The position numbers and the translations under genes were made by a program. 64,000 nucleotides of DNA from Imbricaverruca yamaguchii (Eukaryota; Arthropoda; Thecostraca; Neoverrucidae), in contig JAOTOL010001640.1 of NCBI GenBank assembly GCA_034440575.1, positions 3,449,501-3,513,500 on the forward strand, read 5' to 3'. The notes beneath the pieces are model-generated. The model had not been told where the DNA came from. It saw only the letters and a program-made list of their open reading frames with translations, and did no database searches. Shown here piece by piece: positions 1 through 64,000 of the stretch. The stretch's first letter is position 1, and the number at the start of each line of letters is the position of its first letter.

Positions 1-117
1 CATCTGGAAGCGGCCCGAAGTCCGGGGAAATTGTGAAACTTCTTTGCAGATCTGACAGTTCTGGCCCCTCCAGCGCGTGCAGGTAAAGTTATCGCTGAGA
101 GGGCGCCGCAGCCGTAC

Positions 118-298
118 CCTGCGAGAGGACGGCTATGGCCTGCTCGGACCGGCCCAGCTTGTGCAGCAGACTGGAGAGCACCAGGCGCGCCTCGCTGTGG
201 TGCGGCGCCCGCTGCATCACCTGCTCGTAGGCGGGCACCGCCTCCTCGGCGCGGCCAGACTCGTTCAGGCACTCGGCCACGCGCAGCCACACTCCCGC
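118..298 (-). CDS. GTF3C3: GTF3C3 exon 10 (TPR), next to 51-bp array
   Basis: Acceptor CTGCCGCCAG then GCGGGAGTGTGG; it encodes AGVWLRVAECLNESGRAEEA and a second helix pair ending QAIAVLSQ, matching vertebrate VWLRHAECLKALGYMERAAE. The donor is CAGG|GTACGG. The acceptor and the first 11 exon bases are repeated about 40 times in the intron. Bases 1-117 may hold a further intron or exon; I cannot decide. Confidence 0.88.
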
Positions 299-2500
299 CT
301 GGCGGCAGACAGACAACGGCACGGCCTCGTCATAATGTCACACTCTGGCCTGGCGGCAGGCAGACAACGGCACGGCCTCGTCACAGTGTCACACTCCCGC
401 CTGGCGGCAGGCAGACAACGGCACGGCCTCGTCACAATGTCACACTCTGGCCTGGCGGCAGACAGGCAACGGCACGGCCTCGTCACAGTGTCACACTCTG
501 GCCTGGCAGCAGACAGACAACGGCACGGCCTCGTCGCAATGTCACACTCTAGCCTGGCGGCAGGCAGAACACGGCACGGTCTCGTCACAATGCCACACTC
601 CCGCCTGACAGCAGACAGACAACGGCACGGCCTCGTCACAGTGTCACACTCTGGCCTGGCAGCAGACAGACAACGGCACGGCCTCGTCACAATGCCACAC
701 TCCCGCCTGGCGGCAGACAGACAACGGCACGGCCTCGTCACATGTCACACTCTGGCCTGGCGGCAGAAGAAACGGCACGGCCTCGTCACAATGTCACACT
801 CTGGCCTGACGGCAGACAGACAGCGGCACGGCCTCGTCACAGTGCCACACTCCCGCCTGACAGCAGACAGACAACGGCACGGCCTCGTCACAGTGTCACA
901 CTCCCGCCTGACAGCAGACAGACAGCGGCACGGCCTCGTCACAATGCCACACTCTGGCCTGGCGGCAGGCAGACAACGGCACGGCCTCGTCACAGTGTCA
1001 CACTCCCGCCTGGCGGCAGGCAGACAACGGCACGGCCTCGTCACAGTGTCACACTCCCGCCTGGCGGCAGACAGACAACGGCACGGCCTCGTCGCAATGT
1101 CACACTCTGGCCTGACGGCAGACAGACAGCGGCACGGCCTCGTCACAGTGCCACACTCCCGCCTGACAGCAGACAGACAACGGCACGGCCTCGTCACAGT
1201 GTCACACTCCCGCCTGACAGCAGACAGACAGCGGCACGGCCTCGTCACAATGTCACACTCTGGCCTGGCGGCAGGCAGACAACGGCACGGCCTCGTCACA
1301 ATGTCACACTCCCGCCTGGCGGCAGGCAGACAACGGCACGGCCTCGTCACAATGTCACACTCTGGCCTGGCGGCAGGCAGACAACGGCACGGCCTCGTCA
1401 CAATGTCACACTCTGGCCTGGCGGCAGACAGACAACGGCACGGCCTCGTCACAATGTCACACTCTGGCCTGGCGGCAGACAGACAACGGCACGGCCTCGT
1501 CACAATGTAACACTCCCGCCTGACGGCAGGCAGACAACGGCACGGCCTCGTCACAGTGCCACACTCCCGCCTGGCGGCAGACAGACAACGGCACGGCCTC
1601 GTCACAATGTCACACTCCCGCCTGACGGCAGACAGACAACGGCACGGCCTCGTCACAATGTCACACTCTGGCCTGGCGGCAGACAGACAACGGCACGACC
1701 TCGTCACAATGTAACACTCCCGCCTGGCAGCAGACAGACAACGGCACGGCCTCGTCACAATGCCACACTCTGGCCTGACAGCAGACAGACAACGGCACGG
1801 CCTCGTCACAGTGTCACACTCTGGCCTGGCGGCAGACAGACAACGGCACGGCCTCGTCACATGTCACACTCTGGCCTGGCGGCAGACAGACAACGGCACG
1901 GCCTCGTCACAGTGTCACACTCCCGCCTGGCGGCAGACAGACAACGGCACGGCCTCGTCACAGTGTCACACTCCCGCCTGGCGGCAGACAGACAACGGCA
2001 CGGCCTCGTCACAGTGTCACACTCTGGCATGGCGGCAAACAGACAACGGCACAGCCTCGTCACAATGTCACACTCTAGCCTGGCGGCAGACAGACAACGG
2101 CACGGCCTTGTCACAGTGTCACACTCTGGCCTGACGGCAGACAGACAACGGCACGGCCTCGTCACAATGCCACACTCCTGCCTGGCGGCAGACAGACAAC
2201 GGCACGGCCTCGTCACAGTGTCACACTCTGGCCTGGCGGCAGACAGACAACGGCACGGCCTCGTCACATGTCACACTCTCGCCTGGCGGCAGACAGACAA
2301 CGGCACAGCCTCGTCACAATGTCACACTCTTGCCTGGCGGCGCACAAACACTGCCACACCAGCCTTATGTGGCAGCCCACAGACAATGCAACAGCCTCAT
2401 CACAATGCCACACTCCTACCTGTCGGCCCACAAAAAAATGCCACACTGGCCTTGTGTGGCAGCTCATAAACAATGCCCCAGCCTTGTCTGGCGACAGACA
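299..2500. repeat. 51-bp minisatellite copying the GTF3C3 exon 10 acceptor
   Basis: About 40 head-to-tail copies, degenerate beyond about 2340. On the gene strand every copy carries TCTGCCGCCAG followed by GCGGGAGTGT or GCCAGAGTGT: the real 3' splice site plus the first exon bases. The period is 17 codons, which makes long open frames on both strands that are not genes. Confidence 0.95.
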
Positions 2501-2988
2501 GACCATAGTAATGTTCGGCAAGATAACGATGAGTCAACAGTGCAGCCCGGTCTGATAACGGCGAGGAAACCAAGAAACCAAAATGAAATAATAGCACCGG
2601 TGATGATGGTGATGCCCACTCGAAGCGGCCATCACCACTCCCAGCCTCCAGCCTCCATTGGAGCACAATCCGCGCCAAATTGAGCGCCGACGAAAATTGA
2701 CACGAGTACGCTAGTTTATGAAGCCCATTTTGAGCCCTTGAAGTGGAGCAACTAAAAAGAACTTAGAATCTGATACCACGGACTCGGATAAAATACCGAA
2801 TATCTGACTGTATTACAAGAACGGTATCGGATGAATGAATCAATATCACTCCAAGAGAGATAGCATAGACCCACGTAATGCAATGTAGCCGACAATGCTT
2901 CATATTTCACGACTTTTCATGTTATGGGCTGAAAACGCCATTGGAGATTATAGGAAATATACAATAAACAATCACCAGCATAGCGTAC

Positions 2989-3135
2989 CAGGCAGAAATT
3001 CTCAGACTTGGTCAGAATGTTGAGCAACGACAAGGCGGTGTCGTAGTGTTTATGCTCCATCAGCGCCTCGGCAATGTCCAGGTATATATCGCCATACGCC
3101 TCCGGGTCGCACATCATCAGGCTCGGGATCAGGTC
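2989..3135 (-). CDS. GTF3C3: GTF3C3 exon 9 (TPR)
   Basis: Acceptor CTGTTTCAG, donor CTG|GTACGC. It encodes DLIPSLMMCDPEAYGDIYLD then IAEALMEHKHYDTALSLL, matching vertebrate EDMGDLYLDVAEAFLDVGEY. 49 codons, phase 0 at both ends. Confidence 0.9.
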
Positions 3136-3951
3136 CTGAAACAGGTAGACATTGTCAGTTGGAGACTCGGCAACTGGCCAGATGGTCAATCATGCATTGA
3201 CTGTCGATGAATGATCATCAGGCATAAATTGCGAGATGACTCAAACCAACACAAGCTTTCCTTTAATGGCGATTCATGCATTTGCGGTCGCTTCTATAAT
3301 TTGGCTTTGTTGCCTTCTACACAAGTAAACGAAATACGAAAACATCATTTATATCAGCATCACTTCAACATAAAACTCCCTTCATCCCTGCAACTTACTC
3401 ATATGGTGATTTCTATTTTAGTTGGTGGCTTTGTTCACACAATTTGCAATACCACTACTTGTTTACATTTGCAGCAGCACCATTCAGGAAATAACAACGA
3501 AAACATAAGAACGAGAGAGCGAACGATTACAAGAATTGCTCAGCTATGACCGAGTCACCACGCCAGTCTGACAGCTTATTGAATAAACCAATTATTTATT
3601 TCAATTCAGTTGCTTTTAGAGGCAGCAGCTACCAATCTATCATACTTATGTCGCGCCCTTCCGTAGTGCCGTGTCAAGCCATATCCATTACATGTACCGG
3701 GACCTGACTTGTGACGTGATCGCCGGGCGGTCAAGTCAGCTGCTATCAGCCAAACGGCCTTCCCACAACGGTATAATTCCCGAGCGTATGCCCACCGCAC
3801 GGAAATTCTACAGCTTTCCTCCTACGTTGACTCGTGAATTGGCCCGGAAGACACCCTATACCGATGATAAGCTGGGTGGTCAGCAATCGTGACCTTTGGG
3901 TAATACGCACGAAGTGAGCGTGACGAGTGCTGTCCGTTCACAGTTCCTGAC

Positions 3952-4187
3952 CTTGTTGGCCAGGTCGAACCTGCCCAGGTGGATGAGCACCAGCAGCAGT
4001 TTGTACTTGATGTCGAGCGGCACCCCGTCCGGCATCGTGACTGCGCTGATGTCCGCCATGGCGGCGCCAACGTCGCCGCTGTGGTCCAGCGGCGGCGCGA
4101 AGCGGACCCCACACAGGCGGATCAGCATCGAGATGCACTCGAAGTACGAGCCGGTGGTGATCAGCAGCTCCAGATACAGGTGAGTGT
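3952..4187 (-). CDS. GTF3C3: GTF3C3 exon 8
   Basis: Acceptor TGCACAG, donor AACAAG|GTCAGG. It encodes LYLELLITTGSYFECISML, a linker, then TMPDGVPLDIKYKLLLVLIH. The last matches vertebrate TIPDGVPIDITVKLMVCLVH. The acceptor lies next to an unrelated 27-bp tandem array (4205-4735). Confidence 0.88.
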
Positions 4188-4204
4188 CTGTGCAAGTTGC
4201 AAGC

Positions 4205-4735
4205 GTGACGAGCCAGTCTCACGGACACACACGTGACGAGCCAGTCTCACGGACACACACGTGACGAGCCAGTCTCACGGCACACACGTGACGCGTCAGT
4301 TACACCGCACACACGTGACGAGCCAGTCTCACGGACACACACGTGACGCGTCAGTTACACCGACACACACGTGACGAGCCAGTCTCACGGACACACACGT
4401 GACGAGTTAGTCCCACGGTCACACACGTGACGCGTCAGTCCCACCGTCACACTCGTGACGAGCCAGTCTCACGGACACACACGTGATGCGCTAGTCCCAC
4501 GGTCACACACGTGACGCGTCAGTCCCACCGTCACACACGTGACGCGTCAGTCCCACCGTCACACACGTGACACGTCGGTCCCACGGTCACACACGTGACG
4601 CTCAGTCCCGCCGTCACACACGTGACGCATCAGTCCCACGGTCACACACGTGACGCGTCAGTCCCACCGTCACACACGTGACGCGTCAGTCTCACGGTCA
4701 TGCACGTGGCACATCAGCCTCACGGGCACGTGACG
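4205..4735. repeat. 27-28-bp minisatellite in GTF3C3 intron
   Basis: About 19 copies built on CACACACGTGACG and GTCAGTCCCACCG. It lies just upstream (in gene sense) of exon 8, but the monomer does not copy that acceptor. Confidence 0.92.
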
Positions 4736-5680
4736 AAACAGACGCTCGTCAAAGACTCATTCTCGCCGACTCAGGAATAAGATTAGAAACCGTTCTAAGA
4801 TCAAAATGAAGTAAAACTTGTGTAGCTTAATACTGGAAAGACGCCATATTTCGTTGGTAGACAAACGAAACCAAGTAAACTGTACCCCCTTAGACCCGGA
4901 AGCCAGGAAGTCTTTACCCCCTGGACTTGAAAACCAAGTAAGTCCCACCCCTTTAGAGCTGGAAGCGGTTTCAAATGTGTTCCGGTACGTCCAGTTTGTC
5001 GTGGGAAATTTCACACTCAACACGATACCTAAATTCTCGGATTGAAGTGGGGCGATCCCTGACATTCAAAAATATGTTTTCAACAGGTTTAATAGTAGAC
5101 CCCCATTTTATCACATCTTAGCCTATCCGGAGGAATTGACGGTACAACTATGCTCAGATGCTTCCTTAAAATATTGCGTTGTACAAACGTCGCCGGATAC
5201 CGATGTGGAAACGCGAAAGCCTGAAATCACATTAAACGGTGCGGGTGACCGCAAACAGGCCAGAAACTCGTAAGCTAATATATACAACTTCTTAGGTGAT
5301 ACAACTGCATATGCATTCACATTACGCCAATAATTTTCCATTACAAAATTGAAGCCAGTCATAACCCGCCACGTGTGGGGGTGGGGTCGCTATATTTTTT
5401 TCTGCGACTTGAAGGAACGTTCTCTCGGCTTCGGTTTTGCCTGCAACACGGCAGCTTTAGCGCTGAACATTAGCGACTGACAACCACGGACCGAATGGCG
5501 GTGTACACGAGATGCATTTTACATCATATACTAATGTACTAATGTACATACTGATGCCAGACGGCAACTATTATCATTGTACGAATCAAGACAGCCACGG
5601 AATGTCTTCCCTAATTGCACATAATGTGGTGACAAACACGGATACAGGTGGATGCGCTACATATTTCCATGGCTTCCCTG
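4736..5680. other. intron, no gene seen
   Basis: Unique AT-rich intronic sequence of GTF3C3. A small duplicated motif around CCCCTTAGA... at 4880-4960 is visible; no exon or RNA is supported. Confidence 0.6.
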
Positions 5681-5734
5681 GTTGGTTATTTGGGCTTAGG
5701 GGCGCATCGACTGCTTCGGTCATACAGCGCCCAT
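5681..5734 (+). mobile_element. ultrashort SINE-tail element with 14-bp target duplication
   Basis: 54 bp starting GTTGGTTATTTGGGCTTAGG and ending CATACAGCGCCCAT. It is flanked on both sides by CCATGGCTTCCCTG (5667-5680 and 5735-5748), a perfect target-site duplication. No tRNA head, A box or B box. Confidence 0.88.
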
Positions 5735-5995
5735 CCATGGCTTCCCTGAGATAACTCACTAGAATTAGGGTGAGAAAGTGCTACATAGCAGTGCAACAAT
5801 GCAGCGAAATCGATATCAAATCAAGAACAAATAAACTGAGGCCATAAAATGCGCTAACTCGAAATAAAACGTAATGGAATCTAACCAAAACACAACTTTA
5901 GAGAATTCTCTAATATAAAAACTATGTGCTATCCAGTTGTACAATTAATGGCGCATACATGCATATAAATGTATGCATGGACACTATTAACTTGC

Positions 5996-6139
5996 CTTCC
6001 CAGCTCGACTTCTCTCCGTGCTTCTCGAAAACCTTGGTCCAGTACTGCTTGGCATCATCAAACAGATCCATCGATATCAACAGGTGATGCAGTTCTTTCA
6101 TCGCTCGGAATGCATCAGCAGCAGACCCATCACACATGA
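5996..6139 (-). CDS. GTF3C3: GTF3C3 exon 7 (TPR, GC donor)
   Basis: Acceptor GTGCCTCCAG. It encodes [19 protein letters not shown] then [19 protein letters not shown]. The 3' end fits GAAG|GCAAGT, the usual non-canonical GC donor with otherwise perfect consensus. This choice keeps phase 1 and gives an E-D join to exon 8. A GT donor (GGCAA|GTTAAT) is possible but breaks the phase. Confidence 0.8.
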
Positions 6140-6214
6140 CTGGAGGCACAGAAAGGATAATATAAGTATTATAAGACGCAGCTATGCATACATACATATA
6201 TATACATATATGTA

Positions 6215-6216
6215 CA

Positions 6217-6306
<90 letters not shown>

Positions 6307-6320
6307 CATATATATTTATG
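6215..6320. repeat. (AT)n microsatellite
   Basis: About 100 bp of nearly pure TA dinucleotide with a few CA interruptions, in the intron next to GTF3C3 exon 7. Confidence 0.97.
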
Positions 6321-6339
6321 CATGCATATATTACAAACT

Positions 6340-7370
6340 AAAGATACTGCCCAGCATCACGATTGCCAAAGATGGCGACGTGATTTTCACATGGGTTCTG
6401 ACGTATTTAATGCATATCGTATTTTCAGAGATAAGTTTATGCCTAAATAAAATAGTCGAATTACATTCGGTATCATGCTACTTTCCACTTCTTTGCCAAT
6501 GCAATGTTAAGAAAAAGAGAAAGAAAATGACACAATGAAATAAATGATACAATTATTGATAAGCTGTGGCAAAAAGGAGTTCTTAGCACTGCAACTACAA
6601 TTTATGTAGCACACAGATCTGAGGCACAGAACAAGTGAAATGAGCAAAGGCACACTACACACACAATATGCACATACAAACAAGTCACATGTTGATAACT
6701 ATGTGGATTTAAGGTCGAACCTATTCATACATGCCGTAAAAAGAAACACCAAAATTAAATTGCGCTTACACAACCCAATGCTATTACAGGAACCGTAGCA
6801 TTCAGAATACCCTCCAAACGCTGGAAAACAGCGGCTTTCTAAGTTTTTGGCGCTAAGCATGCATTCGAATAATTATACTGCATATAAAATAATACTTATT
6901 ATTATGCAATAAACAGCATTCCAGCAGCCCTTCGCCACAAACGCTACCTGAAGAGCCATGTCTATTTCGTAAGCACGATCGTATGGCTTTCATGGCAAAT
7001 ATGCCCCCTAAACAAATGTAATCAACTATTATGGCAGCAATCATATGCTACTACATAGGAGATGAATCATCTGAAAAGGATCGGTTATCTAATTCCCGAG
7101 CTTTCTGTTTAACAACATTGTTCTCAGGCACACAATTCAGAGTAAGAAATGAACCTGAATAGGGCATGAGCATATGAATAAATGAATATGATATGCAACA
7201 CAATGTGCAACTGTTTGTCATACGCACACGATTAAATGTCACTTAGAAGCCACGCATAGGTTATTGCCCAGCACTACAGAAACAAGCATAAAAAGATGGC
7301 GCATGCAGAGCTCCCACGAACAACTTCACCTTGCGAGTATGTCAAATTCGGTCACGACCGCTTAGCATAA
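6340..7370. other. intron, no gene seen
   Basis: AT-rich unique sequence between GTF3C3 exons 6 and 7. Short open frames have no recognisable domain. Confidence 0.6.
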
Positions 7371-7377
7371 TACCTAC

Positions 7378-7494
7378 TTGTGACGGCGCGCTTCAAGAAG
7401 ATGATCGCCATCTTCGGATTGGACTTGCCGCAGGCATTGACAGCCTCGACCCGCTTCAGATGCAGGTCCAGTCTTGCAGGTGCAGCGCGGAGAG
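7378..7494 (-). CDS. GTF3C3: GTF3C3 exon 6 (TPR)
   Basis: Acceptor GTGTTGCAG and donor ACAA|GTAGGT. It encodes a helix pair with DLHLKRVEAVNACGKSNPK then MAIIFLKRAV. Length and hydrophobic spacing align with vertebrate WERSSLYEQMGDHKMAM. It enters and leaves in phase 1. Confidence 0.78.
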
Positions 7495-7755
7495 CTGCAA
7501 CACGCGCATCGGTTCGTCAGGTCACGTCAGGCCGCGCTAGGCCAGACAAATCCGGTCTGCTCGCATCCAGGCCACGCTCAAGCGCAGTCTGCCCACCATA
7601 TCGACCCGACGAGATCAACCCGATTCGGGAACAGAACAACCGATCTCAAGATCGGACAAACGATTCGAACACGGACAAACACTCAGCGGGTGCACAGACG
7701 TGCGCGGCGTGTCACGACATCACCGGACACGGCCGGGCCGGGAACGGACCGTGAC

Positions 7756-7941
7756 TGTAGCAGGTGACCGCCTGCTTGAGGTTCTTCCTCTGCTCGGACA
7801 GCCGCGCCAGCCGGCACCACTCGTCGGCGTCGGGCGGCGACAGGTGCGCCGCTATCAGGCTGTACTGCAGCGAGCGCTCCTGGTCGCCCCGCTCCTCGTG
7901 CATCATGGCCATCGTCTGGAACGGCTCCGGCGCCAGCGGGC
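7756..7941 (-). CDS. GTF3C3: GTF3C3 exon 5 (TPRs)
   Basis: Acceptor CTGTGACAG. It encodes PLAPEPFQTMAMMHEERGD, then SLQYSLIAAHLSP and DEWCRLARLSEQ, a near-perfect parallel of vertebrate APLAYEPFSTLAMIYEDQGD and following residues. Donor TACA|GTCACG is weak, but it is the one that keeps phase with exon 6. A GTCCGT donor six bases further is the alternative. Confidence 0.88.
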
Positions 7942-8029
7942 CTGTCACAGGTCAGGTCAGGTCAGGTCAGGTCAGGCAGCGAGTGCGCCGCTACCAGTCT
8001 GTACTGCAGTAAACACCCCGCGTCACCCC

Positions 8030-8192
8030 ACTCACAAGAAGAACCTTGGCTCCTTTACGACGCACTTGACTGCGAGCCCATATAGCGTCGCCAACCTCTC
8101 ACGGACTCGGTAAGTCTTCCGGTTGTGGAATTCCAAACCAATATCTCATGACCAAAACCCTAACGTCTACCTAAGTCTGAGCTACCGCGACC
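8030..8192 (-). mobile_element. tRNA-derived SINE, family D (degenerate)
   Basis: Reverse orientation. The tRNA-like end reads GGGTCGCGGTAGCTCAG and the shared tail is GCGTCG...GACGCACTTGACTGCGAG. It is the same family as 46644-46826 but more decayed. Confidence 0.75.
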
Positions 8193-8598
8193 CCTTCGCC
8201 CCACTCTTCGTGCATCATGACCATGTCTGGAACGGTTCTGGCACCACCCGGGCTGCTGCAGATCAGGTCAGGTCACGGTGTCGGACGGCCTGACCTGTGT
8301 CATGTCAGATGTTGGCGACAGGTCGGAGTGGAGGGTCAGATCTGGGCGGAGAATAGTGAGACAGACAGCAGGGGAGGGGAGATCACTGAATAGATCAGGG
8401 AACAGAAAACCTGCAGGGGGAACGTCACCACTGCTGCTTTGGTGGAACACTTGACCCCACTTGGCACCTGACACAAGCATGTGACACGTTCGCCGCAGGT
8501 CAATTGACACGAATTGATCGACAGACAAATGTAGCCATTCGGAGAAGAGGAGGCATTCCGATGCACTGCTCAACTCCTCTGGGAGATGGGGCACTTAC

Positions 8599-8683
8599 AT
8601 TGGCGGATAATTTCTTTGCAGATCGACTCGGCGTCTTCAGTGTCGCCTCGGGCGTATCTGAGGTTAGCCTCACCCATCATCCC
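8599..8683 (-). CDS. GTF3C3: GTF3C3 exon 4 (first TPR helix pair)
   Basis: Acceptor CCCCGCAG, donor CAAT|GTAAGT. It encodes GMMGEANLRYARGDTEDAES and then a CKEIIRQ end, the first TPR of the N-terminal array. Too short to stand out as an open frame, but homology and both splice sites are clear. Confidence 0.88.
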
Positions 8684-9251
8684 CTGCGGGGTAATTACTA
8701 AAGGTCAACAAGTGAACGGCCACGCCCAACCACGGCGGCGGCATGACTGATGAGATACAAGGGCATTTAGAGCAAGGGGCGCAGGACCTATTGTACTCTG
8801 TTAACTAAAGGGAAATTTCATCCACAGTGGTCTTTTCTGCCTGACTCATGGTTAAGCTTCGCTCTATGAATCGAGCTACGCACTTCGGTGGAAAACTAAG
8901 AGCAACGGTTTCAGAACTGTTGAACCATTTGCGAACATATTCTATGCCATGTGCCTAGAATTAGTTGGGGAGGGTATGATGCAGCATTAGGCATAAGAAA
9001 GACAGCAATGCATTATACAACACCAGCTTTTTGGCAGAACGTCATCTTTAGACGAGCGTGCCACGTGACTCCCCTAGTCATCTTCCACGTATGTATACAA
9101 GTTCGTCCCATGTCTGCAGGAACGCAATAGGGCATTCTTTTCCAGAGATGCTTCACAGGACGTGAGCAGCACCAGCAAAATAGCGAAACAACAAAACCAC
9201 CTGCACGACCGAGACAAATCACCATCTGACAGGTGGCTACATTAATATCAC

Positions 9252-9364
9252 CTGCAGTACAGCAGGCAGAGTACGACGATGAAGCACCCTCCTACGCTTG
9301 CGCCCGACCGGTACATAGTCTGGATCGTCGCAGTCGGCGGGCGCGGCCGATTCAGGTCTGTCGT
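9252..9364 (-). CDS. GTF3C3: GTF3C3 exon 3 (basic segment before the TPRs)
   Basis: Acceptor CCGCCAG, donor CTGCAG|GTGATA. It encodes an acidic start then a basic RKRRRVLHRR run ending LPAVLQ, and joins GMMGEANLRYARG of exon 4. This parallels the vertebrate KLPRALRGLMGEANIRFARG junction. The phase goes from 1 to 0. Confidence 0.84.
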
Positions 9365-9615
9365 CTGGCGGGTCAGCCCAGAGGTCACCAAATGCATCTC
9401 ACGTCCAATGCACAGCCATCACCAGAGCTGAAACGATACTGGAAAAGATGAACTCCACGATCTGGAATTGCCATTCACAGCAATGATGAGAAGCCCTCCT
9501 TGCACACCCGTGACCATTACAGCTCCAAATCAGATCCAGAAACTCTCCAGAAACTCTCCATTACAAATTCAGAAATTGTCAGGTACATGAGCATCTGGAG
9601 AGGTGCAGTGCTGAC

Positions 9616-9738
9616 CTGGGATAGCGTCGGCGTCGCCGTCAGCGCCATCGTCCTCCGGCCCCACGTCCACGTCCAGCTCGGTCGGGTCGTCATCCTCTCC
9701 GGCCAGCAGCCCGGCGTACTCGCTAAAGGACAACTCCC
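9616..9738 (-). CDS. GTF3C3: GTF3C3 exon 2 (acidic region)
   Basis: Acceptor GTCGCCAG precedes GGGAGTTG and the donor is CCCAG|GTCAGC. It encodes SFSEYAGLLAGEDDD followed by an Asp/Glu-rich run, matching the acidic N-terminal segment of the vertebrate subunit. It enters and leaves in phase 1, compatible with exons 1 and 3. Confidence 0.82.
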
Positions 9739-9784
9739 CTGGCGACCACATAGCCGTCAGCACTGCCACAATAGCCCGCGCGGT

Positions 9785-9961
9785 TGGTCGTTGGCTTTAC
9801 GATACAGCAACCGTTGAGTCATGTAGCGCCGCCGATCTCTCACGCCGATTGGTCGCGGACGAAGAGTAGCGACAGGTGAGACTCGAACTCACAACCTTTT
9901 GACTGTGAGACGAGCAACTTACCCCCAGACTACTTCCATGTGGACTTAGTTATAATTGTCC
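9785..9961 (-). mobile_element. tRNA-derived SINE, family C
   Basis: Reverse orientation, with a B-box-like GAGTTCGAGTCTC on the minus strand and the tail CCGTTGAGTCATGTAGCG. Diverged target duplications CAATAGCCCGCGCGGT (9769-9784) and CAATAGCCCACGTGGT (9962-9977) bound it. Confidence 0.78.
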
Positions 9962-10750
9962 CAATAGCCCACGTGGTCACCACACTGCTGTAGTGTAGTC
10001 ATTACTCTGTCACAACTGACCTGGTCACTACACTGCAGTAGTGTAGTCATCACTATGCCTGCCAAAACAACTGACCTGGTCACAACACTACCGCTACCAC
10101 CACTACAATAATCCTACTCGTCCACATCAACCATATCATCACATGAATCACCGCAATCACGGAGTAACAGCTGGTATATTCCACCACATCAACCATGAAG
10201 TCACCACATGAGTTGCAGCCATCATACATAAACACATGGCATATTCAGTCACAGCAGCTGACATCACAAAGGTGGCAATGCCTTGTCCCAGTAACAGCAG
10301 CACCAGCTGCACAGTATGGGATTATCACAGTACTCACATCGACTGACACCAATCACCATAGCACTGGGATGTTCTATTTCCTAAAACAGGAGTAACATTT
10401 ATTCATATGAGTATACTTATAAACACCTATATTTACACTTGCAATGTTTGTACTCCTATGCTCATGAATTATATGGAAATGCACATTCCAAAGCAGAGCT
10501 CAGTTATCTGAGAGAACCCTTAGAAATGGAGTCAAGCTAACCACCCACACTTGCACTGTGAGGACTTGAAACTTGACTTGAGTATTTCTAGCACACACAC
10601 ACACATGCTGCCCTCATTTTCAGACACATCACCACCATTACATATGCCATCACATCGAAATGTATAGCCTGTTACCATATATGCAACACACACTAGATGC
10701 AAGGCTCTCCTGAATAAAACCATGCAGCACTGAAGGCTCAATTTCCTTAC

Positions 10751-10853
10751 CACTGAGGTATTTATTTGTCAGCTCTTGTCCTTCCAATGCCTCTTCCTCA
10801 ATCTTGATTGGCTGAGTCACCTTGGCCTCTGCTGTTGATGGTGACTTCTCCAT
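10751..10853 (-). CDS. GTF3C3: GTF3C3 exon 1 (start codon, N-terminus)
   Basis: ATG at 10853-10851 opens MEKSPSTAEAK and the exon ends at ...NKYLS plus one base, with donor GTAAGG. Joined to exon 2 it gives YLSG-ELSFSEY, resembling vertebrate YLEGKISFEEF. No upstream in-frame start was needed. A 60-bp mobile element with target duplications sits only about 25 bp upstream, so it lies in the promoter or 5' UTR. Confidence 0.82.
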
Positions 10854-10877
10854 AGTGTATGACTGGAAGTTTATCTT

Positions 10878-10937
10878 TGATTGATTGATTATTTGGGTTT
10901 AAGGGCACGCTGACTACTAGGTCATTTAGTGCCCATA
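10878..10937 (+). mobile_element. ultrashort SINE-tail element upstream of GTF3C3
   Basis: 60 bp with core ATTTGGGTTTAAGGGCACGC and end TTTAGTGCCCAT. The perfect target duplication TGGAAGTTTATCTT lies at 10864-10877 and 10938-10951. It is 25 bp upstream of the GTF3C3 ATG. Confidence 0.87.
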
Positions 10938-10951
10938 TGGAAGTTTATCTT

Positions 10952-12050
10952 CAGGATGTGCAAATATGCACAAATTTGCCTGAAATGTCATATAGTATGT
11001 CAAACAACCATCCACATCACAGGTCAGTCTGCAAAGCATGATAGTCAGTAAGGTGCACCAGCAGAAGCATCTGCTGCACACAAGTGTCCAGCCACATACA
11101 TTCCCAGCATCATAATGCACTGTACAGGCCCATGTAAGCAGGTATTGATGGAGTCTGAAATTATTTGAGGGCACTCAAGTCTCATGTGTTATATGAGGTG
11201 AAGTGAATAGAGTTGAATAGGTAATGAAGATAGACATAGATGAGCATGGGGGATGTCAGTAATGTATTCTTTGGAATTGGGGATGTGGTATTGGTTGGAG
11301 TAAGCAGTGTCTTTTTGTCAGAGTTATGCAATCTTTTTTCTTTGAAAAAAATGTACTGCAAATTCTTGCTGGGTGGCTTTATGAGCCATGGTTCTATTGC
11401 TAAGCAGTTTGTTGCATGGACCCTGGCCAAGCAATCCAATCCATTAATTCCAGTTCAATGACAGAATTTAGACCAAAAGTTTAATGTGCATAAATGTGCC
11501 AACACAGCCACCTGGCAGCTTGTACCCAGCCTTACCAGGCAAGCTACCAACTGACCCTCCCAGCCAGTGGCCAAATGCAAGCATGTGAATCAACTGGAAC
11601 CTGTGTTGCCAGGACAGGGGAGACCAAAGCAGGCCAGTGCTCTAACCAACTGAGTTACTGGACAGCAGTTTATTTACTAGAGCTACCTGCATCTTAGGCT
11701 TACAGACCTATAATAGGGTTTATGCTAGTAGGTGCATACCGTGCAGGTCTCCTTTGGGTGGTTCCTGTGTTATTGTTGCAACTTGGACTCTTGTGTTTTA
11801 GGTCATGCTGATAAATTGAGTATTATACTGGCAGTGGGCATACCAAGCAGTATATTCAGCACAAACCTTTGGGTATGTGATACTAATGTGACTGACTATG
11901 GTAGCAAAATGAGCATGATTGGATTAGTTTGGTATTGTTGCGGAGTGTTGTGCAATATCAGGTGAATAGTGCTAACTAGTCTGGGATAAATAGTTCCATT
12001 CAAACTTGAGATAATACATTGAATTGGGTGTGAGGATATACTCTTCTAGT
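10952..12050. other. intergenic, no gene seen
   Basis: AT-rich sequence between GTF3C3 and the LINE relic. Open frames of 60-85 codons lack recognisable domains. Confidence 0.6.
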
Positions 12051-12061
12051 ATCATTTCCAC

Positions 12062-12920
12062 ACAGGCTTAGCTCATATGAAATTTAACTTTGATAAGTGC
12101 AAAATCATGCATGTAGGTAAGCAGCATATGAAGGCTCCATACTTGATGGGTGGCCAAGTGCTATCAGTGACTCAACAGGAGAAGGATTTAGGTGTTATTC
12201 TAAACACAAAACTGGGGGCATCAGAACAGACCAAGGAAGCCAGGAAGAAGGCACTGAGAATGCTCTGGGCAATAAATAGGAATGTATCATACAGAAGTGA
12301 GGAAGTGATCAGGAAGCTTTACTGTGCATACGTCAGGCCACATTTGGAATACTGCATCCAAGCTTGGTCTCCTAGCTATGAAAAAGATTGTTGGCTTTTA
12401 GAGAGAGTACAATAGAGGGCTACAAAAATGGTTAATGGCATAAGCAACCTGGCATATGAGGAACGATTGAAGAAATTGAATATGTTTTCGCTTAGATATA
12501 GAAGGCTGAGAGGAGATCTCATCGAGGTCTTTAAATTTGTCAATGGTCTGGAGAGGGGATACCTTGGGGAAATGTTTGAATTTAACAGAAATGATGCAAT
12601 TAGAGGTCATAAATTCAAAATTAAAACTAACCACAGCAGAACAAGGTTAAGGCAAACTTTCTTCACCAACAGGGTAGTGGAACACTGGAACCAGCTGCCA
12701 GAAAACATCATCAGTAGCAGCACATTGAACATCTTTAAAAACAGCATAGACAATCATTATAAGAATAGAGGGATTGCTTTTCAGTATTACAGGGAGGGCT
12801 GATTGGCAGATTTGGTGGGCAACTGGTTCAGTGTACAGAGTGCAACCAAGAAGGGCCCTTGTGGCTCAGAGTTGCACTAATCTTTTATGTCTTTATGTCT
12901 TTATGTCTTTATATGGGCCC
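12062..12920 (+). pseudogene. 5'-truncated non-LTR retrotransposon (CR1/L2-like RT C-terminus)
   Basis: A reading frame on the plus strand encodes the end of a LINE reverse transcriptase. FDKCKIMHVGK, EKDLGVILNTKL, YVRPHLEYCIQAWSP, LKKLNMFSLRYRRLRGDLIE, FFTNRVVEHWNQLPE and LNIFKNSIDNHY are all hallmarks of the thumb and C-terminal region in CR1/L2-type elements. A TAG at 12413-12415 interrupts it, so it is dead. The 3' end runs into a tandem TTTATGTC tract near 12893-12915, the short-repeat tail typical of such elements. The N-terminal endonuclease and the RT catalytic core are missing, consistent with 5' truncation on insertion. It is a candidate source of the enzymology used by the SINEs here, but no shared 3' tail is visible. 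Confidence 0.88.
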
Positions 12921-13130
12921 CTGTGGCTCATAATTAGCCTTAACACTTTGTGAACTTTGCCTATGTAGGTACCTAGTTATTTAAAACTACAGTTTGTAAA
13001 GAGAGAAATTCATCAGATTCAGCCAATGTATTCGCAAAAAATAAAGCAAGTAGCTACGTTAGATTTACAATCATTATCAGTTAAGTGGTCACCGCTATGT
13101 GTCCAGACATAACTGTCAGGTAATACGTAG

Positions 13131-13317
13131 GTATTGTTTGTTTGTTTATTGGATGGTTCACGACACACTTTATGGACATTCACGGCTAATGGCGCCGCCC
13201 ACACTGTTTCGCCGGTGGGCCGCGGGATTGGGAAATGTCCTGAGTGACGCTGGAGTCGAACCCGGGACCTTTGGTACCCATAGCCCGAAACATTAACCAC
13301 TAGGCCATCCCCGTCCC
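13131..13317 (-). mobile_element. tRNA-derived SINE, family A, with target duplication
   Basis: Reverse orientation: the minus strand begins GGGACGGGGATGGCCTAGTG (A-box region) and has B box GGGTTCGACTCC. It is bounded by the perfect duplication GTAATACGTAG at 13120-13130 and 13318-13328. The 3' tail contains GTGTCGTGAACCATCC. Confidence 0.9.
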
Positions 13318-13339
13318 GTAATACGTAGATAGGTAGGTA

Positions 13340-15090
13340 GGTACCTAAACCTACTGATATAGGTAGGTACGTGGACATTTATTGTGTTGGCCTCTCACTC
13401 TTTTATATTATCTTCCACCAACTTACACCTATCCATTTCTTTGCATACCTCCACTTTGCAAAAATAAATACAAACCCAGCAACAGCCTTCAAAATTTGTA
13501 CTCGTCTTGTTGCGCCATATTTACCCCTATTTTCGGAACTCGAGGATAAAGTAATGATAATGGCATGAGTCCATTCTGCATTTTCCAAGTAAATGCAAAT
13601 GCATTATTTCCATGGAAAATAATCATTGCAAAGCATAAATGTATCAACAAAAAAGACTTCTTTCGAACCATGTTGCTCAATTTTGATCTTTATAGGGAAA
13701 AGTACTCATGATGCCGACCCAGAATTTATAATTAAATTTCGCACGATTTCCAAGCATTTCCACTGTTCAGAATTTTTCCACATGCAACACATATTTGTTG
13801 TGATTAGTGCAAATCATGATATTTTCTAAAGCTACTGCTAATAATTCCCTTAAGCTAATCGTACCATGACGAATCTAATTATGAAAAAGGAACTGACGAC
13901 CGGGCTTTCTGCTGTTTCGCTGACGATCCAATTGTGTCCATGTAGGTACTTTTGTGACGGTAAACGTGGGGGTGTAATGGTGTTTTTCAGATGGAAACGA
14001 AGGATGTTTGAACATTGTAGGAAGGGGAGAAAGTTATCCGAGTGATCCGAAGATTTCTTCATCGTTAGGAACAATTTTTCCGATTCTCACCAAGTTCTTC
14101 GCCTTCGTGCGTACATCTTTTGTCCGCGTCCTCGCCTGTTAAGTTGTGTAAAAACCACGTTCCGGGCCGGAAATCAGCTTCGGGATAAAGACCTTTCAGG
14201 AAATTTAAAGTCAACTCGTTGGAAGAACCATAAAACTGGGGTTTGGCAGAGGGTGTAGTACCCCTCCCCAACATCCCCAAAATTCGGATGGGTTTAACAT
14301 TAGTTTTGCATGGAAATACCAAATTGACTTCAAAATGGCTCGCCCCTCCAGGTTTAAAGCAGTTCCCGTGCCACTAGGGGCGCAGCCAGGATTTTCTTAA
14401 GGTGGCCCTATCAATTCATGACATCGGAAAAGCGGCGAAAATTTGGTGTGGCGTGACGTTGCCCCAAAATGCCCTGCTCGGCACCCACCTACCTACCTAG
14501 GTACCTGCATTGTATTTCCTGGCTTCGGGGCCGGGCCCCCGGGTCGACCTCGTCTGCGCTTTGCGTGCCACTGACTAGATGCGTTGTCATTTATGTAAAC
14601 TAACAAATGAGATAAAACCCGGCCGGGATACAAATATGTGTTGTGACCTGTGGCCATGGGCGTTGCAATGTATTTTTCACGGGGGGGGGGAGTGAGACGG
14701 GAGGGTCTTAAGCCAGTTTTGTCAATGAAACGCCATATCAGATGCCATATGTTAAATTAGCATATGCATATCGGGGTATTGTCATGGGCGACGCTGCGGG
14801 GGCCTGCGTCCCCTCAAATGTTAAGTTTAGCATTACACCTAAGGGCGTTGCGTGGAATAATAGACTCCAAAATTATGACGTTCACTGCCGTCCAAGGTCC
14901 GTGGCGCCGCTGATGGGTATTGTATTATATGTGCATGCAAATTATTTTGAAGTTGACAGGACAAATCCAGATATGCGACGTAAATAGAGTAGCACGCAAA
15001 TTTATTGCGATGCGATATTGGCAATGCTGTTCAAACAAGTGGCCGTCATGCGGTATCCGCGGCGGGACCAATGTGACAACTAAGAATCTT
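13340..15090. other. intergenic region between divergent GTF3C3 and FBXO47
   Basis: Mostly unique, with no conserved coding sequence. A ten-G run sits near 14682. The FBXO47 promoter must lie at its right end, but no core element can be assigned with confidence. Confidence 0.55.
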
Positions 15091-15094
15091 GCAA

Positions 15095-15215
15095 CTGACG
15101 AAATGCAGGCATGAGCAGTCCACGAATAGGATGTGGGCTTCGAGTCCCGCCTATTGTGCTCTTTTTCCTTAATCAAAGGACGCGAGAGATTGGCGACGCC
15201 ATATGAACAAAGCAG
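15095..15215 (+). mobile_element. degenerate tRNA-derived SINE relic
   Basis: A B-box-like GGGCTTCGAGTCCC is followed by the shared tail ATTGGCGACGCCATATG. The head is decayed. It lies about 100 bp before the FBXO47 start codon. Confidence 0.55.
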
Positions 15216-15312
15216 TCCCCGCTTTGTGGAAACCAACCAATAATCAGCGAATTGATCAATTGCGATGTAACCTTGCTGACGGTGTTTTCAGCCTTTGTCT
15301 TGGACAGCGACT

Positions 15313-15478
15313 ATGAACATGCTGAATTTACCAATTCGCAAAAGGCCGCGCCGGTCTTCGCGTCTGGAGCTGAAGGAAATTCACGAAGAGAAGATGAAGT
15401 ATGTGACCGATTGTCCGGTCGGGTTCTTCAACACATTGCCTCCGGAAGTCATATACAATGTCTTCGAGTGGCTAGATG
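15313..15478 (+). CDS. FBXO47: FBXO47 exon 1 (start, F-box first half)
   Basis: ATG at 15313 gives MNMLNLPIRKRPRRSSRLEL, a basic start like the vertebrate protein, then the F-box opening FFNTLPPEVIYNVFEWLD. The donor is GATG|GTAAAC. The ATG six bases downstream (second Met) could also serve. Confidence 0.87.
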
Positions 15479-16535
15479 GTAAACAATGTTGAGTTAAAAT
15501 GAATCGCATATGTTTTTTCTTTCCTTACCGAAAGCCTATTGCCGGATGGAGTCCATGCAACTCCAGACCGACGTGTAGTATTTTAGCCGGGGAATGTGCC
15601 CACCGGGTCAGTGTCGCTGGCGGTGTCGGCGCCCATCGGCCGCACCGCCAGATGTACGATGTCGGCCCGCCGCTAACCGGCATGATCAAACCGTCACCGT
15701 GTACCCTCACCAATGTTTGAAACTAACAAAAGGCCACGGAAGGCAGTTGTCAAATGGCAGCGTGTCCAGGATTGGTGAATTTTGTGGTGAATGTGTGGCT
15801 AGTCGCAAAAGTATGTCCAGCATGCCTTCAACGTATTTATGCTAGCTCCAGACAGCCTGGCGGTATAGAGCTGAACTTGTGTTTGTCACAGAACGTTGGA
15901 TTGAGTCTCGTAAGGCACATGCTCTTTGACCCGACAAGTCCAGCTTGTAATTAATGGGAGATGTCAGTTTGGCTTCTGAATCATACCTACCAGTGCATTG
16001 ACGGTGCACTAAATTCGTTTACGGTCGTGTGTTTGAACTGTAAGTGAGCGCACTGGTAGCAAATAAGTCTACAGAGTATGCTAGATAACATGTATGTAGA
16101 TTTCCCATGAACAATTTTGTTTTAAGTAAACATTCGATTTTCCGCTGTAATTATATACACCTGATTCAAGCTGATAGGATGTTTTACTCAAATAATCGAA
16201 TATTTAAGAGTACGGTCACCGACATTCTTATCAAGCTATAGCTTGGTATCTTTTTGCTCAGTCAAGATGTGTTCTAATTGTCAATTAGTGTTATGCTGGT
16301 TGCAATTGATGTGAAGGAATAGTGACCTGCTTTTGGTATTCACCCCACGGAGTTTATTTCAATATGTCACATTCGTGGTTCCTGCATTTATGTTGCTTTA
16401 GATAGGATATGTTCATTCCCTTATATACTTTAAGAAGTTCGATTACTTTTTAGCCTACTTATCTCAGACCAGACGTGAGCCGAGCCAAGTTTGTGTCGGC
16501 TGCGTGTGCCCATTGTGTGACTTGTGTTACTTCAG

Positions 16536-16687
16536 CGCTCGACCTGAGCATCCTGACGGTGACATCAAAGTCCACCCGCCACCTGGTGGAGGGGTGGCTG
16601 GCCACACCGCGCGCCCTCGCCTCACTGCTGCCTCGACGCACCTTCTACGACCCCACCTGTCGACCGGGACCCAGCCTCCTCAACACG
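16536..16687 (+). CDS. FBXO47: FBXO47 exon 2 (F-box second half)
   Basis: Acceptor TGTTACTTCAG, donor ACACG|GTAACG. It continues the F-box with LDLSILTVTSKSTRHLVEG, parallel to vertebrate KDISMLSMVSKTVSQHI. It enters in phase 1 and leaves in phase 0. Confidence 0.87.
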
Positions 16688-17215
16688 GTAACGTTTTGGT
16701 CACGTCACGTCACGTTTTAGTCATGTCACGTGCACACTGGGACGGAATGTGACGGATTCTCAAGTCCACGTACAGCGTGCCAGGTAGTGTTTGGCTCTGA
16801 TAAAAACTGATGCTGGAAGCCAGGTAACCGAAATACGTAATGGTGTCTGGAGCGCTGACACGTGTCCAGTCATTTTCGGTGGTCGATGTTAATGAAGACT
16901 CAAATCGCCTACTCCTCAGCTTTTTTGGGGGGTCGGTCCTGATTGGTCGAGTACATTTACGTGATAAACTGTAGGTGCTGAAGCCATACCTTGTGCCGAT
17001 TCGAATATAAATTCCGTTTGAGGATGCAGGGGCGTCAGGCTGCCTAATGGTAATGACTGAAGCTAATGACTGAAGTTTCTAGATCATGTATGATATTTAG
17101 GTGGCGTCATTAACGTGGACCACGGCAGTGTTGAGTCGTGAAATGGCATGTTTAGCTGGATCTGTCACCTCGTATTAGCGTATGACTAATGTAGGTGCAT
17201 GCCTGCTATCGCCAG

Positions 17216-17305
17216 TTCCAGCAGCTGGGAGTACTCCAGAAGCGAGCCACCTGTCTCTACTTCACCCGAGATCGACTCAGAATACTGTGGGCCTTCGTGG
17301 ACCGG
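17216..17305 (+). CDS. FBXO47: FBXO47 exon 3
   Basis: Encodes QLGVLQKRATCLYFTRDRLR, parallel to vertebrate SLGLLFKRCTLLLPTKERLK. Acceptors at CGCCAG (start 17216) or TTCCAG (start 17222) are both in phase. The donor is CCGG|GTACGT. Confidence 0.82.
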
Positions 17306-17446
17306 GTACGTTGCTGACATCTCACCTAACGAAAAACCATTATTTTAGCCATGCGGTGGACGGATGGCAGTAACGGTGGATGGAGGGCAGTAACCGTGGA
17401 CGGAGGGCAGTGATGGAGGGCCGTGACGCACCTGTGACCGTTGCAG

Positions 17447-17563
17447 GTGGACGCTTTCTGGAACGCCGCCAGCCCGAGCGTTCCCAGCATCGTGACGCTG
17501 GCCTGCTACGGCCGCTTCCTGCACGCCGCCATCGCCGGCTGGGAGGAGTGCGAGTGTGACAAG
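17447..17563 (+). CDS. FBXO47: FBXO47 exon 4, donor repeated in following array
   Basis: Acceptor CCGTTGCAG, donor GACAAG|GTGGGC. It encodes VPSIVTLACYGRFLHAAIAG then WEECECDK, matching vertebrate CYGMFLQTLTAGWDELEC. 39 codons, phase 0. Confidence 0.9.
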
Positions 17564-17948
17564 GTGGGCTGCCGGCTGGGAGGAGTGCGAGTGTGACAAG
17601 GTGGGCTGCCGGCTGGGAGGAGTGCGAGTGTGACAAGGTGGGCTGCCGGCTGGGAGGAGTGCGAGTGTGACAAGGTGGGCTGCCGGCTGGGAGGAGTGCG
17701 AGTGTGACAAGGTGGGCTGCCGGCTGGGAGGAGTGCGAGTGTGACAAGGTGGGCTGCCGGCTGGGAGGAGTGCGAGTGTGACAAGGTGGGCTGCCGGCTG
17801 GGAGGAGTGCGAGTGTGACAAGGTGGGCTGCCGGCTGGGAGGAGTGCGAGTGTGACAAGGTGGGCTGCCGGCTGGGAGGAGTGCGAGTGTGACAAGGTGG
17901 GCTGCCGGCTGGGAGGAGTGCGAGTGTGACAAGGTGGGCTGCCGGCGG
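17538..17948. repeat. 37-bp minisatellite copying the FBXO47 exon 4 donor
   Basis: About 11 nearly identical copies. The unit is the last 26 exon bases, ending GAGTGTGACAAG, plus GTGGGCTGCCG of the intron. Each copy has an intact donor identical to the real one. Confidence 0.96.
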
Positions 17949-18825
17949 GCCCCCGTGGGTCTCTGGGTCGTTTCGGGTCCTCTGCGCGTCCCGTAACAAA
18001 TATCTGTGGATCGCTTCAGATTCCCCACTCCACATGGAACACAGGAGTGCATATATGGCAATCTCAACGGACCAGTTGCTGGCTCGGATGGTTTTAGAGG
18101 GAAGGAAGTCGGCCTTATGGGGCGCAACTATATTCGTAGCCCAGCGGTGCCGTCCCACAACCGGGTTAAGTTATGTAGCACGGTATAGCCTAGTTGTGAA
18201 TCACCGGTACAAGGTGCTAAATGTGCCGCTTAGCCGAACACGCTTTTTCAGTTGCAAACACGTGCACGTGCCTTCATGTACAGAGAGTTGTTTATGTAAA
18301 AGTTGCGAGGTGCTTCTGCATGCCCCACACAACCAGGTGCTCTCTGCTGCTCCTTGAAGTATTGAAGTGTGCAAAGCGAGTAAAGTGTTTTGCGGTGTAT
18401 ATGCGCCTGACATTTGTGTGCTGATAGTGCCTTATACACAGTATGTACTGCAGATGTGTGAACGGTTTATGTTGTAAGTTGATACAGCTCTTAATTTTGT
18501 CATGGGTCTATGGATGAATGTGCGGATGAAAGTGTTCCAGTCTGTTTGTTACACTCCCTGGGACCCGTGAGCGTGGTTGGGTGACGTGCGCATCGCACTG
18601 GAGTTCCAACTCGTCGGAAGACATGCGTGTGTGCATCGGGAAAACCAGCGGGCCGACTGCGCTGCCTAGGAGGACACCGACGGCCCCGTCAACATCGGCA
18701 CACGCACGTGAAGCAGTCTATTGGTGGTCGGTAGATCGGTCCCATCTAAACCTCACCGCTGAACCGGATCTGGCCGAACTGGTGTCCTATCGATAGGGGT
18801 TCTAATCGAACCCGTTCTGTCGGTC

Positions 18826-19247
18826 GGAGAGGGGCAACTGGGCAGGTGTCCGGCCGGTGGGAGAGGGTGCATCTGGGCAGGTGTTCCGACGGTCGGAGAG
18901 GGGCAACTGGGCAGGTGTCCGGCCAGTGGGAGAGGGTGCATCTGGGCAGGTGTCTGGCCGGTGGGAGAGGGTGCACCTGGGCAGGTGTCTGGCCGGTGGG
19001 AGAGGATGCACCTGGGCAGGTGTCCGGCCAGTGGGAGAGGGTGCATCTGGGCTGGTGCTCCGACGATCAGCGATTTGGCCGGGCAGGTGTTCTGTCGCTC
19101 CGAGATCCGACCCGACACGGTCGGCGAGGGGGATATCTGGACAGGTGTTGCGTTGCTCCAGGACCTGACCCGACAGGTCAGTCCTGTCCCGGTCACCGGT
19201 CGGTGTTCGGGGCGGAAGTGTGTGGCCTGACCCGCCATCCCGGGCAG
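18826..19247. repeat. ~36-bp minisatellite copying the FBXO47 exon 5 acceptor
   Basis: About seven good copies to 19060, then degenerate ones. Each holds CTGGGCAG followed by GTGTCCGG or GTGTTCCG; the true acceptor is CGGGCAG|GTGTTCCG. Confidence 0.9.
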
Positions 19248-19360
19248 GTGTTCCGTGCCATTGAGCAGCGCTCCCAGACGGCGCATCTGGTGCAGACGGT
19301 GCTGGCCGGTGGACCGGGCGCGGTCAGCGAGAACGAGGTCAACCTGCGACTCTTCTACAG
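19248..19360 (+). CDS. FBXO47: FBXO47 exon 5
   Basis: Acceptor CGGGCAG, donor CTACAG|GTAACT. It encodes AIEQRSQTAHLVQTVLAGG and ENEVNLRLFYR, parallel to the vertebrate stretch ending ELRIRLFCR. It leaves in phase 2. Confidence 0.86.
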
Positions 19361-19397
19361 GTAACTCAGCGGGAGTGGACATTCGTTACTTTCATTT

Positions 19398-19561
19398 GTA
19401 ACAGGCGTCGGTAGCTCAGTGGTTAAGCTGAGCGTCTGGCAAGCCAGAGGTACGGGGTTCGGTTCCCCGCGATGCCCGCCCTTCCCGTCAGGGTGAGAGG
19501 CGGGCGACGCCATATGGCCTGAGCTGCTGAGTGCGTCGTAAAGCAACAACCCAATCCAATC
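19398..19561 (+). mobile_element. tRNA-derived SINE, family B
   Basis: Begins GGCGTCGGTAGCTCAGTGG with B box GGGTTCGGTTCCC. The tail is CGACGCCATATGGCC...GTGCGTCGTAAAGC and ends in CCAATCCAATCC. Target duplication CTTTCATTT lies at 19389-19397 and 19562-19570. Confidence 0.88.
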
Positions 19562-20054
19562 CTTTCATTTATGTTGACACGTCTGTAGATGGAGAGGTAG
19601 TTGACACAAAGTAGGTTTACCTTGGCAATGGGTAGTGGGCAGGCTCCACAGTTGTGCTGTACAAGGCCATGGTGTGCATGTGGTAGACAAGGGGATGACC
19701 AGGTGCGGTTCGCTGTCCATCAGTGTTGTCACGAATTATCACGTGCAACATGTCATGAAGCGCATCCAATTAATTTATCTATTAACATATGAAACCCATG
19801 CATTTCATTTATCTATTAATTATGTGTTCGGATTTTAGACACTTCGTGTACCTACTGGGCACTAGAGCTATCCCCACACTAAAGATGATCATAATTGGGC
19901 AGGGCGTGGCAGTGCTCATGGCTCTTGGTGCTGTCGGTCGCGTTTTAGGTTATAAGTTATAGGCGCCCACACGCCGCGGATCGGCCGGCACTGTGCACAC
20001 AGTGCTTCTGCGGCTGCGGTGCACAGTGCTTCTCGGGTCGGCCACGCAGTGCTT

Positions 20055-20104
20055 CTGCGGCAGTTCTGGATGTGCCGGGTCCTGCGTCCCCATCCCACCG
20101 TCAG
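20055..20104 (+). pseudogene. FBXO47: partial duplicate of FBXO47 exon 6
   Basis: The segment from GGCAGTTCTGGATGTGCCG to about TCAGCCA repeats about 45 bases of exon 6 (21020-21075) with few changes. It stands at the upstream edge of the 31-bp array, so the array lies between two copies of the exon segment. No downstream donor is seen. Confidence 0.85.
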
Positions 20105-20985
20105 CCATTGCACCCCGTCTGCAGACTGCTGTACCATTACACCCCCGTCTGCAGACTGCTGTACCATTGCACCCCCGTCTGCAGACTGCTGTACCATTGC
20201 ATCCCCGTCTGCAGACTGCTGTACCATTACACCCCCGTCTGCAGACTGCTGACCATTGCACCCCGTCTGCAGACTGCTGTACCATTACACCCCCGTCTGC
20301 AGACTGCTGTACCATTGCACCCCCGTCTGCAGACTGCTGTACCATTACACCCCCGTCTGCAGACTGCTGTACCATTGCACCCCCGTCTGCAGACTGCTGT
20401 ACCATTACACCCCCGTCTGCAGACTGCTGTACCATTACACCCCCGTCTGCAGACTGCCGTACCATTACACCCCGTCTGCAGACTGCTGTACCATTACACC
20501 CCCGTCTGCAGACTGCTGTACCATTACACCCCGTCTGCAGACTGCTGTACCATTACACCCCCGTCTGCAGACTACTGTACTATTGACCCCCGTCTGCAGA
20601 CTGCTGTACCATTACACCCCCGTCTGCAGACTGCTGTACCATTACACCCCCGTCTGCAGACTGCTGTACCATTGCACCCCCGTCTGCAGACTGCTGTACC
20701 ATTACACCCCCGCCTGCAGACTGCTGTCCATTGCACCCCCGTCTGCAGACTGCTGTACCATTACACCCCCGTCTGCAGACTACTGTACTATTGCCCCATC
20801 TGCAGACTGCTGTACCATTACACCCCCGTCTGCAGACTGCTGTACCATTACACCCCCGTCTGCAGACTGCTGTACCATTGCACCCCCGTCTGCAGACTGC
20901 TGTACCATTACACCCCCGTCTGCAGACTGCTGTACCATTGCACCCCCGTCTGCAGACTGCTGTACCATTACACCCCCGTCTGCAG
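20105..20985. repeat. 30-31-bp minisatellite copying the FBXO47 exon 6 acceptor
   Basis: About 29 copies. Each carries CCGTCTGCAG followed by ACTGCTGTACC, identical to the true 3' splice site plus the first 11 bases of exon 6. Confidence 0.96.
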
Positions 20986-21113
20986 ACTGCTGTACCTGGA
21001 CCCGTGTCGGACTGCGCGTGAGCGGCAGTTCTGGATGTGCCGCGTCCTGCGTCCCCATCCTATTGTCAGCCAGGCGCGGCTCATCTACCTGCTCTACGGG
21101 CCGCGCACGCAGA
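20986..21113 (+). CDS. FBXO47: FBXO47 exon 6
   Basis: Acceptor CGTCTGCAG, donor GCAGA|GTGAGT. It encodes RQFWMCRVLRPHPIVSQARL then IYLLYGPRTQ, parallel to vertebrate AFWLTRILKPWPMVNQARLL. It enters in phase 2 and leaves in phase 1. The last array copy merges directly into the exon. Confidence 0.9.
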
Positions 21114-21124
21114 GTGAGTGTGTC

Positions 21125-21290
21125 GGGCGACATCCTGCCACCCGTGGTGTTTGATCTCCGTCCTGCCGCCTGGTGTTTGGTTACCGTCTTGCCGTCCGGA
21201 GTGCTTGTTCCCATCCTGCCGCCTGGTGTTTGGTTACCGTCTTGCCGTCCGGAGTGCTTGTTCCCATCCTGCCGCCTGGAGTACGCTAGG
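21125..21290. repeat. ~59-bp direct repeat, two and a half copies
   Basis: Built on CCTGCCGCCTGGTGTTTGG and CTTGCCGTCCGGAGTGC, just inside intron 6. It does not copy the donor. Confidence 0.85.
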
Positions 21291-21729
21291 GCCTCGTATC
21301 TGACTATGGTCCGGAAACTCCATCTTCAAGCACTGGATCATCAGTGTCCTGAAATTGATATTTTGTACCGTAAAAGGGAAGAGAGGTGATGTCTCAAGAG
21401 CCAACTGATGTTGAAAAAAACCTGCGAACCTCTATGGATAATACCTATTGATGAGTGATGTTTTACAACCTCTGTTGATTCTTTGGTGATGCTGATGCAC
21501 CTTTTACCAGTGGGCAGTGCTGCTGTCAAAGGCTATGAGTGGTTTTAAAGGCATAAAGCTCACTCATAATGCGGATTAAAAATAGCAAAATTGGTACTTG
21601 GCGATGTCAAAAAGAAATTGATGGCATAGCAATTGTCAATTATGTGGCCCTTCACTTAACTTGAAAAATGTCAGGACACGGTGGATGATCCAGGCATGCA
21701 AATAAATAAATGTCATCCCCAGCAACGAT

Positions 21730-22141
21730 GTCGTGGAGGTGTTGCTCGTGGAGATGTGGTGATCGGGACTATCTTCCGAAGTGAAAGTGCCGTTGTACCC
21801 GACCTCATCTTCGCAGTAGAGGAGGTGCTGTTATGGCTGGCGTTATCCCTGCAGAGAGGCGCTGTTGTACTTGTAACTAGCACCTCCACTCATAGGAGTC
21901 GCCGTTGTCACTGGCACTATCTTCGACAGGGGGGGGGGGGGCGCTCTTGTCACTGACATTATATCCAGTGGAGGCGTTATTGTGACTGGCACTATCTCCG
22001 ACAGAGGAGACGTTGTTACCCGCACTATCTCCAGCAGAAGAGGCACTGCTGCGACTGATGCTATCACAGCAGAGGAGGCTCTGTTGTGACTGACAACTCG
22101 GACGGAGAGGGCGCCGCTGTGACTAGCCTGATCCCCGGCAG
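21730..22141. repeat. degenerate ~36-bp repeats echoing the FBXO47 exon 7 acceptor
   Basis: Around eleven weak units with GCAG or CAGAG before AGGAGGTGCT-like words (for example AGCAGAGGAGGCTCTG). The true site is CCGGCAG|AGGAGGTGCTCTGG. One unit contains a run of about twelve G. Confidence 0.75.
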
Positions 22142-22458
22142 AGGAGGTGCTCTGGGACGAGACGACGGACAGCATCCCGCACGGCCAGCAGCAGGCGACG
22201 CAGCACTTCTCCGAGCTGGCGACGGCGCTGTCGCGGCTGGCGGCCAGCCCCGACTGGACCGACGCCGAGCTGGTGGCGCTGCTCGAGGAGCTGCTCACCA
22301 CGCCCGAGCACTGGCTGGCCGAGAACGTGGCGTCGCTGCTGCTGCTGGCCGGCGACCGGCTGGCCGTGCTGCTGCTGGCCAACAAGGCGCTCAACGGCCG
22401 CATCTGTCAGGTGGCGCGCCTGCTGGGCGCCGTCTGCATCATGTCGCACAAGTTCAAT
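22142..22458 (+). CDS. FBXO47: FBXO47 exon 7
   Basis: The largest FBXO47 exon, 105 codons. Acceptor CCCGGCAG, donor TTCAAT|GTGAGT. It encodes WTDAELVALLEELLTTPEHW, then LAENVASLLLLAGDRLAVL and NKALNGRICQVARLLG. These match vertebrate WTADDVISLVDELSVVPREW and the SKAVNGRTIELARLV block. Confidence 0.92.
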
Positions 22459-22904
22459 GTGAGTCGCCGACACGAAACACCGTGAAGACATGTGTGAGAG
22501 CGAATCGGTACAACTGTCGATATATTTATTGACATTTATTGATATATATATATTGATATATCTATTGATATTGAGATTGATTTTTATTGATATTTAATGT
22601 TCCATTAAATGATATCGAAGCTCTGTCTATTTTCATCAGGTTCCGTGTGCTTCATTATATTTGGCGGATGGTGCCCTTGTCGGTTGTTTCAAATTTGTAA
22701 ATTAAGCACCAAAGCAACAAATATTAACGTCTTGAGGACAGTACCTTCTTCATTGTCAAGATTCATCGCTTACAGTCTGACGGCGTTTTCGATACGCAAC
22801 TGTCTTCAAATGTTACCAACGACGTGTATAGGAACATGGATTCGCATAGCTATCATAAATCACATGTCCTATCATAATTATGACGACAGATACAACGTGG
22901 GAAT

Positions 22905-22919
22905 GGGGGGGGGGGGGGG
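22905..22919. repeat. poly-G tract
   Basis: A run of about 13 G in FBXO47 intron 7; similar runs occur near 14682 and 21931. Confidence 0.9.
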
Positions 22920-23729
22920 TTGCGGAAGCGGGCAACTACTCGGTGGGGAGGACTGAGCAGAGTTGGATTTGTGATTTGTAATTCTGGACGTGTGGAGGAA
23001 GATTTTTGGGTAATCGAATACAGAGACGGCATTGTTCTTCACACCTGTGACATCAGAATCCCGGTTCGCACTTTACAGTGAATCTTGAACACTGCCACAG
23101 GACGTTAATTGTCAAACAGCACCATTGAACCTCCAAGTGAGAGACAATTTCCTGGAGAGGATAATGTTCTGGATGACGAAAATCGAGGGGAAGCCTGTTT
23201 TTCTAATCATGGAGGTCACATTGACTGATTGTCTCTTAAGGCGGGCGGCTTCCCCAGAGACCGAAAGTAGTCATTACTCTCGGCCTCTGAGGAAGCAGCA
23301 CATCGGGGACAAGCAACTAGTGTGACCCCTTCCCACCCGAAACTTGCCCGCTTCCACACCCCACCCCACCACACGTACCTCGTACCAAAAAACGTGATAG
23401 GAAATGTGACAATAGTTCTACAAATCTGCGTACCAATACTCATGGTGTAATGTTATATATAGTGTGTGACGGTATATTTGTAAATCGATACATCTTGAAA
23501 ACACCGTCGAACTGCAAGCGATGAATCCCGACCTGAATGAAGTAGGTACTGTCTTCTAAGCGTTAAGATATGTGTGGTTTTGGTGACTTGATTTACAAAC
23601 TCGAAACAATTGACAAAAACACCGTTCACTGAATAGAACGAATCATGCGGAAGCTGGTGAAAGCAAAAAGTTCCGCTCATTTATTCGAACATATGTATGA
23701 AGGTAAACTCACTGCCCTGGCATCGCAAC

Positions 23730-23829
<100 letters not shown>

Positions 23830-23859
23830 ACCGACTGACGTGTGATGCATGTTGGGCAG

Positions 23860-24007
23860 AGGAGTCAAAACTGGATGATGGCGGTGGTGCAGCAAATTTG
23901 CCACGCCATTAGTAACCCGCGAGACCGCACCCGCCTGATGCAAGCCATCTGGGACGCCTTCACCACGCAGATCATGGACCTGTGGGACATGCGCCGCTCA
24001 CACCCCG
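23860..24007 (+). CDS. FBXO47: FBXO47 exon 8
   Basis: Acceptor GTTGGGCAG. It encodes NWMMAVVQQICHAISNPRD then LMQAIWDAFTTQIMDLWDM, parallel to vertebrate DWTVKMMQKVCKVFSTPVER. The donor CCCCG|GTCAGT gives phase 1 and fits exon 9. If it were not spliced, a TGA at 24013 would end the protein early. Confidence 0.85.
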
Positions 24008-24188
24008 GTCAGTGACCCCAGCGCCTGGGGCGGTCTCTGCACGCCGGCCGGCGTTTCACTGCTGCGTGTCCGCTGGATCAGTACAGCTTATATACTGCGT
24101 CATATCCTGGATGGTACTACGATGCTCATGACACAGTGTCTTTCCAGTTTGCAACATATTTCGCGAGTAAACTATGAGTAGGGAATAC

Positions 24189-24189
<1 letters not shown>

Positions 24190-24259
<70 letters not shown>

Positions 24260-24310
24260 TATAATATATATAAATATATATATATAATATATATATATAT
24301 TATATATACT
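24190..24310. repeat. (AT)n microsatellite, interrupted
   Basis: AT dinucleotide tract with interspersed ATAAATATA words, in FBXO47 intron 8. Confidence 0.95.
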
Positions 24311-25163
24311 TCTTTTTTTCATCCACATATGTTGGAGCTATTAGTGTGCCCATCGCAATGTATGATTATAACTAGAACAATATGTGGGGACACTTTGAAT
24401 AAAAGGCATAGGGATGCAAGGCCAGGACTGGAAGTTCAGCATGTGGAATTGGCGCGCGTGAGCTGACAGTCGTCGCACTCGCAATTCGCGCACGGCAGGT
24501 TTTTGGGATACATGGCACAAATAATATAGTAAGCGAACAGAAACTTGATATAAATCCTGGTATTCTTCGGGTGTCTTCCAGAGACACGGTCAAGTGGAAG
24601 CCCGTCCCCTGGGAACCAAAAATACGCCAGTGCAAATATTGAGCTCTTCACCGTGCAATGCCCTTTTTCGGGGCCGTAAGCCACCGCTGTTTCATTGCAT
24701 TTTTTCGGTGTCTGGTCGGCCCTCCATTAGGAAGCTCATAGTCTCCCTTGTCTTCTCATTCGGGTTCGGCTTCCCGCTTTTGAAGCACAACGCTTGATGA
24801 ATAGCAACGAAGATGACATGCATGTACGTTGTTTCTTTCAGGTATACGCTATCGTACTTGTCGGTTTCATATTTTTCTTCATATTTGCAGATTGTGTTCT
24901 TGTGCACATCATTATTTGTTGCCAATTATAACGTTCGTTAAAGCGGCATACATTCTCCATTGAACTAATCAATAGGGCCGGCATGTATCTGGAGGCTCGC
25001 GCGTATCTTCGCCACGTTCTTGAGTTAATCATTTCACATTATTCTCCTATTGTTTTGGACACAGCCAAGCAGCTGGGGACACTGAGGGCAGCCGGCAGAC
25101 AATACTGACCGACCAGACAGGTTAGGACAGGTGGGGGCACTGGCGGCAGCAGAAAGCAGAACT

Positions 25164-25210
25164 GAACTGTCATGAAAAATCATCACGCTTACCATTTTTC
25201 ATGACAGTTC
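25164..25210. repeat. 17-bp perfect inverted repeat (hairpin)
   Basis: GAACTGTCATGAAAAAT at 25164-25180 and its exact reverse complement at 25194-25210, with a 13-base loop. Confidence 0.9.
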
Positions 25211-25676
25211 AAACACACCTCCAATACTGGATACAAAGTATGACTACAGCAGGACAATGCAGTTGAATAGTTCTAGACCAGGATACAAGCATACAAACCG
25301 ACGGCATGAAAAGGCGGAATCGGGTAAAACAAATGCAGAGCTGAAAGCTGACCGTACGTCTTAGCTGCAGTTAGCTGAACGTATTGAGATCGAATGGCCT
25401 TAGCCAGTAACTGTTAATTATGCTATTGCGCTCAATGAAGCCGTTTGAAACCCTGCAAAACTTCATGTGTCCGTGTCACCATTAGTAATATTGGCATAGA
25501 TCCGGTCGTTCACAACCTAACATGCGCACAGGAGAGGTTCTGATATAACATGAACCGGAGGAATGGGGCGGATTCCGCCTCCCCCCTTGGATCTCGAAAG
25601 CCTTTGAGGCTAGCACAGCATTTGGTGGAGAAATTACGGCTGTAGTAAACCCTGCAGTATGAGCTGCATGATCCTA

Positions 25677-25808
25677 GCCTTCATGGTTAAATGAAGTCGA
25701 GATTGGCTGATATGTCACGCCGCTGAAGCCTTTGCGACTTTGTTGTGATTGTCATTGTATGGCTACCAATCGACAATTAATTGATCTATCTCATTTAACC
25801 ATGAAGGC
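25677..25808. repeat. 132-bp fold-back with 18-bp termini
   Basis: GCCTTCATGGTTAAATGA at 25677-25694 is mirrored at 25791-25808. It could be a small non-autonomous inverted-repeat element; no target duplication is visible. Confidence 0.75.
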
Positions 25809-26015
25809 ATTGGCCTGGTGTCCAATTGATGTCTCGGGAAGTTAGTTCTCTTGTAATATTCCCTCCAAATTGTGCGATTCTAGTTCAGGTAGTTTCCGAG
25901 ATCTAGGGGGCGGAATGCTCTCTCCGGTTCGCATTGCGCGGGAGGCCTATTCAAGTCCTGTTCGCCTGTGAAATGGCGCCTGTAATAGTGGCGGCAATGG
26001 CGGTGCTGACGGCAG

Positions 26016-26137
26016 CCTGGCCGACAGACGGTCGGCACGCCGACCTGATCGAGGAGGACGTCCAGCTGCTGGTGTCCGCCCACGCAGAGTTCGGCAAGGT
26101 GGTCTTGTCTCGCGCCGTGCTATCCTGCGACCGGTGA
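26016..26137 (+). CDS. FBXO47: FBXO47 exon 9 (C-terminus)
   Basis: Acceptor CTGACGGCAG. It encodes HADLIEEDVQLLVSAHAEFG then KVVLSRAVLSCDR and TGA at 26135-26137. This parallels the vertebrate end LFHLVHAQANFHKEVLYLT with almost the same distance to the stop. The stop overlaps a donor-like ACCG|GTGAGG that resembles the repeated word in the following array. Confidence 0.84.
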
Positions 26138-26690
26138 GGGGTGCAGCGGCTCTGTGTCGCGCTATGCTCTCCTGACAGCGGTGAAGGCGTGGTGGTGCTG
26201 TCGCAGACTGTACTCTCAGCGGTGATGGTGGGGCAGTTCTGTCTCGGTCCGTACTCCTGTCAGCGGTGGGAGGTGGGGTGGTGCTGCTCTGGATGTACCA
26301 CCCTGTGAGCGGTGAGAGGTGCGATAGTTGTCTCGGTCTGTACTCCTGTCAGCGGTGGGAGATGGGGTGGTCCTGCTCTGGCTGTACCACCCTGTCAGCG
26401 GTGAGAGGTGCGATAGTTGTCTCGGTCTGTACTCCTGTCAGCGGTGGGAGGTGGGGTGGTCCTGCTCTGGCTGTACCACCCTGTCAGCGGTGAGAGGTGC
26501 GATAGTTGTCTCGGTCTGTACTCCTGTCAGCGGTGGGAGGTGGGGTGGTCCTGCTCTGGCTGTACCACCCTGTCAGCGGTGAGGCGCGGGTTGTCCTGTG
26601 TCGGGATGCAGCCTCCTGCCTCCGGCTGTACCATCCTGACAGTAGCGAGGGGTGGGGCGGTCCCGTTCCTGGCTGTACTCTCCTGCCAGC
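26138..26690. repeat. 89-bp tandem repeat after the FBXO47 stop
   Basis: Four good copies (about 26230-26585) and degenerate flanks. Each contains CAGCGGTGAGAGGTGC, close to CGACCGGTGAGGGGTGC at the end of exon 9. Confidence 0.9.
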
Positions 26691-27011
26691 GGCGTTACGT
26701 CACGACGGGAGGCGAGTGTCGAGCCATCACGGTCAACTGGACGAGGCAATCAATCTTCACACCGTACTGCTGATCCGGTCACTAACCAGCCCGATGTTGG
26801 AGCGGTGGGATGTTCCAGTACCGCTAGTGTTTATAACTCAGAGTGAACGCATTGTGTTCACATTTTCACCATAGTGTATTTGCGTAGTCTATGTATGCGG
26901 ATACGTGCGTATTTATATTTCTTGTTACGGTGTCTTTCAAATGCATTATGATTACACTGTTGTGATTTTGACTTAATCGTGTCATTATTCGGTTCATCGC
27001 TATTTACGAAG

Positions 27012-27017
27012 AATAAA
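27012..27017 (+). promoter_or_regulatory. candidate polyadenylation signal AATAAA (FBXO47)
   Basis: First AATAAA on the plus strand after the FBXO47 stop and its array; cleavage would follow within about 30 bases. No transcript evidence. Confidence 0.4.
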
Positions 27018-27099
27018 TGTGTCTTATCGAACAAGCCATTTCCGAAATAGCACTGGGAGCCCAGGTTTCGCGAACGGCAGAACACCGCTTGATCAGCGC

Positions 27100-27880
27100 A
27101 ATACCCATTATATTTCTCTTAAAATGTGTCTATTCGTTGGCGGTTTTTCGAACGTCAGATACGCGACATGTCGCCGCGTCAGCATGCATCTGCACCTCCC
27201 CGATGGTGACTTCCACTCAACACAACACCCAACTCATTTACACCACGGCGAGCACACAACAGTGGCGCAGCTGCGCCGTTCAGGGCGAGTCGCCGCGTCA
27301 AGTAGCAACGGTCAAAACAGGCGGCACGTCCAGAACAGTTAAAAGAAATGACATCCAAAACACAATGAATACCTACACGGAATAATGTCTGCCGAGCGCA
27401 GTTTCCGAGCGGCTGCTGCGCGACCCGCCGGCTAGTTGGCACCTCGCGACCGCAACTGTACAGAGCGGACAGAACGGAACGCCGGGCGCAGCGTGCGGCC
27501 GCACTGGCGAGCCCGGCGCGAGTCGCCGGAACGCTACAGCAAATATGGCAAGATACGTCCGCCGACGACCCGACGCACGGCGGAGCGGAACTGATACAGT
27601 CGCCACCGAGTCATTAGCTCCCAGTATGGGAGACCAGAGCAGCTCCGAGAACGGCCACGACACGCGGTCTTGGCCGACGGGTCGAGGTAAGACGTCATCA
27701 CCTGCTCAGCATAATCCGGACCCCCCCCGAGGAGGAGGTACAAAGCCGGGACCTAAGGAAGATATGGTAGAGCTAGCAATCATCACAGCGTGAGTAGAAG
27801 CGCTTGGAGAGAGTGGTGCTGCTGGCAGAGACCAGTGCCGGGATCGGCGGCCATTGCTGACCGGTCGTGTCTGCGGTGAT
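27100..27880. other. CpG-rich stretch, no gene supported
   Basis: 27250-27660 is unusually rich in CG dinucleotides compared with neighbouring intergenic DNA and could be a promoter-like or 3' UTR segment. A frame starting at 27545 has no recognisable domain. Confidence 0.45.
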
Positions 27881-27884
27881 GACC

Positions 27885-28465
27885 GCTGCCAGCCTCAGCA
27901 TATCTTCACGTGGCGGTCTCGGCAGCACAGCGCAGCACACCTCAGCATTTCCACGGGTGACCGTGTATACCTCAGCAGCATCAGGACTGGCCTTAGCAGC
28001 ACCAGGGCAGACCTCAGTATCCCCACAGGGTAGATCTCGGCAGCCTCAGAACTGGCCTTAGGAGCACCAGGACATACCTCAGCATCCCCACCGGGTAGAT
28101 GTCAGCAGCTGCAGAGCAGACCGCAGGACTGGCCTCAGCATCCCAACAGGGTAGACTTCAGCAGCCTCAGGACTGGCCTCAGCAGCATTGGAGGAAACCT
28201 CAGCATCCCCGCAGGGTAGACCTCGGCAGCCTCAGGACTGGCCTCAGCACCATCGGGGAAAACCTCAGCATCGCACAGGGTAGACATCAGCAGCTTCAGA
28301 GCAGACCTCAGCATCCCCACAGGGTAGACCTCGGCAGCTTCAGAGTAGACCTCAACAGCTTCAGAGCAGACCTCAGCATCCCCACAGGGTAGACCTCGGC
28401 AGCTTCAGAGTAGACCTCAACAGCTTCAGAGCAGACCTCAGCAGCTCCACAGCACAGACGAGTGC
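27885..28465. repeat. ~33-bp minisatellite downstream of MYCBP2
   Basis: Imperfect copies of CCTCAGCATCCCCACAGGG and TAGACCTCGGCAGC, with longer compound units. It lies just past the MYCBP2 stop codon in gene sense, probably in or after the 3' UTR. Confidence 0.9.
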
Positions 28466-28505
28466 ACGTCACCCTCGGCGTCTGACCGGACTGTTTACGT
28501 GCCGC

Positions 28506-28621
28506 TCAGAAGGTGTGCGCGTTGCGGCAGACGCCGCAGCCCAGCGCGAACTCCTCGCCGGTGGCCGGGTGTTGCACGTGCAGAGGACACTCGGAGCCCT
28601 CGAGCTGGGTGGCGCGCGGAC
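28506..28621 (-). CDS. MYCBP2: MYCBP2 last exon
   Basis: Acceptor CGCCGCCCAG. It encodes [20 protein letters not shown] then [14 protein letters not shown] and TGA (28508-28506), nearly identical to the vertebrate C-terminus. It enters in phase 1, completing CPAG-P. Confidence 0.96.
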
Positions 28622-29034
28622 CTGGGCGGCGGACAAACAGCACGACTCAGACAGGCATCAAACATGTCTCAATCCACTCGTATGCTGACACTATCCATCC
28701 AGCTGATCACGGGGGCATGGGCGAAGAGCCCGGATGTGACGCTACAAATCTGACTCACAAACTGCTACGTGGGCCAGGCTGCACCAGCTTGGTGGGTGCC
28801 ACTGTCTACACCCTACATACAGCTACCAAAGAAAGCTGATTTATTGATCCTGCAATGGCTAGTATTGTTCGTGACGATAAATTACCGAGACGTAAAACAT
28901 AACTCATATATTGCACTGCTGAACATCCAGCAGTGGGGTAGATGGGGACCCAGATGACAACTGCTGGGGCGCTACCGTAGGACAGGTAGCGAAACTCATG
29001 GAAGCCACTGGTGGAAATGCACGGACAGATCGGG

Positions 29035-29793
29035 CAGTAGGGCAGACGCCGGGGACGGCACTGACCGGCTGAACAGTAGGGCAGACGCCGGAGACAGTAC
29101 TGACCGGCCGGACAGTAGGGCAGACGCCGGGGACAGTACTGACCGGCCGGACAGTAGGGCAGACGCCGGGGACAGTACTGACCGGACGGACAGTAGGGCA
29201 GTAGGGCAGACGCCGGGGACAGTACTGACCGGCCGGACAGTAGGGCAGACGCCGGGGACAGTACTGACCGGCCGAACAGTAGGGCAAACGCCGGAGACAG
29301 TACTGGCCGGCCGGACAGTAGGGCAGACGCCGGGGACAGTACTGACCGGCCGGACAGTAGGGCAGACGCCGGGGACAGTACTGGCCGGCCGGACAGTAGG
29401 GCAGACGCCGGGGGCAGTACTGACCGGCCGGACAGTAGGGCAGACGCCGGGGGCAGCACTGACCGGCCGGACAGTAGGGCAGACGCTGGGGACAGCACTG
29501 GCCGGCCGGACAGTAGGGCAGACACCGGGGGGCAGTACTGACCGGGCCGGACAGTAGGGCAGACGCCGGGGGCAGTACTGACCGGCCGGACAGTAGGGCA
29601 GACGCCGGGGGCAGTACTGACCGGCCGGACAGCAGGGCAGTAGGGCAGACGCCGGGGACAGCACTGGCCGGACAGCAGGGCAGTAGGGCAGACGCCGGGG
29701 GCAGTACTGACCGGCCGGACAGTAGGGCAGACGCCGGGGACAGCACTGGCCGGACAGTAGGGCAGTAGGGCAGACGCCGGGGGCAGTACTGAC
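29035..29793. repeat. 39-bp minisatellite copying the MYCBP2 penultimate-exon donor
   Basis: About 19 copies. On the gene strand each has TGTCCGGCCG|GTCAGTACTG, against the true TGCCCGGCCG|GTCAGTACTG. The remainder of the unit is CCCCCGGCGTCTGCCCTAC. Confidence 0.95.
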
Positions 29794-30067
29794 CGGCCGG
29801 GCACGTCGGCAGCTGCGCCACGGGGATGCCGGTGAGCCGCTGGAAGTCGTCGTGGCAGGCGTTGCAGAAGTGCGTCTTGCCGAAGCAGAAGAAGACGGCC
29901 ACCGAGCAGCAGTAGCGGCACTTGTACTCGAGGAAGTCGGTGCCGTGTTTCGGACAGAGCTGGGCGCGCGTCACGTCGCTGCAGCCGCCGCACACCAGCT
30001 CGGCCGGGTCGTAGTCGTCGGCGCCCTCCAGTGCCGCGTCGCAGCGCACCTCTCCGCCGTAGTAGGC
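29794..30067 (-). CDS. MYCBP2: MYCBP2 penultimate exon, catalytic tandem-cysteine domain
   Basis: Acceptor CGGCCGACAG, donor GGCCG|GTCAGT. It holds the relay cysteine ([11 protein letters not shown]), the catalytic-site Glu ([10 protein letters not shown]), zinc ligands ([17 protein letters not shown]), the catalytic Cys ([10 protein letters not shown]) and the catalytic His ([10 protein letters not shown]). It corresponds to human C4520, E4534, C4572 and H4583 by my count. Conservation is very high. Confidence 0.97.
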
Positions 30068-30502
30068 CTGTCGGCCGCCGGCGGCGTTACACCCACACAC
30101 GGCACGTGGCCACACCTGGCCGCATACTGACGCCACAGCTGATAGTTGGTCTGATGGCTGCAGTGTAAAATAATTGACCATGTGGCCTGGAAATTCACAG
30201 TTAATGGAATTGTGCTATTTCATCCTTGCCTTAGGTTTTTACCATTTTCCCACATGTGTGGGCAGTCATTATACACACAACTGCTAAATAATGTAAAATG
30301 CATGTGACTGAATTGAATTGCATTCCACTTTTTTTAATCCTTAAGTGATGATCCTTTATTTTCTTCCAATCTTTCACCATTCCCAAGCAACTTCTTTCAT
30401 CATCCGCACAGTTAATGGTGAAATAATTTTAGGACACTGGATGGCTGGCATTTAACATCACAATATGATGATGATAACCATTCTGATGGTTGGCATTTAA
30501 CA

Positions 30503-30563
30503 GTTAGTTAGTTAGTAGGGTTTTAGGGCACATCAACTGCAGTGGTTATACGGCGCCCATAAA
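30503..30563 (+). mobile_element. ultrashort SINE-tail element
   Basis: Core GGGTTTTAGGGCACATCAAC and end TACGGCGCCCAT. Target duplications TTGGCATTTAACA (30490-30502) and TTGGCATTGAACA (30564-30576). The inner stem is AAC/GTT where other copies have GAC/GTC. Confidence 0.85.
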
Positions 30564-30780
30564 TTGGCATTGAACACCACAAATCCTTATCCACCTTAAG
30601 TTCTACTATTTGCTCAGATAGCATTAATCGTAAATATACAGTGCATAAATGAGATGTGAAAATAGGTGATTATGGAAAAAGTGGTCAGAGAAGCCAGCAG
30701 CCGACACCGATGGCACGCTTGATGACTCGTTGCATCACCAAGCCTGATCGACACCGGCGGATGACGCTTTGCCGGCTGAC

Positions 30781-30990
30781 CTTTTCGCATTTGCTGCACA
30801 CGTAGTAAGCGTAGCGGTCCATGGCGAGAGCGGCCAGTTTGTCACTCGGGTCCGTGCCGGTCAGACCGTCCGCGTCGGCCAATTTCAGGCCCTCGTACTG
30901 GCACCGGATCAGCGCCTTCTTCCGCACGTCCTCGCGCAGAGCGGCGATTGGCGACAGCAGGTCGGCCAGGGTAGCGTGCTCGATCGACGC
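30781..30990 (-). CDS. MYCBP2: MYCBP2 exon 18 in window (RING to TC linker)
   Basis: Acceptor TGTACCCAG, donor GAAAAG|GTCAGC. It encodes ATLADLLSPIAALREDVRKK then ALIRCQYEGLKLADADGL and MDRYAYYVCSKCEK, matching vertebrate LKDLLDPIKELYEDVRRKAL and MNRYAYYVCYKCRK. Confidence 0.95.
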
Positions 30991-31019
30991 CTGGGTACAC
31001 AAGGTCAGCGGCGGTGTCG

Positions 31020-31429
31020 GAGAGGGGAGAGACAACTCTAGGACACATCGAGCCAGCGACAGTTAGGGAGGGCAGGGACAACTCTAGGACACATCGACTC
31101 AGCGACAGTTAGGGAGGGCAGAGACAACTCTAGGACACATCGAGTCCGCGACAGTTAGGGAGGGCAGGGACAACTCTAGGACACATCGAGTCCGCGACAG
31201 TTAGGGAGGGCAGGGACAACTCTAGGACACATCGAGTCAGCGACAGTTAGGGAGGGCAGGGACAACTCTAGGACACATCGAGTCAGCGACAGTTAGGGAG
31301 GGCAGGGACAACTCTAGGACACATCGAGTCCGCGACAGTTAGGGAGGGCAGGGACAACTCTAGGACACATCGAGCCAGCGACAGTTAGGGAGGGCAGGGA
31401 CAACTCTAGGACACATCGACTCAGCTTGC
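31020..31429. repeat. 46-bp minisatellite
   Basis: About nine copies of ACAACTCTAGGACACATCGA plus GTCAGCGACAGTTAGGG. It begins 30 bp from the exon-18 acceptor but does not copy it. It is interrupted by a SINE at its right end. Confidence 0.95.
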
Positions 31430-31590
31430 TTATTTGTCATTGGTTTTACGACACATCGACCGTTGAGTCATGTAGCGTCGCCAACCTCTCACGCCGATTG
31501 GTCGCGGGCGAAGAGTGGCGACAGGCGAGACCCGAACCCACAACCTTTCGATTGTGAAACGAGCAACTTACCCCTAGACTACTCGTCCCA
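31430..31590 (-). mobile_element. tRNA-derived SINE, family C, inside the 46-bp array
   Basis: Reverse orientation: the minus strand starts GGGACGAGTAGTCTAGGGG with B box GGGTTCGGGTCTC. The tail is CCGTTGAGTCATGTAGCG. Array sequence resumes on its right (ATCGAGTCAGCGACAGT), giving an 11-bp target duplication made of monomer sequence. Confidence 0.85.
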
Positions 31591-31881
31591 ACAAATCGAG
31601 TCAGCGACAGTCCGTGAAGGGAGTGTGACAACCCTGAGACTCGCCGAGCCAGCGACAGCCAGGCGACAGGCGGTGTTTTCGAATTCGCTCAGTTAGGAAT
31701 CGGCTCGATCAGGAATGCACCTATTCAGCCTGTGACTGTCCGAAAAATGCATTTCGCTGACCACATCGCTCCACCCCACAACCAACCATGTTCATATTAC
31801 CGTACACATCACGCGAATGATCTTTCAATACATTTATCTGTCAGCCTGAACGGTGACAGGCACGACGGCGGTGGTTTCTGG

Positions 31882-31944
31882 TGGTGGTGGTGGTGGATTA
31901 GAGTTTAGGGGCGCGTCGACATCTAGGGTCACTTTGCGCCCATT
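31882..31944 (+). mobile_element. ultrashort SINE-tail element
   Basis: 63 bp with TTAGGGGCGCGTCGACATC and end TTTGCGCCCAT. Perfect target duplication CGGTGGTTTCTGG at 31869-31881 and 31945-31957. Confidence 0.88.
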
Positions 31945-31957
31945 CGGTGGTTTCTGG

Positions 31958-32655
31958 GATCGGCTGTGGACACACGGGTCCACTACTTTGTGTAGATTTC
32001 GCCGCACCAGTGTCGATGGCCAAAGCTTGATACGCACCGCAATGGTGGCGACACACCTATGCTATGCTGAGACGTTTTCAACGAAAAACACGTGTTGCAC
32101 ATTTTGAAGCTCGGCTAGGCTGACATGGACGCCATTGAGCCGGGGTTCGTAGCACACGAAAGCTTCAGGGGTTGACACCCACTCGGCAAGGTTCAGGCAC
32201 GATCGGATGGACATGCTACACGTAAGGGGCACATGGGTGATGAGGGAGCGGGTTTTACACAAATTGATCGTCGCTCATTGGATTAACATAGCAAACGGTC
32301 ATTTATCGGTCGGATTTTGACTAGTTTTCGTGGGTTGATACGGCTCCAATGTCGGCGTCTTAACTCGTCGGGATGGATCGGACCGACACGAAGGAGTAGC
32401 CAAGACAGCGGCAAAGCTCGCCGGTGTAAACATTCTTTTTGTGGCACGTGACACGTGCATCTAAGGGACAGGTGCAAATAATAAACGGCATCTTCACTTT
32501 TTCACGACTGGTATTTTTAATTTCACCGCAATTCTAATAAATAATTAACTAAAACCACCCTGCATATAACAGACTCTTTACAGACGGACAGACCACCACC
32601 GACAGCATCGACGGTGCACACCATCACGCACCGGCCACGAGAGGCCACACCGCCG
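31958..32655. other. intron, no gene seen
   Basis: Unique sequence between MYCBP2 window exons 17 and 18. Confidence 0.6.
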
Positions 32656-32660
32656 CTCAC

Positions 32661-33194
32661 CTTACAGATGGGACAGAGCGAGAAGCCGAACGTGATGCGC
32701 GGCCCCAGCCAGCGGTTGACGAGCACGCGCCGGCAGCAGTGCAGGTGGAACAGGTGGCCGCAGCGCAGCCGGACCACCGGCGCCGCGCTCAGCGGGTCCG
32801 TGAAGCAGATCATGCACATGTCGTCGGCATCCTGTCGCAGGCGCGCCTGGCCGCAGCCGTGCAGGCACGCCAGGCACGCCGCCTCGTCGCGCACGCCGCC
32901 GCACGCGTGGCCGCACTCGTGCACGCGCTGGCAGGCGGCGAGCGCGTGCGCCGCGCACTCAGGCTCGCCGCACACGGGCGCCGGCCCGTTGAGCGCGCCG
33001 CGGCCGGCCGCCGCCGCGCCGCCGCAGAAGCGACACGCGCCGCCGCCGGTGGGCCGCGGCTCGGCGCGCGACCGGAACTCCACCATCGACTTGAGGCTGG
33101 CCGCGTCCGACAGCGCCATCAGCCAGAACAGCTTCAGGCGGCCGCAGCCCTCGTGCAGGTCCACACGGATCGCCTCCTCCTCCTCCTTGAACAC
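32661..33194 (-). CDS. MYCBP2: MYCBP2 exon 17 in window, RING domain
   Basis: 178 codons. Acceptor CGGCGGCAG, donor TGTAAG|GTGAGC. It begins VFKEEEEAIRVDLHEGCGR and LKLFWLMALSDAAS, then the Cys-rich CGHACGGVRDEAACLACLHG. The RING follows: DDMCMICFTDPLSAAPVV, CGHLFHLHCCRR, NRWLGPRITFGFSLCPICK. All RING zinc ligands are present, binding the E2. Confidence 0.97.
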
Positions 33195-33439
33195 CTGCCG
33201 CCGAACGGTGGGGCTAGTCACGCGGACTGAGCAGTCGGCAGAGAGGATGCCCGACAACAAACTGGGCCACACTCGGTATCAGTCGACCCGTTATGCTGAC
33301 AATGCGGCGGCACCAGACGACAGGAAGCCCCGGTCTCTCCCAGGATCGACATATATCGCAAAAGGTTTCCTCACCTCTCTGTGGCTCTGGTCTCCCCACC
33401 TGCCTGTGGCTTGGGACTCCCTACATGTCTACATGAGCA

Positions 33440-35238
33440 TCCTCACCCATCTATGATGGCATCTCCCCACTTGCTCATGGTGCGATCCCTCCACCTGTCT
33501 ATTGAAAGGAGAGAGGGAGGGTCACCACCCGCCCACGACGAGGCTCCCTCAGCTGTATATGATGGGGTCTCCTTGCCCGTGTACATTGGTGTCTCCTCAT
33601 CAATGGAGATCACCCCTGCATGTCTATGTTGCGGCCCCTTACCTGTCTATGGAGGGTTATTGTTACCACATTGCGAGGTCCCTTCATCTGTCCATCGTGA
33701 AGTCTGTCACCTGTCTACAGAGTACTATTATTATCACACTGCGAGGCTCTCTCTCTCCTGTCTATGGAGGATTATTATCCCCGCATTGCCAGGTCCCTTC
33801 ACCTGCCTATGAAGGATTACTATCCTCACATAGCGAGGTCCTCTCACCTGTCTATGGCGAGGTTCTATCACCTGTCTATGGTGAGGTCCCCTCACCTCTC
33901 TATGGTGAGGCCTCTCACCTGTCTATGGTGGTGTATGCTCACCTATGGTGAGGTCCCCTCACCTGTCTATAGTGAGCCCTTTCACCTGTCTATGGTGAAG
34001 CCTCTCACCTGTCTATGGTGAGGTCCCCTCACCTGTCTATGGTGAGGCCCCTCACCTGTCTATGGTGAGGTCCCCTCACCTGTCTATGGTGATGTATGCT
34101 CACCTGTCTATGGTGAGGTCCCCTCACCTGTCTATGGTGAGGTCCCCTCACCTGTCCATGGTGAGGTCCCCTCACCTGTCTATGGTGAGGTCCCCTCACC
34201 TGTCTATGGTGAGGTCCCCTCACCTGTCTATGGTGAGGTCCCCTCACCTGTCTATGGTGAGGCCTCTCACCTGTCTATGGTGAGGTCCCCTCACCTGTCC
34301 ATGTTGAGGTCCCTCATCTGTCTATAGTGAGATCCCCTCACCCGTCTATGGTGCTGTATGCTCACCTGTCTATGGTGAGGTCCCCTCACCTCTCTATGGT
34401 GAGCCCTTTCACCTGTCTATGGTGAAGCCTCTCACCTGTCTATGGCGAGGTCCCCTCACCTGTCTACGGTGAGGCTTCTCACATGTCTATGGTGAGGTCC
34501 CCTCACCTGGCTATGGTGAGGTCCCCTCACCTGTCTATGGTGAGACCCCTCACCTGTCTATGGTGAGGTCCCCTCACCTGTCCATGGTGATGTATGCTCA
34601 CCTGTCTATGGTGAGACCCCTCACATGTCTAAGGTGATGACCTCTCACCTGTCTATGGTGAGGTCCCCTCACCTGTCTATGGTGAGACCCCTCACATGTC
34701 TATGGTGAGCTCCCTCACCAGTCTATGGTGATGTATGCTCACCTGTCTATGGTGAGACCCCTCACATGTCTAAGGTGATGACCCCTCACCTGTCTATGGT
34801 GAGGTCCCCTCACCTGTCTATGGTGAGGCCTCTCACCTGTCTATGGTGAGGTCCCCTCACCTGGCTATGGTGATGTATGCTCACCTGTCTATGGTGAGAC
34901 CCCTCACATGTCTAAGGTGATGACCCCTCACCTGTCTATGGTGAGGTCCTCTCACCTGTCTATGGTGAGACCCCTCACATGTCTATGGTGAGCTCCCTCA
35001 CCTGGCTATGGTGATGTATGCTCACCTGTCTATGGTGAGACCCCTCACATGTCTAAGGTGATGACCCCTCACCTGTCTATGGTGAGGTCCTCTCACCTGT
35101 CTATGGTGAGGCCTCTCACCTGTCTATGGTGAGGTCCCCTCACCTGTCTATGGTGAGGTTCCCTCACCTGTCTATGGTGAGTCCCCTCACATGTCTATGG
35201 TGAGGTCCCCTCACCTGGCTATGGTGATGTACGCTCAC
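33440..35238. repeat. 24-bp minisatellite copying the MYCBP2 exon 16 donor (~58 copies)
   Basis: The unit on the gene strand is CTCACCATAGACAG|GTGAGGGGAC. The true exon end reads CTCACCATAGACAG|GTGAGCGTAC. It is regular from about 33840 to 35238 and degenerate beyond. Variant units have ATGTATG- or AAGGTGATG-type insertions, some of which form higher-order repeats. Confidence 0.96.
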
Positions 35239-35367
35239 CTGTCTATGGTGAGGTCGCGCCCTGCGCGGCAGGTGCAGCACACGGTCACAGTCGGCACAAA
35301 GACTGCCACACTCCGTGCACATGATGATGGCCACCGTCTCACCGTCGTCGTGGTTGTTGCACGTGGG
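35239..35367 (-). CDS. MYCBP2: MYCBP2 exon 16 in window (Cys/His block)
   Basis: Acceptor CTGTCCGCAG, donor GACAG|GTGAGC. It encodes CNNHDDGETVAIIMCTECGS then LCADCDRVLHLPRRARPHHR, matching vertebrate CDNHDDGETAAIILCNVCGN. 43 codons, phase 0. Confidence 0.95.
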
Positions 35368-35601
35368 CTGCGGACAGCAAACACAGATGTTAGCAGATGG
35401 CGACCGATGGAAGTGCGGAGCTATGGCGGAATACTCACTGGTTCACGGATTGTGCACGCTTGAGGGCGAGAAACTAAGCATGCACTTTATGACAACCATT
35501 CTAAGATGCATGCACATTTTGATAAGCGCACGCAACGTGAAAAGCGCTAAGGACTGAGACATGAAATATGGTATGGGGGAAGTGGTTGTTGTCGCTTGTT
35601 G

Positions 35602-35763
35602 GATTGGATTGTGGCTTTACGACGCCCCCGGCAGCTGAGGCCATACGGCGTCGCCTACCTCTCACCCTGGCAGGAAGGGCGAGCATCGCGAGGAATCGAA
35701 CCCCCGTACCTCTGGCTTGCCAGACGCTCAGCTTAACCACTGAGCTACCGACGCCCCCTGTTT
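35602..35763 (-). mobile_element. tRNA-derived SINE, family B
   Basis: Reverse orientation, same family as 19398-19561. The target duplication TCGCTTGTTG lies at 35592-35601 and 35764-35773. The tail stem is CGACGCC/GGCGTCG. Confidence 0.9.
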
Positions 35764-36058
35764 TCGCTTGTTGCTTGTTCGCTACTTGGGCTTTAGGCCC
35801 TTTCACCCACTCTTTCGGATCATTCTGGTCCAGTGAATTCTGTCGCAATAAGCCAGTCATAAAACCACTATTCAGAAGGGCACGGGTTCACACCTATGTA
35901 TGGTTGACAACTTTGGTCTCCAATACAACATAATTAAGGTTGTGGCATCACCTTCTGGCTGAAATAGGAATTGCGAAGCTCGGTCCCCACCAGCATTCAG
36001 CGATACTGTATTTCCCGTCGCGGCACAATAATCGCATCCTGGTTGCTACAATAAAAAG

Positions 36059-36155
36059 CATTGCGTGAGACGAAATGTACGACCCTCAATATACCAGGAG
36101 ATAAGATAATATCCTCCTGGTATATTGAGGGTCGTACATTTCGTCTCACGCAATG
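36059..36155. repeat. perfect 42-bp inverted repeat, 13-base loop
   Basis: The arms 36059-36100 (start CATTGCGTGAGACGAAATG, end ATATACCAGGAG) and 36114-36155 are exact reverse complements. It lies in a MYCBP2 intron. It could be a miRNA-like precursor, a fold-back transposon or a recent palindromic duplication. Confidence 0.97.
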
Positions 36156-36429
36156 TCTAAAACCCAGGAGCACTTAAGAGCCATTCTTCGTTGCATTAAA
36201 CAATAAAAAGGCACTGCATCCATACAAAACATGCACCGCATCATATCGCCGTGCTTTAGAAGCCATAAATAATCAACCAGACGCGGACACTGGCCACACT
36301 GCGACTGAAAGAGTGGCAACCCTAGTAAAAACCAAACGCTCTGTAAACACAATCACCGCGTTAATGCCATGACGTCCAAACCCTAGACCAGCAACGATGA
36401 AATGTGACAAGAACTGAGAAAGTATTCGG

Positions 36430-36790
36430 ACACACCAATTATCTACCAGCCACTGTGTAAGTTGTGCACCACCACTGGCTAGTGCCAGGCGGCGAGTGCC
36501 ATACGTATCTGAATACACCGGCTATCTACCAGCCACTGTGTAAGTTGTGCATCACTACTGGCTTGTACCAGGCGGCGAGTGCCATACGTATCTGAATACA
36601 CCGGCTATCTACCAGCCACTGTGTAAGTTGTGCATCACCACTGGCTGGTACCAGGCGGCGAGTGCCATACGTATCTGAATACACCGGCTATCTACCAGCC
36701 ACTGTGTAAGTTGTGCACCACCACTGGCTGGTGCCAGGCGGCGAGTGCCATACGTATCTGAATACACCGGCTATCTACCAGCCGCCGTGT
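36430..36790. repeat. 84-bp tandem repeat, four copies
   Basis: Contains CCAGCCACTGTGTAAGTTGTG and GCGAGTGCCATACGTATCTG. The unit resembles the intron just downstream of exon 15 (36780-36860), so it appears to derive from the start of that intron. Confidence 0.92.
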
Positions 36791-36865
36791 AAGCCGGCGG
36801 CCACCACCGGCCGGTACGCCCCGGGCGGACGGGCAGTACACAGGGCGTCGGCGCGTGCCACTGAC

Positions 36866-37096
36866 CCGCGAGGCGGAGGATGCGGCGGCGCCGCCGGCCG
36901 GCCGCCACCGTCCGGACGTCAGCCGGTCGGCGTGCTCCGGCCGCAGCACGCACAGCGCCACCAGCGCCATCCAGAGCGTGCTGGAGCCGAGGCACTGGTC
37001 GGGCAGGCGGTCGTGCGCCGGCACCCGGCTGAGGGTGAGCAGGGCGGCCGCCACGGCTGCCCGCGTCACGACCGACCACGGCTCCGACAGCTTACC
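36866..37096 (-). CDS. MYCBP2: MYCBP2 exon 15 in window
   Basis: Acceptor CCGTCGCCAG, donor CGCGG|GTCAGT. It encodes KLSEPWSVVTRAAVAAALLT and STLWMALVALCVLRPEHADR then LTSGRW, matching vertebrate HLSEAWSRVTKNAIAETIIA and RLWLALASLCVLDQDHVDRL. 77 codons, phase 0. Confidence 0.94.
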
Positions 37097-37139
37097 CTGG
37101 CGACGGCGGGGTACTGTCAGACGGCCGGGGCAGGTCACA

Positions 37140-37790
37140 GTCGGGGATGGTCACATAGATGGGGGAGGTCAGAGACGGCCGGGGCTGGGCAGATAGACGG
37201 AGATGGCCAGATAGACGGGGACGGCCAGATAGACGGGAATGGTCACATAGATGGGGGAGGTCAGATAGACGGGGGAGGTCAGAGACGGCCGGGGCTGGGC
37301 AGATAGACGGAGAGGGCCAGATAGACGGGGGAGGTCAGATATTCGGAGAGGTCAAATAGTCAGAGGGTCAGATAGTCGGGTAGTCAGATAATCGGGGAGA
37401 GTCGCATGGTCGGGTAAGGTCAGACAGTCGGGTAAGGTCAGACAGTCCGGGAGGTCAGATAGTCGGGGAGGGTCAAATAGTCGGGTAAAGTCAGATAGCC
37501 GGGTATGGTCAGATAATCGGGTAGGATCAGATAGTCGGGGAGGTCAGATTGTCGGGGAGGGTCACATAGACAGGGGAGGTCAGATTGTCGGGTAAGGTCA
37601 GACAGTCGGGGAGGTCAGACAGACGGAGGACGTCAGCTGGTCGGGGAAGGTCTGACGATAAGGGGAGAGCCACACAACTGGGGCAGGTCAGACAGCCAGG
37701 CGAAGTCAGATAGCTGGGGCAGGTCAAATAGCCGTGGGAGGTCAGATAGGCGAGGGAGTGTCAAATAGACGGGGAACGTCAGCCGGCTGG
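37140..37790. repeat. 18-20-bp minisatellite
   Basis: More than thirty units of the type GGTCAGATAGTCGGGGA. On the gene strand they are pyrimidine-rich and stand directly upstream of the exon 15 acceptor, so they may enlarge its polypyrimidine context. They do not copy the splice site. Confidence 0.93.
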
Positions 37791-37793
37791 GAA

Positions 37794-37863
37794 TGTTGGT
37801 TGGTTGGTTTTTGGGCCTTGGGGGCGCCGAGCGCATCAGCTGCGCCGGCCATACCGCGCCCAT
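37794..37863 (+). mobile_element. ultrashort SINE-tail element
   Basis: GGTTGGTTTTTGGGCCTTGG, then GGGGCGCCGAGCGCATC and end ACCGCGCCCAT. No convincing target duplication is seen. Confidence 0.7.
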
Positions 37864-38389
37864 AACATCGTCAGTCAAGCAATGAAAAACACACGATAGT
37901 CAGTCGACGTGACGAATTACATGGGGAGGGTCAGGTAGCTGGAAGACCGTCAGATAGTAGGCATACAAGTATTCAACGTAATGCTGTTTTCAGGAAAAAT
38001 AATTGTATAGTTAGGCTAACCTTATAGGTATGTCTTTCGTAATGTATATGTTATTACACACTTTTCATCGATAAAAATTAAGGAGTACAAGCTTTCAAGC
38101 CTACCTGTTGGCCCTTCAATCTTTTAACGGCGACGAGAGCCTGACGAAGGACCGGGCAGTTTGTGCAAGTATACCAGAAGGCCTACATTCCATTATGATG
38201 CGAAATTGATGAAATGATCTGCTGGATAGAATATTATTCTTACGATAACGATCCAGGGCGGGGCTGTTCATCAGGCCCTGTCGAGGTGCCGGGTGCGGAG
38301 GACGTGTAGTGCCGAGTGTAAGATGCTGTAGGTGTCGGAGTGTGTTGAGCATTAGGCAGGTGCCCGGTGCTGGGTCGTGGTGCCGGCTG

Positions 38390-39235
38390 TTAGGTTGTTG
38401 TGCTGGGTGTTGGGTCATAGTGCCGGGTGTTGGGTCATAGTGCCCGGTGTTGGGTCATAGTGCCGGGTGTTGGGTCATAGTGCCGGGTGTTGGGTCATAG
38501 TGCCCGGTGTTGGGTCATAGTGCCGGGTGTTGGGTCATAGTGCCGGGTGTTGGGTCATAGTGCCGGGTGTTGGGTCATAGTGCCGGGTGTTGGGTCATAG
38601 TGCCGGGTGTTGGGTCATAGTGCCGGGTGTTGGGTCATAGTGCCCGGTGTTGGGTCATAGTGCCCGGTGTTGGGTCATAGTGCCGGGTGTTGGGTCATAG
38701 TGCCCGGGTGTTGGGTCATAGTGCCCGGTGTTGGGTCATAGTGCCGGGTGTTGGGTCATAGTGCCGGGTGTTGGGTCATAGTGCCCGGTGTTGAGTCATA
38801 GTGCCGGGTGTTGGGTCATAGTGCCCGGTGTTGGGTCATAGTGCCCGGTGTTGGGTCATAGTGCCCGGTGTTGGGTCATAGTGCCGGGTGTTGGGTCATA
38901 GTGCCGGGTGTTGGGTCATAGTGCCGGGTGTTGGGTCATAGTGCCGGGTGTTGGGTCCTGTTATCTGGTGTTGGGTTGTGGTGTCGGTTGTTGGGTTGTG
39001 GTGTCGGGTGTTGGGTTGTGGTGCCGGGTATTGGATTGTTATGACAGGCGTTGGGTCCTGTTATCTGATGTTGGGTCCTGTTATCTGGTGTTGGGTCGTG
39101 GTGCTGGGTGTTGGGTCCTGTTACCTGGTGTCGGGTCGTGGTGTCGGCTGTCAGGTTGTGGTGCCGGGTGTTGGGTAGTGGTGTCGGGTGTTGGGTCGTG
39201 GTCCCGGGTGTTGGGTCGCAGTGCCGGGTGTCAGA
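38390..39235. repeat. 20-bp minisatellite (~42 copies)
   Basis: Very regular TGCCGGGTGTTGGGTCATAG. It ends about 55 bp from the exon 14 donor and does not copy it. Confidence 0.97.
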
Positions 39236-39290
39236 TGTTAAGTCCCGGTGGCCGGGCTGTGGTGCAGGATGTTGGCAAGTGTCGGCTCAC

Positions 39291-39504
39291 CTCGCTCATG
39301 TCGTGCAGCAGACGCAGTACACGCTCGGCCACGCTGGGAGTCATGTGGCCCTTGAGCCACCAGCGCGCGCCGCCGACCCCGTCGGCCAGCTGCACCTCGC
39401 ACAGCCGCACTGAGCGCATCACCTTGGCACTGCCCTCCTTATACTTGACCTGTACCTGGACACACTTGGCGACGCAGGCCAGCAGCACGTCCAACACACC
39501 CAAA
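39291..39504 (-). CDS. MYCBP2: MYCBP2 exon 14 in window
   Basis: Acceptor TGCCCGACAG, donor GCGAG|GTGAGC. It encodes LGVLDVLLACVAKCVQVQVK then RSVRLCEVQLADG and ARWWLKGHMTPSVAERVLRL, parallel to vertebrate LGILDMFLGCIAKALTVQLK and SHWWMKGSTPTQISEIIIRL. It enters in phase 2. Confidence 0.9.
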
Positions 39505-40031
39505 CTGTCGGGCAGACAGCAGCACTGTGAGGTGACACCCAAACTGTGGGACAGACAGCAGGACCGAGCATCACAGTCCGTCTGTGGAACGGAGAACAAG
39601 GCTGAACGGCTGAACAACCCACAATATGTGACGACAGGATTGAACGCCATCACCCGGACTGTGGAGCAGACAACGGGACTGAAGGGCCCGTCCATACTGT
39701 GGGACAACAAATTTGAACGGCGCCACTCAGGATGTGGGACAGACAATGAAGGAATGAATACAAACACACTTCGCATTAAAGCCACAGGATACGGCACATC
39801 GCGCACCTATTGACAGCCACTGGAGCCAACCCTAAGTGACGAGCCAACCTCGGCCAGACTGGTTGGTAATCAGGACTTCAGGGCGCACCGATCACGCTGA
39901 CCATCTGGTTCCCATGAACATTGTCTCTGCTCGGTTCCCACGACGTTAGCAGCTCATAAAATCTGCTGACCGGTCAGACAAGACAGTGAGCTGGTCACCG
40001 GACTGTGCTGCGGTGTCCGGACTCCGCCCAC

Positions 40032-40177
40032 CTGTTGGGCTGGTGCTCGGGCTGGTCGTCGTCGTCGTCTCCGCCGACCCTGTACTCGGTGTCGGGCAGG
40101 CGGCAGTCGGGCCCCTGCAGCCGCGCCAGCGCCGCCGGCGTCATCTCGGGCAACACCCGGCGCAGCAGACTCACCAC
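40032..40177 (-). CDS. MYCBP2: MYCBP2 exon 13 in window
   Basis: Acceptor GTGCCGGCAG, donor AACAG|GTGGGC. It encodes VVSLLRRVLPEMTPAALARL then an acidic DDDDDQPEHQ linker, parallel to vertebrate VTSLLRRVLPEVTPNRLASI. It leaves in phase 2. Confidence 0.93.
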
Positions 40178-40535
40178 CTGCCGGCACACACCGGAGGCCG
40201 GACACCTGTCACGGCGGCACACACCAGAGGCCGGACACCTGTCACCACCTGGCGACACACACCGGAGGCCGGACACCTGTCACGGCGGCACACACCGGAG
40301 GCCGGACACCTGTCACCACCTGGCGACACACACCGGAGGCCGGACACCTGTCACGGCGGCACACACCAGAGGCCGGACACCTGTCACGGCGGCACACACC
40401 GGAGGCCGGACACCTGTCACGGCAGCCGGCACACACCGGAGGCCGGACACCTGTCACGGCGGCACACACCGGAGGCCGGACACACACCAGACGCCGGACA
40501 CCTGTCACCACCTGGCGACACACATCAGACGCCGG
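40178..40535. repeat. ~33-bp minisatellite copying the MYCBP2 exon 13 acceptor
   Basis: About eleven units with GGCCTCCGGTGTGTG. Several contain GTCGCCAG|GTGGTGACAG, close to the true GCCGGCAG|GTGGTGAGTC. Confidence 0.92.
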
Positions 40536-40904
40536 ACACCTGTCACGGCGCGGCTGCTGCCGGGAAACTTAGTCTTGTCATGACAACCAGGTTTTACCGG
40601 TAAAAGCTGGTAAAAAGTGGTCAGTACATGCCGAAAATGTGCTACGTTTATACTTCATGACATTTTCAACTCTAATTTTGCGAATTTCTTCGTATTATCC
40701 ACATTGCATGATGTGTGACTCTTTACTAGACATACAAATAGTATGTCATATATATCTGAAAACTTAAGCCAAATATTTGCATGACCCACGCCGGTAAAAA
40801 CCTGTAAAAGCAGTTTTTGACACGCTGGTTTATACCAGTAGTAAAACCAGCACAAAAAAAAAATGGTGGCAAAATCTGCCAACCCTGGTATCTGTCACTT
40901 CCCC

Positions 40905-41066
40905 ATATTCCCCTGTGCTGGTGTACCTGTCGCTTCCCCAGATGCCTCTGCGCCCGTGTACCTGTCGCTACCCCAGATGTCGCTGTGCCAGTGTATCTGT
41001 CGCTGCCCCAAGCACATCTGTGCCAGTGTACCTGTCGCTGCCCCAGGCACCGCTGTGTCGGTGTAC
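40905..41066. repeat. ~38-bp minisatellite copying the MYCBP2 exon 12 donor
   Basis: Five copies of GGGGCAGCGACAG|GTACACTGGC on the gene strand. The real exon end is TGCCAGCGACAG|GTACACCGAC. Confidence 0.92.
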
Positions 41067-41282
41067 CTGTCGCTGGCAGCGGGCCGACGCCGTGTGCAGC
41101 AGCGTCAGCAGGTCGGCCACCAGCGGGTGCTGGCCGGACAGGTGCTGGCGGCCCACGCCGCTGCCGCTCAGCGCCAGCAGCATGGCCAGCATCTGGAAGC
41201 AGTGCGTGTCCGGTGCCGGCTCCGGCTCGTCCCGCAGTCGGGCCGCCTCCCGAGCCAGCGCCGCCATAATGTGGTCACAGAT
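41067..41282 (-). CDS. MYCBP2: MYCBP2 exon 12 in window
   Basis: Acceptor TGGTGCCGCAG, donor CGACAG|GTACAC. It encodes ICDHIMAALAREAARLRDE then HCFQMLAMLLALSGSGVGRQ and LTLLHTASARCQRQ, matching vertebrate ALSGSNVGRQYL and LFSLLHTASPRVQRQ. Both edges carry arrays. Confidence 0.95.
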
Positions 41283-41910
41283 CTGCGGCACCACCGAGGT
41301 CATCAGCACGGGGACAAGGGAGGACATCAGCTGCTGGACAGAGGAGGTCATCATCACGGGGACAGGGGCGGGAATCAGCTGCAGGACAGGGGAGGTCATC
41401 AGCTGCAGGACAGGGGGATCATCAGCACGGCAACAGGGGAGGGTATCAGCTGCTGGACGAGGGAGGTCATCAGCACGGGGACTGCAGCTCGTCCCGCAGT
41501 CGGGCCGCCTCCCGACCTAGCGCCGCCGTAATGTGGTCACAGCTCTGCGGCACAGCCATGGTCGGCAGCACGGCCGCAGGGGAGGTCGCTAGCTGGGGAC
41601 AGGGCGGCCATCAGCTGGAGGACAGGGGAGGCTATCAGCTGCAGGACAGGGAGGCTATCAGCTGCTGAACAGGGGAGGCTATCAGCTGCTGGACAGGAGG
41701 TGTCATCAGCTGCAGGACAGGGGAGGCTATAAGCTGCTGGACAGGGGAGGTCATCAGCTGCTGGACAGGGGGATCATCAGCAGGGCGACAGGGGAGGGTA
41801 TCAGCTGCTGGACAGGGGAGGCTACCAGCTGGGGTACCGGGGAGGCTATCAGCTGGGAGACAGGTAGATTGTCAGCTGGGATACAGTGGAGGTCACCAGC
41901 ACGGCAGGGA
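41283..41910. repeat. ~26-bp minisatellite copying the MYCBP2 exon 12 acceptor region
   Basis: About twenty units reading CTGATGACCTCCCCTGTCC and TGCAG on the gene strand. The genuine acceptor context is CTGATGACCTCGGTGGTGCC then GCAG. Confidence 0.9.
41484..41570 (-). pseudogene. MYCBP2: partial duplicate of MYCBP2 exon 12
   Basis: About 80 bp repeating 41225-41300 with the acceptor GTGCCGCAG and the first ~55 exon bases (CACATTACGGCGGCGC and GGGAGGCGGCCCGACTGCG). It sits in the intron amid the 26-bp array and lacks the exon's 3' end. Confidence 0.88.
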
Positions 41911-42196
41911 AGGTCGCCAACATTAGTCACCAGCTGGGGGACGGGGAAGGTCACCGATGGGGACACAGGGGACGTTACCAGCTGTGGGAATAGTGGAAGG
42001 AGATCATGAGCCGAGCAGGGTTGCTGGAGGTCACTAGCTTGCAGTAGGAACAACGAACGGCACCAACGATCAGTTTGTCGAAACCGAACACTATGGACCA
42101 CTTCAGGACGCGGCGTGGTTGGTTGGTTGACGTTGGTTGGTTGACTGCTCAACCTCCACAAATAATCCCAGGCAGTGGCCACATGCCACATTGGAT

Positions 42197-42357
42197 CTTG
42201 ATTGGTTCTTAGTTTTACGACACGTCGACCGTTGAGTCATCCAGCGTCGCCGATCTCTCACGCCGATTGGTCGTAGGCGAAGTGTAGCGACAGGTGAGAC
42301 TCGAACCCACAACCTTTCGATTGTGAGACGAGCAACTTACCCCTAGACTACTCGTCC
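42197..42357 (-). mobile_element. tRNA-derived SINE, family C
   Basis: Reverse orientation, same family as 31430-31590; B box GGGTTCGAGTCTC and tail CCGTTGAGTCATCCAGCG. Confidence 0.85.
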
Positions 42358-42725
42358 CCTCAGCACGTGGCGTGAATGAAGAGCGAGCGGTCGCCGGTTG
42401 ATGCGGGTACCGTCACAGTAGTCCCCCGGAGCGAAATATCTGGCTAAACTTCGATATATCTCAAGGAGAACCCATGACAGGAGCACGCTAAGGAACTAGC
42501 AATTGAAGGAATTGCGCTTGCCACGTTGAGGACAACGAATTGTAGCCAAAATGCATCGAAATGCGAAACACAAATACAAAATACACCAAAATACATAACA
42601 CGAAGTGTGGCCAAATCCATAGAACTGAGAACCACGGCGACGGCGCCGCTCTGAGTAGGTACATGTTGGGCCGATGGCGGCGGGAGGACGGCAGTATCGT
42701 GCGACCACTCGGCTCCTCCCCGCAC

Positions 42726-42949
42726 CTGTGTCTGCAGGTGGGTGAGTTTGCAGCGCGAGAACAGGATGGAGACCATGTGCTGTCTCAGGTCGGTGTCCTC
42801 CTCAATGTCGGGCTCGGCGGCCGGCGGTACTTGGTGCGGTGTCAGCGACCCGCTCGGCGTCTCGCCCTCGTCCATCGACAGGAGCTTCCCGAACACCTGG
42901 CGATACCGCAACTGGTCATACACCGCCTGACAGTGCTGGGACAGGCTGT
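42726..42949 (-). CDS. MYCBP2: MYCBP2 exon 11 in window, start ambiguous
   Basis: The donor is GACACAG|GTGCGG. It encodes VFGKLLSMDEGETPSGSL then EEDTDLRQHMVSILFSRCKL and THLQTQ, parallel to vertebrate VFGKLISGDAE and LKEHMVGIIFSRSKLTNLQK. Starting at 42949 (GCAG|ACAGCC) adds SLSQHCQAVYDQLRYRQ, similar to vertebrate SVAQQRNCEAETLRVF, and fits phase 1 of exon 10. Starting at 42896 (CGCCAG|GTGTTC) mimics the other exons but clashes in phase. Confidence 0.85.
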
Positions 42950-43915
42950 CTGCTGTACTGCTGTGTACCACCAGACGATACCGCAACTGGTCATACACCG
43001 CCTGACAGTGCTGGGACAGGCTGTCTGCTGTACTGCTGTATACCACCTGGCGATACCACAACTGGTCATACACCGCCTGGCAATGCCGGGACAGGCTGTC
43101 TGATGTACTGCTGTATATCACCTGGCGATACCGCAACTGGTCATACACCGCCTGACAGTGCTGGGACAGGCTGTCTGCTGTACTGCTGTATACCACCTGG
43201 CGATACCGCAACTGGTCATACACCGCCTGACAGTGCTGGGACAGGCTGTCTGCTGTACTGCTGTATACCACCTGGCGATACCGCAACTGGTCATACACCG
43301 CCTGACAGTGCTGGGACAGGCTGTCTGCTGTACTGCTGTATACCACCTGGCGATACCGCAACTGGTCATACACCGCCTGATAATGCTGGGACATGTCTGC
43401 TATACTGCTGTATACCACCTGGCGATACCGCAACTGGTCATACACCGCTGTCTACTATACAGGCTGTCTGCTATACTGCTGTATACCACCTGGCGATACC
43501 GCAACTGGTCATACACCGCATGACAACGCTGGGACCTGTCTGCTATACTGATGTATACCACCTGGCGATACCACAACCGGTCATACACCGCCTGATAATG
43601 CTGGGACAGGCTTTACTGCTGTATACCACCTGGCGATACCGCAACTGGTCATACACCGCCTGACAACACTGGGACCTGTCTGCTATACTGATGTATACCA
43701 CCTGGCGATACCGCAACCGGTCATACACCGCCTGATAATGCTGGGACAGGCTTACTGCTGTATACCACCTGGCGATACCGCAACTGGTCATACACCGCCT
43801 GACAGTGCTGGGACAGGCTGTCTGCTGTACTGCTGTATACCACCTGGCGATACCGCAACTGGTCATACACCGCCTGACAATACTGGGACCTGTCCGCTAT
43901 ACTGCTGTGTACCAC
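42950..43915. repeat. 78-bp minisatellite derived from the start of MYCBP2 exon 11
   Basis: About twelve units. On the gene strand each includes CTGTCCCAGCACTGTCAG, GCGGTGTATGACCAGTTGC and GGTATCGCCAG|GTGG. The 26-codon period gives an open frame, but it more likely repeats the acceptor and exon start. Confidence 0.93.
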
Positions 43916-44400
43916 CAGACGACACCGGGGCAGTTTATATACCGTCTGACGACACTAGGACAGGTTATATAGAATCTGACCTCACAGGGATAGTCAATAT
44001 ACCATCTGGCGACACCGGGACAGGATACATACCACCTGGTGACACTGGAACATGTTATATAAGATTTGACGTCACCGGGACAGGCTACATACCACCTAAC
44101 GTCACCGGGACAGGCTATATACCACCTGACGTCACCGGGACAGTGCATATACCACCTGACGACACTGGAACATGTTACATAAGATTTGACGTCACCGAGA
44201 CAGGCTATATACCACCTGACGTCACCGGGACAGGCTACATACCACCTAACGTCACCGGGACAGGCTATATACCACCTGACGTCACCGGGACAGGCTATAT
44301 ACCATCTGACGCCATCGGAACAGGTTGTATACTATCTGGCAGTATTGGGACATGCCACAAATCACCTACCAATACCAGGCCAGGCCGAAAACCGGACAGG
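43916..44400. repeat. ~30-bp minisatellite
   Basis: About sixteen units of GTCACCGGGACAGGCTATAT plus ACCACCTGAC, abutting the 78-bp array and sharing its ATACCACCTGGCGA-like word, so it may be an old derivative of it. Confidence 0.92.
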
Positions 44401-44409
44401 TTACACGCA

Positions 44410-44995
44410 ACCTGACGATACTCAGGACGATTATACACCACCAAAGAGAATAGTCATCACTGTGACCAGGGCCGACGACGAGCTCTCGATATCGCTGTAT
44501 AAATAGCATCAATAACACCACAAATTATGAAACAGCAACAGCATCATCAGTGACCGCAACAGTATCAACAGTGAACGCAACAATATCAAGCGACTACAAC
44601 AGCATCACCAGTTAGCACAATAACAGATTCCACGACACATGGAAATTGCCATTTTGTTCGGAAACTTTTGGAGATGTGAATTATGAACTTGCAAATTCTT
44701 AAGTTGTACCCACATCACGGCCAGGAAATATTGTTTTAAAATAATGGATACAACACTTTTATATTGGAGATAATTTATTAATATGTTACACGTATCAAAA
44801 CATACTAACATTCTGCAAGGTTTTGTCCCTTGCAAACTGCTGGGCTACGTCCATTACCATAAACAGCTCTGATGACAGGATGTGGCTGTAAATGTGACCC
44901 TTTCCATCACCTACAGTTGGAGACACTTACAGCTGTTTTCGTTTAAAAAAAAAAGATGAGTGGCCTCACATTAGCTGTTCCATCTGAAGGATGGT
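44410..44995. other. intron, no gene seen
   Basis: Unique AT-rich intron between the two arrays of MYCBP2 window intron 10. Confidence 0.6.
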
Positions 44996-44999
44996 AAAC

Positions 45000-45504
45000 C
45001 TGGGTAAACCTCACCTGGACCACCACCAGTCGTGACCCAGCTCACCTGAGCCACCACCAGTCGTGACCCAGCTCACCTGAGCAGTCACCAGTCGTGACCC
45101 AGCTCAACTGAGCCGCCACCAGTCGTGACCCAGTACTGAGCCCCCCAGCTCCCAGCCCACCTGAGCCGTCACCAGTCGTGACCCAGCTCACCTGAGCCGC
45201 CACCAGTCGTGACCCAGCTCACCTGAGCCGCCACCAGTCGTGACCCAGCTCACTCTGCCAGCTCACCAGGCCACCAGTCGTGACCCAGCTCACCTGAGCC
45301 GCCACCAGTCGTGACCCAGCTCACCTGAGCCGTCACCAGTCGTGACCCAGCTCACCTGAGCCGCCACCAGTCGTGACCCAGCTCACCTGAGCCGCCACCA
45401 GTCGTGACCCAGCTCACCTGAGCCGCCACCAGTCGTGACCCAGCTCACCTGAGCCTACCGCAGGCGCGGTGTCGCCTAAGCCGTCACCAGTCGTGACCAG
45501 CTAC
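45000..45504. repeat. 31-bp minisatellite copying the MYCBP2 exon 10 donor
   Basis: About sixteen units of GGTGGCGGCTCAG|GTGAGCTGG on the gene strand. The true exon end is TGTGGCGGCTCAG|GTAGCTGG: the genuine donor has lost two bases present in the copies. Confidence 0.93.
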
Positions 45505-45979
45505 CTGAGCCGCCACAGCGACCAGCTATGCCGGACACGGGCGGCGCTCGCAGGCGGGTGTCGCCTCCGTCGCCGCCGGCCAGCAGCACCACCTGGCGCA
45601 CGCGCAGGCTGTTGTCGGGCCCCTTCAGCTCGAGCCGGACGTGGCGCGCGTCGGCCGGCACGGCGGCCACCACCCAGCCGGCGTGGCGCGCCTCGACGGC
45701 GGCCGCGCGCAGCCGCACCACCTCGTCGGCCGACCGGCCGGCGCGGAACGTCACCGACGACACCTTGGTCTGCAGGTCGCGCACGTTGTCCACGTGCACG
45801 CCGACGGCGCACAGGGCGGCCGCCGGCAGCGCGGCCGTCACCACCTTGCTGCGGTTGCGGTCCTCGTCGCCGCTCTCCCAGAACGTCTCGGTGCTGCCGT
45901 CCGTGAGCGACTCGAGCAGCGCCGGCCGCGACGACGTCTCCAGCACCGCCTGCGCCGTCACGTCCACCAGGGTGGTCAC
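45505..45979 (-). CDS. MYCBP2: MYCBP2 exon 10 in window, DOC/APC10 domain
   Basis: 158 codons. Acceptor CGGTGCAG, donor CTCAG|GTAGCT. It encodes RPALLESLTDGSTETFWESG, DEDRNRSKVV, VHVDNVRDLQTKVSSVTFRA, RHAGWVVAAVP and RLELKGPDNSLRVRQVVLL. These match the vertebrate DOC fold (LTDGSTETFWESGDEDRNKT and IELKGPENTLRVRQVKVL). Confidence 0.97.
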
Positions 45980-46643
45980 CTGCACCGCCGCCTGCCGGAC
46001 ACAGACATGGGGAGGTTACCCGTACTGCTGCCTGCCAGACACAGAACGGGGGTGGTCACCTGCACCGCCGCCTGCCGGACACAGACATGGGGAGGTTACC
46101 TGTACTGCTGCCTGCCAGACACAGCCACGGGGGGAGGTCACCTGTACCACTGCCTGCCGGACACAGACACGGGGGAGGTTACCCGTACTGCTGCCTGCCG
46201 GACACAGACACAGGGGAGGTTACCTGCACCACTGCCCGACAGACACAGCCACGGGGGAGGTCACCTGTACTGCTGCCTGCCGGACACACACACGGGGGAG
46301 GTTACGCGTACTGCTGCCTGCCAGATACACACACGGGGGAGGTTACCTGCACCACTGCTCGACAGACACACACACGGGGGAGGTTACCCGTACTGCTGCC
46401 TGCCAGACACAGACACGGGGGAGGTCACCTGCACCGCCGCCTGCCGGACACATACACGGGGGAGGTTACCCGTACTGCTGCCTGCCAGACACAGTCAGGG
46501 GGAGGTTACCTGCACCACTGCCCGACAGACACAGCCACGGGGGAGGTCACCTGTACCACTGCCTGCCAGACACAGCCACGGGGGAGGTCACCTGTATTGC
46601 TGCCTCCCGGACACAGACACGGGGGAGGTCACCAGAGGTCACC
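45980..46643. repeat. ~60-bp compound minisatellite copying the MYCBP2 exon 10 acceptor
   Basis: Units contain GTCCGGCAGGCGGCGGTGCAG|GTGACC or its variant GGCAGTGGTACAG|GTGACC. The true acceptor is GGCGGCGGTGCAG|GTGACCACC. Degenerate units continue at 46830-46990 beyond a SINE. Confidence 0.93.
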
Positions 46644-46826
46644 CGCACCAAGAAAGAACCTTGGGTTCTTTCACGACGCATTCAACGGCTAGGTCGCATA
46701 GCGTCGCCAACCTCTCACGCCGATTGGTTGCGGGTGGACTCGGTAAATGCAGTCGGTCGTGAGATTCCAACCCACAATCTTGCGATCAAGAGTCCGACGT
46801 TCTACCAACTGAGCTACCGCGGCCCC
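46644..46826 (-). mobile_element. tRNA-Lys-like SINE, family D, inside an array
   Basis: The minus strand starts GGGGCCGCGGTAGCTCAGTT, has an anticodon loop ACTCTTGATC (CTT, lysine-like) and B box GGGTTGGAATCTC. Array-derived flanks GTCACCCGCACCA and GGCCACCCGTACCA look like its target duplication. Confidence 0.85.
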
Positions 46827-47399
46827 GGCCACCCGTACCACTGCCTGCAAGAGATACAGGGGGTCACCTGTCCCGCTGCATGCTAGACACGGAGAGGTTA
46901 CCTGTACCGCTGAGTGCCAAACGCAGGGAGAGATCACCTGCACCACCGCCTGCCCGTGACAGACACAGGAAGAGGTCACCTGTACCGCTGCTTACTGAAC
47001 AGAGTTCAGCCGCCAGTCTCTGTCTAGCAGGAGGAAGTGATCAAGGTGGAGTGCTGACCCTTGCTCTTGTCAGCTTCCCTGCCTAGTCCCCAGTCCCATA
47101 AACGGGTATCTAACGTAGCTCCGCCTCACGAACAAGTGGTCAAAATTGTATCCTTACTTAGGCTTACCAGGGAGTTCATCCTCATTATACACTCAGTAGG
47201 TCCCCATTATAGCATCAGCTCAATCAACTGATTCTCACTACATCCATATCCAAACCAGCGGATCGCCACTACACACCCAGCCTCACAAGCGAGTTCCCAC
47301 CATACCCATCATTATCAGCGGGTCCCCACCACACCCTGGTCCTCACAAACTGGTCTCCACTGTACCCTGGTATTCACCAGTGGATCCTCACTGCATCTT

Positions 47400-48806
47400 C
47401 AGCGTCACCAACGGGTTTCCACCACACCCTGGTCCTCACCACGCCCTGGTCCTCACCAGCTGGTCCTCACCACGCCCTGGTCCTCACCATCAGGTCCTCA
47501 CCACACCATGATCCTCACCAGTGGGTCTTCACCACGCTCTGGTCCTCACCAGCGGGTCTCCACGACACCATGGTCCTCACCATCAGGTCCTCACCACACC
47601 ATGATCCTCACCAGTGGGTCTTCACCACGCCCTGGTCCTCACCAGCGGGTCTCCACGACACCATGGTCCTCACCATCAGGTCTCCACCACACCCTGGTCC
47701 TCACCACACCCTGTTCCTCACCAGCGGGTCTCCACCACACCCTGGTCCTCACCATCAGGTCCTCACCACACCCTGATCCTCACCAGCGGGTCCTCACCAC
47801 ACCCTGGTCCTCACCATCAGGTCCTCACCACACCCTGGTCCTCACCATCAGGTCCTCACCACACCCTGATCCTCACCAGTGGGTCCTCACCACACCCAGG
47901 TCCTCACCATCAGGTCCTCACCACACCCTGATCCTCACCAGCGGGTCCTCACCACACCCAGGTCCTCACCATCAGGTCCTCACCACACCCTGGTCCTCAC
48001 CATCAGGTCCTCACCACACCCTGATCCTCACCAGCGGGTCCTCACCACACCCTGGTCCTCACCAGCGGGTCCTCACCACACCCTGATCCTCACCAGCGGG
48101 TCCTCACCACACCCTGATCCTCACCAGCGGGTCCTCACCACACCCAGGTCCTCACCAGCGGGTCCTCACCACACCCTGATCCTCACCAGCGGGTCCTCAC
48201 CACACCCTGGTCCTCACCACACCCCAGCCTCACCACACCCTGGTCCTCACCAGCGGGTCCTCACCACACCCCAGCCTCACCAGCGGGTCTCCACCACACC
48301 CTGGTCCTCACCAGCGGGTCTACACCACACCCTGATCCTCACCAGCGGGTCCTCACCACACCCTGTTCCTCACCAGCGGGTCCCCACGACACCCTGGTCC
48401 TCACCAGCGGGTCTCCACCACACCCTGGTCCTCACCAGCGGGTCCTCACCACACCCTGAGCCTCACCAGCGGGTCCTCACCACCCGGGTCCTCACCACAC
48501 CCTGGTCCTCACCAGCGGGTCCTCACCACACCCCAGCCTCACCATCAGGTCCTCACCACACCCTGGTCCTCACCATCAGGTCCTCACCACACCCTGGTCC
48601 TCACCATCAGGTCCTCACCACACCCTGAGCCTCACCAGCGGGTCCTCACCACACCCTGGTCCTCACCACACCCTGGTCCTCACCACACCCTGGTCCTCAC
48701 CATCAGGTCCTCACCAGCGGGTCTCCATCACACCCTGGTCCTCACCATCAGGTCCTCACCACACCCTGGTCCTCACCATCAGGTCCTCACCACACCCCAG
48801 CCTCAC
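47400..48806. repeat. 31-bp minisatellite copying the MYCBP2 exon 9 donor (~44 copies)
   Basis: The gene-strand unit is GTGGTGAGGACCCGCTG|GTGAGGACCAGGGT. The true exon end is GGCGACCCGCTG|GTGAGGCTGG. Units with CTGATGG in place of CCGCTGG form a regular higher-order pattern. Confidence 0.96.
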
Positions 48807-48963
48807 CAGCGGGTCGCCGCTCAGCGTCGGCTGCTGTGACGCAGTGAGGACGTCCTCCGGCGCGGCCTCGTCGGAGCCGGCCAGGATGCTGCTGATGTTG
48901 GTGAACACGTGACTGCGGTGTAGGAAGCCGTGGTCGGCCGGCACGAACCGCAGGCCCCAGCAC
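48807..48963 (-). CDS. MYCBP2: MYCBP2 exon 9 in window
   Basis: Acceptor CCGTCGCCAG, donor CCGCTG|GTGAGG. It encodes CWGLRFVPADHGFLHRSHVF then TNISSILAGSDEAAPEDV, a helical segment just before the DOC domain. It enters in phase 2. Confidence 0.88.
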
Positions 48964-48964
48964 C

Positions 48965-49115
48965 TGGCGACGGGCCGCAGTGGCGTCGGTCAGGTCACAG
49001 GTCGCACAGTAGCGCAGGTCACGTCATAGGACACACAGTAGTGGCGGTTAGATCACAGGTCACACTGCAGCGGAGGCCAGGTCACAGGTCCCACAGGAGC
49101 GTTGGCGAGGTCACA
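48965..49115. repeat. ~35-bp tandem repeat, four copies
   Basis: Imperfect units with AGGTCACAGGTC and ACAGTAGCG, adjoining the exon 9 acceptor without copying it. Confidence 0.85.
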
Positions 49116-49119
49116 GCCG

Positions 49120-49835
49120 TCGGCTCTTTTTCTAATAATGTAGTCGAGCTTTCGAACGATTTACTTTTATCAGCAATCAGTTGAGGCACACATTTTTGCC
49201 GTGTTGGGCGCCATTGATGTTTATCGACCTTCAAGTAGCTGACTTCAGAAATACGCCAGAAGGGGCGATTGGTGAATCGCGCGCTGTGTGCTATTTTCGT
49301 ATCAGCAAACTAGGACATGAGCTCGTTTTGGTTTTGGGTGCTTGGTTTGACGAGCAAAACTTAGGATACCACTTGGGCTATAGAGCTTATCGATCACGGT
49401 GGATCTGATGTGACCTACAGAGGTGCACGTCACACTACACGCAGAAGTACGCTTGTGACTCGGCATCGCATGAAACACTCACCACAACATGAAAACGTAA
49501 ATGCAAAGCTTTCCTTAGAAGTTATAACACAGTTCGGCATTGCGTGACCTTCACATCTTTTCAACTGGTAACAGGATATGTTGGTGAGCAATTTTCCCTG
49601 CGACAGAATGTGTGAATGTGTGTGAATGTGTGTGGGTGTGTGAGGGGTGTGGTGTGGGAAGGTCACCTGACAGAGAACGGGTGTGGAGGTCCATCTTGCA
49701 GCGCAAATGGATGTTGGAGGACCACCACTCAGATGAGTGTCGCAGATCGATCTGACAGGGAAAATGGGGGACGGCGGGTCCCGGAAGACCACCTTGTACA
49801 GGAACGTCGAAGACCATCTGACTGCAGCGGGGGTG
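49120..49835. other. intron, no gene seen
   Basis: Unique MYCBP2 intron with a short TG-rich run (GTGTGAATGTGTGTG) near 49610. Confidence 0.6.
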
Positions 49836-49839
49836 AGAT

Positions 49840-50205
49840 GTGAGCCTCACCTGACGGCCATCAGCTGATAGCAGCAGCATCAGGTCGGAGAAGATCTGAC
49901 AGTAGCGGGGGTGGTGGGGAGCCTCACCTGACGGCCATCAGCTGACAGCAGCAGCATCAGGTCGGAGAAGATCTGACAGTAGCGGGGGTGGTGGGGGAGC
50001 CTCACCTGACGGCCATCAGCTGACAGCAGCAGCATCAGGTCGGAGACCTGACAGTAGCGGGGGTGGTGGGGGAGCCTCACCTGACGGCCATCAGCTGACA
50101 GCAGCAGCATCAGGTCGGAGAGGATCTGACAGTAGCGGGGGTGGTGGGGGAGCCTCACCTGACGGCCATCAGCTGACAGTGGCGGGGGTGGGATGTGAGC
50201 CTCAC
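49840..50205. repeat. ~74-bp minisatellite copying the 3' end and donor of MYCBP2 exon 8
   Basis: Five copies. Gene-strand units read TCTCCGACCTGATGCTGCTG, then CAGCTGATGGCCGTCAG|GTGAGG, then CTCCCCACCACCCCCGC. They match the last ~50 exon bases with an internal deletion. Confidence 0.94.
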
Positions 50206-50357
50206 CTGACGGCCATCAGCTGCAGACTGGAGCCGGCCGGCAGCAGCGGCATCAGGTCGGAGATGGTCTGCAGCAGGTTGTGGAAGGCGGCCGGCAGCGG
50301 CGTGCTGCCCGCCAGCGGCACGTCCGCCTGCGGGTGCTCCAGCACGGTCGGGTCCTC
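50206..50357 (-). CDS. MYCBP2: MYCBP2 exon 8 in window, flanked by arrays on both sides
   Basis: Acceptor GTGCTGTGCAG, donor GTCAG|GTGAGG. It encodes EDPTVLEHPQADVPLAGSTP then FHNLLQTISDLMPLLPAGSS and LQLMAV, leading into R-CWGLRF. Phase 0 in, 2 out. Confidence 0.88.
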
Positions 50358-52240
50358 CTGCACAGCACGGACACGGTCCTTACATGAGCACAGTCCTTAC
50401 ATCAGCACGGTCGGATCCTGCACAACACGGAAACGGTCCTTACATCAGCACGGTCGGGCCCTCCTGCACAACACGGACACGGCCCTTACGGTCGGATCCT
50501 CCTGCACAACGCGGACACGGCCCTTACATCAGCACGGTCGGGCCCTCCTGCACAACACGGACACGGTCCTTTACGGTCGGGTCCTCCTGCACAACGCGGA
50601 CACGGCCCTTACATCAGCACGGTCGGGCCCTCCTGCACAACACGGACACGGTCCTTACATCAGCACGGTCGGGCCCTCCTGCACAACACGGAAACGGTCC
50701 TTACATCAGCACGGCTCCTGCACAACACACGGTCCTTCGGCCTCCTGCACAACACGGACACGGTCCTTACATCAGCACGGTCGGGTCCTCCTGCACAACA
50801 CGGACACGGTCCTTACATCAGCACGGTCGGGCCCTCCTGCACAACACGGACACGGTCCTTACATCAGCACGGTCGGGCCCTCCTGCACAACACGGACACG
50901 GTCCTTACATCAGCACGGTCGGGCCCTCCTGCACAACACGGACACGGTCCTTACATCAGCACGGTCGGGCCCTCCTGCACAACACGGACACGGTCCTCAC
51001 ATCAGCACGGTCGAGCCCTCCTGCACAACACGGACACGGCCCTTACATCAGCACGGTCGGGTCCTCCTGCACAACACGGACACGGTCCTTACATCAGCAC
51101 GGTCGGAGCCCTCCTGCACAACACGGGACACGGTCCTTACATCAGCACGGTCGAGCCCTCCTGCACAACACGGGAACGGTCCTTACATCAGCACGGTCGG
51201 GCCCTCCTGCACAACACGGGACACGGTCCTTACATCAGCACGGTCGAGCCCTCCTGCACAACACGGGACACGGTCCTTACATCAGCACGGTCGGGCCCTC
51301 CTGCACAACACGGACACGGTCCTTACGGTCGGGGATCCTCCTGCACAACACGGACACGGTCCTTACATCAGCACGGTCGGATCCTCCTGCACAACACGGA
51401 CACGGCCCTTACATCAGCACGGTCGGGCCCTCCTGCACAACACGGACACGGTCCTTACATCAGCACGGTCGGGTCCTCCTGCACAACACGGACACGGTCC
51501 TTACATCAGCACGGTCGGGTCCTCCTGCACAACATGGACACGGACCTTACATCAGCACGGTCAGATCCTGCACAACACGGACACGGTCCTTACATCAGCA
51601 CGGTCGGGTCCTCCTGCACAACACGGACACGGTCCTTACATCAGCACGGTCGGGTCCTCCTGCACAACACGGACACGGTCCTTACATCAGCACGGTCGGG
51701 TCCTCCTGCACAGCACGGACACGGTCCTTACATCAGCACGGTCGGGTCCTCCTGCACAACACAGGAACGGTCCTTACATCAGCACGGTCGGGTCCTCCTG
51801 CACAACACGGAAACGGTCCTTACATCAGCACGGTCGGGTCCTGTACAGCACGGATACGGTCCTTACATCAGCACGGTCGGGCTCTCCTGCACAACACGGA
51901 CACGGTCCTTACATCAGCACGGTCGAGTCCTCCTGCACAGCACGGACACGGTCCTTACATCAGCACGGTCGGGTCCTGTACAGCACGGATACGGTCCTTA
52001 CATCAGCACGGTCGGGTCCTCCTGCACAACACGGACCGCCTTCTCAGCACAATACGGACACGGTCCTTACATCAGCACGGTCGGGCCCTCCTGCACAACA
52101 CGGACACGGCCCTTACATCAGCACGGTCGGGTCCTGCACAACACGGACACGGTCCTTACATCAGCACGGTCGGGTCCTGCACAACACGGACACGGTCCTT
52201 ACATCAGCACGGTCGGGCCCTCCTGCACAACACGGACACA
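50358..52240. repeat. 45-bp minisatellite copying the MYCBP2 exon 8 acceptor (~41 copies)
   Basis: Gene-strand units are GTGTTGTGCAG|GAGGACCCGACCGTGCTG plus an intronic TGTAAGGACCGTGTCC. The real site is GTGCTGTGCAG|GAGGACCCGACC. The 45-base period creates a 949-codon artefact frame on the plus strand. Confidence 0.97.
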
Positions 52241-52333
52241 GCCCCGGCGCCACCACGGTCCCCGTCGGCACGGCGCAATACGGGGCGCTCCTGACATCGG
52301 GTCGGTCCTGCCATCGCTTCCAACTAACAGCCT

Positions 52334-52392
52334 GGTTGGTTGGCTATTGGAGTTTAGGGGCGCATCGACTACATCGATCATGCAGTGCCCAT
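52334..52392 (+). mobile_element. ultrashort SINE-tail element
   Basis: GGTTGGTTGGCTATTGGAG, TTTAGGGGCGCATCGAC, end GCAGTGCCCAT. Target duplications CCAACTAACAGCCT (52320-52333) and CCAACCAACAGCCT (52393-52406). Confidence 0.86.
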
Positions 52393-52628
52393 CCAACCAA
52401 CAGCCTACAATCGCTGTCACAGTCATTAAGCGTGTTGGTGAAGCGGCCGAGTGGCCCCAGCCAGCTGATTCCCGTTGGTGGTGACCGACCGGCGTCTATG
52501 TTCGGCTCGAAACCAGCCGGTTCGATTGTAGTGACGCTGTGTGCAACTAACTCGGGGCCGTTAACGCAGGCGCGAGAGCACGGCTCAGGTGACACCAGCT
52601 GGCGACCGCGACACAGGCAGACCGAGTC

Positions 52629-52686
52629 ATTGGTCGATTATTTGGGCTTAACGGCGCGCCGACAGCGAGGTCATTTAGCGCCCATC
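52629..52686 (+). mobile_element. ultrashort SINE-tail element
   Basis: ATTGGTCGATTATTTGGGC, core CGGCGCGCCGACAGCGAGG, end TTAGCGCCCATC. Perfect target duplication CAGACCGAGTC at 52618-52628 and 52687-52697. Confidence 0.88.
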
Positions 52687-52699
52687 CAGACCGAGTCGC

Positions 52700-53230
52700 C
52701 ACGCCGTGTACACACAGCCAGACAGCAGGCTATTAGTATTACAGGGTGTGTCGACGTAGACAGTATTGCTTTGCACCTATGCAGCCAGATGGAGTCATAC
52801 CTCTCCACACACATGCAGACCGATTCACACCTACCAACACACACTGCAGGACAGTCATCCCTCCGCCACACACAGAACCAGATGGAGTCCCCCCCCCCAC
52901 CACATACACACTCAGCCAGGTGGGGCCACCCTTCCCTCACACACAGCCAGGCGGCACCGGGTGATTCAGTGGTGAACTTAGACCGGTGGGCGTCAATGGC
53001 TGCACATCCGAAAGTCTGCAGAAGCTAACCATGACATAAATAAGGTGAACCAGCTGCTGCAGCAAACGCGCATGACGACACCACGAGGCGAGATGGCAAC
53101 GTGTCGCGACGTTTGTCTGTCTATTGATTTATTTAGCACTTAATACACGTATAACATGGACAATTTTGCGACCTGCGGCTAGAAGCGAGCCAAGAGGCAT
53201 CACGTGAGACCCCCACCCCTGGTGGCAGTC
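52700..53230. other. intron, no gene seen
   Basis: Unique MYCBP2 intron between window exons 7 and 8. Confidence 0.6.
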
Positions 53231-53234
53231 TGAC

Positions 53235-53360
53235 CTCGTCGCCGGGCTGTGGCGGCACGTCCACCACGGTCGGCTCTACGGACAGCGCCTGGATGAAGAA
53301 CCACAGCAGGTCGTGCAGACACGTCGGCTGGGTGACACTCCGCAGCAGCCAGGTCAGCGC
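53235..53360 (-). CDS. MYCBP2: MYCBP2 exon 7 in window
   Basis: Acceptor GTCCTCAG, donor GACGAG|GTCAGA. It encodes ALTWLLRSVTQPTCLHDLLW then FFIQALSVEPTVVDVPPQPG. 42 codons, phase 0; it continues YALQ-ALTWLLR from exon 6. Confidence 0.9.
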
Positions 53361-53475
53361 CTGAGGACCACGTCACGTGTCACAGCACCGCCACATGTTG
53401 CAGCGTGGTCACGCGTGATGGTCCGGGACAGCCAGGTCAGCGCCTGAGGACCATGTCACATGCCACATAACGGTC
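53361..53475. repeat. two-copy duplication of the MYCBP2 exon 7 acceptor
   Basis: The block CAGCCAGGTCAGCGCCTGAG with GACCAC/TGTCAC occurs at about 53347 and again at about 53430, 83 bp apart, with TGGTCACGCGTG-like flanks. It copies the acceptor and about 20 bases of the exon once only. Confidence 0.85.
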
Positions 53476-53661
53476 ACATAGTACAATCTGAACCAACCCG
53501 GCGAGTTTATCGCGTCACACAGTAACAGATTGGCTCACGGTTATTTGACAATAATAGTTCAAGGCAACAAATAAATCATACTGCGCAACCTGGTCTTAGC
53601 CACCATAAATCATAGCTGGGGAAATTTTGAATTACCACACAAAGTGCAACCCAGGTGCCGT

Positions 53662-53842
53662 TGTTTGTTGTTTATTGGGTGGTTCACAACGCACTTTATG
53701 CACATTCACGGCCAATGGCGCCGCCTACACTGTTTCGCCGGTGGGCCGCGTGACTGGGAAACGTTCCGAGCGGCGCTAGTGTCGAACCCGGGACCTTTGG
53801 CAACCAGATCCCAACACCTTAACCACTCGGCCATCCCCGCCA
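53662..53842 (-). mobile_element. tRNA-derived SINE, family A
   Basis: Reverse orientation, same family as 13131-13317; the minus strand begins GGCGGGGATGGCCGAGTGG with B box GGGTTCGACACTAG. No clean target duplication. Confidence 0.85.
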
Positions 53843-53923
53843 CAGTGCCCACGCTACACCACGGCGGGCCCGTGCTGCGGCGGCGGCGGGCGCAGCCAGC
53901 TCCGCCCCAGCGACAGTCGTCAC

Positions 53924-54040
53924 CTGCAGGGCGTAGATGCGGCAGGCGGCGCGTCGGATGGACCGCCGGAGCGCCCGCTGTATGGCGCTCAGCTCGTGCT
54001 GCTGCAGCACGAACGCCACCACTGGCCGGGACGTCAGCGC
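53924..54040 (-). CDS. MYCBP2: MYCBP2 exon 6 in window
   Basis: Acceptor ACCCGCCAG, donor CTGCAG|GTGACG. It encodes VVAFVLQQHELSAIQRALRR then SIRRAACRIYALQ, resembling the vertebrate helical block ending RRAKCRVYALE. 39 codons, phase 0. Confidence 0.85.
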
Positions 54041-54539
54041 CTGGCGGGTCAGCACGGGTCACGGGTGAGGTCAATAGTGTGCAGTTGATAGCTATGGCCA
54101 AATAGTTGACGTCACATGTGGGCAGTCGGTGCTGGAGGTCATCTGCCTGAGCTTCCGATAACAATAGACAACATGCAGTACATGTCTTCGCGGGCTGCCA
54201 AGATAGCCCAGCTGCGGTGGGTCCACAAGTTCCGTCATGGGTGGTGCCCGAAATTTTGCCCGCAGCAAGGAGTCACATGAGGTATTCTGTTTGTGCTGTT
54301 AGTGAAGCAAGTTCGTGCTGAGGTATTCTGACCCCCAGGTCGAACTTAAGGTGTTCTGAAGGAGCCTCTAAAATGAGGATCCGGCTACGGGGTTCTATCT
54401 ATGGAGTGCTGACCCCACGGTTAGTGGGAGAGACCATTGTGGAGGTTCTACTGGATCATATGAGTTGCAGATAGAGCTCCAGTAGTCCTCTGACCTTCAA
54501 GTCGGTCTGTAGGGTTCTACAAGAGTTCTACAGTGTTCC

Positions 54540-54905
54540 TGACCTGCAGGTCGGCTGTGGGGCCTGTAAGGTTCTGTAGTATCTCTGACCTGCAGATCGG
54601 GCTGTGGGGCTTGGTAAGGTTCTGCGGCGCTCCTGACCTGCAGGTCGGTCTGTGGGGTCTGGTAAGGTTATACAGCGCTCCTGACCCACAGGTCGGGCTG
54701 TGGGGCCTGACCTGCAGGTCGGTCTGTGGGGTCTGGTAAGGTCATACAGCGCTCCTGACCCACAAGTCGGGCTGTGGGGCCTGACCTGCAGGTCTGGCTG
54801 TGAGTCTGGTAAGGTCATACAGCGCTCCTGACCCACAGGTCGGGCTGTGGGACCTGACCCGCAGGTCTGGCTGTGAGTCTGGTAAGGTCATACAGCGCTC
54901 CTGAC
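54540..54905. repeat. ~45-65-bp minisatellite copying the MYCBP2 exon 5 donor
   Basis: About seven units. Gene-strand core CAGCCCGACCTGCAG|GTCAGG; true exon end GGCCAGCCCGACCTGCAG|GTCAGGAGCG. Confidence 0.93.
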
Positions 54906-55196
54906 CTGCAGGTCGGGCTGGCCGGCCGCCAGGTTGAGCGCCGTGCGCAGCTGCTGCAGCCGCGCCGACGGCCGGCCCAGGAAGCCGGCCGGCGCGGCGG
55001 CGCCGTCTGGCACCCGCTCGGTGGCGCTGGGCGTGCGCCGGCGCCGCATCATGATGACGCGGCCGTCCCAGCCGGGCGACGTGCCCACCGACACGGAGCG
55101 GTGGTAGGCGCGCCCGCCGGCCGGGCTGGCAGAGCACGAGGCCGGCTCGTGCGGCGGCCCGTCGTCCGCCGGCTCAGAGTGGCTCGTGTCGGGGAT
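54906..55196 (-). CDS. MYCBP2: MYCBP2 exon 5 in window (disordered, Arg/Ser-rich)
   Basis: Acceptor CTGTCGTCGTCAG, donor CTGCAG|GTCAGG. It encodes YHRSVSVGTSPGWDGRVIMM then RRRRTPSATERVPDG and LQQLRTALNLAAGQPDLQ. 97 codons, phase 0. Low complexity; exon status rests on phase and splice sites. Confidence 0.82.
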
Positions 55197-55214
55197 CTGA
55201 CGACGACAGGAGCA

Positions 55215-55345
55215 CGGCGGACATCACTCACCAGTGACATCGCTCACCAGTGACATCACTCACCAGTGACATCACTCACCAGTGACATCACCCACCAGTG
55301 ACATCACTCACCAGTGACATCACTCACCAGTGACATCGCTCACCA
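55215..55345. repeat. 16-bp minisatellite
   Basis: About eight units of CAGTGACATCACTCAC. On the gene strand each holds CTG|GTGAGT, a full donor consensus, though the nearby real site is an acceptor. Confidence 0.93.
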
Positions 55346-55624
55346 CTGCCGCGTCGCCATTCAGTGACGCCGCGCGTCACCGAGTCACTGCCAGCTCACC
55401 AGGCTGCCAGCACTCGACACACTCGCGTGAGCTATTCCAACGATGCCGTTTGCAACATCTTGCAGATTCAGCGAACATTCAGTAATGCAAAGAATGGCAT
55501 CAAACGTAATAGAACATGTGAACTTGTTACTTGGCCAGTTTAGACAACGCCCGAAAATACGCGTCGCCAGGGTGTACGGGATGGAATCGTATACAAGCCA
55601 TTTGCACAGACGACAAGCCACCGA

Positions 55625-55997
55625 CTCACCCAGACGGAGACGGACCACTCACATAGGCGGAGACGGACCACTCACACAGACGGAGACGGACCACTCACAC
55701 AGACGGAGACGGACCACTCACACGGACAGAGACGGCCGACTCACACAGACAGAGACGGACCACTCACACAGACAGAGACGGACCACTCACACGGACAGAG
55801 ACGGACCACTCACACGGACAGGAATGGATCGCTCACACAGACAGAGAGGGCCGACTCACACAGGCGGAGACGGACCACTCACACAGACAGAGGTGGACCA
55901 CTCACACAGACAGAGACGGACCACTCACACAGGCGGAGACGGACCACTCACACAGACAGAGACGGACCACTCACACAGACAGAGACGGACCACTCAC
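55625..55997. repeat. 23-bp minisatellite copying the MYCBP2 exon 4 donor
   Basis: About sixteen units of CGTCTCTGTCTGT|GTGAGTGGTC on the gene strand; the real exon end is CGTCTCCGCCTGT|GTGAGTGGTC. Confidence 0.95.
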
Positions 55998-56376
55998 ACA
56001 GGCGGAGACGGGTCTGGCGGCGGAGCGGCGCGGCTGCCGGCGCGGCGGCTGCAGCTGCTCGGCGTCGCTCTGGCGGCGCAGCTCGGCCGACAGCTCCTCC
56101 TCCTTGAGCCGGCGCAGGTGCGTCTGCTGGCCGCCCAGCGTGTGCAGACACTGGAAGGCGACGGCCGGGAACGGGCCGCCGCCGGCGCCGGCGCCGCCGC
56201 CGCCGGACGGCTGCGAGGCGCGCAGCTCGGCCGCGCGCGACGCCGCGTCGTCGGTGGCCAGGTCCAGCAGGAACACGGCGTTGCGGTGGATCACGCGGTG
56301 CGTCTCGCACTCGGCCGGCGAGCGTAGCGGCGCCGCGCGCTTCTTGCTCTTCTTGCGCCGGCACACGTCGGCCGGC
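55998..56376 (-). CDS. MYCBP2: MYCBP2 exon 4 in window (basic linker)
   Basis: Acceptor CGTCCACAG, donor GCCTGT|GTGAGT. It encodes DVCRRKKSKKRAAPLRSPAE then HRVIHRNAVFLLDLATDD, a Gly/Ala run and LKEEELSAELRRQSDAEQL. Phase 2 in, 0 out. Confidence 0.85.
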
Positions 56377-56647
56377 CTGTGGACGGCCGCCCGTTACGGA
56401 GCCGGCAGGGGCGGACACACCGGGGACAGCTGACACAGCTGACGAGGTGATGCGGGCCATTGCAACTGAGGCGCACCAGGCAGGTCTCCTGGAGTAGGTC
56501 TCCAGGCAGGTCGGCGGTATAGATCGCGATACCGAAGTTAGTGCCACACACATAGATGTGGTGTATGGAATACGACGAATGGCTGGATTCCTATCGGAAT
56601 TTATATTTTCAACCATATGGTTAGCCTGTTTTAACCAGCTTCAACCG

Positions 56648-56703
56648 TGGACGCTGTATGACCAACACAGTCGATGCACCCCTAAGCACAAATAACTAAC
56701 CAA
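56648..56703 (-). mobile_element. ultrashort SINE-tail element, reverse
   Basis: The minus strand reads GGTTGGTTAGTTATTTGTGC, TTAGGGGTGCATCGAC and end CATACAGCGT. Target duplications CCAGCTTCAACCG (56635-56647) and CCAGCTTCAGCCG (56704-56716). Confidence 0.86.
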
Positions 56704-56896
56704 CCAGCTTCAGCCGGCAAAAGGTGGGAAAATCCAACAAATCATATTGTGCAGGTAAGCGGTAGTCATATCATGGTTAGCAGCGGTATATTGCACGCAG
56801 CATATCAAATGCAATGTATTTATCACGATATACCAAAATAAGTTAAGGAATATATATGCAATGCAATCAAGTTAAGGATCAATGAATGAAGTTTGT

Positions 56897-56946
56897 TATT
56901 TGGTTATTTGGGCTTAGGGGCGCTTCGACTGCTTCGGTCATACAGC
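56897..56946 (+). mobile_element. ultrashort SINE-tail element, 50 bp
   Basis: TATTTGGTTATTTGGGC, TTAGGGGCGCTTCGACTGC and end TCGGTCATACAGC. Perfect target duplication GAATGAAGTTTGT at 56884-56896 and 56947-56959. The shortest copy seen. Confidence 0.87.
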
Positions 56947-56959
56947 GAATGAAGTTTGT

Positions 56960-58930
56960 GACGCAATGGCAAAATCCCATAATTTATTACCACGTTTATA
57001 ATGAATTGAGAATCTTGACCTGCTAGTTATATATACCAACGCTCCAAAGGTACTGCTGCATGTTTGCTGTCATTCAGTTCGTCACATTGCATCACGTACT
57101 GTGATACACTTGACGAAAGGCCCATGTTCTTCATCCGTTCGTGCATTAGGGCTGGGATGAATGCGTCGCCAAGGGCTTGGGGTTGAACGTTAAATGGGCC
57201 CTACGCATCTGTACGTCTCTTTAGTCAATTATAACGGAGTCGTTCGACGTTGTCTGACGGCCAGGTGACAGCTTTCTGATGAAATGACGTCACAGTGGTA
57301 AGCGAAGTACGGCGTCGTGATTTGTCTATTACAATTGCATATTGTGAGAAGAGTGTGGCAGTGCATGACACACGCGGTTGTGTATCACGAACCTGCTTTC
57401 AATCTGGTGTTTGGGTTAATCGGCGCTCTCATAAGCACAGCTTGTCGTGAGAACAGTTACTCCATCAACCCAAGTGACATTTTAGTGTTGTAAAATTTTG
57501 TGTTGTGCATCCAAGAAGGCGATGAGAGATCTTTTACCTGCCAACAGTGCTCAACCAAGAGATGACAGATGATTAGTCCCGATAGCACCCACCCTTATAG
57601 ATAGCACTTGGTCCGATAGTAACTTGTGATGAGCTACCTGCTCACCAAATTTTGTGGCTGCACCCGCACCATTCGACACTCGGAGAGCCACCATTAAAGC
57701 ATATGCACCCTAACCGGGCCTGAACCAAAACAAATCATCAATCACCACCGAAGTCATTCTGTCAACAAGTGGGGAGCTTCAGCTACCCGTTGTTTGGACT
57801 ATATCCCTCACATCGACGTCCAGGCGTTGCCCACTCGACGGTGCGTGCCACGTACCACGCGACCGGAATCACCATGACATGTCCGCCGGCCCCGACCGGA
57901 TGCACCATGTCTGAAAAGCTGGGCACAATCGGTTCCGCCGTTCGGGAGTGCTGCACAGGGTTAAAATATTGGTTTTTCATTAGGTGTGAGATGTCGAAAT
58001 GAGCATAGCAGGATGTCGAAATTTGACATGTAATTAATGTAATTTAAAATGTTTGTATGTCTTTCAGATTAAAATTTGAGTTGATGGTGTAGGTGATTAT
58101 GACTGGACCTTTATCATTTGTTTTAAGATTCATAATTTAAGAAAAGATGTAAATCGGGATAAGGAGAATAATAACTAAGATGAACTGGTATTGTATCCCA
58201 TATCACATAAGTGATCCCTTTACCCGAAATTGCATTGCAAAATGTTCGTGTAATACCATTCCATATTGAGGGCATGCACATGCTATTTATAAACAAGATA
58301 CTGTTACAAAGGAGACATAAATACTTCATATCAATGAGCAGGATGCTGATACTTCTTGAAGAAGGATGTCTGTTGAGTATTCAGAAAGTGGAATAATTTA
58401 TCACAGAGCAACTTTGATAAGCCTGCATATTGTATTCAGTGCAGGGCTTCATTACTTGCTGAATAAGGACTTAAAGAGTGCTGGATGGTACCGGGTTTCA
58501 GGATACTGGGTAGACTATTTGAAACAGAAGAGGCTCTGTGATACGGTTTCAGGAAATTCCCTGATCAGAGGTCATTGGTGCACCCCAACTATGACATATT
58601 TGAATTGTTGAAGGGCATCAGGATGTCTTCAGTTGAGTTCATGTTGATTTCATAATCAGCAGCTAGTAAGCAAAGATGTCACAAAAGCCATAGCCAGGGA
58701 GGTCGATTAAACTTTCATTAGGTGGTATTTTCCACCCATTTTCTTGAAAAATTTCACACTGGTACTGCACTGCAAACTGCGAAGTTAATTCGGTTTGAAT
58801 GCCTCACATGTGTAGAGTATCCAGGGGTACTCTACACACGTGAAGTGTGTAGAGTACTTAACTTAATCACATCCTCACGCATCCAGAGTATTTCTGCAAC
58901 CTGCTCATTAGACATCGGATGCCGCCCGTT
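56960..58930. other. intron, no gene seen
   Basis: Unique MYCBP2 intron between window exons 3 and 4. A local inverted duplication around ACTTCACGTGTGTAGAGTA occurs near 58810-58860. Confidence 0.6.
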
Positions 58931-58934
58931 CAAC

Positions 58935-59247
58935 AAGAGCCAAGCGGGTACTGCTGGCCAGACCCACCTCTGTCCGACGGTACTCAGGTACCGCTCTCTA
59001 CAGCCGGTACAGAGCGGGTACTGCTGGCCAGACCCACCTCTGTCCGACGGTACTCAGGTACCGCTCTCTACAGCCGGTACAGAGCGGGTACTGCTGGCCA
59101 GACCCACCTCTGTCCGACGGTACTCAGGTACCGCTCTCTACAGCCGGTACAGAGCGGGTACTGTTGGCCAGACCCACCTCTGTCCGACGGTACTCAGGTA
59201 CCGCTCTCTACAGCCGGTACAGAGCGGGTACTGCTGGCCAGACCCAC
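58935..59247. repeat. 70-bp minisatellite copying the end and donor of MYCBP2 exon 3
   Basis: Nearly perfect copies (four to five). The unit holds the last ~60 exon bases (CCAGCAGTACCCGCTCTG, AGAGAGCGGTACCTGAG) and GGACAGAG|GTGGGTCTGG. Confidence 0.96.
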
Positions 59248-59486
59248 CTCTGTCCGACGGTACTCAGGTACCGCTCTCTACAGCCGGTACAGAGCGGGTA
59301 CTGCTGGCCGGAGACGGCGCCGCACGGGTCCAGCGATGACGCCGCCTCTCCGTACACTCCCGACTGGAGGTAGGCGTGGCCGCCGCTGGCGCCGCCGCAG
59401 CCGGGGTGCTGCTGCTGCAGGTGGTCCAGCTGCAGCCCGGGCGTCAGCGGCCAGTCGCACAGGTCACAGCCGGCCACGCCGTGTCT
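59248..59486 (-). CDS. MYCBP2: MYCBP2 exon 3 in window (zinc-binding HGVAGC block)
   Basis: Acceptor GTGTTGCAG, donor CAGAG|GTGGGT. It encodes RHGVAGCDLCDWPLTPGLQL then HLQQQHPGCGGASGGHAYL and QYPLCTGCRERYL, parallel to the vertebrate HGVAGCELCD, NHPGCGLPAEGYGYLSSG and YLLCEKCRAKY blocks. Arrays on both sides. Confidence 0.93.
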
Positions 59487-59890
59487 CTGCAACACACCTC
59501 AGGTCACCACACCGTGTCCCTGTAATGTCACCTCAGGTCACCACATCGGGTCCATGTAACACACCTCAGGTCACCACACAGTGTCCCTGTAATACACCTC
59601 AGGTTACCACACCATGTCCATGTAACACACCTCAGGTCACCACACTGTGTCCCTGTAATACACCTCAGGTCACCACACCGGATCCCTGCAACATACCTCA
59701 AGTCATCACACCGAGTCCCTGCAACACACTTCAGGTCATCACACCGTATCCCTGTGACAGCGCCACACACCCCAGGTCACCACCCCCTGCCCCTGTAACA
59801 CACTTCAGGTCATCACACCGTGTCCCTGTGGTATTGCCACATACCTCAGGTCGCCACATCATGTCCCTAACATATACCTCTCGGGGCATT
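59487..59890. repeat. ~35-bp minisatellite copying the MYCBP2 exon 3 acceptor
   Basis: About ten units of GTGTGTTACAG|GGACACGGTGTGG on the gene strand; the true site is GTGTGTTGCAG|AGACACGGCGTGG. Confidence 0.93.
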
Positions 59891-60084
59891 GCGACACCCA
59901 CATGACACACTTCTCGGAACATTGTATTACACAGTGGCCAGCGGCCGCTGAACATTGCACAGCGGCCGTTAAACAACTTTCAACAATTTGGGTGCCACTT
60001 TGGATGATCACAATATAAAACGCATCGGTCCTTTGGGCGCACTGAACCGCCACGTGTGCGTGATGTGTGCGTGACGTACCGCCC

Positions 60085-60563
60085 ATGAGCACCACCACAC
60101 CTGAGAAGTCCGCCCGGTGTCCCCGGGTCTCACTTACCACGGACAGTTATGTACCGCCGCCGCACCTGAGAAGTCCGCCCGGTGTCCCCGGGTCTCGCCT
60201 ACCACGGACACATGCACCGCCGTCACACCTGAGAAGGCCGCCCGGTATCCCCGGGTCTCGCCTACCACGGAAACTGAGGTACCGCCGTCACATCTGAGAA
60301 GGCCGCCCGGTGTCCCCGGGTCTCGCCTACCACGGACAGTTATGTACCGCCGCCGCACCTGAGAAGGCCGCCCGGTGTCCCCGGGTCTCGCCTACCACGG
60401 ACAGTTATGTACCGCCGCCGCACCTGAGAAGGCCGCCCGGTGTCCCCGGGTCTCACCTACCCCGGACAGTTATGTACCGCCGCCGCACCTGAGAAGGCCG
60501 CCCGGTGTCCCCGGGTCTCGCCTACCCCGGACACTGGCGTACCGCCCCGGCGCGCCTCCGCAC
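60085..60563. repeat. 65-bp minisatellite copying the MYCBP2 exon 2 donor
   Basis: About eight units with GCCTTCTCAG|GTGCGGCGGC on the gene strand; the true exon end is TCCTCTCAG|GTGCGGAGGC. Confidence 0.95.
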
Positions 60564-60731
60564 CTGAGAGGACGACTGCTGGTCGACATCGTCTTGCGAC
60601 TGGCGAGCCGACCGCCCCAGCTCCTGGTCGGTGTCCAGGTCGGAGCGTTGTTTCTTGGCGCGTTTGTCGGGCGTGTGCCGCGGCCGGTCTGGTCGGCGCG
60701 GCCGTGGTGTGCTGGGACTGGGCAGCACCGC
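60564..60731 (-). CDS. MYCBP2: MYCBP2 exon 2 in window (disordered linker)
   Basis: Acceptor CTGTCGGCAG, donor TCTCAG|GTGCGG. It encodes HTPDKRAKKQRSDLDTDQEL then QSQDDVDQQSSSQ. 56 codons, phase 0, charged and low in hydrophobics. It has arrays on both sides. Confidence 0.8.
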
Positions 60732-62090
60732 CTGCCGACAGGTAACCATACTACAACCGGGCAGCACCGCCTGCCGACAGGTAACCATACTACAACTGGG
60801 CAGCACCGCCTGCCGACAGCCGACACGTGGTCTCACCTGGCCCGGCCGGCACACTCTGAGTCACGACAGCCCGCCGTCAGGTAACCATACTACAACTGGG
60901 CAGCACCGCCTGCCGACAGCCGACACGTGGTCTCACCTGGCCCGGCCGGCCCACTCTGAGTCACGACCGCCCGCCGTCAGGTAACCATACTACAACTGGG
61001 CAGCACCGCCTGCCGACAGCCGACACGTGGTCTCACCTGGCCCGGCCGGCCCACTCTGAGTCACGACAGCCCGCCGTCAGGTAACCATACTACAACTGGG
61101 CAGCACCGCCTGCCGACAGCCGACACGTGGTCTCATCAGGCCCGGCCGACCCACTCTGAGTCACGACCGCCCGCCGTTAGGTAACCATACTACAACTGGG
61201 CAGCACCGCCTGCCGACAGCCGACACGTGGTCTCATCAGGCCCGGCCGGCACACTCTGAGTCACGACCGCCGCCGTTAGGCTACCATACAACCTGGCAGT
61301 ACCGCCTGCCGACAGCCGACACGTGGTCTCACCAGGCCCGGCCGGCACACTCTGAGTCACGACCGCCGCCGTTAGGCTACCATACAACCTGGCAGTACCG
61401 CCTGCCGACAGCCGACACGTGGTCTCATCAGGCCCGGCCGACCCACTCTGAGTCACGACCGCCCGCCGTTAGGTAACCATACTACAACTGGGCAGCACCG
61501 CCTGCCGACAGCCGACACGTGGTCTCACCTGGCCCGGCCGGCCCACTCTGAGTCACGACCGCCCGCCGTTAGGTAACCATACTACAACTGGGCAGCACCG
61601 CCTGCCGACAGCCGACACGTGGTCTTATCAGGCCCGGCCGGCCCACTCTGAGTCACGACCGCCGCCGTTAGGCTAACCATACAACCTGGGCAGTACCGCC
61701 TGCCGACAGCCGACACGTGGTCCCATCAGGCCCGGCCGCCCCACTCTGAGTCACGACCGCCCGCCGTTAGGTAACCATACTACAACTGGGCAGCACCGCC
61801 TGCCGACAGCCGACACGTGGTCTTATCAGGCTCGGCCGGCCCACTCTGAGTCACAACCGCGCGCCGTTAGGTTACCATACTATCGGCAGTACCGCCTGCC
61901 GACAGCCGACACGTGGTCTCATCAGGCCCGGCCGCCCCACTCTGAGTCACGACCGCCCGCCGTTAGGTAACCATACTACAACTGGGCAGTACCGCCTGCC
62001 GACAGCCGACACGTGGTCTCACCAGGCCCGGCCGACCCACTCTGAGTCACGACCGCCCGCCGTTAGGTAACCATACTACAACTGGGCAGA
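60732..62090. repeat. ~97-bp minisatellite copying the MYCBP2 exon 2 acceptor (~14 copies)
   Basis: Each unit has GCTGTCGGCAG|GCGGTGCTGCCCAG on the gene strand, the acceptor and first 14 bases of exon 2. The rest includes CACTCTGAGTCACGACCGC. Confidence 0.95.
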
Positions 62091-62689
62091 GTGGTATCTC
62101 TCTCGGTGGGCGAGTAATTATTTCTTAGGAAAGTAGTGATACCTTATCCCATCCAAAACTTTAATACAGTGGCAATGTACACTTTGAACATTTTTTTCAC
62201 ACGACGGAGACACGCCTAACTAGGGAGGGTGGACGCCGAAGTCACATCCAGCCAACAGAGAACATATCTTAACTTCTCAACAGCCGGATACAACACCCGG
62301 CAGAGCATGCACCCCAGCAAGCGTAACCAGACAGCCCACCAGAGAACATAGTCTAATTTCTCAACAGCTGGATAGAATACCAAGCAGAGCGTGTACCCCA
62401 ACAGGCGTAACCGGCCAGCCCAGTAGCCGCGCGATCTAGGCGGATGTCTGCCCAGACTGAACAGTCAAACCGACCGACCTGACAGCCAGGCCGATACGGT
62501 CAGTGCGGCGGTCTCGCCCGACCAGCCGCTGTATTTCTGGGCACAAAAATACAGCGGCAGAAAGCGCCTTCACCGTCTGAAGCAACCTGCTGATACATGT
62601 CTCCGAATCTGGATTGGATTGCTGGATAATAAGCCTCATAGCCGTACTAAGGTAATAAGGTAATAATTCCCTGCTTTTCACTGATCTGC

Positions 62690-62948
62690 TGGGCAATAAG
62701 CTTGACCCGTAATTCTCGGCTGGGCAATAACTCCCTCATTTCACTCACCTCCTGAACAATAAGCCTTGGACCTGTAATGATCTGCTAGGCAACATGTGCC
62801 GGCCCCGTACTGTCCTGCTGGGCAGTACGGGGCCGGCCCCGTACTGTCCCTGCGGTTCACTGACCTTCTAGGCAATAAGTCCCTGCGGTCCACTGGCCTG
62901 TTGTTTACTGACCTACCACCTGGCAAGAAGTGCCGACCCCGTACTGAC
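62690..62948. repeat. degenerate repeat echoing the MYCBP2 exon 1 donor
   Basis: Several units of CTTATTGCCCAGCAG followed by GTCAGTA, ATCAGTG or ATCATTA on the gene strand; the real exon end is CTTATTGCCCAGCAG|GTCAGT. Only some copies keep GT. Confidence 0.82.
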
Positions 62949-63058
62949 CTGCTGGGCAATAAGGCCCGCCGAGACGGCACGGAGACCGTCCCAGATGGCC
63001 GCCAGGTACTGCAGAGACGGCATCGGGTCCGGCTCAGACGCCCCGCTCTCCAGCAACG
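62949..63058 (-). CDS. MYCBP2: MYCBP2 exon 1 in window, upstream edge uncertain
   Basis: The donor is CAGCAG|GTCAGT. It encodes [20 protein letters not shown] then GLIAQQ, a helical segment consistent with the armadillo-like part of MYCBP2. The acceptor is not resolved because the exon runs into a 21-bp repeat in the same open frame. Confidence 0.72.
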
Positions 63059-63535
63059 GGTCCAACCGGTCTCCAGACGAGTCCAGCCTGTCTCCAGACC
63101 GATCCAGCTTGTCTCCAGACTGGCCCAGCTTGTCTCCAGACTGGTCCAGCCGGTCTCCAGACTGGTCCAGCCGGTCTCCAGACTGGCCCAGCTTGTCTCC
63201 AGACTGGCCCAGCTTGTCTCCAGACTGGTCCAGCCGGTCTCCAGACTGGCCCAGCCTGTCTCCGGACGTGTCCCTCCGGTCTCCGGATACGTCCTTCCGG
63301 TCTCCGGACCCTTCTCTCGCTCCTCTAGATGGGCCACTCTTATCTTCGGATATATCTTTCCAGTTTTCGGGTAAGTCCCTCCGGTCTCTGGACCGATCCC
63401 TCGATGCTCCAGATAGCTCATTCTTATCTTCGGATATATGTTTCCGGTTTTCAGGTAAGTCCCTCCGGTTTCCGGATTGGTCCCTCCGCTCTCCAGAAGA
63501 GTCTCTGTTACTATCTGCCACCTGTTGCAGCCTGA
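63059..63535. repeat. 21-bp minisatellite
   Basis: About twenty units of GTCTCCAGACTGGCCCAGC; open in more than one frame. It could be coding (SGDKLGQ-type heptads) or intronic. Confidence 0.9.
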
Positions 63536-63539
63536 GGAA

Positions 63540-64000
63540 GGGGATAACGTCACACTCCCACATATTGGGACAAAGGACACTCGCAATCCATACGATTGGG
63601 CAAAACATTCCGCCATTACCCTGCATACTGGGGCAAGTGAAACAACATGCTGCTCCAAATTTCAGCAGCTGTTATCCATCACACAGCCCTTAACGATAGC
63701 TAACTGCAGTTGTTATACTCAAAACTAAATATGTTCCTTTTCACCGTCCCGGCGTTTGCATGTCACCTCATTCCATGCCATCCACAACAGCTCCAAAACA
63801 CAGTAGATCTCATTAATTCACCTATCTGTTCAATCCTGTAACCCACACCACGAGTTCACTTACCCATCCTCCACTTAGTGATTATAGTCGTTATGTTCCG
63901 CCGTCCTCGTCACTTAATAATGATCAGTACGGCTCTGGGGTAGCCCCACCACCGTCAATACCGCTCCGACACCTTACACCCACCAGTACAGCCTCGGGAC
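63540..64000. other. intron or upstream MYCBP2 sequence, no exon seen
   Basis: Unique sequence with no recognised exon; upstream MYCBP2 exons presumably lie further right. Confidence 0.5.

What the first reader, a model, noticed from the sequence alone, without database searches (positions are those of the whole stretch)
118..63058. Minisatellites seeded on splice junctions at about two dozen exon boundaries in three unrelated genes
Seen directly: at GTF3C3 exon 10, FBXO47 exons 4-7 and most MYCBP2 exons, the neighbouring intron holds a tandem array whose monomer contains the exact exon/intron junction of that exon. Monomers differ completely between exons (periods 23-97 bp), so this is not one satellite family spreading; each junction has been copied in place. 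Acceptors and donors are both affected, and five exons on both sides. Known background: tandem duplication of an AGGT-containing segment is a proposed route to intron gain, and decoy splice sites can promote intron retention. Inference: this genome has an active process that preferentially duplicates splice junctions, or selection tolerates duplication only where the spliced product is unchanged.
Basis: partly seen in the sequence, partly recalled or inferred. Interest (0 to 1): 0.92.

Follow-up and report, generated by a model that had tools for sequence, protein, structure and literature searches.

The report
Minisatellites grown from splice junctions
In a barnacle-like genome, about a third of the exon edges examined in three unrelated genes have been copied, splice site included, into the neighbouring intron, mostly as long tandem repeats, which suggests that introns here grow outward from exon edges.

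Summary
Exon models against Pollicipes (barnacle) orthologues give 67 exon edges in GTF3C3, FBXO47 and MYCBP2. A 24-base junction (12 intron + 12 exon bases) recurs in its own intron at 23 of 66 scored edges (score 13 or more; 0.2 expected from 2145 junction/other-intron pairs; 19 of 59 without the edges I moved by hand). Donors (12 of 33) and acceptors (11 of 33) are hit equally. Of 30 intronic arrays of 100 bp or more, 18 contain a junction, against 2.5 expected for uniform and 4.5 for GC-matched seeding (P<5e-6); 27 of 30 end within 75 bp of an exon edge. Selection tolerance alone would need ancestral introns of about 80 bp, so seeding at exon edges is truly in excess. In 5 of 6 introns hit at both ends the two monomers are no more alike than other array pairs, against the AGGT intron-gain model. 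Decoy splice sites show neutral conservation. Best reading: recurrent local tandem duplication concentrated at GC-rich exon edges, filtered by selection inside exons. Junction-specific targeting cannot be separated from exon-centred duplication with these data. No genome-wide or RNA test was possible.

The parts
288..2484 (-). GTF3C3 acceptor array (exon edge 298), 51-bp monomer, about 40 copies, reaching 11 bp into the exon
   Evidence: (own score 24)
118..298 (-). GTF3C3 exon whose acceptor seeded the array
17534..17946 (+). FBXO47 exon 4 donor array (edge 17563), 37-bp monomer = 30 exon + 7 intron bases, 11.2 copies, 100% match
   Evidence: score 24
18821..19062 (+). FBXO47 exon 5 acceptor-like array, 35-bp, diverged, 185 bp from the edge at 19248; not counted as a junction array in the null test
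   Evidence: (score 13)
20105..20996 (+). FBXO47 exon 6 acceptor array (edge 20986), 30-bp, about 30 copies
   Evidence: score 22
60720..62089 (-). MYCBP2 exon 2 acceptor array (edge 60731), 39/100-bp units
   Evidence: score 24
62674..62948 (-). MYCBP2 exon 1 donor (edge 62949): four degenerate junction copies in the flanking intron
   Evidence: (score 20)
60098..60533 (-). MYCBP2 exon 2 donor array (edge 60564, moved by hand), 65-bp; ends 30 bp short of the edge
   Evidence: (score 14), (6 of 7 copies keep GT)
59474..59857 (-). MYCBP2 exon 3 acceptor array (edge 59486, moved by hand), 33-bp
   Evidence: score 16
58943..59309 (-). MYCBP2 exon 3 donor array (edge 59248), 70-bp monomer, reaching 62 bp into the exon, 5.2 copies, 99%
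   Evidence: (score 24)
55624..56011 (-). MYCBP2 exon 4 donor array (edge 55998, moved by hand), 23-bp
   Evidence: score 24
54537..54920 (-). MYCBP2 exon 5 donor array (edge 54906), 26/47/73-bp units
   Evidence: (score 20)
50372..52316 (-). MYCBP2 exon 8 acceptor array (edge 50357), 46-bp, 37 decoy copies found
   Evidence: (score 24)
49816..50222 (-). MYCBP2 exon 8 donor array (edge 50206), 78-bp
   Evidence: score 24
47319..48808 (-). MYCBP2 exon 9 donor array (edge 48807), 31-bp, about 44 copies
   Evidence: (score 22)
45970..46633 (-). MYCBP2 exon 10 acceptor array (edge 45991), 41-bp
   Evidence: score 24
45010..45516 (-). MYCBP2 exon 10 donor array (edge 45505, moved by hand), 31-bp
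   Evidence: (score 20)
42894..43927 (-). MYCBP2 exon 11 acceptor array (edge 42896, moved by hand), 75-bp; intron half matches, only 3 exon bases; not counted as a junction array
   Evidence: (score 12)
40888..41075 (-). MYCBP2 exon 12 donor array (edge 41067), 35-bp
   Evidence: score 16
40171..40483 (-). MYCBP2 exon 13 acceptor array (edge 40177), 33/71-bp
   Evidence: score 13
33707..35255 (-). MYCBP2 exon 16 donor array (edge 35239), 24-bp, about 60 copies
   Evidence: (score 22)
29031..29800 (-). MYCBP2 exon 19 donor array (edge 29794), 39-bp
   Evidence: score 19
41480..41570 (-). single extra copy of the MYCBP2 exon 12 acceptor with a piece of exon 12 (extent by eye)
   Evidence: score 18; match at 41533

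Best explanation
In this crustacean genome, segments of roughly 20-100 bp are tandemly duplicated again and again, most often at GC-rich exon edges. When the segment straddles a splice junction, the extra copies land on the intron side and are removed with the intron, provided the exon-adjacent copy of the site is still used. The protein is then unchanged and the array is free to expand, from about 3 to about 60 copies, by slippage or unequal exchange. Duplications inside exons are removed by selection, and deep-intron seeds are rare. The result is introns that grow outward from their exon edges. Shown: the junction-containing arrays, their excess over uniform and GC-matched seeding, and neutral conservation of the decoy sites; the coding origin of the copied exon piece is shown by eye at many edges. 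Inferred: the duplication mechanism, the mode of expansion, and use of the exon-adjacent site.
For: 23 of 66 edges match their own intron at 13 or more, against 0.2 expected from 2145 swapped pairs; 19 of 59 without hand-moved edges. 18 of 30 arrays hold a junction, 2.5 uniform / 4.5 GC-matched expected, P<5e-6 in 200,000 draws; 2.6 / 4.6 expected after removing dispersed repeats. Worked out, observed versus expected falls with distance: junction-straddling 18 vs 2.5 (GC-matched 4.5), other arrays within 75 bp 9 vs 7.0 (9.4), remote 3 vs 20.5 (16.1). Non-array intron GC falls from 0.64 in the first 10 bp to about 0.46-0.48 beyond 160 bp; exons 0.69, arrays 0.61. At many edges the repeated exon piece encodes residues shared with Pollicipes (for example the FBXO47 exon 4 end and the MYCBP2 exon 16 end; compared by eye), so the exon is the source. 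Junction-array periods are not frame-biased (8 of 20 multiples of 3), whereas 7 of 9 weak exonic repeat rows have TRF periods that are multiples of 3. Decoy AG/GT conservation is at mean percentile 0.500 over the 13 of 20 arrays with enough aligned copies (range 0.03-1.00).
Against: The GC-matched null leaves a fourfold excess unexplained, so GC content is not the whole cause. Within MYCBP2 the exon-flank GC of hit and unhit edges does not differ (0.718 vs 0.696, P=0.40). Only one 64-kb window, picked because a reader found it striking, was examined; arrays within one gene may not be independent. Five of the hand-moved edges (MYCBP2 2D, 3A, 4D, 10D, 11A) were chosen with the array in view. No RNA evidence shows which copy is spliced.
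Confidence: 0.57

Rival explanations
1. A process tied to the splice junction itself (for example breaks or R-loops linked to transcription or splicing at exon-intron boundaries) duplicates junctions specifically.
For: Junction-straddling seeds are 4.0 to 7.3 times expectation while other arrays within 75 bp are about 1.0 to 1.3 times (worked out). Donors and acceptors are equally hit (12 of 33, 11 of 33).
Against: Nine of 30 arrays sit beside an edge without counting as junction arrays (one of them, at MYCBP2 11A, reaches 3 bp into the exon). Where an array overlaps the exon, the overlap ranges from 2 to 62 bp by TRF ends, so there is no fixed register. Exon interiors are censored by selection, so the peak at the junction may be only the edge of an exon-centred distribution.
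Confidence: 0.25
2. Uniform seeding in formerly very short introns plus purifying selection in exons: when introns were about 60-80 bp long most random 20-100 bp segments would span a junction.
For: With ancestral introns capped at 60 or 80 bp the uniform null gives 18.2 or 15.4 of 30, compatible with the 18 seen (P=0.62, 0.18); 100 bp is borderline (13.2, P=0.037).
Against: Caps of 150 bp or more are rejected (P=0.001 or less). Residual introns after removing arrays and dispersed repeats have a median of 716 bp and a minimum of 103. Pollicipes introns average 2,077 bp (PMC8917513, passages) and Balanus improvisus introns 706 bp, thought an underestimate by its authors (PMC8270832, passages); these are genome means, not these introns.
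Confidence: 0.12
3. The arrays came first and exon ends were captured from them, or the introns themselves were created from AGGT-containing tandem duplications.
For: Known in principle (Rogers model and the potato RdRp case, PMC4974935, abstract and passages). In one of six introns (FBXO47 intron 4) the two monomers are in the top 2.9% of array pairs.
Against: Donor and acceptor monomers of the same intron are no more alike than other array pairs in 5 of 6 introns. Many repeated exon pieces encode residues shared with Pollicipes (by eye).
Confidence: 0.04
4. The decoy splice sites are kept by selection and regulate splicing or intron retention.
For: 333 of 365 decoy copies in 20 arrays keep AG or GT.
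Against: With alignments not anchored on the junction, the splice dinucleotide is on average conserved no more than other non-CpG positions (mean percentile 0.500, 13 of 20 arrays).
Confidence: 0.02

Closest known systems
Human IFI6 (6-16) minisatellite providing multiple splice donor sites (Turri et al. 1995, NAR; known here only from a passage and the reference in PMC4526556)
   Same: A minisatellite whose repeat unit carries a splice donor, so that copies can serve as splice sites.
   Different: One gene and one donor there; here 18 arrays over donors and acceptors of three genes, each with its own monomer.
Tandem repeats at exon-intron boundaries in human segmental duplications (Genome Biol 2009 10:R137, PMC2812944; abstract and passages)
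   Same: Tandem repeats at exon-intron boundaries that change splicing and gene structure.
   Different: There 27 intron modifications among recently duplicated genes; here about a third of the edges examined in three unrelated genes in one 64-kb window.
[quoted passage not shown] potato RdRp, PMC4974935, abstract and passages; Zhuo et al. 2007 seen only in reference lists)
   Same: Tandem duplication across an intron-exon boundary that inherits splicing signals.
   Different: No sign here of a new intron; in 5 of 6 introns hit at both ends donor and acceptor sides carry unrelated arrays; existing introns become longer.

Membership tests
Minisatellite (VNTR) | Head-to-tail units of roughly 10-100 bp | tested here: met
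   TRF; periods 23-100 bp at junctions
Minisatellite (VNTR) | Copy number varies between individuals | not testable with these tools
   one haplotype only
Minisatellite supplying splice sites (IFI6 type) | Repeat unit contains a splice site of the adjacent exon | tested here: met
Minisatellite supplying splice sites (IFI6 type) | Copies in the array are used as alternative splice sites in mRNA | not testable with these tools
   no RNA data
Intron gain by AGGT tandem duplication | Donor and acceptor of the intron come from copies of one segment | tested here: not met
   5 of 6 introns at background; FBXO47 intron 4 in the top 2.9% of pairs
Intron gain by AGGT tandem duplication | Intron absent from relatives | not tested
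   no relatives' gene structures at hand
Introner or other mobile element | Same sequence inserted at many sites | tested here: not met
   in 2145 junction/other-intron pairs the maximum score is 15 and the 99th percentile 11

The most novel reading that the evidence does not exclude
Exon-intron junctions are hotspots of tandem duplication in this lineage: a junction-linked process, perhaps coupled to transcription or splicing, repeatedly copies splice junctions and is a main route by which its introns lengthen, leaving tens to hundreds of unused decoy splice sites per gene.
Probability: 0.3. Interest if true: 0.85.

Novelty: new variant of a known kind. Interest (0 to 1): 0.62.

Why it matters
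If general, introns in this lineage lengthen largely by amplification of their own splice junctions, giving a measurable route of intron growth and a natural experiment on how the spliceosome copes with tens of near-perfect decoys (365 candidate decoy copies counted in 20 arrays). It would also supply many raw cases for models of intron gain and alternative splicing by tandem duplication, which now rest on few examples.

Tried and rejected
An apparent excess conservation of decoy AG/GT (0.952 vs 0.911; 0.972 vs 0.932) was an effect of anchoring the copies on the junction; with alignments anchored elsewhere the mean percentile is 0.500 (13 of 20 arrays, the other seven had too few copies). Looking for microhomology at seed ends was dropped without a test, because array ends carry partial copies. 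Dispersed repeats do not explain the long residual introns (1461 bp of 47,034).

Edges changed by hand. GTF3C3: last donor moved by one base. FBXO47: automatic exons 7 and 8 merged. MYCBP2: automatic exons 1, 4, 14 and 18 dropped, 6 and 7 merged, and seven edges moved (2D, 3A, 4D, 5A, 10D, 11A, 13D in the final numbering); at 2D, 3A, 4D, 10D and 11A the array was in view when I chose. Without the seven, 19 of 59 edges score 13 or more. The acceptor of MYCBP2 exon 1 was left out of all counts because array 63059-63476 may be coding. One edge of 67 (the last GTF3C3 donor) has no intron in the window and was not scored against its own intron. For the null, arrays were TRF rows of period 15 or more merged within 60 bp, with 42894-44332 split by hand (41 intronic arrays); the 30 of at least 100 bp and 2.3 copies were counted, and MYCBP2 11A and FBXO47 18821 were not counted as junction arrays. 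Four other settings of the null gave the same answer. Literature: the listings of nine searches showed no report of many junction-seeded arrays in a crustacean; subscription journals are mostly missing from that library.
Full report
What the window is. The best MYCBP2 relative among 727 matches is from the goose barnacle Pollicipes pollicipes (83% identity over the RING exon). For FBXO47 and GTF3C3 the only match found in each search is also from Pollicipes (59% and 62%), and all three are listed on a contig of the same length (44,118,722 bp), probably one contig. The window is therefore most likely from another barnacle or close thecostracan, with the gene neighbourhood kept (inference). GTF3C3 (minus strand, about 8.7 to 0.1 kb), FBXO47 (plus, 15.3-26.1 kb) and the C-terminal part of MYCBP2 (minus, about 63 to 28.5 kb) are present. 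The MYCBP2 C-terminal end also matches two solved MYCBP2 sequences in the PDB, and Pfam finds the FBXO47 repeat domain and a RING finger.

Exon map. A splice-aware alignment of the Pollicipes proteins gave automatic models without frameshifts or in-frame stops. I corrected ambiguous MYCBP2 exons by eye; the changes are listed in Tried and rejected. In total 67 exon edges and 33 introns were used; the acceptor of the first MYCBP2 exon was left out.

Test of the observation. The 24 bases around each junction (12 intron, 12 exon) were fitted to the edge's own intron, without its terminal 12 bases, and to the other introns. Scores fall into two groups: 26 of 66 edges score 11-24, the other 40 score 8 or less. 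Among 2145 swapped pairs the 99th percentile is 11 and the maximum 15; 23 edges at 13 or more compare with 0.2 expected, and 19 of 59 remain without hand-moved edges. Without gaps, 17 of 67 edges have two or more intron-side copies of the 12+12 junction and none has exon-side copies; one of the five window shapes tried gave exon-side hits at one edge. With the uncorrected automatic edges it is 20 of 80, and 4 of 80 exon-side, all at edges later dropped or moved. Donors and acceptors are hit alike (12 of 33, 11 of 33), but genes differ: MYCBP2 19 of 38, FBXO47 3 of 16, GTF3C3 1 of 12.

Is it more than chance placement? Thirty intronic arrays of 100 bp or more were compared with seeds of the same length placed in introns whose arrays were collapsed to one monomer. 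18 of 30 contain a junction, against 2.5 (uniform) or 4.5 (GC-matched); 27 of 30 end within 75 bp of an exon edge, against 9.5 or 13.9; no draw in 200,000 reached any of these values. Removing dispersed repeats changes little (2.6 and 4.6). Equality would need ancestral introns of about 80 bp or less, with 100 bp borderline, which the present residual introns (median 716 bp, minimum 103) and the 2,077-bp mean intron of Pollicipes (PMC8917513, passages) make unlikely. Limits: the window was chosen because it looked striking, arrays in one gene may share causes, some edges were set by hand, and no genome-wide check could be made.

What kind of process. Observed over expected falls stepwise away from the exon: junction-straddling 7.3 (GC-matched 4.0), within 75 bp but not straddling 1.3 (1.0), remote 0.15 (0.19), all worked out. 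One of the nine arrays in the middle zone (MYCBP2 11A) reaches 3 bp into the exon, and two of the three remote ones are related to an edge (18821 to the FBXO47 exon 5 acceptor; 41577 to the stretch beside exon 12). Intron GC falls in the same direction, and hit edges have more GC-rich exon flanks (0.710 vs 0.640, P=0.001; within MYCBP2 alone P=0.40). Because coding exons cannot keep such arrays, a process centred on exons and one centred on junctions predict the same picture here. Where an array overlaps its exon the overlap varies from 2 to 62 bp, so there is no fixed register as a mobile element or site-specific enzyme would leave. Identity among copies at junction arrays runs from about 78% to 100%, so seeding has probably recurred over time; FBXO47 exon 4 (37 bp, 11.2 copies, 100%) and MYCBP2 exon 3 donor (70 bp, 99%) look youngest.

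Direction of copying and fate of decoys. At many edges the repeated exon piece encodes residues shared with Pollicipes (by eye), so the exon is the source; at some (for example MYCBP2 2D, 4D and 9D) the residues are not clearly shared. Periods at junctions are multiples of 3 in 8 of 20, as expected without coding constraint. 333 of 365 decoys keep AG or GT, but with alignments not anchored on the junction their conservation is average (mean percentile 0.500 over 13 of 20 arrays, single arrays from 0.03 to 1.00). So there is no sign that decoys are maintained or being disabled. Six introns are hit at both ends (score 12 or more); in five the two monomers are as different as other array pairs, in FBXO47 intron 4 they are somewhat alike (top 2.9%), so one AGGT duplication does not explain these introns.

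Comparison. Single or scattered cases are known: the human IFI6 minisatellite with several splice donors (cited in PMC4526556), repeats at exon-intron boundaries of human duplicated genes (PMC2812944) and a potato duplication across an intron-exon boundary (PMC4974935). New here is the density: about a third of the edges examined over three genes, both site types, each edge with its own monomer.

Verdict.

Noticed in passing
window 45460-45570 (minus): The end of MYCBP2 exon 10, conserved in the other arthropod proteins looked at, is not readable in one frame; pieces resembling it occur twice beside the donor array. Array-driven damage, an assembly error or a missed exon are all possible.
   Followed up: partly
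window 63059-63476: A 21-bp (7-codon) array in open frame just before MYCBP2 exon 1 of this model; it may be a coding repeat rather than an intronic one.
   Followed up: partly
window 55220-55345: A 16-bp array with a consensus donor sequence in its unit, 23 bp from the MYCBP2 exon 5 acceptor; neither edge of that exon's upstream intron explains it.
   Followed up: partly
window 8022-8194, 9784-9934, 13134-13313, 19404-19559, 31432-31589, 35599-35755, 42201-42358, 46638-46826, 53661-53839: Stretches of about 150-190 bp that match elsewhere in the window; whether they form one family was not checked. One (42292-42352) scores as a tRNA in Rfam just above the gathering score, though ARAGORN finds none, so perhaps a tRNA-derived SINE (label recalled).
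   Followed up: partly
window 12050-12802 (plus): Two adjoining open frames that look like the end of a LINE reverse transcriptase (label recalled, not searched).
   Followed up: no
window 26240-26583 and 27965-28452: Minisatellites also lie about 106 bp beyond the FBXO47 coding end and 57 bp beyond the MYCBP2 coding end, so the last exons seem flanked too.
   Followed up: no
window 8683: GTF3C3 exon 1 of the Pollicipes model is preceded by an acceptor-like sequence, so upstream exons may lie between 9 and 15 kb.
   Followed up: no
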